DNA from: Mayamaea pseudoterrestris
Lineage: Eukaryota > Bacillariophyta > Bacillariophyceae > Sellaphorales > Sellaphoraceae
DNA: 64,000 nt
NCBI GenBank assembly: GCA_027923505.1
Contig: BROI01000017.1
Coordinates: forward strand, 62,001 to 126,000
Direction of reading: 5' to 3'
Shown in pieces: positions 1 through 64,000 of the stretch. The notes under the pieces are model-generated. The model did no database searches, was not told where the DNA came from, and saw only the letters and a list, made by a program, of their open reading frames with translations. Every line of letters begins with the position of its first letter. Position 1 is the stretch's first letter. Made by a program: the position numbers and the translations under genes.

Positions 1-1037
1 AGGACTGGAAACCTTCCAGTGAATTCGTGGCGGTCGCGCTGTTGCTTTTGCTGCTTTTTAATTCGTCGCCCTCGTCGTTCACGGCGACCAGTAGTACCGG
101 TAGCCTGTTGACTTACTCGCTTACTAGTCTGCCGCTGCTGCAGGCGCTGACCACGCGCCGCCAATGTTCCAACAAACTGCGCCAAGTAAAAGGAAAAGTA
201 TCTTGCTTCTGGCCCATGTTCAATCGCTTCAAAGGCAATGTTTGTATTATTGTAGGATCCATATTCAAACAAGTTCTTCTCCGGATGAAACTGAACGCCA
301 TAAAAGGGAAACTCTTTTGGCAACCGCGGTTCCATCGTACTGACGAATGGCTTGCCATTGGCGTCAACGTTAACAGATGTAACGTAAAAGTTCGAGGAAA
401 GCATAGAGTTTTGCAAAAACACGTTCGGATCAACTCCCATGTGATGATTGTTCATGGTTATGGGAAGGTTTGAGACCATGTTGAATACAGTAAAGTCATT
501 GTATAGTTGCGAGTTTGTGGCATCGACTTGATCCAGCGGCAAACTCATGTTCCAAGCCGCATAGTCAATCTCCAAAAGGTTTCGTCCACCGAAATACTCG
601 ACCAAATGTTCAAAGCCAAGGCAAGTTCCCCAAACACTAAAGTAGATGCCATCTTGATTGCTTCGATGCGCCTTGTCGAGCATGTATGACACGGCATGGT
701 TCAAGACGGAGCCTCCGCCTGGCAAGAATAGGGCGTTGATTTCACCAAATATTTCGTCCAGCAGATCCTGCGGAGCATCGTAGGGAATGGGAATACTTCG
801 CATGCCGCCAACTTCGAGCCATTTTTGGTAGGACGCAGCAATGTAGTTTTGACAGACTGTAGTTGTACTGCATTTCTTCAATGACGATTCATTGTGACAG
901 CCTGCTGATACGTGCTCCTGGCAAAAGGGCTCGGAAAAGACGCCAACGACTGGAGTCGACGCAGTCGCCGAACTGAACAATAGAGATAAGAAAACGAAGA
1001 ATAGACAGAATTGGATGGAGAGACTCTCCATGATCAT
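1..1037 (-). CDS. GGH: Gamma-glutamyl hydrolase (folylpolyglutamate hydrolase), 3' partial, one frame break
   Basis: Peptidase C26 family, which removes gamma-linked glutamates from folylpolyglutamates in the vacuole or lysosome or outside the cell. Translation from the ATG at 1037 gives a hydrophobic signal peptide (about residues 3-27), then PVVGVFSEP, the oxyanion-side LPGGG and the nucleophile elbow WGTCLGFE with the catalytic Cys. The catalytic-His block GVQFHPEKN and a conserved tail (EYGSYNNTNIAFEAIEHGPEA) follow, but in another frame. The switch lies near 300-305, at a run of four A where five would keep the family's PFYGVQFHPEK reading. That is either a single-base deletion in the gene or a homopolymer error in the assembly. 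The frame stays open to base 1 through an Arg/Lys/Gln-rich tail, so the true C-terminus or a further intron lies outside. It is head-to-head with the TatD gene across repeat array 1. Confidence 0.85.
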   Translation of the reverse strand, partial: MIMESLSIQFCLFFVFLSLLFSSATASTPVVGVFSEPFCQEHVSAGCHNESSLKKCSTTTVCQNYIAASYQKWLEVGGMRSIPIPYDAPQDLLDEIFGEINALFLPGGGSVLNHAVSYMLDKAHRSNQDGIYFSVWGTCLGFEHLVEYFGGRNLLEIDYAAWNMSLPLDQVDATNSQLYNDFTVFNMVSNLPITMNNHHMGVDPNVFLQNSMLSSNFYVTSVNVDANGKPFVSTMEPRLPKEFPFYGVQFHPEKNLFEYGSYNNTNIAFEAIEHGPEARYFSFYLAQFVGTLAARGQRLQQRQTSKRVSQQATGTTGRRERRGRRIKKQQKQQRDRHEFTGRFPV

Positions 1038-1933
1038 TTAGGCGTAAGTGACGAGTCAATGAAAGTGATGGCGAGAGGCGGACAGGGAAACGAGTGCGCG
1101 ATTTGCTGCACCGATGCTCGCTTTGTTTATTAAGTATTTCAAATATATCCTTTCAATTATCATCCAATAGAGTAGTATGTATGTATCAGCAGTCGAAAGA
1201 ATAAGGTGGAGAGGAGCAGCAGCTGCAGGACCACACGGAAGTTGTTATCAACCTGGAGGAACATTGATGATGCGCTCTGTCTCCCAGTGAGCCATTCTCG
1301 CGTCACGAGGCAATAGTACGAAACGAGTGCCAGTGAAAACAACGTCACAAGGCAATAGTACAAAACGAGTGCCAGTGAAAACTGCGTCATAAGGCAATAT
1401 TATGAAACAAGTGCCAGTGAAAACTGCGTCATGAGGCAATAGTACAAAACGAGTGCCAGTGAAAACTGCGTCAGCAAGCAATCTATCTGAAACGAGTGCC
1501 AGTGAAAACCCACTCATGAGGCTATAATACAAAACGACTGCCAGTGAAAACTGCGTCATAAGGCAATACTGTGAAACGTGTGCCAGTGAAAACTACGTCA
1601 CGAGGCAATAGTATGAAACGAGTGCCAGTGAAAACTGCGTCAGCAAGGCTTAAGTGGAACATGAGACGAGCACGCGGTGCACATCACAAGACGACAACAT
1701 GTTTGATGCACAAGACCATGAGATTGGTTGAGCATGCACCACGCCACTCCATCTTTACTATTACATTCAAATTCCATCAGCCATTCATTATTTACAGCCT
1801 CTTCACATACTTACGACTTTGCAGCGGAGGCAGCAGTTTCCAAAAGCTCCGCTTTGCCTTTGGATCCTCTCCTGAACTTTCATCGAGAATTCAATCGCGA
1901 GAAGGAAAGTCGACCATCAGAAGATACATCATC
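1038..1933. promoter_or_regulatory. Divergent intergenic region between GGH and TatD
   Basis: About 900 bp separate the two divergent starts. It holds the 42-bp repeat array (1300-1650). The open frames that run through it are by-products of the repeat, because 42 is divisible by three. The TatD frame is open upstream to 1571, but that stretch is repeat plus non-conserved sequence with no ATG before 1934 and is treated as untranslated. I see no other gene here. Confidence 0.6.
1300..1650 (+). repeat. 42-bp tandem repeat array 1 (bZIP-core family), 8 units
   Basis: The box GCCAGTGAAAAC recurs with its G at 1329, 1371, 1413, 1455, 1498, 1540, 1582 and 1624, a spacing of 42-43 bp. Each unit reads roughly GCGTCA or ACGTCA, then AAGGCAATAGTA, then CGAAACGAGTGCCAGTGAAAAC-like sequence. 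The ACGTCA/GCGTCA box is a CRE/bZIP-type core. The same family recurs at 28.4, 47.4 and 61.4 kb, always between divergent genes. Units here are mostly of the GTGAAAAC subtype; the GTGTCAATT subtype appears in arrays 2, 3 and 4. Confidence 0.95.
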
Positions 1934-2974
1934 ATGTCATCCACAATGAACTCCTACATTGACATTGGCGCCAATCTGCTGGACGATCGATTCTTGCAGG
2001 GCGTCTATCGCGGCCAGGCGCGACACGAGCCAGACGTTCATCTCGTCATTCAACGAGCGCGCCAAGCCAACGTTTGCAATGTGATACTCACGGCAGGAAC
2101 ATTGGAGGAGAGTCAAAGGTCCTTGCAGTACGCGAGAGAATGGAATCAGCTGTATAGTCATAGTAGCGAGGCGGCCGACGACGACCATCATGACAACGAT
2201 ACTTGCAATGCCGCCATTGACAACAGTAGAAATCCAATACGATTCTACTCCACCGTCGGCATTCATCCCACCCGATGCCAGCAAGAGTTTGTCGACTCTC
2301 CACTTGCAGACGACGAAATACTCCAGCAACTACTAGACATTGCAAAGGACGGCATGACGGACGGAACCGTCGTGGCCATTGGCGAGATTGGACTCGACTA
2401 TGATCGACTCGAGTTTTGCGACAAACATGTTCAGCATGAATACTTGATCAAGCAACTCTTAGCATTGGCGCGACCGACTGGACTGCCACTGTTTTTGCAC
2501 AATCGCAGCGTCAGCCGCGACTTGGTGCAAGTCTTGCGCGAACATGAGGATTGCTGGAAGCAAGCTGGCGCAGTTGCACATTCGTTCGATGATACGCTGG
2601 AGCTGGCGCAGGAATTCATCGAGCTGGGCTGCTACATTGGCTTGAATGGCTGCAGTCTCCGCACCGAAGACAATTTGAACACGGTCAAGGAGCTTCCGCT
2701 TGATCACATTCTACTGGAAACAGACTGCCCCTACTGCGAGGTTCGTCCAACGCATGCTGGCTACAAGTACATTCAGACGCAGTTTGAAGCCAAGGCGGAG
2801 AAGAAGTACGAGCGAAGCAAGCTAGTCAAGAGTCGTCAGGAACCATGTCACGTGGTGCAAGTGGCGGAAATCATTGCCGGAGTCAAGGATTTGGATTTGA
2901 AAGTAGTTGCAGATGCTTGCTTTGAGAATACGCGTCGATTGTTTCGTTTTGCGGCTGACGATGACGACATATAG
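1934..2974 (+). CDS. TATDN1: TatD-family metal-dependent DNase (TATDN1-like)
   Basis: TIM-barrel amidohydrolase-like 3'-5' exonuclease and AP endonuclease family, linked to DNA repair and apoptotic DNA degradation. The 346-aa product shows the family blocks in order: YIDIGANL near the start (the first metal motif, where other TatD proteins have D-x-H or D-x-G), the histidine-bearing VGIHPTR, VAIGEIGLDYDR with the metal-binding Glu, PLFLHNR with a metal-ligand His, AVAHSFDDT and the C-terminal LLETDCPYCEV with the metal-binding Asp. A Ser/Asp/His-rich insertion (about residues 80-95) is unusual. The start at 1934 is the first ATG of the long frame and precedes the conserved N-terminus directly. 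No intron is seen. It shares its promoter, which contains repeat array 1, with GGH. Confidence 0.92.
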   Translation: MSSTMNSYIDIGANLLDDRFLQGVYRGQARHEPDVHLVIQRARQANVCNVILTAGTLEESQRSLQYAREWNQLYSHSSEAADDDHHDNDTCNAAIDNSRNPIRFYSTVGIHPTRCQQEFVDSPLADDEILQQLLDIAKDGMTDGTVVAIGEIGLDYDRLEFCDKHVQHEYLIKQLLALARPTGLPLFLHNRSVSRDLVQVLREHEDCWKQAGAVAHSFDDTLELAQEFIELGCYIGLNGCSLRTEDNLNTVKELPLDHILLETDCPYCEVRPTHAGYKYIQTQFEAKAEKKYERSKLVKSRQEPCHVVQVAEIIAGVKDLDLKVVADACFENTRRLFRFAADDDDI

Positions 2975-3314
2975 AAACTTTCAAATAGTAGATGTAACAT
3001 GATATGCTTGTTACTTCTTAACGGTTTGAATGGACGTACTACTTGTTAGCTACGGCAGCGCTGTTTCAGTCGCTGCACCACATGCCGCGATGGCGCGCCA
3101 AGCCGTTTCATCAATGACGTCATTTCCCATCGCATCGGTACACACACAATGGATCCTGGAATCCGAAAGAACTTTGCGCAATCCTCCATCCATCTTTGAA
3201 GCTCTTTGGCTTCCACTGGATTTCTTCGTTTCTCTTCTTGCGTTTCAAGTGAGAGAGATTGTGCGCTAGCTCAAAGATCTTGTTATCAATTTACAACAAT
3301 CTCTTACAACCACC
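2975..3314. promoter_or_regulatory. Transketolase upstream region
   Basis: 340 bp between the TatD stop and the transketolase ATG on the same strand. It contains a perfect TGGCGCGCCA palindrome (3091-3100) and, 15 bp further on, a perfect CRE palindrome TGACGTCA (3115-3122). A 79-codon frame crosses it but has no recognisable protein features, so I read the stretch as promoter and 5' UTR. Confidence 0.55.
3115..3122. promoter_or_regulatory. CRE-type palindrome TGACGTCA
   Basis: An exact TGACGTCA, the consensus full site of CREB/ATF-type bZIP proteins, lies 193 bp before the transketolase ATG. It is a single site, unlike the tandem arrays of related cores elsewhere in the window. Regulatory function is inferred from the motif only. 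Confidence 0.4.
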
Positions 3315-5587
3315 ATGACGAACAAAAAGACTGACGATCTCGCCATTACGTGCATCAACACGATTCGCTGCGTCTCGGCCGACCAGCCGCAGAATGCCAA
3401 CAGCGGTCACCCTGGGGCGCCCATGGGATGCGCCCCCATGGCGCACTTGCTTTGGGGAGAAATGATGAATTACTCGAGCAAGGACCCGGCCTGGGTGAAC
3501 CGTGATCGCTTTGTGCTGAGCAATGGACATGCCTGCGCCTTGCAGTACACGATGCTGCACTTGACTGGATACGACTTGAGCATTCAGGATTTGAAGGAGT
3601 TTCGCAAGCTCAATAGCAAGACTCCGGGACACCCCGAGTGTTTTGCGTCGGATGGTATGTTTTTATACACGCGAGCTTGCGAGTGGTTGAAATTTGCGAG
3701 AGGAGAGATGCGATAGGACGAGAAGGATGATCAAATATCAACAACTTGATGATCTCCTTGATCGAATCTTCTTGACAAGTGCTTGCGCTAAGCTATATGC
3801 TTGTATCTAATGTTTTCCTTGTTGCTCTTTTACATTCAGGCATTGAGCTCACGACGGGTCCACTTGGCCAAGGCATTTCCAACGCTGTCGGATTGGCCAT
3901 TGCCGAGCGCCACCTTGCCGCGACCTTTAACCAAGACAAGTTTGACGTCTTTGACCACTATACCTATGTCATTTGCGGAGATGGGTGCTTGCAGGAAGGT
4001 GTTTCGGGCGAGTCTGGCTCACTTGCTGGACATTTGGGACTTGGTCGCTTGATTGTCTTGTACGATGACAATTCCATTACCATTGATGGAGAAACGGAGC
4101 TTTCCTTTACCGAGGATGTCTTGAAGCGCTACGAAGCCTATGGTTGGCACACTCAGTCGGTTCCTGATGTTGCCAATAACGTCGACGAGTTGCGCGAGGC
4201 CATTTTGAAGGCGCGAGCCGTCACGGACAAGCCAAGCATGATCAAGGTCAAGACCATGATTGGACAGGGCAGTCCTTCCAAGCAAGGCAAGGAGAGTGCG
4301 CATGGATCGCCACTTGGCAAGGACGATCTTGCGGCAATGAAGAAGTCGTACGGCTTTCCTCCCGACCAAGACTTTTACATTCCCAAGGAAGTTCAAGACT
4401 ACTACGACAAGGCGTCGGCCAAGGCTGACGAGAAGCGCTTGGAATGGGAGAAAATGTTCCAAGACTACACCAAGGCGCATCCCGAGCAGGCGGCGGAGAT
4501 TTCGCGTCGGTTCGCCCACAAGTTGCCCGAAGGTATTTTGGACAAGCTTCCTACTTACAAGGCTGGCAAGGACAAGGATTTGGCCACGCGCAAGCACAGT
4601 CAGTTGTGCTTGACCGCAATCGGTCCCAACATGCCCGAACTCATTGGAGGGTCAGCCGACTTGACTCCTTCCAACTTGACCGACTATCCTGGCGTTGTCG
4701 ACTTCCAAAAGGACAGTTACATGGGACGCTACTTGCGCTTTGGTGTGCGCGAGCACGGCATGGTGGCCATTTCCAACGGAATATTTGCGCACGGTGGATT
4801 GCGCCCGTACTGCGCCACCTTTCTCAACTTTACCGGCTACTGCCTGGGTGCGATTCGCTTGACGGCGTTGAGTCGATTCGGTGTCATTTTCGTCATGACG
4901 CACGACTCCATTGGCTTGGGCGAGGATGGACCTACACATCAGCCCGTTGAGACTTTGGAGCAGCTGCGCTGCCTGCCCAACATTCACGTCTTTCGGCCAG
5001 CCGATGGCAACGAAATGGCGGCAGCCTACGCGTCGGCCTTGAACACCTTTGAAACGCCAACGGTCATTTGCTGCTCGCGCAGTACGGTCAAGAATTTGGA
5101 ATCGTCGTCGGTTGAAAAGGCTGGCAAGGGAGCGTATGCTGTCATTGAAGAGGCCAACCCCGACCTTGTTGTCATTTCAACTGGATCGGAAGTCGAGTTT
5201 TGCGTTGCTGCGGTTGAAAAGCTGGTTGAGTCTGGCATCAAGACACGCGTCGTGTCCATGCCTTGCCAGGAAATCTTTTTGAATCAGTCGGAAGAGTACC
5301 AACGCTCCGTCTTGTCCGGCAATGTTCCAACGCTGTCTGTCGAGGCGTCTGTTGTGAATGGCTGGCACCGTTTTAGCCATGGTCAGATTGCCATGGGCAA
5401 GTACGGAGCCAGTGGAGCAGGCCCCGAAGTGTTCAAGGAGTTTGGATTCAACGCCGAAAACATTGCTGAACAGGGCAAGAACCTCGTCGACTTTTACAAA
5501 AAGCATGGCAATATTCCGGACGTGATGAACCGGCCTCTTCCGTTCTACAAGTTGAACGTTGGACAAGGCGAAGGCGTTCCTCATTAA
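3315..5587 (+). CDS. TKT: Transketolase, one intron
   Basis: Thiamine-diphosphate enzyme of the pentose phosphate and Calvin cycles that moves two-carbon ketol units between sugar phosphates. Exons 3315-3654 and 3840-5587; the 185-nt intron begins GTATGT, ends CATTCAG and splits the codon for the Gly of CFASDGIELTTG. The 695-aa product is full length: GHPGAPMG near the N-terminus, GPLGQG, the diphosphate-binding GDG (CGDGCLQEG), the pyrimidine-domain FGVREHGM with the catalytic Glu, and [16 protein letters not shown]. It starts [11 protein letters not shown] with no signal or transit peptide, so a cytosolic enzyme is likely; a plastid copy would have to be encoded elsewhere. Its stop is 116 bp from the stop of the convergent neighbour. 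Confidence 0.97.
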
Positions 5588-5703
5588 GCCATTGTAGATA
5601 GTTGAAAAGGAATTAGTATTTGTTTACACTTTTACATGCTAATTGTAGTTGTAGCGTTGACGTTCGAATATGTATTGATTGCATATGTAATTCTTGTGTA
5701 GTA

Positions 5704-6576
5704 TCAGCTAATGTCACTCGTCCGATTCGCCATTGCCAGTGCGGTATACTTTAAACCACCAGCTTGCTGCACCAGCTTTGCCTTTCGTTCCGCTCTCGCT
5801 CTCGTCGTTTCTCTTAGTTCCAATTCTCGCTCGGCAAAGCGAGCCGCCGTTTGCGCCTGCTTGCGCAAAAAGTGTGGCTCGTCCTCCAACGAATCAAGGC
5901 TCAAGTCTATGCGCCGCTGACGCTCCCACTCCATCAAGACTTGCAGGTGATGGATGAGATTATTGCGAATGTCATTGGTGACTGGAATGTATGATGGTGT
6001 AGAAGAAGATAAGGGTGGCGATGCAGCTGCTTCCTGCGATGGTGTACGGGGAGCGTCGTCGTCTTGGTCATCATGATACTCGCCGTTGCTTGCAGTATTT
6101 CCTCCGCCTCCCTCTTGAATGAATATAAATCTCAGCTCCTCCTTGGCGGGTCCTTCCTGCTTTCCGTGTCTGACAATGGGAGGCTTTCCAAGTAGTACAA
6201 CTTGACCGGAAGGTTCCAAAATGACGCGATCGATCCGGCCGAGTGCGACGCTGCAAAGCGTCTTGTTATTTTGATTTACAACGGCAAGCTCTGGATCGGA
6301 ATTGTCATTGTCGCGAAATAAAAGTCGAGCGGCTACTTGGTCTGCTTCCATGTCGTTACTGTTAGCATTGCTGGCATTCTTGAATAGACTAGTCAGCGTT
6401 GCCATGGGATTGCCGATGCTTGACTTGCTGCTGCTAGTTCGCATGTTTAATATGCGCTGCTTCTGCAGGGCTTTCAACGCATGTCGAGCATTTCGATCCT
6501 CCTCCTTCTCGAAACATGGACAGAGGCCGCTGATGAAGGATAGATGAATAATGGGACTAAAGAATGTAGCAGACAT
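5704..6576 (-). CDS. Hypothetical protein, C-terminal charged coiled coil
   Basis: I do not recognise this 290-aa protein. The start at 6576 (MSATFFSPIIHLSF) is preferred over the open extension to 6783, which would consume almost the whole gap to the divergent LRR gene. The N-terminus is short and hydrophobic with a CPC motif, followed by a basic helix (KALQKQRILNMR). A middle segment around LGRIDRVILEPSGQVVLLG looks like a small beta-rich unit. An acidic, Ser/Pro-rich linker (DDQDDDAPRTPSQ) leads to a long charged helix (EWERQRRIDLSLDSLEDE through ELELRETTRARAERKAKL). It is convergent with transketolase (116 bp) and divergent from the LRR gene (217 bp). Confidence 0.6.
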   Translation of the reverse strand: MSATFFSPIIHLSFISGLCPCFEKEEDRNARHALKALQKQRILNMRTSSSKSSIGNPMATLTSLFKNASNANSNDMEADQVAARLLFRDNDNSDPELAVVNQNNKTLCSVALGRIDRVILEPSGQVVLLGKPPIVRHGKQEGPAKEELRFIFIQEGGGGNTASNGEYHDDQDDDAPRTPSQEAAASPPLSSSTPSYIPVTNDIRNNLIHHLQVLMEWERQRRIDLSLDSLEDEPHFLRKQAQTAARFAERELELRETTRARAERKAKLVQQAGGLKYTALAMANRTSDIS

Positions 6577-6793
6577 GATAAAATGTTTGACCGTGATGGA
6601 TGAAGTGATCAATGGAGCCGCCGCAGCGCGACGGCGCGCCAGAGCTTGAGTACCGCTACGACATTGCGTGACCGACCGTTGAATCTTGCCGCGCCAAGGC
6701 GTTTCGAACGTTTGTTCCGTCGCAGCGAGCGATTTGCACCATGGAATATAAGCCGGTGAATCGAAGTTATACTGAAACACCATTCAAGCCAGT
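6577..6793. promoter_or_regulatory. Short divergent promoter with GGCGCGCC
   Basis: 217 bp between two head-to-head starts, the tightest divergent gap in the window. It holds GGCGCGCC at 6633-6640 and the ATATAA stretch near 6749. No bZIP repeat array is present here. Confidence 0.45.
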
Positions 6794-9700
6794 ATGCGAA
6801 TACCAAACTATACTTCTACTACTAGTGTAGGCAGCAGCAGACAGTCGAGCGAGACGAGTTCTGCTGCGTCAGAACGATCCGAGGAGGAATCATCGTCATC
6901 GAGTGGCAACATCGATGACTACAATCACCATATGGAAGAACAGCAGATTGAAACAGCCATGCGTCAACCTGTTGCTCCGGCTCATCCGCAGCAAACAGCT
7001 AATACTCAAGTCAGACCTGGAATATTAAAGAATAAAATGTCAAATTACCAGCAGCAATTGCTTTCCACTGATCATGCTGCGGCGCAGGAGCCATCGCCGC
7101 CTACAGCCGCACCTCCTCGGCCGTCACCTCCTCCTCCGCCGTTGCCAGCTCCGTCGTCACCTTCAGCAAACGTACCGGTAGCGAAAGGATCGGTCAAGTC
7201 GAGGGCTGCCGCGTACATGGCGACGCTGCAAAGCAACGCGCCGCCGCATCCTTCAGTCTCACCGACGAGAACGTGGCAGAAACCAGTCGTTGCAACGCCA
7301 ACAACAATTATGAACGATGCGAGACAAGCTGTATCACTACCAAACATAAATCTGCAGAGTCCCAAACCAACACTAACATCAAGCAGCAATACTCAAATGA
7401 GTCCACTGCAGGCTCGATTCTACCAGGAAACCAGCAGTCAACACTCGAGCCTAACACACAGCAAGGATCCCCTGCTTGAATTGGTTTCCATTGACGACAC
7501 CAACACATTCTACGAGGACAAGGAGGAGGACGAGGACGACGATGAGGAGGAAGTTTCCTATGAACGCTCCCACTCCCACTTTGATTCGGACGAGGAAGAT
7601 GACGACCACGCCGACGTTAGTTACGACGATTCCTTCGTCGAGGAAACCATTGGCGAGGACGAATATGAAAGTGTTGAGGAAACCATTGTGGAGGAGTCCG
7701 ACACTGAAGTTGACTCGCGACTTTCCACGCCGCCCGGATCGGCCTATGGAAGTTTGCTGCAGAGTAGCAGGCATGATGCCGATGATTATGAGGACGACGA
7801 GTCGGAGGAAGAAGAAGTCGAGGAAGAGTCTGAACCAAGCGAAGAGTCGGAGTCGCAGTCCGCGTCGGCAGAGACGGGCTCGGGTTCCAGGTCCATCGAC
7901 GAGGATTATTCCGGTCATGAAGACGAACGACTGTCGGAACCAAAGTCGGCGCTCGACTTGGAAGGCGCCAGCATTGACCCGTCGAGTAGCCACCACTACG
8001 ATCCGGAAACGCCGCTCGTTACCAACAAGTCGAGGTTGGATCGGGAGCATGAACATGAACAAGCGTTCTTGTCGTCGCCGACAAACTCGCAGAAGCAATC
8101 TCCACGTGGAAAGCTTAGTCCAGGCAACTTGTTGCGGCGGGCAAGCAAGAATGCTGGGTATCAAGATCTTCCGTCGGCTCCCATGAGCGACGAGGGCGAC
8201 AAGCGAGAGGATACGATATCAGTTTCAACTTACGAACCGCCTCCTACCATGCTGCGGTCGCCTTCTGGAAAGAAGTCGCAGGCAAAGCTTCCGCCGAAGT
8301 CGCAGCAGCGAGTTAAAGCAGTGCCTTTTAAAAAGGCAGGAAAACCGATAGAAGGGAGTGGACGTGTGCACACTGCGGCAGCAGTAAGTGAAGGGGCCCG
8401 AACTTACAGTAAATCTAATCTCGATAAATCACGACAATTGAATGAAAGCTTTTGGCGAGATAGACGAGTCCTGGCCTTACTTTGCTTTGTCCTTTTACTG
8501 ATCATCGCTGGAGTTGTCGGGTTGGTACTTTGGCTGGTCAAAGGAAGGGAGAATGAATCGAACGACTCGTCATATCCAGTCCCAGTGCCGGCACCGACAG
8601 TGTTTCCGGCACGCAAACCTGTAAGCCCTCGCTTGCCAACGCTACAGCCAAACGCCACAAGCCCGACACCAACAGTAACACCTTTTGTTTCTGGCGACGC
8701 TATTTTGGCGTTTCGTAACTCCTTGCCGGCGTACACTATCTCCGCACTCGATAACGACTCCTTTTCACCACAGTCGCAAGCCTTTGCTTGGTCCACGTCC
8801 GAGTCGCAGTTTCAAAGCTTACCACTTGATCGGCAGCAACTTCGCTTCGCCTTGGCAACGTTGTATTACTCCACGTCGGGGGATTCTTGGACAAACAATG
8901 CCTTTTGGCTATCGTCAGTGAATGAATGCTTCTGGTGGACCGACGGAGCGGCAAGTTGTCAGGGCACACAATTTGCAGTATTGGAACTAGTGGACAACAA
9001 TTTGAATGGTGTTCTTCCTTTGGAGCTTGGAATGCTGAGTGGATTGACATCGTTGGCGATTGAGCGAAACGTCGGATTGGTCGGCAGCATCCCAACGACG
9101 ATTGCCTCTCTTTCGGACCTCCAATCGCTTGCTTTACGAGGGAACGGTCTTGTTGGGTCGATTCCGGCAACTTTGACTGGATTGAGTTTCCTCGCATCGA
9201 TGGATCTTTCCGAAAATGCATTGACAGGCTCAATCGTTTCCGAACTGGCCTCCATGACGACGTTATCATCGCTGTATCTCAGTCAAAACCGTTTGACTGG
9301 AAGCTTACCGATGAGTCTGGGTGCGTTAAGCTCACTACGCTACCTTTGTCTAGATGGCAATGCACTAGTTGGTCTTGTGCCCGACTCGCTGAGCAACCTG
9401 ACAAGTTTGCTCAAGCTGCAGCTCCAGGATAATGATCTTTCGGGAACGCTGGCTAGAGATATGTTCTCAAACATTGGTGGTGGTAGCCTGATCACCTTCA
9501 ATGTCGGTAACAATAGTTTAGCCGGGTCCATTCCGCCGACGATTGGCCGTCTTGGCGACGTTCGATACGTCATCATGTCGAACAATGGACTCACTGGCAC
9601 ATTGCCAACAACATTGGGACGACTGCAATTTTCCAAGCTACTAGACGTTGGCAACAACTTGTTGAGCGGTAGCATTCCTTCTGAGCTTGCACTCATGACG

Positions 9701-9856
9701 TCGCTCAAATCGCTGGTGCTTTCTGGAAACGGCTTTACTGGTTCCGTCCCGTCCGAGCTTTGCAATCTGATCCAGCTCAACGATCTTCTCATCTCGATTG
9801 ACTGCGACGGAGTCACTTGCTCTTGCGGCTGCATGTGCTACGTTGCTGCAACTTGA
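6794..9856 (+). CDS. Single-pass membrane protein with acidic disordered N-terminus and LRR ectodomain
   Basis: 1020 aa, no intron. Residues 1-550 are disordered: Ser-rich, a proline-rich block (PPRPSPPPPPLP), then long Glu/Asp/Ser tracts. One transmembrane helix (LALLCFVLLLIIAGVVGLV, about 557-580) follows a basic stretch. After it come a Pro/Thr-rich stalk and a capping region with two Cys-containing segments (NECFWWTDGAASCQG). About ten plant-type LRRs follow (LxxLxLxxNxLxGSIPxxL, about 700-990), and a Cys-rich end (CDGVTCSCGCMC) closes the protein. The capping sequence plus LRR order is typical of a large diatom family of membrane LRR proteins. There is no kinase domain. By the positive-inside rule the acidic half should be cytosolic and the LRRs lumenal or extracellular. 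Role unknown; surface recognition or adhesion is a guess. Confidence 0.85.
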   Translation: MRIPNYTSTTSVGSSRQSSETSSAASERSEEESSSSSGNIDDYNHHMEEQQIETAMRQPVAPAHPQQTANTQVRPGILKNKMSNYQQQLLSTDHAAAQEPSPPTAAPPRPSPPPPPLPAPSSPSANVPVAKGSVKSRAAAYMATLQSNAPPHPSVSPTRTWQKPVVATPTTIMNDARQAVSLPNINLQSPKPTLTSSSNTQMSPLQARFYQETSSQHSSLTHSKDPLLELVSIDDTNTFYEDKEEDEDDDEEEVSYERSHSHFDSDEEDDDHADVSYDDSFVEETIGEDEYESVEETIVEESDTEVDSRLSTPPGSAYGSLLQSSRHDADDYEDDESEEEEVEEESEPSEESESQSASAETGSGSRSIDEDYSGHEDERLSEPKSALDLEGASIDPSSSHHYDPETPLVTNKSRLDREHEHEQAFLSSPTNSQKQSPRGKLSPGNLLRRASKNAGYQDLPSAPMSDEGDKREDTISVSTYEPPPTMLRSPSGKKSQAKLPPKSQQRVKAVPFKKAGKPIEGSGRVHTAAAVSEGARTYSKSNLDKSRQLNESFWRDRRVLALLCFVLLLIIAGVVGLVLWLVKGRENESNDSSYPVPVPAPTVFPARKPVSPRLPTLQPNATSPTPTVTPFVSGDAILAFRNSLPAYTISALDNDSFSPQSQAFAWSTSESQFQSLPLDRQQLRFALATLYYSTSGDSWTNNAFWLSSVNECFWWTDGAASCQGTQFAVLELVDNNLNGVLPLELGMLSGLTSLAIERNVGLVGSIPTTIASLSDLQSLALRGNGLVGSIPATLTGLSFLASMDLSENALTGSIVSELASMTTLSSLYLSQNRLTGSLPMSLGALSSLRYLCLDGNALVGLVPDSLSNLTSLLKLQLQDNDLSGTLARDMFSNIGGGSLITFNVGNNSLAGSIPPTIGRLGDVRYVIMSNNGLTGTLPTTLGRLQFSKLLDVGNNLLSGSIPSELALMTSLKSLVLSGNGFTGSVPSELCNLIQLNDLLISIDCDGVTCSCGCMCYVAAT

Positions 9857-10422
9857 ATAACAAAGAAACTTACTTATGAGCCCGCGCCACTTTTACAGGG
9901 TAAAGATTAACATATTCTTTTTCTCATTGTAATAATGCTTGCGAGTCCTCCTCAGCTACCGCTGTGGCTCTACCGGTAGTCAACGCACAAATAGCAAGGT
10001 AGCTGCTTTTAGTTGTAACCAAATAGCACTCTGCCATATCCCGTAATAACTATTTTGCCAAGTTGTAACGTTTCAAAACAATTCTTGTACTTGCAAGAGA
10101 TTCTTTGCACCGCGCGAATAGCTAACCGTAGCTGGTGCGCGTAGGCGCGGATGGCGCGCCTGGATTCCAGTGCGACATCGAGCAAGATTTCGAATTTCGT
10201 TCACTGCGCGACCGAATAGAATAGAATGATGAGCACCAAGGCAGACGATCAGCGTTATTTGCAGCCTAATTTGATCGCTCGAGGTATCTACATTGGTTTC
10301 AAATTCTCTGGCTTACAAAGTTGTTGCGATTCTTGCATCGGTTTCGGTAGCACGAAAGATTGACCATAGCAATAGCATCGGCACGTCACGTCACCACATC
10401 ACACTTTTGCAAGTCCATCATC
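9857..10422. other. Intergenic region, LRR gene to MDR gene
   Basis: 566 bp without a supported gene. It contains the 10-bp palindrome CTACCGGTAG (9970-9979), also present at 45594 and 61174, and GGCGCGCC at 10153-10160. Both genes are on the plus strand, so this should hold the 3' UTR of one and the promoter of the other. The MDR frame is open upstream to 10360 but begins with a non-ATG codon there. Confidence 0.5.
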
Positions 10423-11460
10423 ATGACGACGATGCGCGCCATTGTTTACGGAATCGAAGCGCCAGAACTGCAAAGATTTCCACTCGTAACTCCAAAATCA
10501 AACCAAGTCTTGATCAAAGTGCGATCAGCTGGCTTGAATCCCGTCGACGCCAAGTTGGTCGTTGGCGACAAGATTCCATTTCAACGAATCACGAAATGGT
10601 TGCGAAAATTCTACATTCATTCCAAGATTCCAGGCTTTGACTTTTCTGGAACGGTCGTCGATGACGCGCACGGGTTTCGAGCTGGCGACGCAGTGTTTGG
10701 AACGGTTCCTCCGTTTACGGGAACGCTGACCGAGTACTTGGTCGCACCAGTGGATCAAGTCTACTACAAGCCACAAGCACTATCCTTTCACGAGGCAGCA
10801 GTTTTGCCATTGGTTGGATTGACGGCGCTGCAGTGTCTGCAGGAGCATGTGACGAGCGAGTCGAGCGTCTTGATCATTGGCGCGAGCGGAGGCACGGGCC
10901 ATGTCGCGATCCAAGTCGCCAAGGCGCTGGGTGCCGAGCACGTTTCCGCCGTTTGCAGCGCATCCAGTGCCGAATTTTGTCGAAATATGGGAGCCGACAT
11001 GATCTTGGACTATCGAAAGGACCTGTTGGAGCAGCTGCAACATCAGCAAGTTCAATACGATGTCGTCATGGACTGCGTCACATCGGATGATCCTCGAGAC
11101 ACGGCTCCCTATTATTATCCTCGCTTGATTCAGCAAATTGGTGCGAGTGACCATCTACCACCATGGCTATCACCAAACTATATATATCGGCGACTTGGTG
11201 GTGATACACGCGACTGGATTCGCGCTGGCTTGGAACGAACGCTTGGATTCAATTGTTGGAACAAGCACGAGAAACTCTTTTGGATCCGCTTTCCAAACTC
11301 GAGCGGCGAGCTCAAGCAGCTTGCGGTTTGGGCGGATCATAAGCAGCTGGCTCCAAAGATAAATCAAGTGTATGAATTCAATGAAAAAGGAGTCAAAAAT
11401 GCATTCGATGCAATCTTGGATCGACGTGTCAAGGGGAAGGTGGTAGTTGATATCTCATAG
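10423..11460 (+). CDS. Zinc-independent medium-chain dehydrogenase/reductase (quinone oxidoreductase type)
   Basis: 345 aa from the first in-frame ATG (MTTMRAIVYG). It has the GroES-like N-terminal domain typical of quinone reductases (SAGLNPVDAKLVVG, PGFDFSGTVVD, FGTVPPFTGTLTEYLV) and a Rossmann domain with the NADPH-binding loop (VLIIGASGGTGHVAIQVAK, about 145-163). The catalytic-zinc Cys/His residues and the structural-zinc four-Cys lobe of alcohol dehydrogenases are absent, so it belongs with NADPH quinone reductases and RTN4IP1-like proteins. Substrate cannot be told from sequence. There is no targeting peptide if the start is right. No introns. Confidence 0.85.
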   Translation: MTTMRAIVYGIEAPELQRFPLVTPKSNQVLIKVRSAGLNPVDAKLVVGDKIPFQRITKWLRKFYIHSKIPGFDFSGTVVDDAHGFRAGDAVFGTVPPFTGTLTEYLVAPVDQVYYKPQALSFHEAAVLPLVGLTALQCLQEHVTSESSVLIIGASGGTGHVAIQVAKALGAEHVSAVCSASSAEFCRNMGADMILDYRKDLLEQLQHQQVQYDVVMDCVTSDDPRDTAPYYYPRLIQQIGASDHLPPWLSPNYIYRRLGGDTRDWIRAGLERTLGFNCWNKHEKLFWIRFPNSSGELKQLAVWADHKQLAPKINQVYEFNEKGVKNAFDAILDRRVKGKVVVDIS

Positions 11461-12151
11461 GAAGCAAATACGATGATGCCAATTCAAGCAACCTTACTAC
11501 TGTTGAAAAAGGCGCAATGCCGGAAACGGTGCCAGCAATACTGAAACCAGACAGAGGTAAAATTGCCGTAATGAGCTACCATAGTTCGGAGGATTCATTG
11601 TCAAGCGCGTCATGCGTGACGGTTGCCTTGGCAAGGAGGTGCACGTTTAGGATATATACGGCAACGACATTGGACCTTTTAAACTCTTTGGACCAGTTGG
11701 TATAGCTCAAGGCAACCAAGGAGGAAGTGGAAATTAATCGAGGGCAAGGAGCGCCACTGTGCGGGTGACGAAGAAGATGTCAATATACGGTTAAGATGAA
11801 AAAGCTTTTTGACTCGATTCGATGCGCTAATGAGTGCTGCATCATGACCAACCAATGGCACCTGCATAACTCTTTTCTTTAAGCTGTAGCTCGCCAATGG
11901 TTAGCATAACTACCTTTAACTGAGACTTGGAGTAAAAGTACCAAGATACAGTTAATGTCGAAGCACTGCATGATGACGACAATGCGCGAATCAAAAACCG
12001 TAGCGACACAGCTGTGACACGCCTTTGTCGAAAAACCGTTGAGCGTCTGTCAATCAAAATCTTGTCAAGATTTCAAACTTTCGCATCAAGTTCAGAGCAA
12101 TACTACCAGTACTTCCATCTACGTAGTCTTCCAATCGAGAGTTTGACTATT
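11461..12151. other. Intergenic region, MDR gene to ankyrin-like gene
   Basis: 691 bp with only short frames on both strands, none with recognisable protein features. It includes the upstream open part (12014-12151) of the next gene's frame, which I treat as 5' UTR because the conserved-looking sequence begins at the ATG at 12152. Confidence 0.5.
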
Positions 12152-13185
12152 ATGAAGATTACTTTTCGCGAGCCGAATCACTTGGAGCGGCAGTGGCTCG
12201 CCTTGGGAAGTCGAGGATCCTTCGACAGCTACTTGACGCAGCTTGATTTCAAGTTCATCAAAAAATGCTACCAGCATCCATTGATTGACGCGAAAATCTG
12301 CAAGGAATTTACCTGCGGAGAAAACGTCTTGATGTACATGGTCAAGCATGGGATTCCCAATCGTCGAGCCTTGGGAGCCGACTTGGATCAATTTTGCTGG
12401 TGGGTTCGCATGTGTCGGGTTGATCTGCAAGTCTTCAAGGATGCAAACATGAAGAACGACAAGGGCTTGACGCCACAAATGGTGACGCATATTGCGACGG
12501 ATGCAAGTATTATGGATATTTTGAAAAAGAATAAGGTCATTTTCGAGAATGGACGCATTTTGCTAACAGGCGCATCAACCTTGCCGGCGAATCAACTCGT
12601 CGAGCGCGTCCACTACGCAACGAGTCTGGAGCAGTTGCGCACCATGCTACGTGAAACTGGATCTTGGCTCGCTCCAGACGCCGAGCGAAGCGGGGCTCGT
12701 GGATCCGCTGGAACTGTTGCGGAAAAGTTGATCATTCAAATGTGGGCAGCCTGTGGAGCCACTCCACTGCCGACATTTGTTGCGACTCGCAATGAACAGC
12801 CCGCGCAAAAGGTTCCGCCGCGGCGACATGATCAGGAGCAGGAAATCGCGCGAGTCGGTCGTCGTCGAAACGTGTCAACGTCCGAGGAGGAGGCGGAGGA
12901 GGAGGAGGAAGCAGGCGCGTCGGCTAGCAGCTCAAAGTCGTCGCGCAACACACGCCCCCACCCTGCAGTTTCGCACACGGCAGCGCCGGCGGAATTTGAC
13001 GGAGAGGACGACGTTGACAATGATAGTGATTCATTAACGGCAATTCAAGAGCAGGTTGTCCATTATCATGAATATTAGGCGGCTCGGGCCCGAGGCGACA
13101 AGTACAAGGCGCTGGCTGCAAAGATTATGGAGAAGAATTCGGCATTGGAAGCAAAAGTCGCGCAGTTGAAGCGTAAGCGCGGATA
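12152..13185 (+). CDS. Ankyrin-like protein with C-terminal coiled coil behind an in-frame TAG (possible tiny intron)
   Basis: The frame 12152-13078 encodes 308 aa. The N-terminal half resembles degenerate ankyrin-type helical repeats (GENVLMYMVKHG, KNDKGLTPQMV, DASIMDILKKN); the second half is acidic and Ser-rich. Beyond the TAG at 13076-13078 the same frame runs on for 35 codons as a clean coiled coil (KYKALAAKIMEKNSALEAK, then VAQLKRKRG) and ends TAA at 13185. Removing 13055-13078 (24 nt, GTTGTC to TATTAG) would fuse QEQ to AARARG and restore one frame. A 66-nt alternative from the GT at 13013 would also keep frame. Either would be shorter than any other intron I can support here (83-297 nt). 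A nonsense mutation or stop read-through are the alternatives. Function unknown. Confidence 0.55.
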
Positions 13186-13447
13186 AATGTGCAAGGGCTA
13201 ATATTAGTACTTGTACCGGAACGGAAGTCAGCAAGACAATGTCTTTGTATATTTAAAATTGTAGAAGGTCAAACAATGGGTCAGACACTTGGATCAGTTT
13301 CAATCAGGGTCATTTGCAACAACAAATCAAAAAAGCATGTGCACTGCATGAAGCAGTAATATATGTAACCATTTCTTGTTTCTCATTGTGCATTATTTCG
13401 TACTGAGTGCTGAAAAATAAAATGAGTCCATTTTCATTGGCTAATTT

Positions 13448-16345
13448 ACAAATGCCCCTACAGCAAGCCATATAAACACCCAAATTACACCAGAATGGTC
13501 TCAACATCATTATTAAGCCTGCGCTACAAGGTGGTATGCTTGGCTGGTGTCTCCGTAGACAGCAATGTGATTGGTGACAACTTGTCACCAATCTCAGCCC
13601 ACTGATGCCTTGACATTCAAACGCCCCTACAGCAAGCCATGTAAACACCCAAATTACACCAGAATGGTGCCAACATCATTATTCAGCCTGCGCTACAAGA
13701 TGGTATACTTAAACTGGTGTCTCCGTCAACTGCAATGTGATTGGTGACAACTTGTCACCAATCTCAGCCCACCAATGCCTTGACATTCAAAGGCCCCTAC
13801 AGCAAGCCATGTAAACACCCAAAATTATATCAGAATGGTGCCTACATCATTAATTTGCCTGCACTTCATGTTGGTATGCTTGGCTGGTTTCTCAGTAGAC
13901 TGCAATGTGATTGGTGACAACTTGTCTCCAATCTCAGCCCACCAATGCCTTGACATTCAAACGCCCTTACAGCAAGCCATGTATACACCCAAATTACACC
14001 AGAATGGCGCCAACATCATTTTGCAGCCTGCGCTACAAGATGGTATGCTTAATTATTGTCTCCGTGGACTGCAATGTGATTGGTGACAACTTGTCACCAA
14101 TCTCAGCCCACTGATGCCTTGACATTCAAATGCCCCTACAGCAAGCCATGTAAACACCCAAATTACACCAGAATGGTCTCAACATCTTTATTAAGCCTGC
14201 GCTACAAGATGGTATGCTTGGTTATTGTCTCCGTTAACTGCAATGTGATTGGTGACAACTTGTCACCAATCTCAGCCCACTGATGCCTTGACATTCAAAC
14301 GCCCCTACAGCAAGCCATGTAAACACCCAAATTACACCAGAATGGTGCCAACATCATTATTCCGCCTGCGCTACAAGATGGTATGCTTGGCTGGTGTCTC
14401 CGTAGACTGCAATGTGATTGGTGACAACTTGTCACCAATCTCAGCCCACTGATGCCTTGACATTCAAATGCCCCTACAGCAAGCCATATAAACACCCAAA
14501 TTACACCAGAATGGTCTCAACATCATTATTAAGCCTGCGCTACAAGGTGGTATGCTTGGCTGGTGTCTCCGTAGACAGCAATGTGATTGGTGACAACTTG
14601 TCACCAATCTCAGCCCACTGATGCCTTGACATTCAAACGCCCCTACAGCAAGCCATGTAAACACCCAAATTACACCAGAATGGTGCCAACATCATTATTC
14701 AGCCTGCGCTACAAGATGGTATACTTAAACTGGTGTCTCCGTCAACTGCAATGTGATTGGTGACAACTTGTCACCAATCTCAGCCCACCAATGCCTTGAC
14801 ATTCAAAGGCCCCTACAGCAAGCCATGTAAACACCCAAAATTATATCAGAATGGTGCCTACATCATTAATTTGCCTGCACTTCATGTTGGTATGCTTGGC
14901 TGGTTTCTCAGTAGACTGCAATGTGATTGGTGACAACTTGTCTCCAATCTCAGCCCACCAATGCCTTGACATTCAAACGCCCTTACAGCAAGCCATGTAT
15001 ACACCCAAATTACACCAGAATGGCGCCAACATCATTTTGCAGCCTGCGCTACAAGATGGTATGCTTAATTATTGTCTCCGTGGACTGCAATGTGATTGGT
15101 GACAACTTGTCACCAATCTCAGCCCACTGATGCCTTGACATTCAAATGCCCCTACAGCAAGCCATGTAAACACCCAAATTACACCAGAATGGTCTCAACA
15201 TCTTTATTAAGCCTGCGCTACAAGATGGTATGCTTGGTTATTGTCTCCGTTAACTGCAATGTGATTGGTGACAACTTGTCACCAATCTCAGCCCACTGAT
15301 GCCTTGACATTCAAACGCCCCTACAGCAAGCCATGTAAACACCCAAATTACACCAGAATGGTGCCAACATCATTATTCCGCCTGCGCTACAAGATGGTAT
15401 GCTTGGCTGGTGTCTCCGTAGACTGCAATGTGATTGGTGACAACTTGTCACCAATCTCAGCCCACTGATGCCTTGACATTTAAACGCCCCTACAGCAGGC
15501 CATGTAAACACCCAAATTACACCAGAATGGTGCCTACATCCTTATTCAGCCTGTGCTACAAGATGGTATGCTTATTTATTGTCTCCGTCAACTGCAATGT
15601 GATTGGTGACAACTTGTCACCAATCTCAGCCCACTTATGCCTTGACATTCAAACGCCCCTACAGCAAGCCATGTATACACCCAAATTACACCAGAATGGT
15701 GCCAACATCATTATTCAGCCTGCGCTACAAGATGGTATGCTTGGTTATTGTCTCCGTCAACTGCAATGTGATTGGTGACAACTTGTCACCAATCTCAGCC
15801 CACTGATGCCTTGACATTCAAACGCCCCTACAGCAAGCCATGTATACACCCAAATTACACCATAATGGTGCCAACATCATTATTCAACCTGCGCTACAAG
15901 ATGGTATTTTGGTTATTGTCTCCATGGACTGCAATGTGATTGGTGACAACTTGTCACCAATCTCAGCCCACCGATGCCTTGACATTCAAACACCCCTACA
16001 GCAGGCCATGTATACACCCAAATTACACCAAAATGGTGCCAACATCATTATTCAGCATGCGCTACAAGATGGTATACTTGGCTGGTGTCTCCGTTAACAG
16101 CAATGTGATTGGTGACAACTTGTCACCAATCTCAGCCCACCAATGCCTTGACATTCAAAGGCCCCTACAGCAAGCCATGTATACATCCAAATTATACCAG
16201 AATGGTGCCAACATCATTAATCAAAAAGCTTCACTACAAGATAGTATGATTGGTTAGTGTCTCAGTAGACTTCAATGTGACTGGTGAGAAGTTCTCACCA
16301 GTCTCAGCCCGCAGATGCCTTGACATTCAAATGCTTCTACAGCAA
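13448..16345. repeat. 169-bp satellite array, about 17 monomers, with 1016-bp higher-order repeat
   Basis: Monomers recur every 169 bp (for example equivalent points at 13911, 14080, 14249 and 14418). A six-monomer block is repeated almost exactly: 13448-14463 matches 14464-15479 at an offset of 1016 bp. The last monomers from about 15500 diverge progressively. Each monomer holds a palindrome with 11-bp arms ATTGGTGACAA and TTGTCACCAAT around one C (for example 13740-13762). Since 169 is not a multiple of three, the array cannot encode a repeated protein; the many 66-67-codon frames in it are artefacts of the repeat. Confidence 0.95.
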
Positions 16346-18052
16346 TGACTTAAACTACACGGTCACCATGCTGACGCGACTTGCTCTGGTTGCAGCAGCG
16401 ACAACGACTTGCGTCACGGCTGGCTTTTTGTGGTGGGCCTTGCCACAGCCTTTTGCGCGATTTGTAACCTGCGTTGCCAGCCTCGCTTACATTTTGCAGC
16501 AGGACAATACGCCAGCGCTCAAATGGTGCGGCGCCACCATGCTGCTGATAGTGTGACTCTTCAACACGCCAATGCTAGTTCGTTGCCATTGATGCATGAT
16601 TCAAACTATGTGACAACATTATCGAGTCGACACACCTTTTTTCAGGCACACTTGTGCATGGCGCTGGAAGTATTGTCAAGAAGTCTGCAATGAAGAAGCT
16701 TTTATTGGGCATTGGTGACACTGCTAGCTGTTCAATGGGCATTTCTTTGGTTGTGGCGGTCAGCGCTTTTGCGTGTGCTAGCGTTGGAATCAACATCGCC
16801 ATGTGTGATTGTATTGGTGCTGCTAACTGGCAAGTGGGCAACAGGGACAGTGGTGCGCATGCTGAGTCTCTTGGCATCTGGTGGCGCATTGTGCTGGTTC
16901 ATGGAGCAGGCACGACAACTTCTGCAGCCACCGTGGTAGCACTGGAGCATGAGAATGGTGCCAAAGCAATTGAAAGTGCTGCGAATGGCAACACAGAAGC
17001 TGGTGCAAATGCTGCACACAATCAAAAGGACTCTTATATACCAGAAGCCTATTGATCTATTGATGCTTCCATTTATCAATTAGTGCTCAATATTGATAAT
17101 GCGCTGGAGGATGACTTTGAAGTTGATGAGGTGGCGTTTGAAACATTGCATTTTGAAAAACGACTTGATCCCTATCATCGCGCACAGCAGCAGCCTGCAT
17201 CAGCGCAACAAACTATGTTGACTGTCAAGAATTTCTTAACAGTGGGCTCGACAGTCTCATTTGGATCCATGGCACAATGTGGACTGTTGGGAGTACTTGC
17301 ACAATTTGTTTGGTGCGCAAGATTGATGTTGCACGATCAGTCATAGTCCTGGCCAGACAAGTGGGGTTTCAGGGCATGCAGGTTGGGCAACGTAATGCAA
17401 CTTTTCTGTTGAGAGTGGGAGGTGCGCTCAGCAATGGATCAAGGGGTTTCATAAGCCACTTTTGGACCTGCCTATGTGCCACATCACCGCGTACTACTAG
17501 AGCTACCACATTGCTGCTCACAATGTTGCACTGATCATTGAAGAGTCTGGGGTTGAGCAAAAAACCATTCACAATGACATTTTGATGCACATGTGTGCTT
17601 GTGTTGGTGGCAGCCGGAACCATCATTGTGCTTACACATTTCATCATGGTTCACCAGCTCAAATCAAAGGCTGAAGTCACCACCATCATTGTGCTTACAC
17701 ATTTCATCATGGTTCACCAGCTCAAATCAAAGGCTGAAGTCACCAGCCTCCATATAGCCAAGAACTTTCTTCTCAGCTTTGTCCTTTCGTATACTCTTTT
17801 ATTTACTGTTATGGAACCTATTTGGGCAACCGTGAAACCGTAAAAGTACTTACATCTCTTTTGTGCAACATCCGCAGATCTTATGCCAGACCTACCCTTT
17901 CGTGTATCATAGACTAAACAGGCTGTCCAAGTATGACAGCGTAAGCTAGCGTTAACATTTTCTAAAACATTAATACTAGTACTTTAGGTGAGCCAAGGTG
18001 CCTAGCAAAACAGCATAATCCAATTCATTCAGTTACTCTTTTGTCACTGGTC
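16346..18052. other. Gene-poor stretch after the satellite, possible decayed membrane-protein gene
   Basis: No intact gene is recognised. Between about 16370 and 17540 the plus-strand frames read as short hydrophobic segments broken by stops (LTRLALVAAATTTC near 16370; LLAVQWAFLWLWRSALLRV near 16720; VLVLLTGKWATGTVV near 16820), as a relic of a multi-pass membrane protein might. I cannot name a family, and low-complexity drift could give the same look. A 63-bp direct duplication lies at 17619-17744. From 17750 to 18052 I see nothing. Confidence 0.3.
17619..17744 (+). repeat. 63-bp direct tandem duplication
   Basis: Two adjacent copies, starting at 17619 and 17682 with ACCATCATTGTGCTTACAC, appear identical along the unit. 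The unit is 21 codons long, so the local frame stays open through both copies. It lies outside any recognised gene. Confidence 0.9.
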
Positions 18053-21000
18053 TCAACGCCGCTGGCGACTCAAGAATCCCAGCCCTTTCTGGCGTCGAGC
18101 TGACAGGCTGAGCGAGGGGCTCGACGGTGGCTCCATGGATGAAACACTAGATGTCGAGCATGGAACAGGAACTGTAGTTGACGGAGCCACCTCGACAGGA
18201 GCTTCGGTCTCGGACTCTGGCCGCTGCAACAATTTCTTCAACTCCTCTATTTCGCTTTCAAGCTCCGTGACTCTTTTTGCTTGGCTCTCCAGCTCTCCTT
18301 CAAGCTCACATGACTTTGTCTCACCAGCTGGTTTAATCTTTTCAGTAATCTCGCGCAAGACTTCTTTTGCCAGCTTCTTCCGCAGGTCAGCGTTTTCATT
18401 CTGAAGAAATTTGTTCTTCCAACGCAGCTTCTCCGTTCGATCCTTGACTTCATTGACACGACTTGCGACCTGCGTGTCCAAAGTGTTGCGCTCTCTGGAT
18501 TCTGCTTCATTTGCATGTTGGTGGTAGACTTCCAACTCCTTTCTCAGCTTGTCTATTTCTGCGGCGTGTTCAAATTTCTTATCTTCAATCTCTCCCATAA
18601 GGGATTTTATTTGGCGCTCCTGCTGTGCGACTGTTTTTGTCAGCTCAACGAGCTCCTGTTGCATGTCGTCAATTTCTTCTCGGCGACTGACAGCTCTTGT
18701 TTCCATACCACCCTGCAAATGGTCCATTTCTGTCTTCATCTGATCGACAAGCTCCTGGTGAGCGGTCAGGGCTTGCTGCAAAGCAAAGATTCTTCCGTCT
18801 CGCTCCGTCACTTCATTTTCCACCTCTTCCCTTAACTCCTTCATGGCAGCGAGCGTTGCCTCAACTTCGCGACGCATAAACTCCAGCTCTTCTGCCTTGT
18901 CTTCCTTTTGCGTCGCAAGGACACGGTTGAGGTTATCAATTGTCGTGTCCTTGTCTTGCGCAATTAACCGCAGTTTGAGCTCGTAATTGTCGACAATTTC
19001 CGAGAGCGTCTTGACTTCAGCTTGAGACTCCTCAAGTTGCTGTAAAAGCAGCTCAACTTCCACCATTATTTCCTCCTTTTCCTCGTTCAAATTTGTCGTA
19101 GCCGAAGACTCCTTTTGCGCCACTTCATGCTCCAGTTCGAAAATGGTGTTTCTCGCCCTGTCCAACGCGTCGGTCTGGTGAGCAAGGTTCAGTCTTAGAC
19201 TGTCCACCTCTGACTTCAACGACTCCACTTGCATTTCGTCCACCATGGCGTTGGTTGCTGATTGCTGCAGAAGCTTAAGTTGTGTTTCTTTCTGCTTCAA
19301 TTGCACATCCTTTGCTTTGATTTGCGCCTCGAGCTCCATTCGTTTCTCATCAAGACTATCAATGATGAGCTGCTTGGCACGCTCACTTTCAAGCTCAGCC
19401 TCCAAATCTGCCTTCTCTTTCGACAAGACACTTAGCTGCGCTTCCACTTGCTCCAGTTTCGCCTTTAATTCAACTGTTTCTTGTCGCAGAGCCACAGTTT
19501 CGTTGCCAGCCTCTTCAAATTCAGTCTGCTTTCGTTTCAGTTCTCGAATTTCTTCTAGCAAAAGCTGGTTGGCCTCCTCGAGCTCGTCCACTTTTGAACT
19601 CAAATCAGCAATGGTGCTTGTTGACATGGCAAGATTGCGCCTGAGCTCCGTCCCTTCCTGCTCCATTGCACGAGCTTGCTCCTCGCGTGAGCGAATAGCA
19701 CGAGTTAATGTTTCAATCTCTTCATCCTGTTCAATAATTTGCTCGGCAAACATTTCCGTCTCGCGACGTAGTTGCTTGACTTCATCCCAACTCGGTCCTT
19801 GGTGCGAAGATTCATGTGGACTCGCCTTCTCGGCTTGAAGGGCTTCAAACCCTTCCGATACAACCTTGAGCTGCGAGTTTAATTCGGCAATCACACCTTC
19901 TTGCTCCATGGAACGCTGCACTAAGTTGGAAATAGCCTTGTCGCGTTCCTGTATTTGTACCAGAGGAGTGACACTGACATCCGTGCCGGAATTGCTCAAG
20001 GTTTCATTCTCTGTCGGATTACGAATTGCCAAGCATTCTTGTCCAGCCTCGCGCAACTGCGTCCGAAGCATGCCGAGTTCGGATTCCAAAACATCAACTT
20101 GCGCCTTGAGGCGGGCATTTGCTTCAAGCATTTCATCCGACTGTTTGCTCAACCGCGCATTCTCATGCGTCAAGGACTTTTCAACTTCTCTGCGCGAGTC
20201 CAAGTCGGTATGAAGCTGTTCTACTTCCTCCTTGGAGCCGCCTTCCATCAGAATGACATCGTAACCTTCACCTTCTTCGTCAGCACCCGACGCCTTGCTA
20301 CGCAGTGCCGTTAGCTCCATTTGAACAGCTTGCAGTTGCTGCTCCAGTCCCACAGACGATCGCATCAAGTGACCAATCCTCGTGTCGCGGTCGTCCACTT
20401 GGTCAATCAAATTTTCAATCAGTGCTTCCTTTTCGCGAACAGACTCTTCCGATCGGTCCAACTCGTGCCGCACCGCTCCCAGTTTTCGTCGCAAGCTTTC
20501 CAAGTCGTACGATGCAGGTGGAGCGTCTCGGTTGCCACGCATGTTTGACTCGTGCTTGAGCACAATGAATTCTTGCAGCTGCGCCTGAATCGCTCGCTTG
20601 TCGGCCTGCAACGACCGGACCTTTTCGCGCGCTTCCTCCGTCTCTTGCTGATGTGTTTGTTTCATGTTGGCAATGGCAGCTTGCGCTTGCTGCAGTTGCT
20701 CGCGCAATTGAGCATTCTCCTCCACATTGCGTTGATTGTTGACAGCAGCAGCAGGCTGCATTGGCGTCCAGGCTCGTTCCTGCTCATCCCGTTCCTTCTG
20801 CATGATGAGTAGCTGGCGCAGTTTTTCCCGCTGCGAGTCTACAATGAGGTGCAAATCGTCCGTCTCCGACTTGCGAAAGTGTTCCAAGGCGGCTGCCTGC
20901 TGCTCCACCAAGGCAAGCTGCTGACGCAGTTGGTGAATCATGATCAAGTACTTGTTGTCCGTGTCGTTATTTCCATTGTTAATTGGATACTGCTGCTGCC

Positions 21001-21496
21001 GCTGCTGCTGATAATCATGTCGCTCAAAGTTAAGGTCCTTGACTGTTTCCGATCCAAGGGTCGAGTCGTCGTCGTTGGCATTTGCGACAAAGGCAAAATC
21101 GACTTCGTCATCATCGACGTTATCGTCTTGCTTCTTCTCCGTCCGATGCTCCGAATCAAAGAGTCGTCGCGAGTATTGACTCAATGGAGGAGATTCGGGA
21201 GACGACCTTCTGGATTCGTCGGGGTGATAGTGCTGCTCGGGTGGATCAACGGACGAACATCTCGACGAACCTCCACCACCGTCTCCACCTCCTTCTGCAA
21301 ATCTTTTGGCAGTAGCAGTAGAAATATAATTAGGCGATTCATTTGTAGCTTTTGTTGGATCAACCTGTTGGACATGGTCTCGCAATGATGACGCTGTAGA
21401 TGCTGTAGATTTTGGGGAAGTCACACTCCGATTCTGCTTCAGCCGCGGCGGTGGAGCTCCCGGAGGCGGAGGTGGCGGAACGACCGACCGAAGCAT
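18053..21496 (-). CDS. Long coiled-coil protein, N-terminal polyproline
   Basis: 1147 aa from the ATG at 21496; the frame is open three codons further but starts with TTG. The N-terminus MLRSVV is followed by PPPPPPGAPPP, a possible profilin or EVH1/SH3 ligand. A Ser/Asp-rich disordered region reaches about residue 170. From there to about 1090 it is almost continuous heptad-rich Glu/Lys/Leu/Gln sequence (LRQQLALVEQQAAALEHF, LIENLIDQVDDRDTRIGHL). A short Ser/Pro-rich tail ends LGFLSRQRR. No motor, FYVE, GRIP or kinase motif is visible. Overall make-up resembles golgin, centrosomal or tether proteins, but no specific family can be assigned. No intron. Confidence 0.8.
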   Translation of the reverse strand: MLRSVVPPPPPPGAPPPRLKQNRSVTSPKSTASTASSLRDHVQQVDPTKATNESPNYISTATAKRFAEGGGDGGGGSSRCSSVDPPEQHYHPDESRRSSPESPPLSQYSRRLFDSEHRTEKKQDDNVDDDEVDFAFVANANDDDSTLGSETVKDLNFERHDYQQQRQQQYPINNGNNDTDNKYLIMIHQLRQQLALVEQQAAALEHFRKSETDDLHLIVDSQREKLRQLLIMQKERDEQERAWTPMQPAAAVNNQRNVEENAQLREQLQQAQAAIANMKQTHQQETEEAREKVRSLQADKRAIQAQLQEFIVLKHESNMRGNRDAPPASYDLESLRRKLGAVRHELDRSEESVREKEALIENLIDQVDDRDTRIGHLMRSSVGLEQQLQAVQMELTALRSKASGADEEGEGYDVILMEGGSKEEVEQLHTDLDSRREVEKSLTHENARLSKQSDEMLEANARLKAQVDVLESELGMLRTQLREAGQECLAIRNPTENETLSNSGTDVSVTPLVQIQERDKAISNLVQRSMEQEGVIAELNSQLKVVSEGFEALQAEKASPHESSHQGPSWDEVKQLRRETEMFAEQIIEQDEEIETLTRAIRSREEQARAMEQEGTELRRNLAMSTSTIADLSSKVDELEEANQLLLEEIRELKRKQTEFEEAGNETVALRQETVELKAKLEQVEAQLSVLSKEKADLEAELESERAKQLIIDSLDEKRMELEAQIKAKDVQLKQKETQLKLLQQSATNAMVDEMQVESLKSEVDSLRLNLAHQTDALDRARNTIFELEHEVAQKESSATTNLNEEKEEIMVEVELLLQQLEESQAEVKTLSEIVDNYELKLRLIAQDKDTTIDNLNRVLATQKEDKAEELEFMRREVEATLAAMKELREEVENEVTERDGRIFALQQALTAHQELVDQMKTEMDHLQGGMETRAVSRREEIDDMQQELVELTKTVAQQERQIKSLMGEIEDKKFEHAAEIDKLRKELEVYHQHANEAESRERNTLDTQVASRVNEVKDRTEKLRWKNKFLQNENADLRKKLAKEVLREITEKIKPAGETKSCELEGELESQAKRVTELESEIEELKKLLQRPESETEAPVEVAPSTTVPVPCSTSSVSSMEPPSSPSLSLSARRQKGLGFLSRQRR

Positions 21497-21936
21497 GGCG
21501 TTCAACTACTGCTTCCTCTATGTATTGGTAGCTGTCTTGACAAGTTTAATGTTAGCAGGATGCTATAGCAGCAGGGATGCGACAAGCATCACATTCTTGC
21601 CAAGGTCGAAACGCCAGGCTTGGAGGCCAAGAGCCAGCCCGCCGCGCGAGCCGATCCACACGACATGTAACTAATTTTCGTTACATAGTCACCAAAAACA
21701 AGGCCGGCGCGCAATCGAAACGGCTCACTGGAAGATTAGCTACTTTTACACTGACAAGTGATTGTTGAATGCAAGAAATATCATGCAGATCAAGGTTAAA
21801 GTTTATGTACAGATTTAAGGCAGATAAGTGGTCCGTGATTGTTCGCCGCTCATGCCCAACTTCAGCTACCTGTCGCGAATGCGTCAAGGCCACCGTCGGC
21901 GCCTGGCACATTGTTTTCGAAATAACCGACGACAAG
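21497..21936. other. Intergenic region between two minus-strand genes
   Basis: 440 bp between the coiled-coil gene's start and the LRR-kinase stop. It should contain the promoter of the former and the 3' UTR of the latter. No repeat of the two promoter families, no RNA gene and no conserved frame is seen. Confidence 0.5.
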
Positions 21937-23601
21937 TTAATTAAACAACTCGTCGTGCAGATCCTTTGCCATGTTTCGAAGTTGCTGCTGCTTCCACCAG
22001 ATTGAAATGCTGTCAAAGGTAGTGCTGGAAGATTCGCCCGCTGATCCGAGACACTTGTCAGCCAGCTGCTCCAACAAGTCGCTCCTGCTGCCGCCGTCAT
22101 CCAAATCATTGTCAACGTTCGTCACGGTGGACGCTGTCGTGACGGCAGTCTCGTCGTCGTTCTCCAAACCTTGCGTCTGAACCAACGCTCGCACCTCCTG
22201 TACAAGCACTCCAAACGCGCGCACTTCGCACCGTTGCAGGCTATGGCCCCAGTCCGAGGAAAGGTTGTAGAAAAAGGCGGCGCCAAAGTCACTCAATCGA
22301 ACATCAATTACGTCCTTGTCGTTGCTGCCATTGCCACTTGGTTGATGGATCAACACGTTGTGTCCGTAAAAGTCGCCGTGACAAATTCCGTTCGCGTGCA
22401 ACGCCACTTGCGCCTCGAGCAGTCTCGTCACTAACTTGGTGGCCTGCGCCAGCGATAACGTTGGTGCGTCGTGATAAACGTCTCGCGTGCAAGACTCCAT
22501 GCTGGGAGGATTTGCCAGTGCCTGGTTGTCGTGCAAGTACTCCATGACAATGTTTCCGCCGCCAACAGTTTGACCAAGCACTTGAACCACCGTCGGCGGG
22601 TCGTGATGACTAGTGCAGGCACTGGCGGCGCAAAAGACGAGTGCCTCATGCTCGGGTCGACCGTCGGATGTCATGCGGCGGAGTGTGCGCGAATTGACAG
22701 GTGTTGCTGTGGCAACATGATCATGATGATGATGCGGCGACTCGAAGGACTTGACGGCAACATATTCATTCTTGGCAGTCCAGTACACTTTGCGAGTCGT
22801 TCCACCAGCGCCGCTTCCAAGTATTACTTGACGAGAGTCGTCCAGTTCGTCCTCTGCAATCATGTTTGCCTCCAGTGCATTCTCATGCTGCTCGTAGAGT
22901 TGCGACAGAAAGGGATTATCGCCAAGCGCAATCCACTTTAAATTGACAAGCGACTGCAGCAACAGTGCTGGAGGTTGCTGCAGCTGATTGCTAGCCAATC
23001 GAACGAGTTCAAGCTTGGTGCAATGCGCCATGGCCTCCTCTGGAAGTGACGTTAGTTCATTGCCGGAAAGCATGAGTTTTTGCAGATTGATGCATCTGCA
23101 AATAGTACTTGGAATGCAGGAGATGTGATTGTCCGTCAGTATTAACCATCGCAGCTGAGACTGGAGCGAATCCGGATGAATGGAAATCATGTTGTTGGAT
23201 TTAAAGGCAACCATTTGCAGCTGTCGGCAACGTCCAATCATTGCAGGCATTTCATTGAAATGATTGTTGCTCAAGAAGAGAATCGATAAATTTGGAAAGG
23301 CAAAATCAAAATTGTTTGGAAGTTTCGACAAGCCGCAATTGGTTAAATTCAGCTTGGTGACATTGGAGGAGGGTGGCTCGGATGACGAGAGCTTATCAGT
23401 GGAAAGCTTGGCAAGTGCCAATAGGTTGCGAATTTCGTCGTTCACCCCAGCGCCACTTTCATGATGATTTGTCACCTCACTGTCATCAACTTTTTCTCCA
23501 GATTCAATAGAATTATCATTGGTTTCTTCAGCCGGAGACATGGCTTGATTGTCGCCGATGAGAGGGCAGGAAGAAGTGGTCTGCGTCCCTGATTTCCTCA
23601 T
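21937..23601 (-). CDS. Leucine-rich-repeat protein kinase of bacterial type
   Basis: 554 aa, no intron. An acidic N-terminus leads into six or seven short LRRs (LSKLPNNFDFAFPNLSILFL, then the block ending LTSLPEEAM; about residues 75-215). A compact kinase domain follows: Gly-rich loop GSGAGGTTRKVYW (about 260), VAVKSF with the ATP-binding Lys, catalytic loop HGDFYGHNVL and the Mg-binding DFG in LSDFGAAFF. The HGDxxxHN loop with SDFGAA is the signature of LRR-kinases common in bacteria, whereas typical eukaryotic kinases have HRDxKxxN. The key Lys, Asp and DFG are present, so activity is likely. There is no transmembrane segment or signal peptide. It is divergent from STRAP, with promoter-repeat copy 1 in the gap. 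Confidence 0.88.
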   Translation of the reverse strand: MRKSGTQTTSSCPLIGDNQAMSPAEETNDNSIESGEKVDDSEVTNHHESGAGVNDEIRNLLALAKLSTDKLSSSEPPSSNVTKLNLTNCGLSKLPNNFDFAFPNLSILFLSNNHFNEMPAMIGRCRQLQMVAFKSNNMISIHPDSLQSQLRWLILTDNHISCIPSTICRCINLQKLMLSGNELTSLPEEAMAHCTKLELVRLASNQLQQPPALLLQSLVNLKWIALGDNPFLSQLYEQHENALEANMIAEDELDDSRQVILGSGAGGTTRKVYWTAKNEYVAVKSFESPHHHHDHVATATPVNSRTLRRMTSDGRPEHEALVFCAASACTSHHDPPTVVQVLGQTVGGGNIVMEYLHDNQALANPPSMESCTRDVYHDAPTLSLAQATKLVTRLLEAQVALHANGICHGDFYGHNVLIHQPSGNGSNDKDVIDVRLSDFGAAFFYNLSSDWGHSLQRCEVRAFGVLVQEVRALVQTQGLENDDETAVTTASTVTNVDNDLDDGGSRSDLLEQLADKCLGSAGESSSTTFDSISIWWKQQQLRNMAKDLHDELFN

Positions 23602-23653
23602 CCATCATGGCCATGGCGAAAGTCAGAGCCGATTTTAACCGCTGCGACAGATG

Positions 23654-23824
23654 CGACGTACGATTCATCCAATCATATCAATGTATTCTGTTGGGCCTTT
23701 TTTCACAGTTACTGGACTACTCTTTAACCGACTGTGCCAATAACTTTGAAACTTGGTAGTACTCTTCGACGCACAGTGTAATGAAAATCAGAGTTATTGG
23801 CACTACTCTTTGAGCAATAGTGCG
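23654..23824 (-). repeat. Dispersed promoter-type repeat, copy 1 (uninterrupted)
   Basis: This stretch between the LRR kinase and STRAP starts matches the sequence on both sides of the Copia element (31132-31255 and 36957-36985) in the opposite orientation. Shared blocks on the minus strand, in order, are AAAGAGTAGTGCCAATAACT, ATTTTCATTACACTGT, AAAGAGTAGTCCAGTAACT, GGCCCAAC and TGATATGATTGGATGAAT followed by GTACGTC. Inside it, the AAAGAGTA plus CCAATAACT module recurs, so it is itself a short tandem array. It ends about 50 bp before the LRR-kinase ATG. Confidence 0.85.
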
Positions 23825-23936
23825 TGATTCGGGACTCGCGACAGCTTGCGTGACCAAGCATCTGCCGTGCAATTCGTTTCCTTCACAATGGCGATTCGAC
23901 CGTCGCCTTGATCCAGCACGAGCAGCAGCAAACGTC

Positions 23937-25240
23937 ATGACGAATCAATCAGCAGCAGCCGTCGCCGTATCTAATAGCAAGCCGAGTGGTCCAGCAAGTC
24001 GTGGCGGTCAAGTTATTCCAATCGTTTGTCCCGGACATACGCGACCTCTCGCCGAGCTTCAATTTTTGCACTTGCCGGATGAAAACAAAACTCTTTTGGT
24101 ATCGGCTTGTCATGGTGAGCAAGCTTATCATACGTACAATATATTTTCTGGAGGAGTTGAGGGGATTTTAGTCGAAAAAATGACCTTGTCATTGTCCTTT
24201 CGGGGTTGAACGCTGCGATTGACTCCATAACTTCTTTCGACTATTTTATTTTGCATTCTCTGACCACCTTCGTTTCTCCTTCCTTTCCTTTCCATCTACT
24301 ATCTATATATTCAGACAAACTCCCCATGCTCCGCGATGGCTTGTCGGGCGACTGGATTGGAACACTGCAGGGCCACAAGGGCGCCGTGTGGAGCGCCACC
24401 TTGGACAAGACGGGCAGCTTGGCGGCGACGGGCTCGGGGGACTTTTGCGCCAAGCTATGGGACGGCGTCACGGGAAAGGAACTAGTGACGCTGCAGCATG
24501 GACATATCGTCAAGACGTGTGCGTTTAGTCCGGACTCCTTGTACTTGGCGACGGGTGGACAGGAGGGAAAGGTTCGAGTGTACTCGTTGGAGACTGCTTT
24601 GCAAACGTATCAGCCACCAAAGTCTGCTACCGCTGCAGAGTTAGAACCTTGCTGGACGATTGCTGTTCCCGGCACTACTATTTTGAAAGTGTGCTGGCTC
24701 GACTCGAATACTGTTCTAGCTGGTTGCGGAGACGGCAAGATACGAGTTTGGTCGATACCGTCTGGTGCAGATGCAAATGATGTTGCAAATCCGGAACAAC
24801 CCGTGGCAATCATGGACACTGCTACTGGCAAGGAGATTCGTGACATGGACCTTGCCATAACGGGCAATGGAGCTACCATTTTGACCGTTGCGAGCAGCAA
24901 CCAAGTTCTATTCTTCAATGTCGACACGAAGTCTTCCTCATGTTTCAGCCTCCTGAAGCAACACAAGGTACCCATTCACTTTTTAAACGAAGGAGGAGCC
25001 TGCCTGCATCCCAATGGTCGAGTCTTTATCGCCGGCGGATCAGACTTGTGGGTGCGACTCTGCGACTATGAGACGGGCGAAGTTTTGGACACGTTCAAGG
25101 GACACCACGGTCCGATTCGCTGCCTTCGCTACAATCCAAACGGCTCGGCGTTTGCAAGCGGAAGTGAGGATGGTACCATTCGGTTATGGGAAACGACAAA
25201 GGCCGATGGTGCGGAGACCGCCGCCGGTGTCTGCAAGTGA
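23937..25240 (+). CDS. STRAP: STRAP-like WD40 protein, one intron
   Basis: Serine-threonine kinase receptor-associated protein (UNR-interacting protein) family: a WD40 propeller that works with the SMN/Gemin complex and in translation control. Exons 23937-24114 and 24315-25240; the 200-nt intron begins GTGAGC and ends TATTCAG. The 367-aa product has CPGHTRPLAELQF, SACH-DKLPMLRDG across the splice, GDWIGTLQGHKGAVWSATL and GSEDGTIRLWE, all close to the STRAP family order, with about seven WD repeats. The ATG at 23937 is the first in frame; an eight-codon upstream ATG frame at 23888 may dampen translation. Its stop is 138 bp from the convergent CPP1-like gene. Confidence 0.93.
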
Positions 25241-25378
25241 GGCAATTCGCAATACTGTATAAGTTTCAGCATTGCTAAGCTACATTTGTTGCAGTCGTAA
25301 ATGTCTTGGCATCGTACGGGTTAAATATGACAAATCAGCACTTTAACATTGCTATTTCAACAAGTAACATTACAATAT

Positions 25379-26511
25379 TTAACCTTTGTACGGTTGAAAG
25401 TACGAACTCACAAGTCCAAATATCAGGTTCATCAAGGCGAATGCCACTGATCCAGTCCACCGTTGACCCTTGGCCCAGCTCGGCATTAGCACCGTATATA
25501 CCAAGAAGCTTCCAACACACCAAGTACCAAAGCCGATAGCAAACGCCACCTTGCGATGGTTTCCGCCGCCACCAGTGTTAAAGTTCATGGCCATGCCGCC
25601 CGACTCTTGCTCCTCCTTGGGCATGCCTCGGAAGGTCAACTGCGCCACACAAACTAACCATGCGAATCGTCCAATGTAATCCTGCGACGGAGGAAGTGCA
25701 ACTCCAATGGCCGTAATGATACCCCACAGCCGCAGTTGCGCCTTGGCGTGCGCGGCGTCAGGTTTGACAATGAGTCCACGCGTCCAAGCGGGTGCTGAGT
25801 TTTCCTCTTTATCGGCCTTGACCTTGCTGGAGACGTCGTCCTCGTCGGCTCTGTTGAATTAATGGGGGCAAGAATTGGTGAGGATATGTAATTAAGAATG
25901 AGTGAGACATGGAGAGATGTTCTATCGCAGATTACAACCGAAGTCGTATAACTCCATGCGACACCACATCCACATCAACACTCCGCAGCGCTAGATCCAT
26001 CGAACAAGCTAAAAAAGAACCGTTTATTATATACATACCCTTCCTTTTCATAAAGACTCTGCTTCATGGCCGCCGAATCAATCTCAGCCAAGCCAGCCAA
26101 TCGCTCGTTCAATCGAATCTGCAGTATCTTGTCCTTGGCAATTTCAATTTGCACCTTCTTTTTAAGGTCTCCGGCATTGGCCGCAATCAGTCGATCCGTC
26201 GCGGCGACAATTTCCTCGTAGGTTGCTTCGGGTGGAATGCCGAGTTGCCGGTGCAGCATGGCGCGCTCCTGCTGGAAGCGACGCACTTGACGTTGCTTCT
26301 CCTTGGCGGCGATCCATGGAAGTTTCTTGAATGGGTTGGGAAGGCTCTTGACGTCTAGCGCCACGGCTGATAGTTGAGTGTGACTGCGTGCTGTTACTGC
26401 TGGTGCATTGTAAACAAGTCGAGTCGGAGGGGCGAATGCAAGTGTGACGGATGGAATTGCTGCGAGCTGACATGCCAGTAATAAGCTTGCGTGAAGATTG
26501 ATAAATCTCAT
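25379..26511 (-). CDS. Plastid CPP1-like (DUF3353) J-like membrane chaperone, one intron
   Basis: In plants, CPP1 (chaperone-like protein of POR1) protects protochlorophyllide oxidoreductase and helps plastid import; cyanobacteria have homologues. Exons 26039-26511 and 25379-25850; the 188-nt intron begins GTATGT and ends AACAG. The 314-aa product starts with a signal peptide (LLLACQLAAIPSVTLAFAP), whose cleavage-site AFAP is the classic bipartite plastid address of heterokont algae. Next comes a J-like helical region (LGIPPEATYEEIVAATDRL, about 85-105) without the HPD motif. Three or four hydrophobic segments follow (LWGIITAIGVALPP, VAFAIGFGTWCVGSFLVY, VAFALMNLIFGLVSSYF). It is convergent with STRAP and divergent from the SNARE gene. 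Confidence 0.88.
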
Positions 26512-26871
26512 GATCAAGTCTGCAAATATCCTATTTAGATCTGTCAATGTGACAAGCCTGTCGCTGCTGTATATGACACGAGGCAGCACTATGGTGAAGG
26601 CTGTCGTTCGAGGGTTCAACTTGGAAAACGAAACGAGTTGGATCGATCGATGGTGCGCGCGGCGGCGCGGTTGATGCATTTTGAAAGTACGTCATCTTTT
26701 AGCGCAGCCGCCGATCTTATGTAAACCGATGCGACGCCAAACGTAACCGTCGCTTTTCTTCGCGAGTCACCATGGGATCGCACTCGGCAGACCGCAACGG
26801 CCATTCGACGTCTACCAGCAGCACAAATCAACTTGTTCACATTGAACCTATAAAATAGACACTTACAGAAA
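26512..26871. promoter_or_regulatory. Divergent promoter, CPP1-like / Qc-SNARE
   Basis: 360 bp between head-to-head starts. It is GC-rich in part (the GCGCGCGGCGGCGCGG stretch near 26655). Neither of the two promoter repeat families is present. No gene is seen. Confidence 0.5.
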
Positions 26872-27285
26872 ATGCGCAAAGGCGCTGGTAGCCGCAAAAG
26901 CAAAACTAGCACAAATTACAAGCAAGTCTCACTTGACGACTTTTCCGACGATGACTCCTTGAGCGATGCTGAAACAGGCGGCAGTGATCCAGCGCAACGA
27001 CAAATGCAAACACTCCAGGAGCAGGACCATGGACTGGAACTATTGGCGCAAGCAACGGATCGACTCGGCGTCATGAGCATGGCTATTTCGGAAGAGTTGG
27101 GACAGCAGAACCGAATGCTGGATGACATGGATGAGGATTTGGAAACGGCAACGACAAACATGGATGCTGTCACGCGAAAAACAAAGGAGTTCATTGATCA
27201 GTCCGGTGGCACCAAGAATTTCTTGGTGATTCTTTGTCTCTCCGTCGTCGTGGTGGTGCTAGTGCTACTATTGCTGTATACGTAA
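26872..27285 (+). CDS. Qc-SNARE (syntaxin-8/SYP5-like), tail-anchored
   Basis: 137 aa. An acidic N-terminal region (DDFSDDDSLSDAETGG) is followed by a t-SNARE coiled coil (QEQDHGLELLAQATDRLGV through TTNMDAVTRKTKEFIDQ; about 48-110). Its zero-layer Gln falls at EELGQQNRMLDDMD. A C-terminal membrane anchor (FLVILCLSVVVVVLVLLLL) ends the protein. Syntaxin-8, SYP5-type and Bet1-like SNAREs have this short single-motif plan; they act in Golgi-endosome-vacuole fusion. Assignment to Qc is from the zero-layer Gln and overall look. Its stop is 43 bp from the TAF11 stop. Confidence 0.82.
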   Translation: MRKGAGSRKSKTSTNYKQVSLDDFSDDDSLSDAETGGSDPAQRQMQTLQEQDHGLELLAQATDRLGVMSMAISEELGQQNRMLDDMDEDLETATTNMDAVTRKTKEFIDQSGGTKNFLVILCLSVVVVVLVLLLLYT

Positions 27286-27328
27286 CGTTGCTTGACTTTT
27301 AACTTTCATTCGTCAATTCAACCATGCG

Positions 27329-28246
27329 TTATTCATCATCAACCTGCATGGGACTACTACTTGTAATACCAGAGTCATTCTTGTCGTTTGGCACTGCTTC
27401 ACTTGTTTCAAACTGCTCATCATAGGCTCGCTCCGCCGCCATGGCTGCCACTCGCAAATCGTGATACTCGATGGTTTTGGCAATGGTATTCGCACCACGC
27501 GAACCTCCGGCAGCGGCGCGTGCGTTCGTCTGCAGGAAAAAGCCTGGATCCAGTCCCTGTCGTTGCCGATCCTCCAGTGCGTGTAATATATCGCGAGGCT
27601 GCAGTGGAGCGCTGCGATGATTATTATTATTGTCGACCATTGATGCGGCACCTTGTCCCTCACTCGTGGCTGCACTGACGGTACGTTCCGCTCGCAACTG
27701 CACTGCTGCAGTCACAAGACGCTGCGCGTAAATCTTGGCCAGTGTTGCTACCACCATGACAATGTCTTGGTCCTGTCCAGGAACGACCAAATCGGCGAGT
27801 TGCAGGGGCGTTGATGCGCCGTTTGCTTGCAGTCGCTCCGAAAGACAAGCCGCCACATATTGCTCCACAGCCGTCGCTGACAGGACCGATTCCTGGTAAG
27901 CATTGTACCGCGAGTGTTCCAGCGGCGTGAGCGTGCTCAGAATGCGCGTCATGCGTTGACCTTCGGCGGTTGTCGTGGTGCTTGCTCCGGATGATCCATG
28001 ATGATGGTGGTGGTGATGACTGCTGCTACGGCCATGATGGTGGGAGTCGCTGACACTATCAGATCGATTGCGATTCTTGTTCTTGTCCTTCTTCTTCTTG
28101 CTGGATGGCTTCGATTTCTTCTTATTGTTAATCATTGTTGACGACGAAAAAGGAACATCCTTTTCTCCACGCGTCGGAGGCGTTTGGCTACGAGGACGTT
28201 TACTCGGTACGCTGCTTCCACCACCCCCAGACTTTCTTTGATCCAT
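27329..28246 (-). CDS. TAF11: TFIID subunit TAF11
   Basis: Histone-fold subunit of the general transcription factor TFIID; pairs with TAF13 and contacts TBP/TFIIA. 305 aa from the ATG at 28246; open frame continues 27 codons upstream but has only TTG. The N-terminal 110 residues are basic and low-complexity (KKKKDKNKNRNR, a seven-His run). The TAF11 histone fold follows: LTPLEHSRYNAYQESVL, AVEQYVAACLSERL, IVMVVATLAKIYAQRLVTAAV and LQPRDILHALEDRQRQGLDPG. An Asn-rich insertion before the last helix is unusual. It is divergent from importin alpha across repeat array 2. Confidence 0.88.
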   Translation of the reverse strand: MDQRKSGGGGSSVPSKRPRSQTPPTRGEKDVPFSSSTMINNKKKSKPSSKKKKDKNKNRNRSDSVSDSHHHGRSSSHHHHHHHGSSGASTTTTAEGQRMTRILSTLTPLEHSRYNAYQESVLSATAVEQYVAACLSERLQANGASTPLQLADLVVPGQDQDIVMVVATLAKIYAQRLVTAAVQLRAERTVSAATSEGQGAASMVDNNNNHRSAPLQPRDILHALEDRQRQGLDPGFFLQTNARAAAGGSRGANTIAKTIEYHDLRVAAMAAERAYDEQFETSEAVPNDKNDSGITSSSPMQVDDE

Positions 28247-28371
28247 TGTTGTCGTGAATCGCGTGTGGAGTGCTATTAGCCAGCTACCGTATAGTTTGAG
28301 CGGCAGTTCCCATGGTGATGAGCTCAAGCGCTCGATTGGATTGCAGAGCGTGACGCTTCCAGGCGTCGTGA

Positions 28372-28546
28372 TGACGTAATTGACACTGGCACTTGTTTCA
28401 TACTATAGCCTTGTGACGTAATTGACACTGGCAGTCGTTTCGCAATATTGCCTTTTGACGCCATTGACACTGGCACTTGTTTCGTAGTATTGCCTTGTGA
28501 CGTAATTGATACTGGCACTTGTTTCATACTATTGCCTAATGACGTA
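28372..28546 (-). repeat. 42-bp tandem repeat array 2 (bZIP-core family), 4 units
   Basis: The ACTGGC box recurs at exact 42-bp steps (28384, 28426, 28468, 28510 as the reference base). Units begin TGACGTAATTGACACTGGCA and continue CTTGTTTCATACTATTGCC-like. It is inverted relative to arrays 1 and 3. It sits between the divergent TAF11 (start 28246) and importin alpha (start 28754) genes. Immediately after it a G/C hairpin (GCCCCCG and CCGGGGGGC, about 28563-28587) occurs. Confidence 0.95.
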
Positions 28547-28753
28547 CTATATCAAGAATGGTGCCCCCGAAACGTTACCGGGGGGCGCTGCTTCAACGTT
28601 CTGACGACAGTCAGACGATGGGGGCGCTAGCGAGCAACGGCCATGTCGCCAGCGCTGCACCATCCTCCCATTCATTTCGCAGCCGCAAGCCTTTCATTGC
28701 TTTTGCTTGCTCTCTTGTTACTTTATTATCTATTGTTTTCAATTCTTGCAAAA

Positions 28754-30745
28754 ATGCAGAATTCCGGAGAGGTGAGTGAGAGAATGCGCCGCGCGATAAT
28801 GTTGATCGCAATCATGCAGTTTTGCCGCTCCGCAGCAGCCGTCGTGGTCGTTGTCGCCAGTAAATTTGAATCTATTTTACTTGTATTTGCTCGTTTAATG
28901 TATGCTTCATTCAGTCTCTTTCATTGCTTTTCGCTACCGTAATTATTTGGAACGCCATTGTTCTTGCTTCGCCTTCCTTTACTATCATTGATCCATCTAT
29001 TCACTCGCTCACTCGCTACATTCATGTTCTGACGCCATACTCCTATTTCGTTTCATTTTCTTGTACAGCCACGCGCCGCAACTGGTACCGCTCGTAATCT
29101 CAAAAAGACGGTCGACTTGGAGGACTCTCGTCGCAGCCGCGAGGAGACGACGATTCAGCTCCGCAAGAACAAGAAGGATGCTCGACTGGCCAAGCGCCGT
29201 CAGATGAATGTTGAAGATGCGTCGCTCAGTACTCCGGCGGGACGAGCCGCCGCCATGATGCTTTCGAATGCTGGAGATTCGACTTACGCGGACATGATTG
29301 ACGAAAATGGCATGGGAGTCGCGACGGATGGACAGGGCAATGCCATGCCGGCCGTCAATGCGCGCCAGCTCGAGCAGATTCCAGTCATGATTCAGGGACT
29401 CATGAGCAACGATCCGACGACACAGACGGAAAGCACGACGCAGTTTCGCCGCTTGCTATCCATCGAGAAATCGCCGCCAATCCAGCAAGTTATTGACTCT
29501 GGAGTAGTTCCTCGCTTTGTCGAGTTTTTGCAGCGCGACGACAGTCCGGCGCTCCAGTTTGAAGCCGCTTGGGCGCTTACCAACATTGCCAGTGGAACAA
29601 GCGATCATACCAGGGTTGTTATGGAGTCGGGCGCGGTGCCAATCTTTGTCCGCTTGCTGTTGAGTCCAAATGATGACGTTCGCGAGCAAGCTGTTTGGGC
29701 GCTTGGAAACATTGCTGGTGACTCGCCTCCTTGCCGCGACTTGGTCTTGCAGGCGCAAGCGATGCAGCCGCTCCTCATGCAGTTGCACCAAAACTCCAAG
29801 TTGTCCATGCTGCGCAATGCGACTTGGACGTTGAGCAACTTTTGTCGCGGCAAGCCGCAGCCGGACTTTGAGTTGGTTCGTCCGGCCTTGCCAACGTTGG
29901 CGCAGCTCATCTTTAGTCCCGACGAGGAGGTTTTGACGGATGCTTGCTGGGCGCTCTCCTACTTGAGCGATGGTCCGAACGAAAAGATCCAGGCCGTCAT
30001 TGAAGCTGGCGTCTGTCGCCGCTTGGTCGAGCTCTTGCTCAATCCGAGTCCAGCCGTTCAGACTCCGGCGTTGCGCACGGTCGGAAACGTTGTGACTGGA
30101 AACGACTTGCAGACGCAGTTTGTCCTCAACAATAACGCGCTTCCTTGCTTGCTGGCGCTCTTGAGCTCGCCCAAGAAGGGCATTCGCAAGGAAGCCTGCT
30201 GGACTATTTCCAATATTACGGCTGGCAACAAGGAGCAAATCCAGGCAGTCATTGAGAACAATATTATTCCGCCGCTCATCCAGCTCTTGTCGAATGCCGA
30301 GTTTGACATTCGCAAGGAGGCGGCTTGGGCGATTAGCAACGCGACGAGTGGAGGCTCGCCGGAGCAGATCAAGTTTCTTGTCCACCAGGGCTGCATTCGC
30401 CCGCTCTGCGACTTGCTCATCGTTTCGGACCCCAAGATTGTCACGATTGCCTTGGAAGGTTTGGAAAACATTTTGCGCATTGGAGAGGACGAGGCGCGTG
30501 CCACTGGCAATCCCAACCAAATGACTTTGCACATTTCGGAAGCGGAGGGCCTCAACAAGATTGAAGACTTGCAGCAGCACTCCAACAATGAAATTTACGA
30601 GCGCTCGATCAAGATCTTGGAAACGTACTTTGGTGTTGAAGACGACGATGAGATGGCGGCCATTGCACCAGCCATGGTTGGTGGCCAATTTGGCTTTGGC
30701 ATGGACCAGCAGCCGCCGACTGGCGGATTCAACTTTTCCGGTTAG
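28754..30745 (+). CDS. Importin alpha (karyopherin alpha), one intron
   Basis: Nuclear-import adaptor that binds classical NLS cargo and importin beta. Exon 1 is only 18 nt (28754-28771, MQNSGE); the 297-nt intron starts GTGAGT and ends TTGTACAG; exon 2 is 29069-30745. The 564-aa product has an N-terminal IBB domain (DSRRSREETTIQLRKNKKD and LAKRRQMN). About ten ARM repeats follow, with the conserved NLS-binding Trp/Asn arrays (AAWALTNIASG, AVWALGNIAGD, ATWTLSNFCRG, ACWALSYLSDG, ACWTISNITAG, AAWAISNATSG). The acidic C-terminal stretch is present. A very small first exon with a long first intron is a place where intron-borne enhancement could act. Confidence 0.95.
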
Positions 30746-31131
30746 AGCATGTTTGCTCCCGACCTTGCATGATTGAACTGACGACAACGAAACACAACAA
30801 CAATAATAATAATACTAATCACAACCCCTGCGGCGTAGAAGAACCAAGATGACATTAATCTCTTGATGCTTTTACCCCGCTAAAGTCGCATGCGGTTGCT
30901 TGGACTTTCCGCCAAGGACCCGCTCTGACGATGCTTATTGGCCTCTTGTTCCCTACAAACTTTGATGTAGCGACCAAGACTTGCTAAATAATGATGCTGG
31001 GTTAATTAAATCTTGTACTCTATGTATTTGGTACTTGTAGTGACCATGGTGCGTCGTTCGAGTGAGTGTTGCATGGCAACGCATTCGATCACGTGCAGCG
31101 TGCGCCAGTTTGGCGGTCGTGCATAATCATA
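30746..31131. other. Region downstream of importin alpha
   Basis: 386 bp with an A/T-rich 3' UTR-like start and no conserved frame. From 31132 the dispersed promoter-type repeat (copy 2) begins, so this stretch probably spans the importin alpha 3' end and the beginning of the next regulatory region. Confidence 0.45.
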
Positions 31132-31255
31132 CACTATCGACCAAAGAGTACGACCAATAACTTTAATTTTCAACACACTGTCGACCAAAGAGCACTGCCA
31201 CAGTCATTTAAAGAGTAGTCCAAAAACTTTGAAAATAGGCCCAACTGGATCCATT

Positions 31256-31450
31256 TGTTGTGAATACGCACTCGCCATGACTCATTAATATCCCATTCTG
31301 TCCACCATCCATTCCATCGCTTCGCTCTCAGCCACTCGATTAGCAAGAGTCTCCTGGCGCTTACCGCCATGAGCTCATAATGTAACAATTCAACGTTATT
31401 GAACTAGTTTGCTTCGAGTGTCTGCTGTAGTACCTTGCGGCCCTTCAACA
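31256..31450 (+). repeat. 5' LTR of the Copia element
   Basis: 195 bp, same length and apparently the same sequence as the 3' copy at 36762-36956. Ends TGTTG and CAACA. It contains TGACTCATTAA, an AP-1-like core, near its start. Confidence 0.95.
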
Positions 31451-34400
31451 GAATTGTTACATCTCACCCACCCGCTACCATTGCTCCTCACAGAATCCTC
31501 CAGCTCCTCCGTACCCTTCTCCGCCGCCTCTTCCGTGCCTCCCATCCCAAGATGAACATCACGCTCCCTACGCTCGATCCTTTGACCATCATCGAAGGCA
31601 AGCCTACTTACTCTACCCTTACTATCGCCTCTGCTCAACTCCGCGCCAACGCTCGCAAGATTCCTGCCCGTTCTGATGACAACGGCCATGATTTTCTGTG
31701 CATGACGGACGCCGAGATCCTCGAACGCTTCCCTGATCCAGCCGCTCCCTTTGACCGCCCAACTCGCCCCGAGGAGCTCGGTCTTCAAGTCGCTGGCCTT
31801 ACCCAAAACCAACTGACTGAGCGCAATCGCATTCACAAAGAAAAATCCGACGATTTCAAGCTCATGCTAGTTGCCGACACTGCTCTCAAGACTTGCCTCC
31901 TTGCTGCTCTCAACGAAGACTACTATTCCGTCCTCAGAAACCGTCGTACCATCTACGCCAATCTCACCACGCTGCAGATCCTCACGCATCTCACCACCGC
32001 CTACGGACGCGTTTCCAACCAGGAACGCAAAGACAACGTTCTTCGTCTCCTCACGCCGTGGGATCCCAACGATCCCATCGAGCGCATTTGGAGTCGCATC
32101 ACCGACATCAACGACTTTGCCGAAGATGCCGGCACGCCCATTCCACCGGAACAACAGATCCACGACACGCTCCTCGTCCTCAACAACAGTGGCGTGTTTG
32201 CCGCCGATCTCGCCGCCTACGACCGCGATGTCGACGAGGTGGACCGCACCATGGAGAATCTTCAGGCCCGTTTCAACAAGGCCAACGACAAGCGCTTGGA
32301 GCACCGCACGGCTGGCCAAGCTGGCTATCAGGATCATGCCAACCTCGCGCAAACCGCCGAGTTAACTCGCCTCCGTCGCCAGTTGCAGCAGGCGATGGCC
32401 GCCATTCGCGATGGGACGCCCGCACCTACTCGTGTCACCCCTGCGACACCCACCACGCCTGCTCCAGCTATCACGCCTACGCCAGCGGCAGCGCCCACCG
32501 CTTCACCACGCGCCCGTCACTATTGCCACACTCATGGCTTTGGTCTCAACTACCGCCACACTAGCGCTACTTGCCAAAACCCTGGTCCAAATCATGTCAG
32601 CACGGCGACCGCTGACAATACCATGGGTGGCACCCTTACCGAGATGAGTCCTCGCAATCCCGCCAACCCTCGCAGCTGAGATGGAGGGACGCCAGTGATT
32701 GATAACACCTATAGCACCATGTCTCATGCTTATAGTACTTGTTTTTCGTTATCCTCTATCACTGGTCCTCCCGCCAATCCTACTTTTACCCTCATAGCTG
32801 ACAGTGGCGCCTCTGCCCACTTTGTCACCGTTAGCGCTCCCATCTTAAACAAGATTGCTACGACACACCCACTTGCAATTCAAACTCCCAACGGCACCCT
32901 CATGCATTCAACTCATGAGGCAACGCTCAACATTCCCGGTCTTCCCGAGTCGGCCACTAAAGCTCATATTGTCCCTGCTTTATCTACTCACTCCCTCCTT
33001 TCCCTCGGCACACTTTGTGATGCAGGCTGCCTCGTCTCCCTTGACAAGGAGCGAGTCCTCGTGCATTATAAAGAAGCGCTCGTCCTGAGTGGCGCTCGGT
33101 GTCCGGCCACTGGACTCTGGCAAATGGAGCTCCCTGCGCCATTGCCACAGAGCGCGCTTACTACCATTGGCGATCCCAAGTTGCCTGAGCTCATCACATT
33201 CTATCATGCCGCCCTTGGCTCGCCCAGTCTCCGCACCCTTGAGACTGCGCTCACTAAAGGGTTGCTACCCCACTTCCCTGGCCTAACAGCCAGCAACCTA
33301 CGCAAGCATCCGCCCGTCTCCTTTGCCATGCATAAAGGCCACATGAAAGCCCTACGCCAAGGCCTCCGTTCCACCAAGACACCAACTACAACAACAAACG
33401 CAGACGATGACGACGACGGCGACGTTTTCTTTCCTCTACAAGAAGGAACCGTTGCGACGCGCCACCACTGCTACGCCTCCTTTTTCAAGCCTACTGGTCA
33501 AATTTATACTGATCAAACTGGCAAAGTGTTTAATCCCTCGCTCAACGGGAATCAATACATCATGGTTCTATATGATTACGACAGCAATTATATCTGGCTC
33601 GAACCATTCAAAACTCGCAACGCCACCTGCATTCTCGAGGCCTACAAATCCCTTCTTAAACGCCTCACTCGCGCTGGTCTCCAACCCCAGCTCCAGCGTC
33701 TTGATAACGAATGCTCCCAGCTTTTAAAAGACTACATGCACGACCAAAAGATTGATTTCCAGCTGGTCGGTCATGGATTGCACCGCCGCAACCTCGCGGA
33801 ACGAGCCATTGGCACGTTTGAAAACCATTTTGTTGCTATCCTCTGCGGCATTGACAAAGCTTTTCCTCTCCATTTGTGGGATAAACTCATTCCCCAGACT
33901 GAAATCACACTCAATATGTGCCGCGGCTCTCGCATCAATCCCAAGCTGTCTGCCTACACGCTAGTGCATGGACTCTTCGACCTCAACCGCACGCCTCTGG
34001 CCCCTATCGGCATCCGTGTCCTTGCTCATGTTCCTACTGAAGACCGTGGATCCTTTGAGCCTCGCGCACTTGATGGTTGGTATCTCGGTCCTGCGCTTGA
34101 CTCGTACCGAGGCCATCGCGTGTGGATTTGGAAGACGAACGCCGAACGGACATGCCATCAAGTCACATGGCTGCCTCCGCCTGCCATTCCAATGCCTCTC
34201 TCTACGCCTGATTCACGCATACATGCGGCATTGGAAGACCTCAAACTCGCCATCGCCTCCACTGATCCACCGGCATCCCTCACACCGACTACCGACAGTC
34301 GCGTCCGTGCTCTTGCCGACCTCATCGCTCTCTACCAACCTCCTGCTGCCGACCCTGCGCCACTTCTGAGGGTGGACAACCCGCCAACTGTCTCTCCACC

Positions 34401-36761
34401 GCCTGGGTTTGCGCCACAAATGAGGGTGCCGACTGACAAGGCCCTCCCCTCTCCGGCGGCCCTCCCCTCTCCGGCAAGCGCACCTACTCGTGTCACCGAT
34501 ACGACACCTGCCACGCCGCTCGGTTCGCCACCAACGCCAACCCCTTCGCCAGTCCCCACGCCTGACGTGCCGCCCGCCGCACCGCCGCCCGTTGACGCGC
34601 CAACCTCGCCTGCTGTCACCTATGATGACGTCACGGGCCCACGCCGCCGCCGCCGCAAGACCAAGAAACCCGACGCCGATCCTCCCCTCCACGATGAGCC
34701 CTCCGCTCACGCTGATGGATTGCCGTCCATTTCCCCCCATCAAGCTCGCCGCAATGAACAACTCGCTCTTAAACGAGTCCGTTTTCTCCGTCCTTCCCCT
34801 TTGTCTCCTCATCCTAAACGCCCCAGCCGACTCTCCATCTTTCCTACCCAGCCAAAGCAACGTCCCATCACGGACTTCGTCCGCTCCACACCCCGGGGCA
34901 AGGCAATGACGGCGCTTCGCGAATTCAACCTTGGCGTCGCAAAATGGACTGACATTGAAACAACTTGCAACCGACTCGGCTTCGCCTACCTTGGCAGCGC
35001 CATCAATCCCGATACTGGCCGTGTGGCTGAAATTCGCGAACTGCTCGAATGCAGCGAAGGCAACGAGTGGGAAGCCTCCATGATTGATGAACTTGCGCGC
35101 CTCAGCCAAGGCTACAACGACATCAAAGGCACCGATACGCTACGCTTCATCCACTATCGCGACGTACCCGACGACAAGATCCCTACGTATGCCCGCATCG
35201 TCTCCGCCTGGCGCCCCGAGAAGGAGAATCCTCGGCGTGTCCGCATCACCGTCGGCGGCGATCGCATCAACTATCCTGGCGCCACTGCTACTAAAGCCGC
35301 CGACTTGACCACCGTTAAAGTGCTCCTCAACTCGGTTATCTCTACACCTGGCGCGCGATTCGCTACAATCGACATCAAGGACTTCTATCTGAACACGCCC
35401 ATGGAAACGAAGGAATACATGCGCATCTCGCTCAACCTCATTCCCGACGCCTTTCGCCTGCTCTACGATCTCGATTCCAAAGCTCACAACGGCTACATCT
35501 ACACTGAAATCTCAAAGGGCATGTACGGTCTCCCTCAAGCTGGCCGCTTGGCACATGACTTGCTCGTCAAGCGCCTCGCTGCTCATGGTTACTCGCCCGC
35601 GCCGCTCACGCCGGGTTTCTGGCGCCACAAAACGCGACCCATCTGCTTCTCGCTCGTTGTTGACGACTTTGGCATTAAATATACTGATAACGCCGATCTG
35701 GATCACCTGCTGGCCGCTCTCCAAGCCACTTACAAAGTCAGTCTGGATCTCACTGGCGCCCGCTACTGTGGCCTCACCATTGACTGGGACTACCCGCACG
35801 GCACGTGTGATATCTCCATGCCCGGCTACATTGAAAGAGCACTCGAACGTTTCCAACATCAAATGCCTGCAAAGCCCCAGCACTCGCCCCACGCCTGGCT
35901 CAAACCCGTCTACGGCGCCAAGCAACAATTTGCTCCGGCGCCCGACGACACTGCTACTGTCAATAAAGCTGACGCTACACGCGTTCAAGAGGTGATGGGC
36001 GTCCTGCTTTATTACGCGCGCGCCGTTGATTCAACACTACTCAAAGCGCTCAACGAAATTGCCTCTAAACAAGCCGCCCCAACTCACAAAACAATGCTCG
36101 CCTTCCTACAAGTCCTCGATTACTGCGCCTCAAACCCCAATGCCATTGTGCGTTTCACTGCCAGCGAAATGTGTTTGTGGCAACATAGCGACGCCTCCTA
36201 TCTCTCTGCCGCCAAAGCTCGCTCGTGCGCTGGTGGTTTCCATTTTCTAAGCAGCTGGCCCGAGTCCCCTCTTGGCCCCACTAGCAAAGCTCCACCTCAC
36301 AACGGCGCTATCAACGTACTTTGTCAAATCATGAAGGAGGTCCTCTCTAGCGCCGCCGAGGCAGAACTCGGAGCGCTCTTCCATAACGCCAAAGAAGCTT
36401 GTCCCATTCGTCATCTACTAGAAGAATTGGGGCATCCTCAACCAGCTACACCGCTACAAACTGACAACGTCACTGCCGCTGGCATTGCCAACGACACTGT
36501 TAAACAAAAACGCTCCAAAGCTATTGACATGCGATTCTACTGGCTACGCGACCGCGTCGACCAAAATCAATTCCAAATCTATTGGAGCAAGGGAGCTGGA
36601 AACCTTGCCGACTACTTTACTAAGCATCATCCTGCTTCCCACCATCAAGATATCCGCTCTGTTTACCTGCACGACGGCCTCGCCTCTCCGAATTACTTCG
36701 AACGCCTCGCTGCCGCTACAGAGCCTGTCTAACTTTCTTCTCATGGATTGTGGTGAGGGTG

Positions 36762-36956
36762 TGTTGTGAATACGCACTCGCCATGACTCATTAATATCCC
36801 ATTCTGTCCACCATCCATTCCATCGCTTCGCTCTCAGCCACTCGATTAGCAAGAGTCTCCTGGCGCTTACCGCCATGAGCTCATAATGTAACAATTCAAC
36901 GTTATTGAACTAGTTTGCTTCGAGTGTCTGCTGTAGTACCTTGCGGCCCTTCAACA
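36762..36956 (+). repeat. 3' LTR of the Copia element
   Basis: 195 bp, apparently identical to the 5' copy. It is followed directly by the CCATT target duplication and then by the second part of the interrupted host repeat. Confidence 0.95.
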
Positions 36957-37122
36957 CCATTGATATGATTGGATGAATGGTACGTCACAAATGACCTTGC
37001 CGTGACTGTTGCCGCCACCACGATTTGAGTCGCCATGGCTGCCGGCGGCTGCTATTCCGCGGCTTCCGCAGACGATGAACATTACTTATCAACAAAAGCA
37101 ACTGTCTCTTTCATGCATCGTC

Positions 37123-37918
37123 TCAGAGAAAATACGGCACTGCCTCGGAACCCGAATCACAAGCAACAAACGTTGAAGTCTTTGCTTGCACCTTGTGCTC
37201 GTCGCCTTTGCTATTCTTGCCTGACTTGACCAAGATGCAAGTCCAATACCAACATCAATAGCTCTTTGAGCATCTTGTAACGCGTCGTCACCAGTCACGA
37301 CCGTTTCAGAGGCGTCATTACCATTCAAAGTGCGCTGTCAAAAAAGGTCTCGACGTGGCTTGCCCATGACGATCGCCGCTCGATGCATGGCCATTTCCAA
37401 GCCGGTCACAAACGGTCCTGACCCAAGACTAAGCATTTGTTTGGCGTCGCGATGATACTTGGCCATGCCAATGGCAATCAATGGCCGCTCTGGATGCCGC
37501 ATGTGAATTTGAAACGTCTTGTTCATGCGCTATTAATTACATACAGTCGGAGCGAGCCCAACGACAACGGCGTCATGCGGTGGTTCGAGGGGGATTTTGG
37601 CGGCTTTACAGTCACGAGTGACTTCCGTGATCCCTCTTTAATAGATAGTTGCGAGTTGCCAAGACGCTCGTGATGAGCATATCGTCCAAGCTGTCTGCGC
37701 CGCTTTGATTGACGACTCCGAATTCTGCGAGTCGCTTCCAAATGGCTTGCGATGAGTGCGTTTAGGTATTTGTCAGGAGTGGACTTGCTAATCTGCTTCT
37801 CGATGTCTCTGATAGCTTGTGCGGCTCCGTCAATGACCGTCGTGTCAGTATAAAGCGTCCCCGACAAGGCAAGGAGGACGGCTTTGAGACTTGAATCCTT
37901 GAATGCCTGTGATGGCAT
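37123..37918 (-). pseudogene. HDHD2/LHPP-like HAD phosphatase pseudogene
   Basis: Pieces of one HAD-superfamily phosphatase follow in the right order over three frames. They are KAVLLALSGTLYTDTTVIDGA (37918 downwards), WKRLAEFGVV and LITSVLATRNYLL, IPLEPPHDAVVVGLAP, FQIHMRHPERPLIAIGMAKY with SLGSGPFVTGLEMA and VMGKP, TVVTGDDALQDAQRAIDVG, and LVKSGKNSKGDEH ending at a stop at 37123. About five or six frame changes separate them. The nucleophile Asp of the family's DxSGT motif is Ala here (LALSGTLY), and the GDDxxxD block is altered. These together exclude a sequencing slip. It lies directly downstream of the Copia insertion and head-to-head with the START gene. Confidence 0.85.
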
Positions 37919-38192
37919 GGCGCAATAGGCGCAGCTACTTAAAAGCTCTGGTAAAGGATTTCCTATTTACGCTTCTTTGGCTGTATGGTTTCTGACTGCG
38001 ACTGGAACATAAGGCTCCGCAATCCTTTAGCGCGGCAGCAGCGTCGCTTTTCCTTTTCCCATGGTGACGCAATCGAATTTCCTCACGATCGGTACCGGTC
38101 CGACTTTTTATGGTTCGCCCGGCGCGCGAGTGACATCATCGCCGCCTCAACCTCACAAATTGTTGGCACACTTCATCCATTTTTCTTCCTCT

Positions 38193-39110
38193 ATGACCAA
38201 GTTTACCATGCAGGCACGTACCGGTACGGTTTCAAGGCTATGTCTCCTGATATGGACGTCTTTACTATTACACGTACAGAGTCGCGGGATTCCTTGGTTT
38301 TCGTCGAGCGAGCCGCGGGGAGGAGCATCCGAAGCTGCTGCCTCGTGCCCCAGCAAGACGACGACTCGCCCCGAGCGCGGCTACAAACTCTCCAACCCGA
38401 TCCAACCTGACGAACTTTACAATGCCTGGAAAACCATTCAAAATGACTATTACGAAAAGGCTTTCAAGAATCCTGATTGGAAAGTTTTAAACGCCAAGAA
38501 TGGCGTCGAGGTGAGCATGCTCACGCACCCCACCGATCCGGCATGTCCCTACGTAAAAATGACGTACGACATGCCACTCTCGGTTCAAGATTGCTGGGAC
38601 TTTCTATTGCTGGACAAGTGGGACAAGAACATGCCAAAGATGGATCCCTTTTACGAAGGCGTTTCAATCCACGGCGAGTACAATGTAACAGGCACAAACA
38701 TGTTGCTTTGTCGCAAACGAACCAAGCGACTCATGGCCTTTGGCAAGCGCGACTTGGTCTTCTTGAGTGTCACGGAGGAACCGCTCGAGGATGGTACGTG
38801 GGTGTCGGGGTCGTTTTCAGTGGAAACGCCAGTGGTGCCGCGCGACAAGAGCTACACGCGGGCCTTTCAAGATTCACTTGCGTTTTACAAGCCTATTGAA
38901 AACAACAAAAAGTGCGCACTCACCATCATGTGTCGGATTGACTTGAATGACTCAAGCGAGGAGGGAGCTGGTGGCTCCGTTCCAATGTGGCTTTACGTAA
39001 AGACTATTGGACGAACCGGTGTCATGTCTGTATTGAAGATGCGGGATGCAATACTGGATGATTTAAAGGAGCGAACGAGTGCAGTGACAGGGAAGACTGT
39101 AGTTCAATAA
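38193..39110 (+). CDS. START-domain lipid-transfer protein with signal peptide
   Basis: 305 aa from the ATG at 38193. It begins with a signal-peptide-like segment (SRLCLLIWTSLLLHVQSRG), then a START domain (about 80-295). Domain landmarks are WKVLNAKNGVEVSML, VKMTYDMPLSVQDCWDFLL, DKWDKNMPKMDPF, GKRDLVFLSV and the C-terminal helix MSVLKMRDAILDDLKERT. START domains bind sterols or phospholipids in a deep pocket; the closest look is PCTP/STARD7-like. The frame is open to an ATG at 38061 in a good context, which would put 44 residues before the hydrophobic segment and make it an internal anchor. I favour 38193 because it leaves a standard signal peptide. Divergent from the HDHD2 pseudogene. Confidence 0.85.
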   Translation: MTKFTMQARTGTVSRLCLLIWTSLLLHVQSRGIPWFSSSEPRGGASEAAASCPSKTTTRPERGYKLSNPIQPDELYNAWKTIQNDYYEKAFKNPDWKVLNAKNGVEVSMLTHPTDPACPYVKMTYDMPLSVQDCWDFLLLDKWDKNMPKMDPFYEGVSIHGEYNVTGTNMLLCRKRTKRLMAFGKRDLVFLSVTEEPLEDGTWVSGSFSVETPVVPRDKSYTRAFQDSLAFYKPIENNKKCALTIMCRIDLNDSSEEGAGGSVPMWLYVKTIGRTGVMSVLKMRDAILDDLKERTSAVTGKTVVQ

Positions 39111-39540
39111 AGAATGTAGAGGGACTGGGTCAACCTTGTATTGGCTTGCTATTAGTCGTGTCATTTGCTACTGCATGCTTCCCACGGTGTTGGCTGAATA
39201 CATAGCTACTTTCTGTCTATCTCATTGTATTATGATTTTGTTGCCAAAGTTTGTTTGCAGTTCTACCTCAAACTGCGTTGCACCAATAGGTGCCCAATGA
39301 TGTGGCCTACCTGTAGAAGACAGAGAGAGTTAAGAAACATCTTTATTTATACTCCTATCCCGAAAACCGTCTCCCCACCTGTAGTGACAAGCGATAATTG
39401 ATAGATTCACAGATGTATGTGGGACATTTGTCAAGTCTAAACCCCGCGTGACTGATCAATATATTCCTTAACCTACTCATTCCCTGGACTAAAGAATAAT
39501 TGCATGTCCTGGTTGCTTTCTTTATTCTGAAATGAGTTAT

Positions 39541-40237
39541 GACAGCCACCGACTGTGGACAAGCCTGGGGACACGAAATTCTGGCGGTCCTAGAGGCAGA
39601 ACTTGGAGACTACACGGACTGGAGATGAATGCATTGCACTTTCATCTTCATGAAACAATGCCTGTCAACTGCCAGCTATCAGTTTATACCTCTCTGGCCA
39701 TTGGAGTGGGTCATCATGGCAGCCAGCTACTGTGGACAAGCCTGGGGACACAAAATTCTGGTGGTCCTACAGGCAGAACTTGGAGACAAGATGGGGTAGT
39801 GATGAATGTATTGCACTTTTGACACCTTGAAACAATGCCTGTCAACTGCCAGCTATCAATTTATACCTCTCTGGCTGCTGGAGTGGGTCATGGCAGCCAG
39901 CTACTGTGGACAAGCCTGGGACCGCAAATTCTGGCAGTCCCTGTTGCAGAACTTGGAGACTACATGGGGTAGTGATGATTGCATTGCACTTTTGACATCA
40001 TGAAACAATGCCTGTCAACTGTTAGCTATCAATTTATACCTCTCTGGCTGTTGGAGTGGGTTATGGCAGCTAGCTACTGTCGACAAGCCTGGGGCCTTAA
40101 AATACAGGCAGTCCTACTGGCATATCTTGGAGACTAGATGGGCTAGTGATGAATGCATTGCACTTTCTACATCATGAAACAATGCCTGTCAACTGCCAGC
40201 TATCAATTTATATATCTCTGGCTGTAAGAGTGGGTTC
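39541..40237. repeat. Approximately 175-bp tandem repeat, 4 copies
   Basis: The phrase CCTGTCAACTGCCAGCTATCA recurs near 39660, 39838, 40010 and 40185, giving steps of 172-178 bp. Other shared phrases are CTACTGTGGACAAGCCTGG, GAACTTGGAGAC, ATGAATGCATTGCACTTT and TTTATACCTCTCTGGC. Copies differ by scattered substitutions and small indels, so the array is older than the nearly identical blocks of the 169-bp satellite. The two families share no sequence that I can see. Confidence 0.9.
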
Positions 40238-40532
40238 AGCTGCTGTAAACAAACCCACCATTCTTACGCAAAATAGTTTCAAAGCATAGCCTGAAAGACT
40301 CCAGTAGGTAGTGGTCAACATCATATGCTAAATAGCTCCATGATTTGACTGTACAAGCATCTGCCCTCACATGCATCATTCCAGGCTACAAATGAGCTAG
40401 ACATAATTCAGGTGCACCACTCTCACCGCAAACTGCCTTAGTGCCAAGCAGCGGGTAGTGTTTAAAGGCCGCACATGAATGCACCATGGAGCTGCCAGTA
40501 GTGTCTGTGTCTACTAATACAGCCAGCTAACG

Positions 40533-40543
40533 TTTGCGCCAAA
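40533..40543 (-). promoter_or_regulatory. E2F/DP-like site upstream of PMS2
   Basis: The minus strand reads TTTGGCGCAAA, a match to the E2F consensus TTTSSCGC. It lies 471 bp before the PMS2 ATG. E2F control of mismatch-repair genes at the G1/S transition is known in animals and plants. Use of the site here is inferred from sequence only. Confidence 0.4.
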
Positions 40544-41013
40544 CGCTTGCATTCATCGCAGCGCCATTGCTTGCACCAGGCGCGCCGCGAATGTGAGTCG
40601 TTCATGAAAACGAATGCTACCGAACCCCGACTTCTCAATTATTGTGACGTCATTACTCTTTGGCGATCCTTAGTACACAAATGGGGACGTCGATCTCTTT
40701 GTTTTGAAACGCTCCAGAGTGATTGGATCTCGTGCCGCGCAGACTGCATGAACCAAGAGCCTGCCTTCCTGCTTGAGCCGAAGATGCATCTTCACCAAAC
40801 AATCTACGAGTACCTTTGCGTTGCCTTGCTTCTTAGTATACGTCAGAAAAAAGCTACTAATTGAATTCATGGAGAAGCTTTTGCTTGTTTTGTGCAAGTC
40901 TTGGCGTAAGAAAAGAGGCGCAGCATCGCATCTCCAATCTTGAAAACGGACGGACTTGACCCTCTCCTGCTGCTTGCTGACTGGATTGTCTCTTCCGTTT
41001 CGTCAAAAAAATC

Positions 41014-44000
41014 ATGTCGTCAACGATTCGTCCCATGGATGAGTCGTCCGTCCAGCGAATTGTGGCTGGACAGGCCGTGACAGACTTGGCGAGCGCCGTG
41101 AAGGAGCTGGTGGACAACGCGCTTGATGCGGGCGCGACTGTCATCAACAGTGAGTATTCTTTACTGATGCTATAATGGTTCGAACAAATCGCTCACTTCT
41201 GCACTATATCATTGATAATGTCTCTCTTTATCATTGCAGTCCGCCTGTTTGATCAAGGCGCTTCCATTGTGGAAGTTTCCGACGACGGCTGCGGAATTCC
41301 GCCAGAGAGTCGCACCCTCATTTGCACCCCGCACTCCACCTCCAAGCTACTTGCATCTGCATCTAGCAGCAACGACGCGAGCAACATGCTAGACAATGTC
41401 ACGACGCTTGGCTTTCGCGGCGAAGCTCTCTTTTCACTAGCAAACTTGTCAAAGACGGTAATGGTGGCGACGCGAACGGCCGACGAGGAGCTTGCCACCA
41501 AATTAGAGTTTCAATCAGACGGAAGCGTGCGGCCAAATTCAACCATGGAAATTCCAAAGAAAGTTGGAACGACAGTTGCAGTCGTGAAACTCTTTGATAG
41601 TATTCCCGTGCGGCGACATGATTTCGTCAAGCGACTGAATGCGCAACGCACAAAGTTACTGCGGCGCATGGAAGCCTACCTGGTGTTTGCTGCGGGCGTT
41701 TCCATGCATTTGATGGACATGGTCGGTACCGACTACTTTACGAGTACGGAGCGGACTCTATTGCAGACAACGAATGCCAGCAAGACGCTGGCCGATAGTG
41801 TTTCAAGCGTGCTTGGTCCAAAAGTCGTTGCGTCGCTTTGTAAAATCGTAGTGGACTTGTCGAGTGCATGGAACGAGACTGCAACTGTGGCCACTGCATC
41901 ACAGCAAGAGTCGCCTCCATGTTGCGTCGAAGGCTTGGTATCACACGCGCATTCCTCCAAGAAATGCAGCGGTGTGCGGGAGCGGCAGCTGTTTGCGATT
42001 AATCGACGGCCAGTTGACATGCCCAAGATCTCCAAGCGACTGAACCTCCTGTGGAAGACCATGATGGGATCAACATCGGGCAACAATGCGGCAAAGCCGT
42101 TCGTAATATTAAACTTTACGTTGCCGCCGTCAGCCTACGATGTCAACTTGGAACCAGACAAGCGCAAGGTCGTCTTGGAGCATGAGGAGTGTATTTTGAA
42201 TCTGATTCAAGAGCATGTTGCACGACAATGGAGTGAGCAAACGGATGGCAAGTTTTCAGCTGGTCTGCATAAGAGCAATGCGATTGCTAATACAATGCTT
42301 GGCGCTACAACGACTACTACTGCCGGCAGACTCAACGACGACGATGGGGCGGAGCAATCCGAGTCGGACAATGACGACAATGAAGAGGTTGCCCAAGTCT
42401 TCGGCGACACATCAAGCCCGAGTCGCTTCACTCGCCGGTACGCCTTTGTCAATGACGTTCGACGAATGAGGTTGCAGCACCAATACGATGATGGACGAGC
42501 AACTTCCACTCCAGAGCAAGAGGAGGCTCGTAAGAAGGAGGTCATGGCGGAAATGGCTGACGATGCAGATGACTCGAGTGACGACGAGGTCATTCCAAAG
42601 CTGGCTCTTCGACCAGCTCATGAGCAAGAGTTTTTTGATGATGAAATTGAAGAAGCCGCAATCAACGCTGTCAGTGCTGGTCTGACTGGAATTGCTCATA
42701 TCACGCCACACGCTGACGAACACAAGGGAGGCGAGGCGCTTGATGATATTCGTAATGGTTCCGTAGCTCCAGTGTTTGCCTCAGCTTTACATAGACGGAT
42801 GCTTCCAAGTGAGACGAGGCGATCGGGAATTCTGCAGCGATCAGGTGAGACGGCTGTGGAGCGTGTCGGTATGATGACGAATTCGTTTGATCGTTATCGG
42901 AATGGCGCACATGAAGTTGGAGGTTCGCAGGCTGGCTTGGATCGTTATGGATTCGCATCTATGCGTAGTAGCTCCCAGACTGTATCAGTCCAGTCTTTGG
43001 AAGAAGTTGAACAACTTACATTCAAACGTAACTCCGATGCGTCGATGCCTGATTTACACTTCAAGCGTCAACGGAGGTCAGCTTTGCATTCAACGTCACA
43101 TTTGGGCGTTGTAACTAAAACGGCTGTAACAACTGGCGATGGCGGGGATGAAGTGAAAGCAGAGCAACGTCGCGTATCGCTCGATCGCTGCCGGAGCCCT
43201 CCCTCGTCGGCCGATGACGATGAACAAGAAGATGGCGACGATGACGACGATGATGTCACTCAACCTGCACTGCCGACGCAAGATCATCCACAGCGCGAGG
43301 CTTTATCAATTGTTTTCGATGCGTTTACTGGGACGGGCGACGCCGTTTTGATGTCGCGTCGGGAACGGTTAGCATTGCGTGATCGTAGACTACGGTACGA
43401 GAACTCGGCTGTGTCGCTTGATATTCCAGAGGTGCAGACTGACATTATCAGTCTCTCAAAGGAAGACTTTAGCTCCATGCGTGTCATTGGTCAATTCAAT
43501 TTGGGCTTTATACTCGCCGTGAGCCAAGACTGCAATTTATGGATCTTGGATCAGCACGCATGCGATGAAAAGTTCAACTTTGAAAAGCTTATGGCCGAGA
43601 CGATCATTTCCGAGCAGCGCCTCATTTCGCCCATGCCACTGGAGCTTATGCCTGCCGAGGAGTCATGCATCATGGACAATATGGAGATTTTCGAGAAGAA
43701 TGGGTTTCGATTCAAGGTGGATTGGGACAAGCAACCGCGCCATCGATTGTCACTGACGGCGCTTCCACACAGCGGCGCGCCCGACGGACGCAAGGCTGTT
43801 CAGTTTGGAAAGGAGGATGTATCCGCGCTCTGTCATATTTTGGGCGTTGACGAGTCGTCAGCGTCACACGATGGAGCTGCCGGAACTGGAACTGGAGCGG
43901 ATGGCAATGGATTGTACGGCAACAATGCTGTTCGCCGGTACACTAGTGGATCAAGAGGCATTGATCCAGCGGAAAAGGTTATAGTTCGCTTACCAAAAGC

Positions 44001-44283
44001 GATTGCCATGTTTGCAAGTCGTGCGTGTCGCGGAAGTATCATGATTGGACAAGCACTTTCGCAAAAGAACATGGATCGGATCGTCAAGCGGTTGCAGGAT
44101 GTCGATCATCCATGGAACTGTCCACACGGTCGGCCAACCATGCGTCACGTCTTGGCGCTGGAGAGCCTGCTGCGAGGAGACGATCAAAAGGCGCGTGAGC
44201 TCATTGGAGACACTGCGACCACCATGATGAGTCAGGAGGATGCTGCTGTCCCTTGCAGTCGCGAAGACGCATCCGCATGTTGA
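41014..44283 (+). CDS. PMS2: MutL homologue PMS2, one intron
   Basis: Endonuclease subunit of MutL-alpha in mismatch repair, partner of MLH1. Exons 41014-41149 and 41240-44283; the 90-nt intron begins GTGAGT and ends ATTGCAG. The 1059-aa product has the GHKL ATPase (IVAGQAVTDLASAVKELVDN, LDAGAT, DDGCGI, TLGFRGEALFSL) and a long acidic, disordered linker (about 390-790). The C-terminal domain carries the metal-dependent nuclease motif DQHA(x)2E(x)4E as DQHACDEKFNFE (about 816-827), followed by ACRGSIM, QALSQKN and CPHGRPTMRH. All motifs needed for PMS2-type nicking are present, which separates it from PMS1 and MLH1. It is convergent with the methyltransferase gene (118 bp). Confidence 0.96.
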
Positions 44284-44401
44284 TACTACGCTACTAGAGC
44301 ACACAGACACATTTACGGCTTGTGAAAATATTAATAAAACTACACTTACAATATCTGTAGCGCAATCCTTGTTCAAAATGGTTTATAGTTTGCCGCGCAT
44401 T

Positions 44402-45394
44402 CTACTTGCGTCCCTTTGCGATGAGAATCTTCACTGCAGTGTTCAGATTTCGGCAGCCAGTCGGCTGAATGATTTCAATGGACTCGTAGTAGTTTGCCAT
44501 TTGAGCTTCAAACTCGCGGTGGACGCTCGAAAGCCGCTCCTTGAAGCTAATCACTGCCACGTTTGCCAGTGAATGAATTGTTCGAGCGAGCGTCGAAGGA
44601 TCGTAGAGGGTGGCAACCACGTCGGCGGCAATGACAAGATCAAAGCTGGCATTGTGACTCTCTTGGTCCCAGTCCAAAACGGCAGACGATACCGAGCCTT
44701 TGGAGGACTTGTCGTGCTTGATGGTTGCCATGTAGTCCAGTATGGCAGTCGACGAATGTGTCGTCCTCTCGTCAAAAGCAGCAAAGTTTCGCGACAAATT
44801 GCGTTTCAGCAGCGGCATGAGCAAGCCCAAATCTGTCAAGGTGACATGGACATCCGTTAAGGCTTTTGCAACCATCATTCCGCAGAGGCCAGTTCCCGCG
44901 CCGAGTTCAACAATGTCGAGTGGCCGCTCGCCTGATTTGGCGTCACGCCGTAAATCGTGCAGTACATTTCCGTTTTCCTGCGACGACAAGTACTCGCCCA
45001 AAATGAAGGCAGCGTCCCAGCAAAAGCCTCCTTTTCCAAGGGACTTGTCTTGCTCCACGATTAACGAGTAGCAGCCATTAGAATAATCAATATACTTGTA
45101 GTCGACGTGCTTGAGGTCGTCATAGACGCGTTGATGGCGGAGAAAAGACTCATATATGAACAAGTTGCTCTGGTCAATTAACAAGACGATGGATTCTGAC
45201 TCATCGCCGTCGTTCATTTCATTTGCTTGCTCATCAATCTCGTCCTGATGTGCAAGATTTCTTCGAGCAGCTTCATCCTCGTGCTCCATCAATCGAAGCT
45301 GTCGCAGGCGACTCCCTCGTTGCAGCATGGCTTCGGCCGGATCGACAGATTGCTCGTCATCACTGCCACTGTCTTCTGCAACGTGATTAGTCAT
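44402..45394 (-). CDS. METTL21/VCPKMT-type protein lysine methyltransferase
   Basis: Seven-beta-strand methyltransferase of the Methyltransf_16 family, whose members methylate lysines in chaperones, VCP or elongation factors. 330 aa from the ATG at 45394; upstream codons in frame begin with GTG only. Motifs: an acidic N-terminus, GFCWDAAFILGEYL, SAM-binding VELGAGTGLCGMMVAKAL (motif I, about 175), VTLTDLGLLMPLL (acidic loop), SAVLDWDQ and the post-motif DLVIAADVVATLYDPSTL. Substrate cannot be deduced. It lies downstream of the MYND gene on the same strand with a 290-bp gap. Confidence 0.85.
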   Translation of the reverse strand: MTNHVAEDSGSDDEQSVDPAEAMLQRGSRLRQLRLMEHEDEAARRNLAHQDEIDEQANEMNDGDESESIVLLIDQSNLFIYESFLRHQRVYDDLKHVDYKYIDYSNGCYSLIVEQDKSLGKGGFCWDAAFILGEYLSSQENGNVLHDLRRDAKSGERPLDIVELGAGTGLCGMMVAKALTDVHVTLTDLGLLMPLLKRNLSRNFAAFDERTTHSSTAILDYMATIKHDKSSKGSVSSAVLDWDQESHNASFDLVIAADVVATLYDPSTLARTIHSLANVAVISFKERLSSVHREFEAQMANYYESIEIIQPTGCRNLNTAVKILIAKGRK

Positions 45395-45684
45395 GTAATG
45401 AGGCAAAAAGAATTGGTCGATTACTACTCGAGCAATGGATGATGATGAAGCAAAAAATAATATCGGACAGAGGGACGAGGGACGAAAAAATGGCACAAAT
45501 GAGTACCAATGCGACTATGTAGCTATGTAGCTATCTCGCCTTTCCATTACGTATGCCCATGTTCCGACAAACAGGCGAAAGGCAACTACAATTCTACCGG
45601 TAGCAGAGTTTCTGGACAATGTTCCATGCGTCTTATCATATGTATACTCGTACAACAGAGTGGCCATGAAAAACTCCTGCTCGT

Positions 45685-47305
45685 TCAAGGCGCAGGCGTA
45701 CACTTGGGCTCGTGCATCTTCCAGTGCGCTTTCTGACACGCAGTCGAGCAGTATCGAGCGTCCTTGCATCGAGAGCACCGAAATAGCTTGCTATCATGAA
45801 TCAAAGCTTTTGCCGAGCATGCTGGATTGTTGCAATTTAAGTCAACTCCTGGATATTGAAGGCGCGCAGCTTTTCGAATGTCAATTTCCTCGCGCAGTTT
45901 TTCAAGGTCACTTGGTGGTGTGTAATTATAAGACACTCCACGCGCAATCCATGAATGTACCACAGTGTTGAATTTCTTAAGCGAAGGCGTCCGAAAGGCT
46001 TTTGCTAGAGCTGACTTTGCTGCGTCAATGTTACGATAGGGTGCCTTTTAAATCAAAGGGGAAAACTTCATGGCAGTAAAGCCAGCTACGTTGCTCATGG
46101 CGATAAATGGCGCTGGAGTCTTGTTTGATGATGCAAGACCAACAGAGTACAGATTCATCAATTGTATGATTATACCTTCGAGGGACTTTTCACCAAATGC
46201 GTTGCTCTCGTCGGCACTCTCAAACAGCGCGCGAAGTCCGCTTAAGCATGCCATTTCAGCTCGTAGTCCATCATTATTTAGAACATAGGCATTGCATTGG
46301 CGAGAAAGCGAACAAGCTCGTAACGCATTGTTTGATACGTTGCGGCCAGCCCATTCGTAAATCTCAATCGCGGCAGCATGCTTTCTGCCAAGCTCCAGAG
46401 CCTCGCCAACATTTATCAGGTAGTATTGTTGACAATCTCTAGACTGACTAGTCTGGACCATAATATCGGTCAAAACAATTGCAAGGTCAAGCACATCCTT
46501 CCACATTTCCCAAGCTAAATATCCGCTCGAGGTTGTCCCGCGTGCGTTGAACAAAAAAGCCGAACCAAAGTCGCATCCAGCGATTCTTAAAACATGGTGC
46601 AGAACTCGCATAATTAAAAATTCCTCCTGGTCTTGCGTCATACCCTCAAACTTCCACTTGGACTCGTAATGCATGCCTTGGAGTTCCGCGTTTTGAAAAT
46701 GTGAAACTCGCAATCTTTTGGTCGGCTTCAGACATTTCGTAAACATGAATACATAACGCAGGCCATGGCAGATTGAACATGAAAGGAGGACAGGTACCGT
46801 CGAGTGGGTGCTGGAAGGAATGACTCCACTTTGCGATAAAGTTGCCAGCATAAATGTCATTGTACAAGGCTTCCGCCTCCACTGTTTTGAAAAACGAATC
46901 GAATGGCGGCTTTCCAGAGAGATCCTGCGCCGATGGGCGAGCTAGCTTTCCATGAGGTAATTCCGGATCAATCAAAAGCTCTGCCTGGGCAAAGGATGAA
47001 CCAATCTTGCCATAGCAAGGAAAGGTGGAGGATCGAAAGTCGGCGATTCGTGTCGTCACTACTTTGTCGTGCTGCCGAACCAGCTCAGCTTGATTGCATG
47101 GTACGAAAATGGTTCTAGCGTGCGGTTGAGGTTGATTGTCTTGGTGGATAGGACGGCTTTTATATTCGTCAATGACTACTCCAAAATTGGCATTTGCATC
47201 GTCTTGATCGAATGGCTCGAAACGAACAAACCCTCTCTTGCCTTTCTCTGGATGCGGAGCTGCAATCTCGACAAAATCTCCAGCGTGTACTTGAATAGCA
47301 GACAT
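45685..47305 (-). CDS. MYND-finger protein with helical repeat region; reading frame interrupted twice
   Basis: Three collinear segments. The N-terminal part (47305 to about 46690) starts MSAIQVHAGDFVEIA and has no known fold. The middle (about 46690-46050) is helical and TPR-like (LINVGEALELGRKHAAAIEIYEWAGRN). The C-terminal part ends in a MYND zinc finger (CNNPACSAK, FRCSRCKDARYC, CQKAHWKMHEPKC). Segments one and two are in different frames. The change is either a one-base slip near a run of four A (about 46695) or a 91-nt intron (GTACCT to TGCGAG). Segments two and three share a frame but are separated by TAA near 46047; a 45-nt GTAGCT to AAAAG intron would bypass it. No SET domain is visible. 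It is either an intact gene with small introns or an early pseudogene. Divergent from the protease gene across array 3. Confidence 0.6.
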
Positions 47306-47870
47306 TGGTGATATAGATTCAAGTAATTTGTTAAGGACGATTGCTGGACTGTCGATGGTCACACAGGAATAATGCAATCAAGTCGGGCTGCCTCGCAACT
47401 ATTTCGTCAAGGCAATAGTACGAAACGAGTGCCAGTGTCAATTACGTCATCAGGCAATAGTACGAAACAACTGCCAGTGTCAATTACGTCATAAGACAAT
47501 ATTACGAAACGAGTGCCAGTGAAAAATGCGTCATAAGGCATAATTGTGAAACGAGTGCCAGTGAAAACTGCGTCATTAGGGCAATAATAGGAAACGAGTG
47601 CCAGTGAAAACGACGTCATCATGGCAATAGTACGAAACGAGTGCCAGTGAAAACGACGTCACAGAGGCAATAGTACGAAACGAGTGCCAGTGTCAATTAC
47701 GTCACAGGGCAGTAGTACGAAACGAGTGCCAGTGAAAACGACGTCACAAGGCGTCTGTCGTTTCCTGCACCTTGACGACGCCGAAGAAGCGAGAGTCTTC
47801 TCTCTCATGATCAAGTCTATAAACAGCTGCTGCGAGGGATGAGATAACATTATAGCATTCAATTACCAAC
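47306..47870. promoter_or_regulatory. Divergent promoter, MYND gene / plastid protease, with array 3
   Basis: 565 bp between head-to-head starts, more than half of it occupied by repeat array 3. The remaining 115 bp before the protease ATG contains TATAAACAG near 47818, a plausible TATA-type element. Confidence 0.55.
47404..47755 (+). repeat. 42-43-bp tandem repeat array 3 (bZIP-core family), 8 units
   Basis: The G of GCCAGTG falls at 47431, 47473, 47515, 47557, 47600, 47643, 47686 and 47728. Units alternate between two subtypes after this box: GTGTCAATTACGTCA and GTGAAAACGACGTCA. The second subtype places the bases GACGTCA, and thus nearly a full CRE palindrome, in three units. Between cores each unit carries GGCAATAGTACGAAACGAGT. 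Confidence 0.95.
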
Positions 47871-49208
47871 ATGATGAAAATACTGATGGCACTCACGCTG
47901 TCGGTGCAGCTGTCTCGAGTCGCAGGCTTCGTCCTTCAATCGCAGCAGCAACGTCGACACGCGTCGGCATTTTCTTCATTGTCACGCCTGCAATCCAGTA
48001 CGTTGGATGAGGAGCAGGTTCGCAGCATGTCAGTGAAAGTACTGAAAATGGAACTAAGTAAACTTAAAGTTTCATCGGCTGACGTCTTTGAAAAGGAGGA
48101 ACTGGTGGCTCGGTATATGCAAAATCTCCAAGAACAAACTGACAATGGAACCACTGACGAAGCTACTGCTGCGTCATTCTCCACTGCAGCATCGACCGAA
48201 ACGACTGACAATAACGATTCGAACATTATCAAGGCTCCAATCCACATGATTTACCTGGACGTTGGTTCCCGCGTGGCAGCCTCCAACATGCAGGGCGGCG
48301 TGACCATTCTGTCTGACACTGCCTATGCCACGTTGCAGCTAACCATCAATCAGGAAACTGTCACGCTGCTACTTGACACTGCCGCCACTGGCCTTTTGTT
48401 TCGACCGTCGGCGATACAAAAATGCAAGCTGAGCGTATTTCAAAAGCCAGTCACTGTCATGGCGGCTGGATCAGCCGCGGGCGATCAATTGAAGAAGCAA
48501 ATGACGGACGTTGCAGAGCTAACCGACTTTAGGCTAGGCGGTCACCACTTTCGCGACAAGATGTATCCAATTGTTATACAAGACTTGGATGTCATTACGG
48601 ATACTAGAATTGATGGCATTATTGGATTGAGCTTTCTGCAAGACTTTGCAGCCGTGGACTTGGACTTTGGCAACAAGCAACTCATCATGTACAAAGACAA
48701 GGTTCCAAAGATAATGCCGTCGCAAACGTTGCTCACAGAAGCCAAAATGACAAGGCTGTCGTCGCAGGCTGGTGGTATATTGTACGCTCCCGTTTGGTTT
48801 GGCGATCGAGGACCCGTCAACATGCTTGTTGACTCGGGGTCGTCGTCGACTATCTTGAGTTTCAAAGGCTTAAAAGATTTGGGTTTGGATGTAAATAATG
48901 ACAAGTTTGTCCAGCGGGTACCTAATCCGACGGGCTCGTTGGGACTGGACAAGGTTGTGGTTGATATGACGCATCGGATTCGGGTGGGCAGTACGTTTCG
49001 ATTGAGTAATGACGAGTCGCTACCGGGTGTTTCGCTGGCGGGTGATGATCGTCGGTTGACTGTTGACATTGGCAATTTACCATTGTTTGAAGCACTAGCC
49101 AGCTATGGCGTGGGTGGTATACTCGGCGTGGATGCGCTCATGCGGTCGTCCATCTGTCGACTGTCTTTTAAAGGCAACTCGCAGCCAACAATATCAATTA
49201 TAGAATAG
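47871..49208 (+). CDS. Plastid-targeted two-lobed retropepsin-like aspartic protease with SAP-like domain
   Basis: 445 aa, no intron. A signal peptide (ILMALTLSVQLSRVAGF) with AGF at the cleavage site indicates bipartite plastid targeting. Then comes a SAP/ARMET-C-like helical motif (MSVKVLKMELSKLKVSSADVF, ending in EKEELVARYM, about 50-85), a type often joined to plastid proteins in diatoms. The rest holds two retropepsin-type lobes. Lobe 1 has LLLDTAATG (about 165) and IDGIIGLSFL; lobe 2 has MLVDSGSSS (about 319) and VGGILGVDAL. Lobe 1 carries DTA where active proteases have DTG or DSG, so whether it is catalytic is uncertain. This is a host-type protein with no link to the Copia element. 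It is convergent with FANCM (149 bp). Confidence 0.8.
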   Translation: MMKILMALTLSVQLSRVAGFVLQSQQQRRHASAFSSLSRLQSSTLDEEQVRSMSVKVLKMELSKLKVSSADVFEKEELVARYMQNLQEQTDNGTTDEATAASFSTAASTETTDNNDSNIIKAPIHMIYLDVGSRVAASNMQGGVTILSDTAYATLQLTINQETVTLLLDTAATGLLFRPSAIQKCKLSVFQKPVTVMAAGSAAGDQLKKQMTDVAELTDFRLGGHHFRDKMYPIVIQDLDVITDTRIDGIIGLSFLQDFAAVDLDFGNKQLIMYKDKVPKIMPSQTLLTEAKMTRLSSQAGGILYAPVWFGDRGPVNMLVDSGSSSTILSFKGLKDLGLDVNNDKFVQRVPNPTGSLGLDKVVVDMTHRIRVGSTFRLSNDESLPGVSLAGDDRRLTVDIGNLPLFEALASYGVGGILGVDALMRSSICRLSFKGNSQPTISIIE

Positions 49209-49357
49209 ATGTGGGGAGCAACGCGGGTAATGTGCGCGCTATCTTCATTTACTGCTACGCATGACGCTGTTTTGTAAAGCGCTGGCACATTAGTCGTTTG
49301 TGAACTCTAATTATTAATTTTTAATGTGACATATTTAATGGACGAGCATAGGTAGCT

Positions 49358-52300
49358 TTACCATTGCGAAAACGCAGCCTGGGTACCATGAGTCTCCAAA
49401 TTATTGTAAGCTTGTTCGATATCTTCCGTGTCGCCACCTTGGCGATGGTGCTCCAAAACACTCCGTATGAAATGCATTTTGCCCAAGCACTTTTCGGAAC
49501 TTGGCATGGACGCCGGCGTATTGGAAGAAAGCTGCTGTTTATCTTTCAGGAAGCGGCGACCCAAACATGGTGTTGCAAACTCTTCATGGCGCGCTCGCTC
49601 GCAATCTAGTTCCCGGTGTATAGTATCGTCGTTCGCAGCATCCGGATCCACTTGGTCTAATATATCTTGCGTGTAATCCAGCTGAGACGTGTCGTTGATA
49701 AAGCCGCCAGCTGCCAGAGCTTCCTCCTCTTCAATCGCCCGAATAGCATCCTCTTCGTCACCGTCTCCATCAATATCCTCGTCCGAGTCACAGTCAGCTT
49801 CCTCCTGGACAAAACGCCGCAGATGATGCTGGCGTCGCCGTTTTCGGGTCGAATCGCTTTCATGTGTTTCGGCGTTGGCGGACAGGTCCAACAGCGGACA
49901 ACGATTTGCCTCTTGAATTGATTTACGATGTGTTGGTGGCTTTTTACTCTTCTTCCCTCTAATCTTTTTTAGTCGTTGCGGTTTATCGCGGCTGCCATGA
50001 CACTTCACATGTCGCCACAAACTCCCAACGCCCTGCTTCAAGGCTCCTCCATGTTCTCCAACATGGCACTCGACGCATTCGAATGAGCCTTTCAGTCCTT
50101 TATTTCGCGAAAGACATGGGTCACAAAACCAGTCCTCGTCCGGCATCAGAGGTGTGCGAACCGAATAGCAGGACACATGCACCGCCAAGTCACAACAACG
50201 CCCGGGCGAACGCTCGCCATCGCACAGTATGATAGGATTCTCATCCGGACTATGCCCTAACCTACAAACGGCGCAAATGATATCATCTGCATCTCCAGGA
50301 TGACTGCTGCTGCATTGTGTGTCCATTGGTTCGTCTTGGGTGTTGGTCAAGTCGCAAGAGAGCGACCCCAAAGACTTTCGCTTGCGTGTGACGTAAGGAT
50401 TCACAATCTGTACCTCCGGTGAGTCTTGAATGACAAGAAAGTTTTTCTTGGACTTCTTCACCATGTGACGGATGGATGCTTCACTTTCTGGACTATCATT
50501 ATTGACAGTCAAGTGTGAATTGTTTTTCGCTTCATTACTTCTGGAGTACACTCGGCTGGAGTCAGTTTGACTTTCTTGAAGCTTTGCATTAGACGACTTA
50601 TCAGATTGCTCCGAAGGATGCGTTGATGCTTTCAGTATCGTTCTGTCGCTGCCCATCAGAAGGTCCTTTGATACGTCGTCAATGGCTTTCATTTCCACAA
50701 ATGCGACTGACTCATCATCGCTTTCGTCCGAACTAGACGCTGGCGTCGGTAGGCGAAATTCATCAAGCACGGCTTTCGCAGGTGGAGTGTTGGGTAGATT
50801 AGTATTTATGTGAACGTTTAGGACATCATTGCTAGACCCACCACCCTCGGCGCAGTCACTTTCCCCAGGCACGTTCGACACTAAATCATCATCCAAATGC
50901 TCATCGTCATCACTGGATGATTCACAATCTGGAGGAAGACAAAAGTCTTCAAACTGTGCCTGTGATGCTAGTGACGCAGCATGCTGCTCCCTCGGCAGTT
51001 CCATACCAATCGCCGCGACGTTTCTGGATGGTGAAGGTCGACAGACACTTGTTTCGGGCAGAGTCGGCTTCGCATGTGCTATCGAGTTGCCTACTGTTAG
51101 TGTTGCATCTGCATCATAATTAGCCGTCGGTATTACTTCCAGAGGTGCATCTACAGTGGACGAATCGACCACCTGTTCATTTGGGACGATGCGCTTCATC
51201 TCAACTCCCCATTCGCCCCGAGAATTGTCAACTACTAGCGGGAAAAGAGTGTCGAGCGCTTCGTCGTTGCTGCCTCGGAAGCCTCGACTGCGAGTTACAC
51301 CAGATACTGCTTCATTCGCTACATCATTCGAAGCCTCCAGCTTGCAAAGAAACGCCACCGTACGTCCAGAATAATTTTCCTTCATGCTTTCAGTGACTGT
51401 TTTAAGCTTCCTGCCTGCCAATAGTCGTCGCCGTAAACTCGTCATGCCTGTTCCTTCCACTGATAGCTGTACCCTAGCGTATTGTCGTAGTATGTTCAGC
51501 CGCTGCGCATTCTCATCTTCGGTCAGTTTCCAGCGTGTAAAGCTCGCGACTATCGTTTTGTCTTTGCGGTTGGCTCCTCCAATCCCTTCTACTTGCGATT
51601 CACGAAAATTTTGCGAGAAGTTCATAGCAACTCTTGACTGCTCAGGTTCAACCTCAAACATTGGTACTGTAGGTAAGGTTGTAAATGCTTTTGGATTCTT
51701 GAGCGCATGCTGCAAGGTACGTTCCTTCTGCTTGGACGAATTCATAGTCTTTTCCTCCGCTCCTTCCGATACAAGACAAACAACGCGCCCTTCTCGCTTA
51801 CGTCCGGTGCGACCAATGCGCTGTAGACTGCGTATCGGACTGCTGAGTGTGTCAAAATTTACAATCAAGTCAACCTCGCCAATATCAAGCCCTTCTTCAC
51901 CAATGCAAGTACACTGTTGCAACAAAATTTAAGCAGAATTTAATACACAAGTTCAACGGCACAGATATGTGTCAATCTTCGGCAATTATGACTTACCACA
52001 AGGACGTTGTAGACGTCATTGCGGAATTCGCGGATTACGTTGTGTTGCTCAGTTTGGTTCATTCCTTGCAGCTGCTGTCCTGGGTTTGAATCATCTTTCT
52101 TTACCTTTGCTCCCTTGCCTTGTCCAATAAAGTGCCTCGATCGGATTGTGGGTTTGTGAGGGTCGAGCACGGCGACAATCTCCGAAACTGAATCGCGAAA
52201 CTGCGAAAAGACAATTGCTCTCGACGACTTGCCACACGCTCTCGCTCGTTCAAAGTGTTCCTGCAAGATTTCGCACAGCTTGGCAAGTTTTGGATTGTTG

Positions 52301-54306
52301 TGTAACCGATCGCGGGCATCCGTTTCATGCGCATTCGGATCGCAGGCAGCTCGCGATATTTCGTCCCAAAGTTTGACAAATTCGGGCCCCTTGACAATCT
52401 TGGCAACCATGCCATTCGGACGTCCTATGCGCAATTCGTTAATCTTGGTGCGTACCATGCCGACTCCTTGCTTGTGTAAAAAGTCCCGTATTTGCACAAA
52501 CTTTTGTGCTGCAAAAAAGAAACCCGACATGGCGGAATCTTGCGTTCGCTCCTTGTAGGCTTCGCTCTCCTTCATGATATTATAACATGAAATGGAATTG
52601 TTGGTTCCAAATCGCTGAAAGCAACCAGCGTTCCGCAAACGACTAATAAGGGGGTCTATTATTGCGTTAAGTGCCACTTCAATCCCTTTTGAAGCAGCTA
52701 CTTGTGGTACAACGATAATCTCTGATGTGCGAGTGTGCGTGTACTGCGAGACCGACGGGTCCGACTCATTGCGCGCCTCAATGCGGTTGATACCAAGCAC
52801 GTCAATCACCTTTTGAATCGCCTTGATGTTAGCACCAGGCGTTGCACTCAGACCCAGTACGCGGAATTTTGCTCCAGAATGTTCCAAGTATTGAACAACA
52901 TTCACGTAAGCGTAGTTGCCAGCAGCGCGGTGCGCCTCATCCAACACGACGCAAACGACATCCTGCGCCGGACACGTTCCATGCTCCAAATCCTTTTGCA
53001 CCGTTTGCGGCGTGCAGAAAAAGACGCTGCGCTCCTGCCAAATAGCCAGTCGCTTTTCCTGCGACACCTTGCCAGTCAGCATGGCCGTAACGTAGGTTGG
53101 AATGCCCATGATTTGGTAGCAAGCTTTAATTTGTTGCTGTACGAGCGGCAAGGTTGGCGCCATGAATACCACCTTGCCAGTTGGAAACCAGCGATGGTAG
53201 TTGTACATGACAACGGCAGCAATCAGCGTCTTGCCGAGCCCGGTTGGTAGCGAGACGAGTGTATTGTGGAAAATGGCAGTGGAGGACATTTCGAGTTGGT
53301 ATAGACGAGTCGGGTAATCGGGATTCTGCGGATAAATCCAATCATGAGCCGTGCTTGGGTCAATTGGAACTGGCCCTGGCGAATACGGTGGTCGAACCAT
53401 GCCATACTGGCGACTGATCTTATTCTTGTCTTCCGCTTCATTTGGGCGCTTGGTCTTTAATGTCGCTGACTTTCCTTGCAGCGAGACCCCAGGTCGATGA
53501 TACTTGGCTAATGTAGATTGCTGAGGACCATTTGACGTGTTTAACGTATTCACAGGTGTTGGATTGTCGTTAACAGCGGCGGTGGTAATGGCAGATTGCG
53601 CCGAATGTATGGCGTTGTTAACAGTCGGTGCCTCGTTTCGAGTAGTTACTGCATGACTAGCAGCGGCTGAAACAGACGCAGTCGCCCACGATGATGGAGG
53701 CAGCTGCATCAAGTTCTTATCGGTACTGTCCAAATGTAGAGCCGTTCTATTGACGTGTATATTTTGGCCATTGCTCGATGCCACTATTCCTGCGTCTGCT
53801 GTCGCGCCGCGTGCACTTGCGTCCGCCTGGTCTATCTGAGCCCCCGCCATTGTCGTAACACTAGAAGCTACAGTCGCGCTGCTACTAGTTGTAGATTGCT
53901 GATTGCTGTGATTCGTCATGGCCGACGCAGGTCGTTTCTTGGCGTATGGATTGTGCGTTATTGTCGCCGCTTTTGGCTTTGACACCGCTGTTGCTGCTGC
54001 TGCAACAGGCGCACTAGCTGTACTCGATGTCACTACTCTTGCTGTTGAACTATTAATTTGACTCACTGTTCCGCTTGCACCTCCAAAAACAGCGTCAAGA
54101 GTGCCTTGCTTGATAGCTGCTGGTGCTCCTTGCAACGGCGCTGGACTTGCAGGCGCAGCAGCATTGACAGTCTTTGGAATTGGAACTCCCAGGACAAAGT
54201 CAGCCATTTGTTTCTTGGTGACTCGCATTTCATTGCACATGGCGCATCGCTCGCAGGGAGCATGGTGCTTGTAGGTGCAGTTGGAGCAGGTCCATCCAAA
54301 TGACAT
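49358..54306 (-). CDS. FANCM: FANCM/Mph1/Hef-type DNA helicase with RanBP2 and PHD zinc fingers, one intron
   Basis: DNA translocase that remodels stalled forks and recombination intermediates. Exons 51997-54306 and 49358-51913; the 83-nt intron begins GTAAGT and ends CAACAG. The 1621-aa product opens with a RanBP2-type zinc finger (WTCSNCTYK, CERCAMCNE; residues 5-25) and a Ser/Thr/Ala-rich linker. The helicase core has DWIYPQNPDYPTRLYQL (about 320), Walker A PTGLGKT (about 354), the DEAH box LDEAHRA (about 455), EEGLDIGEVDLIV and QRIGRTGR (about 800), with the FANCM-type insert between lobes. Further on is a PHD-like Cys/His cluster (ICAVCRLGHSP, ILCDGE, CCDLAVHVSCY, WFCDPC, then FECVEC and WRHVKCH; about 1315-1385). 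No ERCC4 nuclease domain is visible. The two extra zinc-finger modules are not part of the usual FANCM plan. Confidence 0.93.
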
Positions 54307-54703
54307 TGTTGATGGGCGCTGATGAATGACGAATTATGAACGAACTGAAATTTTGGAGCGAGAAAATGAGGCGATAGTCCGTAATCAAATCCTGTTTATT
54401 CAAGCTCGTCTCGGGGAGGCTTGTTAGTGGTTCGGGTATTGGTAAAGACTAACATGAAGGGTGGATGATCATCATCATGGTGAAAAATGAGTGCCGACAA
54501 AAACTGACGAATTGTAAGTCGTTCACGTTTCCTTGTTAGACTTTGAGTAACGCTACGATGTTTATCGGAACGGTACTCAATCGCATGAACGATGACGAAC
54601 AACTCGACCATGGCCACGCAAAACTGACAGTGAGTGCTCATCAGCCGCCCGTTCTTACGCACCCTGATTACAAGCAATAATTTACCAGTGACATACAGCC
54701 ACG
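54307..54703. promoter_or_regulatory. Divergent region, FANCM / ferredoxin
   Basis: 397 bp between head-to-head starts. A minus-strand frame crosses 54396-54677 with one usable internal ATG but no family resemblance. A GTAAGT at about 54515 and a TACAG just before the ferredoxin ATG (about 54698) could frame a 5' UTR intron of that gene. Neither is established. Confidence 0.4.
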
Positions 54704-55213
54704 ATGCAAGCTATACATAGAATTAGAATAACTTCTAGCAGAGGTCTGCAACAGTCGATGCAAAGATCAAACGTCATCGTCTCTAGTACATCACAACTAC
54801 AATCACCATCAGTTCATTTCATTCGATGGCACGGAGGCGGGCCTGGAGCCGATGCTCCCACCATCACAGTCTCCTTTAGACTTGCCGACGACTCGATCAA
54901 AACAGTTGATGCTCGGATTGGTGAGTCACTGCTACAAACAGCACACCGCCATGACGTGGACTTGGAAGGCGCCTGCGAAGGTGTTTGTGCCTGCAGCACC
55001 TGCCATTTGATATTTCCGGCAAGCATTTATGATCAGCTACCGGAACCATCAGAAGATGAAGAAGATATGCTGGACATGGCATTTGGATTGACTGAAACAA
55101 GTCGACTTGGGTGTCAGGTCATTGTCACGCCGGAAATGGAGAATGCAGTATTGGAGTTACCCAAGGCGACAAGAAACTTTTATGTGGATGGGCATGTCCC
55201 AAAGCCGCATTAG
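54704..55213 (+). CDS. Mitochondrial adrenodoxin-type [2Fe-2S] ferredoxin
   Basis: Electron carrier for mitochondrial iron-sulfur cluster assembly and haem A synthesis (Yah1/FDX family). 169 aa. The N-terminal 50 residues are Arg/Ser/Gln-rich and poor in acidic residues, a typical mitochondrial presequence. The fold shows TITVSFRLADDSIKTVDARIGESLL, then the cluster ligands in the C-x5-C-x2-C pattern within GACEGVCACSTCH and the fourth Cys in RLGCQV. The family's acidic helix EDEEDMLDMAFGLTETSRL precedes the last ligand. No intron in the coding region. Confidence 0.94.
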   Translation: MQAIHRIRITSSRGLQQSMQRSNVIVSSTSQLQSPSVHFIRWHGGGPGADAPTITVSFRLADDSIKTVDARIGESLLQTAHRHDVDLEGACEGVCACSTCHLIFPASIYDQLPEPSEDEEDMLDMAFGLTETSRLGCQVIVTPEMENAVLELPKATRNFYVDGHVPKPH

Positions 55214-55502
55214 GGAGTCAAGAGGGAAGTGGAGCTTGATGATTGAGGATGTGGCGATGTTTAGAGAACGAAGCTCTGCTAAATTGACTCTGGAATTGGA
55301 TCGGGGAGAGCGGCAAACAAGCTGATTCTTGTCATTAAATAACAATAGCACAATATTATACTATGCACTGCCTATTATTGCGTCGAAAGAAACTAACGTT
55401 GGAGCGGAACAAATAGTAGCATTGAGCTACTACCAGTAGCTTGGACGTCTTTAACTAGCGCTACGACATCGATCACGCAACTTCTTTCCTCTTCTTATCG
55501 GC

Positions 55503-56366
55503 ATGCGGCAATGCGTGGTCCCGCTCATCGATTTCCTCACACAAAACGTTCCTTCCACTTCCTTATTTCGCATGTACAAACTAGCAGCCTTGTCTTCCAT
55601 CTTGTTTTGTAACGGGAAGAATATGGTAAAGAATACAATAGCATCAAAGCCGAGCCAAGCGTCAGTCTCCTCGACAACAATCGCTCTTTCCGCCAAGAGG
55701 AAGAATACCATGCCGCGTCCTCAAACGTCGCCCTTTCCATTGACACTCTTCTCCAACACTCACAAGGCTCCGGAAAAGTACAAGACCATCCTTCAAGACT
55801 ACATTTGGACCGTCAATGACGTTCTTTCGCCAACGGAATGTCGGAATTGGATCGAACACATGGAAAAAGAGTCGCATTTGATGCAACACAACAAGCAACG
55901 AGCGACTCGCTACATGGCACACCGCGAGTGTTTCGAGCTACGCAAGGACGACCCCGACGTTGCACAAAAGATCTTTGAGCGCTTTCCAGCGTCGCTGCTG
56001 CAGATACTGCCACTCGAAACACCTGCGCTTGGCTGCAATCCAAACATTCGACTCTACAAGTATATTCCGGGACACAAGTTTGGCATGCATGTGGATGTCA
56101 CTGACACTGTTCCGCCGCTTAAAGGAAGCAACGGTAACCCAACCTATACGCGCGTCACGGTACTGATTTATCTTTCGGAATGCAAGGGCGGAGCAACGCG
56201 GTTCGAACGTCCGCATGGCAGCAGCGGCAAGGATATAGTCTACGTTCCAAAGATTGGAAGTATGCTGCTTCATTTGCATGGCGATGACTGCTTGCCGCAT
56301 GCAGGTGATCTTGTGGAAAAGGGAATCAAATATGTGTTTCGGACGGATTTAGTGTTTAGCGAGTAA
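55503..56366 (+). CDS. 2-oxoglutarate/Fe(II)-dependent dioxygenase (prolyl-4-hydroxylase-like)
   Basis: 287 aa if started at the first ATG (55503). Conserved sequence begins around residue 90 (YIWTVNDVLSPTECRNWIEHME), so the start could be later (55572 or 55710); the first 65 residues may be a targeting sequence. Iron ligands are visible as HVD in KFGMHVDVTD and the distal His in CLPHAGDLVEKG, and the 2OG-binding basic residue as Arg in KYVFRTDLVF. The double-stranded beta-helix core includes TRVTVLIYLSECKGGATRF. Overall it resembles P4H-like oxygenases widespread in algae and fungi; the substrate is unknown. Confidence 0.85.
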   Translation: MRQCVVPLIDFLTQNVPSTSLFRMYKLAALSSILFCNGKNMVKNTIASKPSQASVSSTTIALSAKRKNTMPRPQTSPFPLTLFSNTHKAPEKYKTILQDYIWTVNDVLSPTECRNWIEHMEKESHLMQHNKQRATRYMAHRECFELRKDDPDVAQKIFERFPASLLQILPLETPALGCNPNIRLYKYIPGHKFGMHVDVTDTVPPLKGSNGNPTYTRVTVLIYLSECKGGATRFERPHGSSGKDIVYVPKIGSMLLHLHGDDCLPHAGDLVEKGIKYVFRTDLVFSE

Positions 56367-56836
56367 ATGAACAGATGCATGAATGAGTGAATGAATGCGG
56401 AGTTCGTCATGAATGTGGGTTATGCTCATTAGTTGCGGCGCTGATGGGCCTACTTTTGTATTGTAACATGACATATGCGCCATCTGCGCGTGTCAAGGCT
56501 TGGTTTTCTCGTGAATATAGCTCTGGAGGCAGCATGGCAATTTGGGTTTGCATCGGAAATGAACGATACTTCTACCAATTGTAAGAAAGACTGGCACAGA
56601 AGATATACACGCTTGTAATGTATATTGTAATTGTTTTATAAAATGAAGATGTAATTGCGTCGTCTTCCAATGAGGATTGCGACCAACAGGCGGAACAAAA
56701 GCAAACATTTGCTCGCCGCCTGGACAGTATGCAATATATTATGAAGTAAATGCAAGGAGCAACTATGCATAGTGCAAAGCTGCAGACTTGAAAGGGCGCT
56801 TGTTCGTCGATAAGCAGCCTGGGCCAAAGGTGTCGC
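56367..56836. other. Convergent intergenic region, dioxygenase / poly(A) polymerase
   Basis: 470 bp between two facing stops, A/T-rich around 56600-56650. It should hold both 3' UTRs. Frames here (such as 56387-56584) have no recognisable content. Confidence 0.5.
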
Positions 56837-58852
56837 CTAGGTAGGGCGTTGCTCATGCGCAACCAAGCCTTCGCGCTTCTCCTTCTCCAATCCCAAAAGT
56901 GACTCGTTGACAATTGCTTCCGTTTCCACCAATCCGTCATCATCGTCTCCGTCTTCATAACCGTCCGACGATGATGCCCAGGAGCTAGATGCCGTCGCTG
57001 TACTCGCATCGTCCAAAAGCTTCAATGGCGGCACAACGTAGGCAGGCAGTTGCGACGCCGTCAAATGATTAAGAGACATGTCCATGCTCGACGTTCGCTT
57101 CTCCCATGCATAGACCTGATGGCAAAAGTCGGACGTAAGTAGGCGAATGTCGGTCTGCTCCGTGCCCCGAGCGAAGCGTAGGGCCATGTAAAAGGTGGAT
57201 TCAAAATCATCCTCGTCCTCGCAATCAGTCTTGACGTCCGCCAACAAGCCTTGCTGCTGCTGCTGCTGCTGCTGCTCCGACGCCACGACGCTGGACGTAG
57301 CACTCACTGTAGTAGTGGTAGTCACTTGCGTCACCATGCTTCGCGGCTTGTGAAAGAGCTTGCCAAACGGCCAAACATGAAGCTCCGGCGTTTCAAGGCT
57401 GCCAATCAAAAGGCGCAGTCGCGACTCGACCAAGCGCAACCACTCGACATGCTCCTGCTGCGTCTTGCTAGTAATCTTGACCTGCAAGTAGTGCGAGTGA
57501 CTCGCAAAGAAGTCAGACGGCCGCAGCAAACGCAAAAAGCAATTGCGCTTGGACTTGTGAGTTGTGACCACCCAATTGGCCGCCAGTACAAACTCGTTTC
57601 TCATCTGCCGCAGCTGCGGAACGTCCACATTGTAGGCAGAATTCATGGAGGGATAGGCCGGCGTAATGATTGGCATGATTTGAAGGCCATCGCGTCGACT
57701 GACGAGTGGATTCCAACCAGCGAGTTGCAGACTGCAGCTGGACGGTCGCACCAATTGCAGCTCACCAATAATGACTGGTTCCGGCCACTTCCACGAGGCA
57801 AAGGTAATGAAGAAGCACTCGAGTAGTGCCACTGGATCGTTGGCAATCGTTGGATTGTGAATGCAAACGTAGGCTACCATAATGGCGTAGTTGATGCCTC
57901 CAAGAAAGCCCAATACGTTGCTGTAAATGCCCTTGGCCATGGCCCACTCCTTGACAGCCGCCAAGACGATGCGAAAGGTTGGTAAATGAGGTGACACCTT
58001 TTCCAAAATCATTTGACTGACGCGAGCGCCGTTCAGTGACCGCACGCCAGCTTCATCCTGGTCCGCCAAGTCGGCGTCATGAATCAAGTATTCGTCCGAC
58101 CGATGGTCGTTGAAACACTTCTCGTTCGAGTTGACGAGCAGCAGCGGATTCGGTCGCTTCAATTGATACTGCTGCATGGCAGCAGAGTGTCCCTTGGCAA
58201 AGAGCAAGTCTATCGAAATTCCGTAGAGAGTAAACTTAATGACGGGAGTGTATGCCGTTGGAATGGGGTGCACCTGCCGAATGATGGCGTCAGACTGCTG
58301 CTGCAGTAGTTGCACGAGCGAGCCGAAAAAGTCGTCGCGACTGCAATGAGCGGGCGCTAGTACCAGCAAGTCAAGGTCCGAGCAAGGCCGATGGACGCCC
58401 AAGCGGTATGACCCAAAGGTAATTAGAATCGGTCGAGGTCGCTGCCAATTGTTGACCATGACTGCAGGAGCACGCGCCTTCTTTTTGCATGGCGACGCAG
58501 AGTCTTCGTCGTCCTCGTTGTCGCTTCGTTTACTGCTGCTAGTAGAGCTTCCAGTATGACTCTCATTGCTGCATGCAAATGACCATTTCGCAAGGATGCG
58601 TTCCAACCAGTCGAGCGCCTTGATTCGAAGCGAATCATTCTCCTCCATACATTTTAGTTCCGTCAGAGTTTCGCGTAAAGAGTCGTTGGCATTCAGGCGG
58701 CGTCCATGTAGCTGCTGCTGCTGCTGACTCATGTTTATCTTGCTTTGATTGGATCGAAATCTTCGAAGGCTCCGGCGGCTCGGGAGTTTTGTTGCGGTAG
58801 AAGCAGTTGCTTGCGAAATGAGCGTGGAAGACTGCGCGAGCTTGTCGTGCAT
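56837..58852 (-). CDS. PAP: Canonical nuclear poly(A) polymerase
   Basis: Adds the poly(A) tail in mRNA 3'-end formation. 671 aa from the ATG at 58852 (a second ATG, MSQQQQQ, lies 40 codons on). The nucleotidyltransferase motif FGSYRLGV with SDLDLLVL (about 146-165) supplies two catalytic Asp, and GISIDLLFA (about 215) the third. The PAP central domain (RVSQMILEKVSPHLPTFRI, VKEWAMAKGIYSNVLGFLGG, SWKWPEPV) and the RNA-binding domain (FFASHSHYLQVKI, LVESRLRLLIGSLE, HVWP) follow. Low-complexity insertions include a Q8 run, a Lys-rich NLS (CKKKARAP) and an acidic tail. No intron. Confidence 0.96.
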   Translation of the reverse strand: MHDKLAQSSTLISQATASTATKLPSRRSLRRFRSNQSKINMSQQQQQLHGRRLNANDSLRETLTELKCMEENDSLRIKALDWLERILAKWSFACSNESHTGSSTSSSKRSDNEDDEDSASPCKKKARAPAVMVNNWQRPRPILITFGSYRLGVHRPCSDLDLLVLAPAHCSRDDFFGSLVQLLQQQSDAIIRQVHPIPTAYTPVIKFTLYGISIDLLFAKGHSAAMQQYQLKRPNPLLLVNSNEKCFNDHRSDEYLIHDADLADQDEAGVRSLNGARVSQMILEKVSPHLPTFRIVLAAVKEWAMAKGIYSNVLGFLGGINYAIMVAYVCIHNPTIANDPVALLECFFITFASWKWPEPVIIGELQLVRPSSCSLQLAGWNPLVSRRDGLQIMPIITPAYPSMNSAYNVDVPQLRQMRNEFVLAANWVVTTHKSKRNCFLRLLRPSDFFASHSHYLQVKITSKTQQEHVEWLRLVESRLRLLIGSLETPELHVWPFGKLFHKPRSMVTQVTTTTTVSATSSVVASEQQQQQQQQGLLADVKTDCEDEDDFESTFYMALRFARGTEQTDIRLLTSDFCHQVYAWEKRTSSMDMSLNHLTASQLPAYVVPPLKLLDDASTATASSSWASSSDGYEDGDDDDGLVETEAIVNESLLGLEKEKREGLVAHEQRPT

Positions 58853-59563
58853 CTCTCGAAGGCTGGTCTATGGGAGCAACGTTTTCGATGCTATAGAACG
58901 TTGCGAATCGAACTATACTGCTTGCTATTCTGATATGATAAAGTTTAACAGACCCAAGGCGATTGCTATGAGCGAAGAAGGTGTGGGAGGAAAGTGTGAA
59001 TCGATCGTTACTCGTTCGCGAAAGGACGCGACGAGGAAGCGTGCGGAAGCGGTGAGGCAGATCAGTCGTGTGAGTGGCATTTTGCGTTCCGACTAGATCG
59101 TGAAAAAGAACGTGAAGAATTAATTCGGAACCACTTTTGCTATTGCCTTTAGCCAGGCTCTAATTGGGGAGGCGTCTAGAGCAGCCCCAATTTACGTTGA
59201 AGCTGTTTTATGCATTCTATGTTTCTTATTTAGTACAATCTATAGCTACAGAATATACCCAGTGTAGGTTGAATAGTGGAAAACACTCATCAACGATCAT
59301 GATGACTCTGAAACATGACGTGCTTGCCCGAATGGCCTTGTTCGGGCTATTCCAAGCACATTCCGCATGACTATGATATATTCTTTTTAGTCGGAGAATG
59401 TCCATCACCCGGAAAGGATCCGGATCCGCGCCTCAACCTCGCCTCACTTGACACCACACATCGCTCGTCGATCAGTTTCGTTCCATCGAAAGTGACCCAA
59501 TCAAGTCGACCAACCAAACAACTCGTCTCCTTCCACTTACATTCTACTTTCATCTACATTACA
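58853..59563. other. Divergent intergenic region, poly(A) polymerase / 95-aa gene
   Basis: 711 bp. A plus-strand frame continues from inside the PAP gene to 59096; its only part outside PAP is a basic 42-codon peptide from an ATG near 58970, which I cannot support as a gene. A pyrimidine-rich 5' leader precedes the 59564 ATG. No promoter repeat of either family. Confidence 0.45.
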
Positions 59564-59851
59564 ATGTCAGAAGACAAGAAATCCAAGAAGGACAAGATCA
59601 AAAAGTCGGGCGTCCGCACCAAGTTTCTCATCGAGTCACTCCGAAACGACTACTACGCGTTGCGCGAGGAGAATGACCGCCTTCGTCAAATGGTCACGGA
59701 GAATCTAGCGGAGGATGCCGCCAAGGCGATACTGGCCGATTGCTTTGATCCAAACGCGCCTCGCGCCAAGGTGGATAACATTGATGATCTCGCCATGCAG
59801 GGAGCGGAAGATGACGCGGAGGACGGCGATGACTCGGATGTTGGATTCTAA
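59564..59851 (+). CDS. Small coiled-coil protein, 95 aa
   Basis: Not assigned to a named family. A Lys-rich N-terminus (DKKSKKDKIKKS) leads to a short coiled coil, RTKFLIESLRNDYYALREEN then DRLRQMV. A helix AEDAAKAILADCFDPNAPR and a very acidic tail (EDDAEDGDDSD) follow. The frame is open upstream to 59315 without conserved content; 59564 is chosen for its AACAATGTC-type context and the sharp onset of Lys/Glu-rich coding sequence. Short proteins with this DY-x-L-x-x-EN-x-x-LR pattern followed by an A-x-x-IL-x-x-C helix seem to me to recur among stramenopile hypothetical proteins, but I cannot verify that. The basic stretch lacks the N-x7-R signature of bZIP factors. Confidence 0.7.
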   Translation: MSEDKKSKKDKIKKSGVRTKFLIESLRNDYYALREENDRLRQMVTENLAEDAAKAILADCFDPNAPRAKVDNIDDLAMQGAEDDAEDGDDSDVGF

Positions 59852-60430
59852 TCAACACGTGACAGGTACGACTAAACGGACATGAAAGTCACTCGGTAAA
59901 AGCACTTTCTGTTATACATGTCAATCAAGTGATTACGTTAAAGCCATCACACTAGCAATAGCAATAAAGTCACCTCATTGGTCTTGTTTGTTCTTTTAGA
60001 ATCTTTGTAGATTCAGTGTCGCGTGTCGCAGCATTATACGATTATGATGCAGATTGCAATTGTAATGTTCGCGTCGCGCATGGCAGATGCATCTGCATTA
60101 TAAAATAACAATGTGCTACTTTCGTGTGTGCAGCCATCTCCTTGCGGTTTAAGAGCTGTAGCTATCATAAACAATGTATAGGAAAGTAGAATTTAAATGC
60201 TATTGACTGCCTGGTGAACGAACAGAGCAGTTGTAATAAAAGGAAACAACGATTTCAACAACGATCGACGCTACATGTATTCCCTGTACCAGCACGATCT
60301 GCCTCGACGGCCCTTGTCACTCGAAACATGGAAGAATTTTGGAACAAGATTGCTGTGACGCGACAATTAGTGTACTCGCCCGTCAACATGCATGTCCGGT
60401 ACTGTATCAGCTATCATTATGCCTTGCGCA
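59852..60430. other. Convergent intergenic region, 95-aa gene / mucin-like gene
   Basis: 579 bp between two facing stops. A/T-rich and without repeats. Long frames that cross into it from 60214 onward are antisense shadows of the mucin-like gene. Confidence 0.5.
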
Positions 60431-61346
60431 TCATATATTGTAATCTCGCTGCGGCCCTCGAATATCAGCCTCCGGAACATCCGAATAGCCGCCGCCAAAT
60501 CCCTTTCGCGACGAACGTTGTGGCACGTCGAACAGTTCCAAACCACTGGTTGGCAACTGCTGGTTTCGCTGCCGCGTGTTATGATGCGACAAGAGTCCTG
60601 CCGCGACAAAGACGGCGAGCAGCAGTCCAACGCCAAGACCAAAGCCTCCGCTGCTGCCGGATGCAGCGGGTTGCTCGACGGTGCGAGTGGAAGCCGCAGT
60701 GACGGAAGCAGTGTCGTCGTCATCCACGGCGCGCGCCGGAGTATCGCCATCGCCATGTCTGCTCGGAGTATGACTGTTACTGCTGCTGCTACTGCTGGTT
60801 TTTGTGGTCGTAGCGGTGGACGTCTGCTTGGAAGCAGAAGGTGCAGCGTCAATGGGTGCAGGCTGCACCAATCGAGGCTCATGGTAGCCCGTATTTTCGT
60901 AGGGCGTGTAGTCTAGCTCCAGCTGCTGCTTTAGCGTGGGTCTCACTGTTGGATATGGAGTCGTCGTCGGATACCAAGTCGTCGTTGGACGCCAAGTAGT
61001 GGTAGGCTGTCTGTATTGTCCATGCAGCGAGTGAATCCAGTAGTGAGAGACAAACAACTAATGATTCATTGGAACTCCACACACACACAAACAATTATAT
61101 ACTACAATATATCGATCATAAAACAATCCCGTTTGCATGAGCTTACATGGTAGGTGATGGCTCCTCCAATCGTCTACCGGTAGATGGAGACGGAGCAATG
61201 ATCAAGTTGTTGCGTTTCTCGATTGACACTCGTGGATCATTCGACGTACGAGAAAGTGTAGATTCCATCGCATCATTCACTGTCAAGCAGCAACATGCAG
61301 TCGCCATTGACGAAAGCAGCGCCAGTCGTATCCTTGTCATTCTCAT
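60431..61346 (-). CDS. Type I membrane protein with Thr/Pro-rich mucin-like ectodomain, one intron
   Basis: I do not recognise a family. Exons 61147-61346 and 60431-61010; the 136-nt intron begins GTAAGC and ends AATACAG, and the phases match. 259 aa: a signal peptide (RLALLSSMATACCCLTV) and a basic segment are followed by repeats PTTTWRPTTTWYPTTTPYPT (about 68-87). A Ser/Thr-rich stretch, likely heavily O-glycosylated, leads to a single membrane helix (GFGLGVGLLLAVFVAAGLL, about 195-213). A short cytosolic tail contains LELFDVP and GGGYSDVPEAD. Such proteins are common at algal surfaces and in cell-wall or frustule-associated sets; that role is a guess. Divergent from SNF7 across array 4. 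Confidence 0.75.
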
Positions 61347-61411
61347 GGTGCAAATGATGGTGATGATGGATTGACCGGCTGATGATGTTGGCCATGGTCG
61401 ACAGTTTCTGG

Positions 61412-61629
61412 TGACGTAGTTTTCACTGGCACTCGTTTCGTACTAATGCCTGAATGACGTAGTTTTCACTGGCACCCGTTTCGTAATATTGCCTTGTGAC
61501 GTAATTGACACTGGCACCCGTTTCGTAATATTGCCGTATGACGTAATTGACACTGGCACTCGTTTCATAATATTGCCTCATGACGCAGTTTTCACTGGCA
61601 CTCGTTTACACTATTGCCTTGTGACGTGG
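61412..61629 (-). repeat. 42-43-bp tandem repeat array 4 (bZIP-core family), 5 units
   Basis: The C of CACTGGC falls at 61424, 61467, 61509, 61551 and 61593. Units start TGACGTAGTTTTCACTGGCA or TGACGTAATTGACACTGGCA, the same two subtypes seen in array 3, and continue CTCGTTTCGTAATATTGCC. Orientation is as in array 2, opposite to arrays 1 and 3. It lies between the divergent mucin-like gene (start 61346) and SNF7 (start 61820). Confidence 0.95.
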
Positions 61630-61819
61630 GCTTGACGTCGCCTTCCCTCCACGCGAAAATCGCCGGTGCGACCGTTGTCTTGTTCCGCGTGATGCGACAA
61701 TGGACTCGTTGTGAAGGAGACGAAGCGGTTCCTTCCTTCTTGATAGAATATATAGTTATAGCGTTTACTATTATCAGCTTGCGTACGCATACGCAAAATC
61801 GCCTCGTTACATAGCCAGC

Positions 61820-62715
61820 ATGTGGAACGTGTTTGGAAAGAAAAAGGCTCCGGAACCGTCGACCGTCTCTGCTACCTCGGTCGTTCGAACGTCGGACCCT
61901 CAAGTTACCATTGTCAAGCTTCGCGAAACCATTTCCAATCAAGAAAAGCGGTGAGTAAGATGGTGCTTGTATGGAGAATGATTGGCTGTGATTTAATTGC
62001 TGCAACTCACGCGCTTGCTTGCACTCTAACGTCCCTCGTCCCTCGCCCCAACAGAGAGGAGCATATTCAGCGCAAGATTGATACAGTCGTCGTGGAAGCC
62101 AAAGCGAAAATGGCCAAGGGAGACAAGAAAGGTACGAAAGGAAAGAATCATGAAAATGCAGCATGGATGCTTTACTTTACTGCCTATAATATTTGCGCGT
62201 TTGACGGACGAGACGACGAGACTGACTCTTGATCATGCAATCTCTGTACAGGCGCTCTTGCATGCATGAAGCGCAAGAAAATGTTTGAAGCCGAGTATGA
62301 CAAGATTCAAAACATCAAAATGACATTGGAGACGCAGGTGATTGGTTTGGAGTCGGCGGCACAGAATGCCGAAACCTTTAAAGCCATGGCGCAGGGAACG
62401 AGTGCCATGCAAAAGATTAGAACCGAAATTGATGTTGATCAAGCAGAAGACATTATGGAAGGCGTACGAGAGGAGATGGAGCTGGCGGGCGAGATTAATC
62501 TTGCCATTTCGGGAGCGGTTGACATGACAGATGAGGACGAGCTCATGGCGGAACTCAATGCGTTGGAGACGGCCGACCTGGAGGCTGAGCTACTTGCGCC
62601 ACCAATGACTGGTTTGGAAACGCTACCGACGGTACCCGATTCGAAGATGCCAAAACTTGCAAAGAAGGAGGAGGATGACATGAAGGCGTTGGAAGCGGAG
62701 TTGGCCGCGTTGTAG
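61820..62715 (+). CDS. SNF7: ESCRT-III subunit SNF7/CHMP4, two introns
   Basis: Core filament protein of ESCRT-III in multivesicular-body formation, cytokinesis and membrane repair. Exons 61820-61950, 62055-62131 and 62252-62715; introns of 104 and 120 nt (GTGAGT to CAACAG, GTACGA to TGTACAG). 223 aa: MWNVFGKKKAPEPS, then the first helices LRETISNQEKREEHIQRKID, ACMKRKKMFEAEYDKIQNIK (exon-2/3 junction GALACMKRK) and the acidic C-terminal region with VDMTDEDELMAELNALE and MKALEAELAAL, the last a MIM-like helix. Length and helix order fit CHMP4 rather than other CHMPs. The open frame seen from 61822 onward reads into intron 1 and is not the protein. Confidence 0.94.
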
Positions 62716-62925
62716 ATGGACGACACTTGGTTGAAGTGACGCGAGTACGAGACGATCGGATGAGATTGAAACGGAATTGCTGCGTTTTGTAGACCATAGT
62801 ATGATTAATTTGACCTTTTTATTATTATAAAAAGTCAAGTCTAATGATTTATTATATACATTTCACGTCTCAAGAGTCTACGCTCGGCAAAGAAATTCGA
62901 TCCACTCCACGCCATTCACGCTGGC

Positions 62926-64000
62926 TCACGCCACGTATCCCTCATCCGCCAGCAGCACTTGCGCCATATTGCCTGGTGGACCATTATCTTGACTCCGCCA
63001 ATGGCTATTGTCATTGACAGCAGCAGATTCGTGGATAATCCCCAAATATGGATGCCAGGTCGCATGTACTTTGCGCGGAAGCAGCATGCTGGCGGCAATC
63101 CGCGACAGTTCAAACTGCGACGGCACAAACGGCGGCCGGGAAAGCTTCATGCCGACGCGCGAAATCTCCTTGAGCGTCAATGAACCTTTGCGTCCGTTGC
63201 AAATTTTGCAGCAGGCGACGCTGTTCTCCCAGTTCAAGCGTCCACCAAGGCATCGAGGCAAAACATGATCCAGCGAAAGATCCTTGCTATTGAATTGAAC
63301 GTTGCAGTATTGGCAGCGATACTCGTCTCGCAAAAAGACGTTTCGTTTCGTAAACGCCGGCGAATGCTTGTGCAAATATTTTTGCGTTGGAACATAGTCG
63401 CGCAAGGCAATCACCGAGGGAAGTCGCACGGCAACGTTGGCGGATCGAATGGTGATATTCGGATAAACGTCCACGACAGTCACCTTTTCCGCGAATACAG
63501 CCTTGACTGCTTCCTGCCAGTGCCAGAGACTCAGTGGCAAATATGACATTGGTTGGTAGTCGGCGTTCAATACCAAAACGGTGCGGCCGTCGAGGCTCTG
63601 CGTACAAGAGGTGCTTGAGGCAGCCGCTCCGCTGTAGTCCCCCTCCATTTTCATCTTTCGAAACAAATTGGAAGATCCGCGCAGATATTGCGAAACATGA
63701 AAGTCGGAAAATCCTTCTTCCGATGGATTTGCTGCATTGGATGAATCGACCCATTTCTTTTTGTTCTTTGGCCCATTCTTCTTTTTGGATCGAGGAGGCA
63801 ACGACGTAGACGGACGCTTACCGGAAGCTTGATTTGATTCATCATCTGTATTAATTGCTGATTGAGCTGCTTGAACAACAAGAGTAAGAAATAACTTGAG
63901 TTAACTCAATGTGCCTGGCGTCGGAATTGTTTCGAATGCAATTCAGTAGTGAAACGTACCAAGCAATTTCAATGTAGCGTCTCGCGGAGAGCTATGAGAC
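62926..64000 (-). CDS. HNH endonuclease-domain protein, 5' partial
   Basis: Exon 2 is 62926-63866. An upstream exon (63960 to beyond 64000) is joined across a 93-nt intron (GTACGT to CAAGCAG) with matching phase, so the N-terminus lies outside. After a Lys-rich region (SKKKNGPKNKKKW) the domain reads VLVLNADYQPMSYLPLSLWHW, TIRSANVAVRLPSVI, the HNH Cys pair YRCQYCN, LSLDHVLPRCLGG with the catalytic DH, and NSVACCKICNGRKGS with the second Cys pair. This layout matches HNH proteins shared by cyanobacteria, algae and plants, many of them plastid-located. Targeting cannot be judged without the missing N-terminus. Role unknown; DNA cleavage or structure-specific nicking is implied by the fold. Confidence 0.88.

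Follow-up and report, generated by a model that had tools for sequence, protein, structure and literature searches.

In Phaeodactylum tricornutum, three CO2/cAMP-responsive elements have been described, CCRE-1 (TGACGT), CCRE-2 (ACGTCA) and CCRE-3 (TGACGC) (PMC4915529; this and the following papers are cited from excerpts of their text). PtCA1, PtCA2 and PtBST1 of the same species carry TGACGT/C on both strands, and a different regulation has been suggested for genes bearing this motif on a single strand (PMC11142338). The stramenopile bZIP-LOV protein aureochrome 1a also binds TGACGT, as was shown on a fragment of the dsCYC2 promoter (PMC4721966). Repeats within promoters have likewise been studied: a dual repeat in the Phalaenopsis GDPS promoter is needed for full expression and is bound by a bZIP protein in a yeast one-hybrid assay, and a minisatellite in the apple MYB10 promoter is also needed for full expression (both in PMC5996158, the latter as cited there). 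Judging from the cases collected in the excerpted text of PMC5996158, promoter minisatellites with transcription-factor sites have so far been described locus by locus. Among the matches listed from the openly licensed literature, as far as excerpted, there was no description of the repeat reported here or of any dispersed minisatellite in divergent promoters.

Four arrays of one minisatellite family

Within the 64-kb window, by which we mean the whole stretch of DNA analysed, Tandem Repeats Finder detected four arrays with a period of 42 (Table 1) and placed them at 1300-1649, 28372-28546, 47408-47752 and 61412-61627. Together they comprise 8 + 4 + 8 + 5 = 25 units of 42-43 bp. A further CACTGG-like match in array A, 16 bp past the start of the closing TGACG, was left out of this count. 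Minisatellites are head-to-tail copies of a 10-100-bp unit, and with units of 42-43 bp in 4-8 copies at four loci the arrays fall under this definition.

Table 1 Repeat arrays of the window and the genes on either side
Array	Position	Strand	Content	Array found by	Minus-strand neighbour	Plus-strand neighbour	Basis of gene assignment
A	1300..1649	-	8 units of 42-43 bp + closing TGACG	Tandem Repeats Finder, profile	GGH, ATG 1037	TatD, ATG 1934	Pfam Peptidase_C26/GATase (GGH type), TatD
B	28372..28546	+	4 units + closing TGACG	Tandem Repeats Finder, profile	TAF11, ATG 28246	importin alpha, ATG 28754	Pfam TAFII28, importin alpha
C	47404..47755	-	8 units + closing TGACG	Tandem Repeats Finder, profile	zf-MYND gene, ATG 47305	aspartyl protease, ATG 47871	Pfam zf-MYND, Asp_protease_2
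D	61412..61629	+	5 units + closing TGACG	Tandem Repeats Finder, profile	secreted/mucin-like gene, ATG 61346	SNF7, ATG 61820	Pfam Snf7; mucin-like by eye

A 19-base block of the unit, searched with up to 3 mismatches, matched 24 times in the window, always within the arrays (0.02 matches expected by chance); the last unit of array D escaped this pattern through a 1-bp deletion and was caught by the profile. Correspondingly, a profile HMM of the unit recovered all 25 units with E-values up to 3.5e-8, the next match in the window having an E-value of 0.93. By this profile, the 64 kb hold no further copy, be it decayed or solitary, and the Copia element in the window gave no match either. The initial annotation had proposed a single family of 8, 4, 8 and 5 units restricted to these places in the window; the shared unit found by all three approaches, the unit counts and the profile search bear this out.

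Beyond the window, the exact 19-mer had no match in viral_contigs, and array C had none in phage records. A two-unit pattern hit one stretch in viral_contigs (L001) and one in genome_contigs (L002, a Treponema MAG). Both were judged to be chance matches because the unit profile found no array in them (best E 0.27 and 0.068, respectively).

Composition and ends of the repeat

Each unit consists of a 27-bp bipartite module and a looser 15-bp linker. The module starts with TGACG[T/C], which is followed at a fixed 12-bp offset by CACTGGCA.T.GTTT. The core is present in 24 of the 25 units (15 with T, 9 with C), in agreement with the TGACGT-type core per unit that had been noted initially. Columns 1-27 are free of indels in all 25 units; 7 units deviate from 42 bp, and all of their length changes fall beyond column 27. 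The motifs within an array all lie on one strand, and TGACG does not occur on the opposite strand inside any of the four. Outside the arrays, TGACGT occurs at chance frequency (37 occurrences, where 35 would be expected over the whole window), and there was no general CRE enrichment, as the full TGACGTCA was found 3 times compared to 1.4 expected, a count reached in 16 of 100 shuffles. The earlier argument that a 42-43-bp step, being about four helical turns, would align bound factors carries little weight, since tandem duplication by itself sets the period.

An additional TGACG closes every array, so that each comprises an integer number of units plus TGACG, with the right-hand end phase-locked just past this word. 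TGACG thus opens the first unit and comes after the last one at all four loci; since the unit itself contains this word, a target-site duplication is not separable from it. Compared between loci, the unique flanks have matches of 10 bp at most (best E 0.29); this comparison also gave one imperfect inverted self-match of 18 bp in array D (E 0.33). The four gaps contain no inverted pairs of at least 12 bp (ungapped, 9-base seeds). On these grounds, neither a duplication of whole promoters nor an inverted-repeat element (DNA transposon or MITE) is seen, and we rejected a larger mobile element around the arrays.

The same ends and flanks are consistent with a neutral dispersed minisatellite, which would enter nucleosome-free promoter DNA as circles or by template switching, with microhomology at TGACG. 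Its units would have no regulatory role, and their location in promoters would reflect an insertion bias rather than selection. Unit identity also fits this possible account, as its mean between arrays (0.76-0.84) nearly equals that within an array (0.82-0.85). Against it, the decayed or solitary copies that it predicts are absent from the 64 kb, and TGACG (24/25) as well as CACTGGCA.T.GTTT have stayed largely intact despite an average divergence of about 18% among the units.

Column conservation was compared with simulations, alignment column 42 (mostly gap) being omitted from the rate tests. Invariant columns numbered 18 of 42, compared to 6.9 (sd 2.4-2.5) at homogeneous rates, a value reached in 1 of 2000 simulations in one run and in 0 of 2000 in another; without the CpG columns and the linked subtype columns 11-12, 17 of 34 were invariant where 5.8 were expected. 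Of the 25 units, 24 retain the CpG of TGACG and 12 that of TTTCGTA (Fisher p = 3e-4), but for the former the difference to the CpG at columns 23-24 is not significant (24 vs 20 of 25, p = 0.19), and conserved columns cluster only weakly along the unit (1675 of 20000 shuffles). A 169-bp satellite of the same window (17 copies, 11 of them distinct, including an exact duplication of 1,016 bp with no mismatch) served as control. Its column rates spread much as those of the arrays (alpha 0.39 vs 0.41), and uneven rates are therefore no proof of array function, a point in favour of the neutral minisatellite. The excess of invariant columns in the satellite is weaker than in the arrays (115 of 169, 100 expected); of 2000 simulations each, 23 reached it when all 17 copies were used and 26 when the set was limited to the 11 distinct ones.

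A stop-to-stop ORF on the minus strand (1251-1592) covers most of array A, and one of six folded two-unit stretches gave z = -1.94 versus shuffles, as might be the case if the arrays were parts of transcripts, either structured RNA or coding repeats. This is very improbable: the other five stretches gave z of -1.1 to +0.7, the 43-bp units break the reading frame, and the window contains neither an Rfam match at gathering score nor a tRNA.

Placement between divergent genes

Each of the four arrays separates the start codons of a head-to-head gene pair, at a distance of 65-284 bp from either ATG. The 27 gene models leave out the Copia element and include several starts estimated from ORFs; of the gaps between them, 9 are divergent, 8 tandem and 9 convergent. 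Arrays occupy 4 of the 9 divergent gaps and none of the 17 others, just as the initial annotation had reported for its roughly ten divergent gaps and for the lack of the family in tandem and convergent ones. No Pfam match above cut-off was obtained for 5 of these models, namely the mucin-like gene and four 'unk' ORFs, nor for a ferredoxin-like ORF. The TAFII28 match reaches 28.5 bits at a cut-off of 27. Read by eye, importin alpha has its first intron at about 28772-29068, and the mucin-like gene has a signal-peptide-like first exon, a Thr/Ser-rich stretch and a C-terminal hydrophobic segment.

Divergent placement of this kind has a chance probability of about 0.006-0.008; a second length test yielded 0.006 with the 169-bp, 63-bp and 174-bp repeats and the Copia element masked, the unmasked length-weighted value being 0.0007. 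With a promoter-proximal null, p rises to 0.09-0.23, which again suits a neutral minisatellite. All of these location statistics are post hoc, and four arrays are too few to tell 'divergent' from 'promoter-proximal' placement.

As 5 of the 9 divergent gaps lack any unit copy, the element is not required for divergent promoters as such. This speaks against a chromatin boundary or nucleosome-excluding array, on which a dedicated DNA-binding protein would hold divergent promoters apart or open instead of the array acting as a signal-responsive enhancer. The position between divergent start codons, the regular spacing and the functionally unrelated neighbours would suit such a role, but the bZIP-type core suggests a transcription factor, and we consider the boundary improbable.

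A possible regulatory role and its closest parallels

Taken together, we tentatively favour the view that the arrays are tandem composite cis-regulatory elements, which are dispersed, were perhaps seeded at existing TGACG sites and act on both promoters. Each unit would offer a putative bZIP half-site, TGACG[T/C], together with a second candidate site, CACTGGCA.T.GTTT, for a partner at the 12-bp offset, and the linker would be flexible. Since the 4-8 modules lie between two start codons, an array could serve both genes as a shared upstream enhancer. We infer protein binding, an effect on transcription and a mode of spread from the sequence: a family-wide source may spread the cassette, for example as circles cut out of one array and joined to a TGACG pre-existing in a promoter, and local duplication may then alter the copy number. 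This cis-element reading is only slightly more probable than that of a non-functional minisatellite settling in open promoters. Both possibilities raised in the initial annotation, a cis-element or a minisatellite landing in promoters, survive.

The arrays may be movable gene-control cassettes. A more specific version, which seems unlikely, has the minisatellite with its composite bZIP element join existing TGACG sites of divergent promoters, so that unrelated gene pairs come under one regulator and the copy number (4-8) works as a dial. If true, a single unit family that occupies several bidirectional promoters, its ends fixed at the core site, would make visible how a spreading repeat assembles a shared regulon.

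Like the CCREs of P. tricornutum, the arrays carry the core words TGACGT and TGACGC upstream of start codons (PMC4915529, PMC11142338), and these are exactly the CCRE-1 and CCRE-3 words in 24 of the 25 units. To this extent, the arrays agree with the initially suggested CO2/cAMP regulon, here of the PtbZIP11 type. The regulon is weakened because the motifs are one-stranded, unlike those of PtCA1, PtCA2 and PtBST1 (PMC11142338), and because the recognised neighbours include no carbon-concentrating gene. Together with the chance frequency of TGACGT outside the arrays, this makes such a regulon distinctly improbable. The arrays further differ from the CCREs in that a 42-bp unit, which has a second conserved block, is directly repeated 4-8 times, and in that their one-strand cores stand in divergent promoters whose recognised genes do not belong to carbon concentration. 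The target site of aureochrome 1a has the half-site word TGACGT in common with the arrays, but the fragment on which binding was shown has a single site and no repeat array (excerpt of PMC4721966). In the excerpted text of PMC5996158, the Phalaenopsis GDPS and apple MYB10 repeats are single-gene cases whose sequences differ from the present unit (the orchid one being 2 x 75 bp), and their dispersal over divergent pairs is not described; according to its authors, the orchid repeat lacks any known bZIP core word, whereas the arrays carry TGACG[T/C]. Nevertheless, these repeats resemble the arrays in being minisatellite-like and located in promoters (PMC5996158).

Unit structure and conservation of the module

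All four arrays of the minisatellite described in the initial annotation are present where it had placed them. Together they contain 25 units, most of them 42 or 43 bp long, and of the 21 steps from one full unit to the next, 16 measure 42 bp and 5 measure 43 bp. At a tolerance of 3 mismatches, the 19-base block singled out in that annotation has 24 matches (chance expectation, 0.02), always inside the arrays. A profile HMM trained on all 25 units recovered the same 25 in a search of the 64-kb window and no 26th copy (next best match, E = 0.93). Further arrays were not found in two scanned contig collections (viral and genome).

Coordinates of the arrays and of other features in the window
Feature	Position	Units or copies	Array strand	Setting	Distance from start codons or other detail
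Array A	1300-1649	8	minus	between start codons of GGH/TatD	262/284 bp
Array B	28372-28546	4	plus	between start codons of TAF11/importin alpha	125/207 bp
Array C	47404-47755	8	minus	between start codons of zf-MYND gene/aspartyl protease	98/115 bp
Array D	61412-61629	5	plus	between start codons of mucin-like gene/SNF7	65/190 bp
Full palindromic TGACGTCA	3115-3122			TatD/transketolase gap	upstream of transketolase
169-bp satellite	13449-16345	17		convergent gap	
Copia-like retrotransposon	31256-36965				RVT_2 E 8.5e-6, SH3_retrovirus E 2.4e-4, both under Pfam cut-off
173-174-bp repeat	39539-40238	4, ~85% alike		between START-domain gene and MutL gene	stop codons in each of the six frames
ORF with GACEGVCACSTCH motif	54692-55210				

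TGACG is kept in 24 of the 25 aligned units and is followed by T in 15 and by C in 9. In every unit CACTGGCA (at most 1 mismatch) starts exactly 12 bp past the start of TGACG, measured in A4, the fourth unit of array A, from its altered TGACG. Columns 1-27, which form the module of core and second block, are free of indels in all 25 units. Seven units deviate from 42 bp (A4, C2, C3, C4 and D1 with 43, D5 with 41 and C8 with 40 bp to the closing TGACG), and each length change lies 3' of column 27, that of C8 at the array junction itself; the adjacent units C2-C4 may share a single event. Two linked subtypes differ at columns 11-12, preceding CACTGG: GA (9 units) is the sole form in array B and TT (16 units) in array A, while C and D are mixed. 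Nearest neighbours come from their own array for 11.75 of the 25 units, compared to 5.9 after shuffling (13 of 2000 shuffles reach 11.75), and therefore some local duplication has acted on a pool common to the arrays.

Invariant columns number 18 of 42, where homogeneous-rate simulation on the fitted tree gives about 6.9 (18 was reached in 1/2000 and 0/2000 simulations in two runs). The excess persists without CpG and linked columns (17/34 vs 5.8) and when the odd unit A4 is dropped as well (19/34 vs 8.3). The CpG of TGACG is retained in 24/25 units compared to 12/25 for TTTCGTA (p = 3e-4); the difference to CTCGTTT (20/25) is not significant (p = 0.19). The 169-bp satellite served as the intended non-functional control. 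Its gamma shape is similar (0.39 vs 0.41 for the 42-bp unit) and it also shows an invariant excess, albeit a smaller one (115/169 vs 100 expected, matched in 23/2000 simulations with 17 copies and 26/2000 with the 11 distinct copies), which counts against a selective reading of the module. Conserved columns cluster weakly along the 42-bp unit (a level reached in 1675 of 20000 shuffles). On balance, the evidence leans somewhat towards selection acting on the module.

Satellite copies 1-6 (13449-14464) and 7-12 (14465-15480) form an exact 1,016-bp duplication; because they are identical, this higher-order repeat either arose very recently or was produced by the assembly. Positions 118-148 of the satellite unit show 90% identity to their reverse complement.

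Placement between start codons

Seven of the eight genes flanking the arrays are supported by Pfam (the GGH-type hydrolase, TatD, TAF11, importin alpha, the aspartyl protease, SNF7 and the zf-MYND gene). No Pfam family was assigned to the mucin-like gene, in which inspection by eye shows a first exon resembling a signal peptide and a body rich in Thr and Ser. The aspartyl protease bears a plastid-type presequence, likewise judged by eye, which would be in keeping with a diatom origin. The gaps between the 27 gene models, 6 of which have no Pfam family above cut-off, comprise 9 divergent, 8 tandem and 9 convergent ones. As initially proposed, the arrays occur only in divergent gaps (4/9, compared to 0/17 others). 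In post hoc statistics on four arrays throughout, this placement has a probability of 0.008 by gap count and, length-weighted, of 0.006 once long repeats and the Copia-like element are masked or 0.0007 without masking; if arrays merely favoured upstream DNA, all four would be divergent at p = 0.09 by bases up to 400 bp from a start and at p = 0.23 weighted by promoters. The upstream placement is thus likely real, whereas a preference for divergent gaps in particular is not established.

The Copia-like element is flanked by 204-bp direct repeats that are 99% alike and is therefore probably a young insertion; a target-site duplication of 4-6 bp was not found at its ends as called. The ORF at 54692-55210, without Pfam families above cut-off, resembles a mitochondrial-type [2Fe-2S] ferredoxin, as judged by eye.

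Array ends and possible modes of spread

At the right edge, TGACG is retained past the last unit (42, 42, 40 and 41 bp from its start in arrays A to D), and the repeat is abandoned after 6, 7, 9 and 6 bases. On the left, the arrays begin at TGACG and run clearly into a preceding linker in C alone (6 bases); GCCTTG left of A resembles the linker by eye with a 1-bp shift, and the extensions of B and D are within random-sequence expectation. Thus, each array is made up of complete modules and one further TGACG. Excised repeat circles joining at a pre-existing TGACG would give this structure, and local growth from a TGACG-bounded module would produce it too. The flanks of the four arrays share no matches longer than 10 bp, have no match to the rest of the window at E 0.01 and contain no inverted repeats of at least 12 bp.

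Candidate regulators and known promoter minisatellites

TGACGT occurs 54 times in the window, 17 of them within arrays, compared to 35.2 (sd 5.8) expected for the whole window, and its frequency outside the arrays is thus at chance. The palindromic word upstream of transketolase is not enriched in the window. The CO2/cAMP elements of P. tricornutum are TGACGT, ACGTCA and TGACGC (PMC4915529); in PtCA1, PtCA2 and PtBST1 both strands contain such elements, and different control has been suggested for promoters in which they occupy one strand (PMC11142338). Unlike in these three promoters, the cores within each array lie on one strand. The suggested bZIP-type core word is present as TGACG[T/C] in 24/25 units; the attached CO2/cAMP regulon is weakened, as the cores occupy one strand per array and none of the recognised neighbours belongs to the carbon-concentrating genes. 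The TGACGT word of the arrays also occurs in a promoter fragment to which aureochrome 1a binds (PMC4721966).

Among the openly licensed papers listed in literature searches, we found no description of one unit family at several bidirectional promoters whose array ends are locked on the core. Expression-raising minisatellites have been described in promoters of single genes: PMC5996158 reports a bZIP-bound example in Phalaenopsis, in whose repeat the authors found no known bZIP word, and cites the apple MYB10 promoter as another case. Both are single-gene repeats, whereas here one unit family with core-locked ends occupies four unrelated bidirectional promoters.
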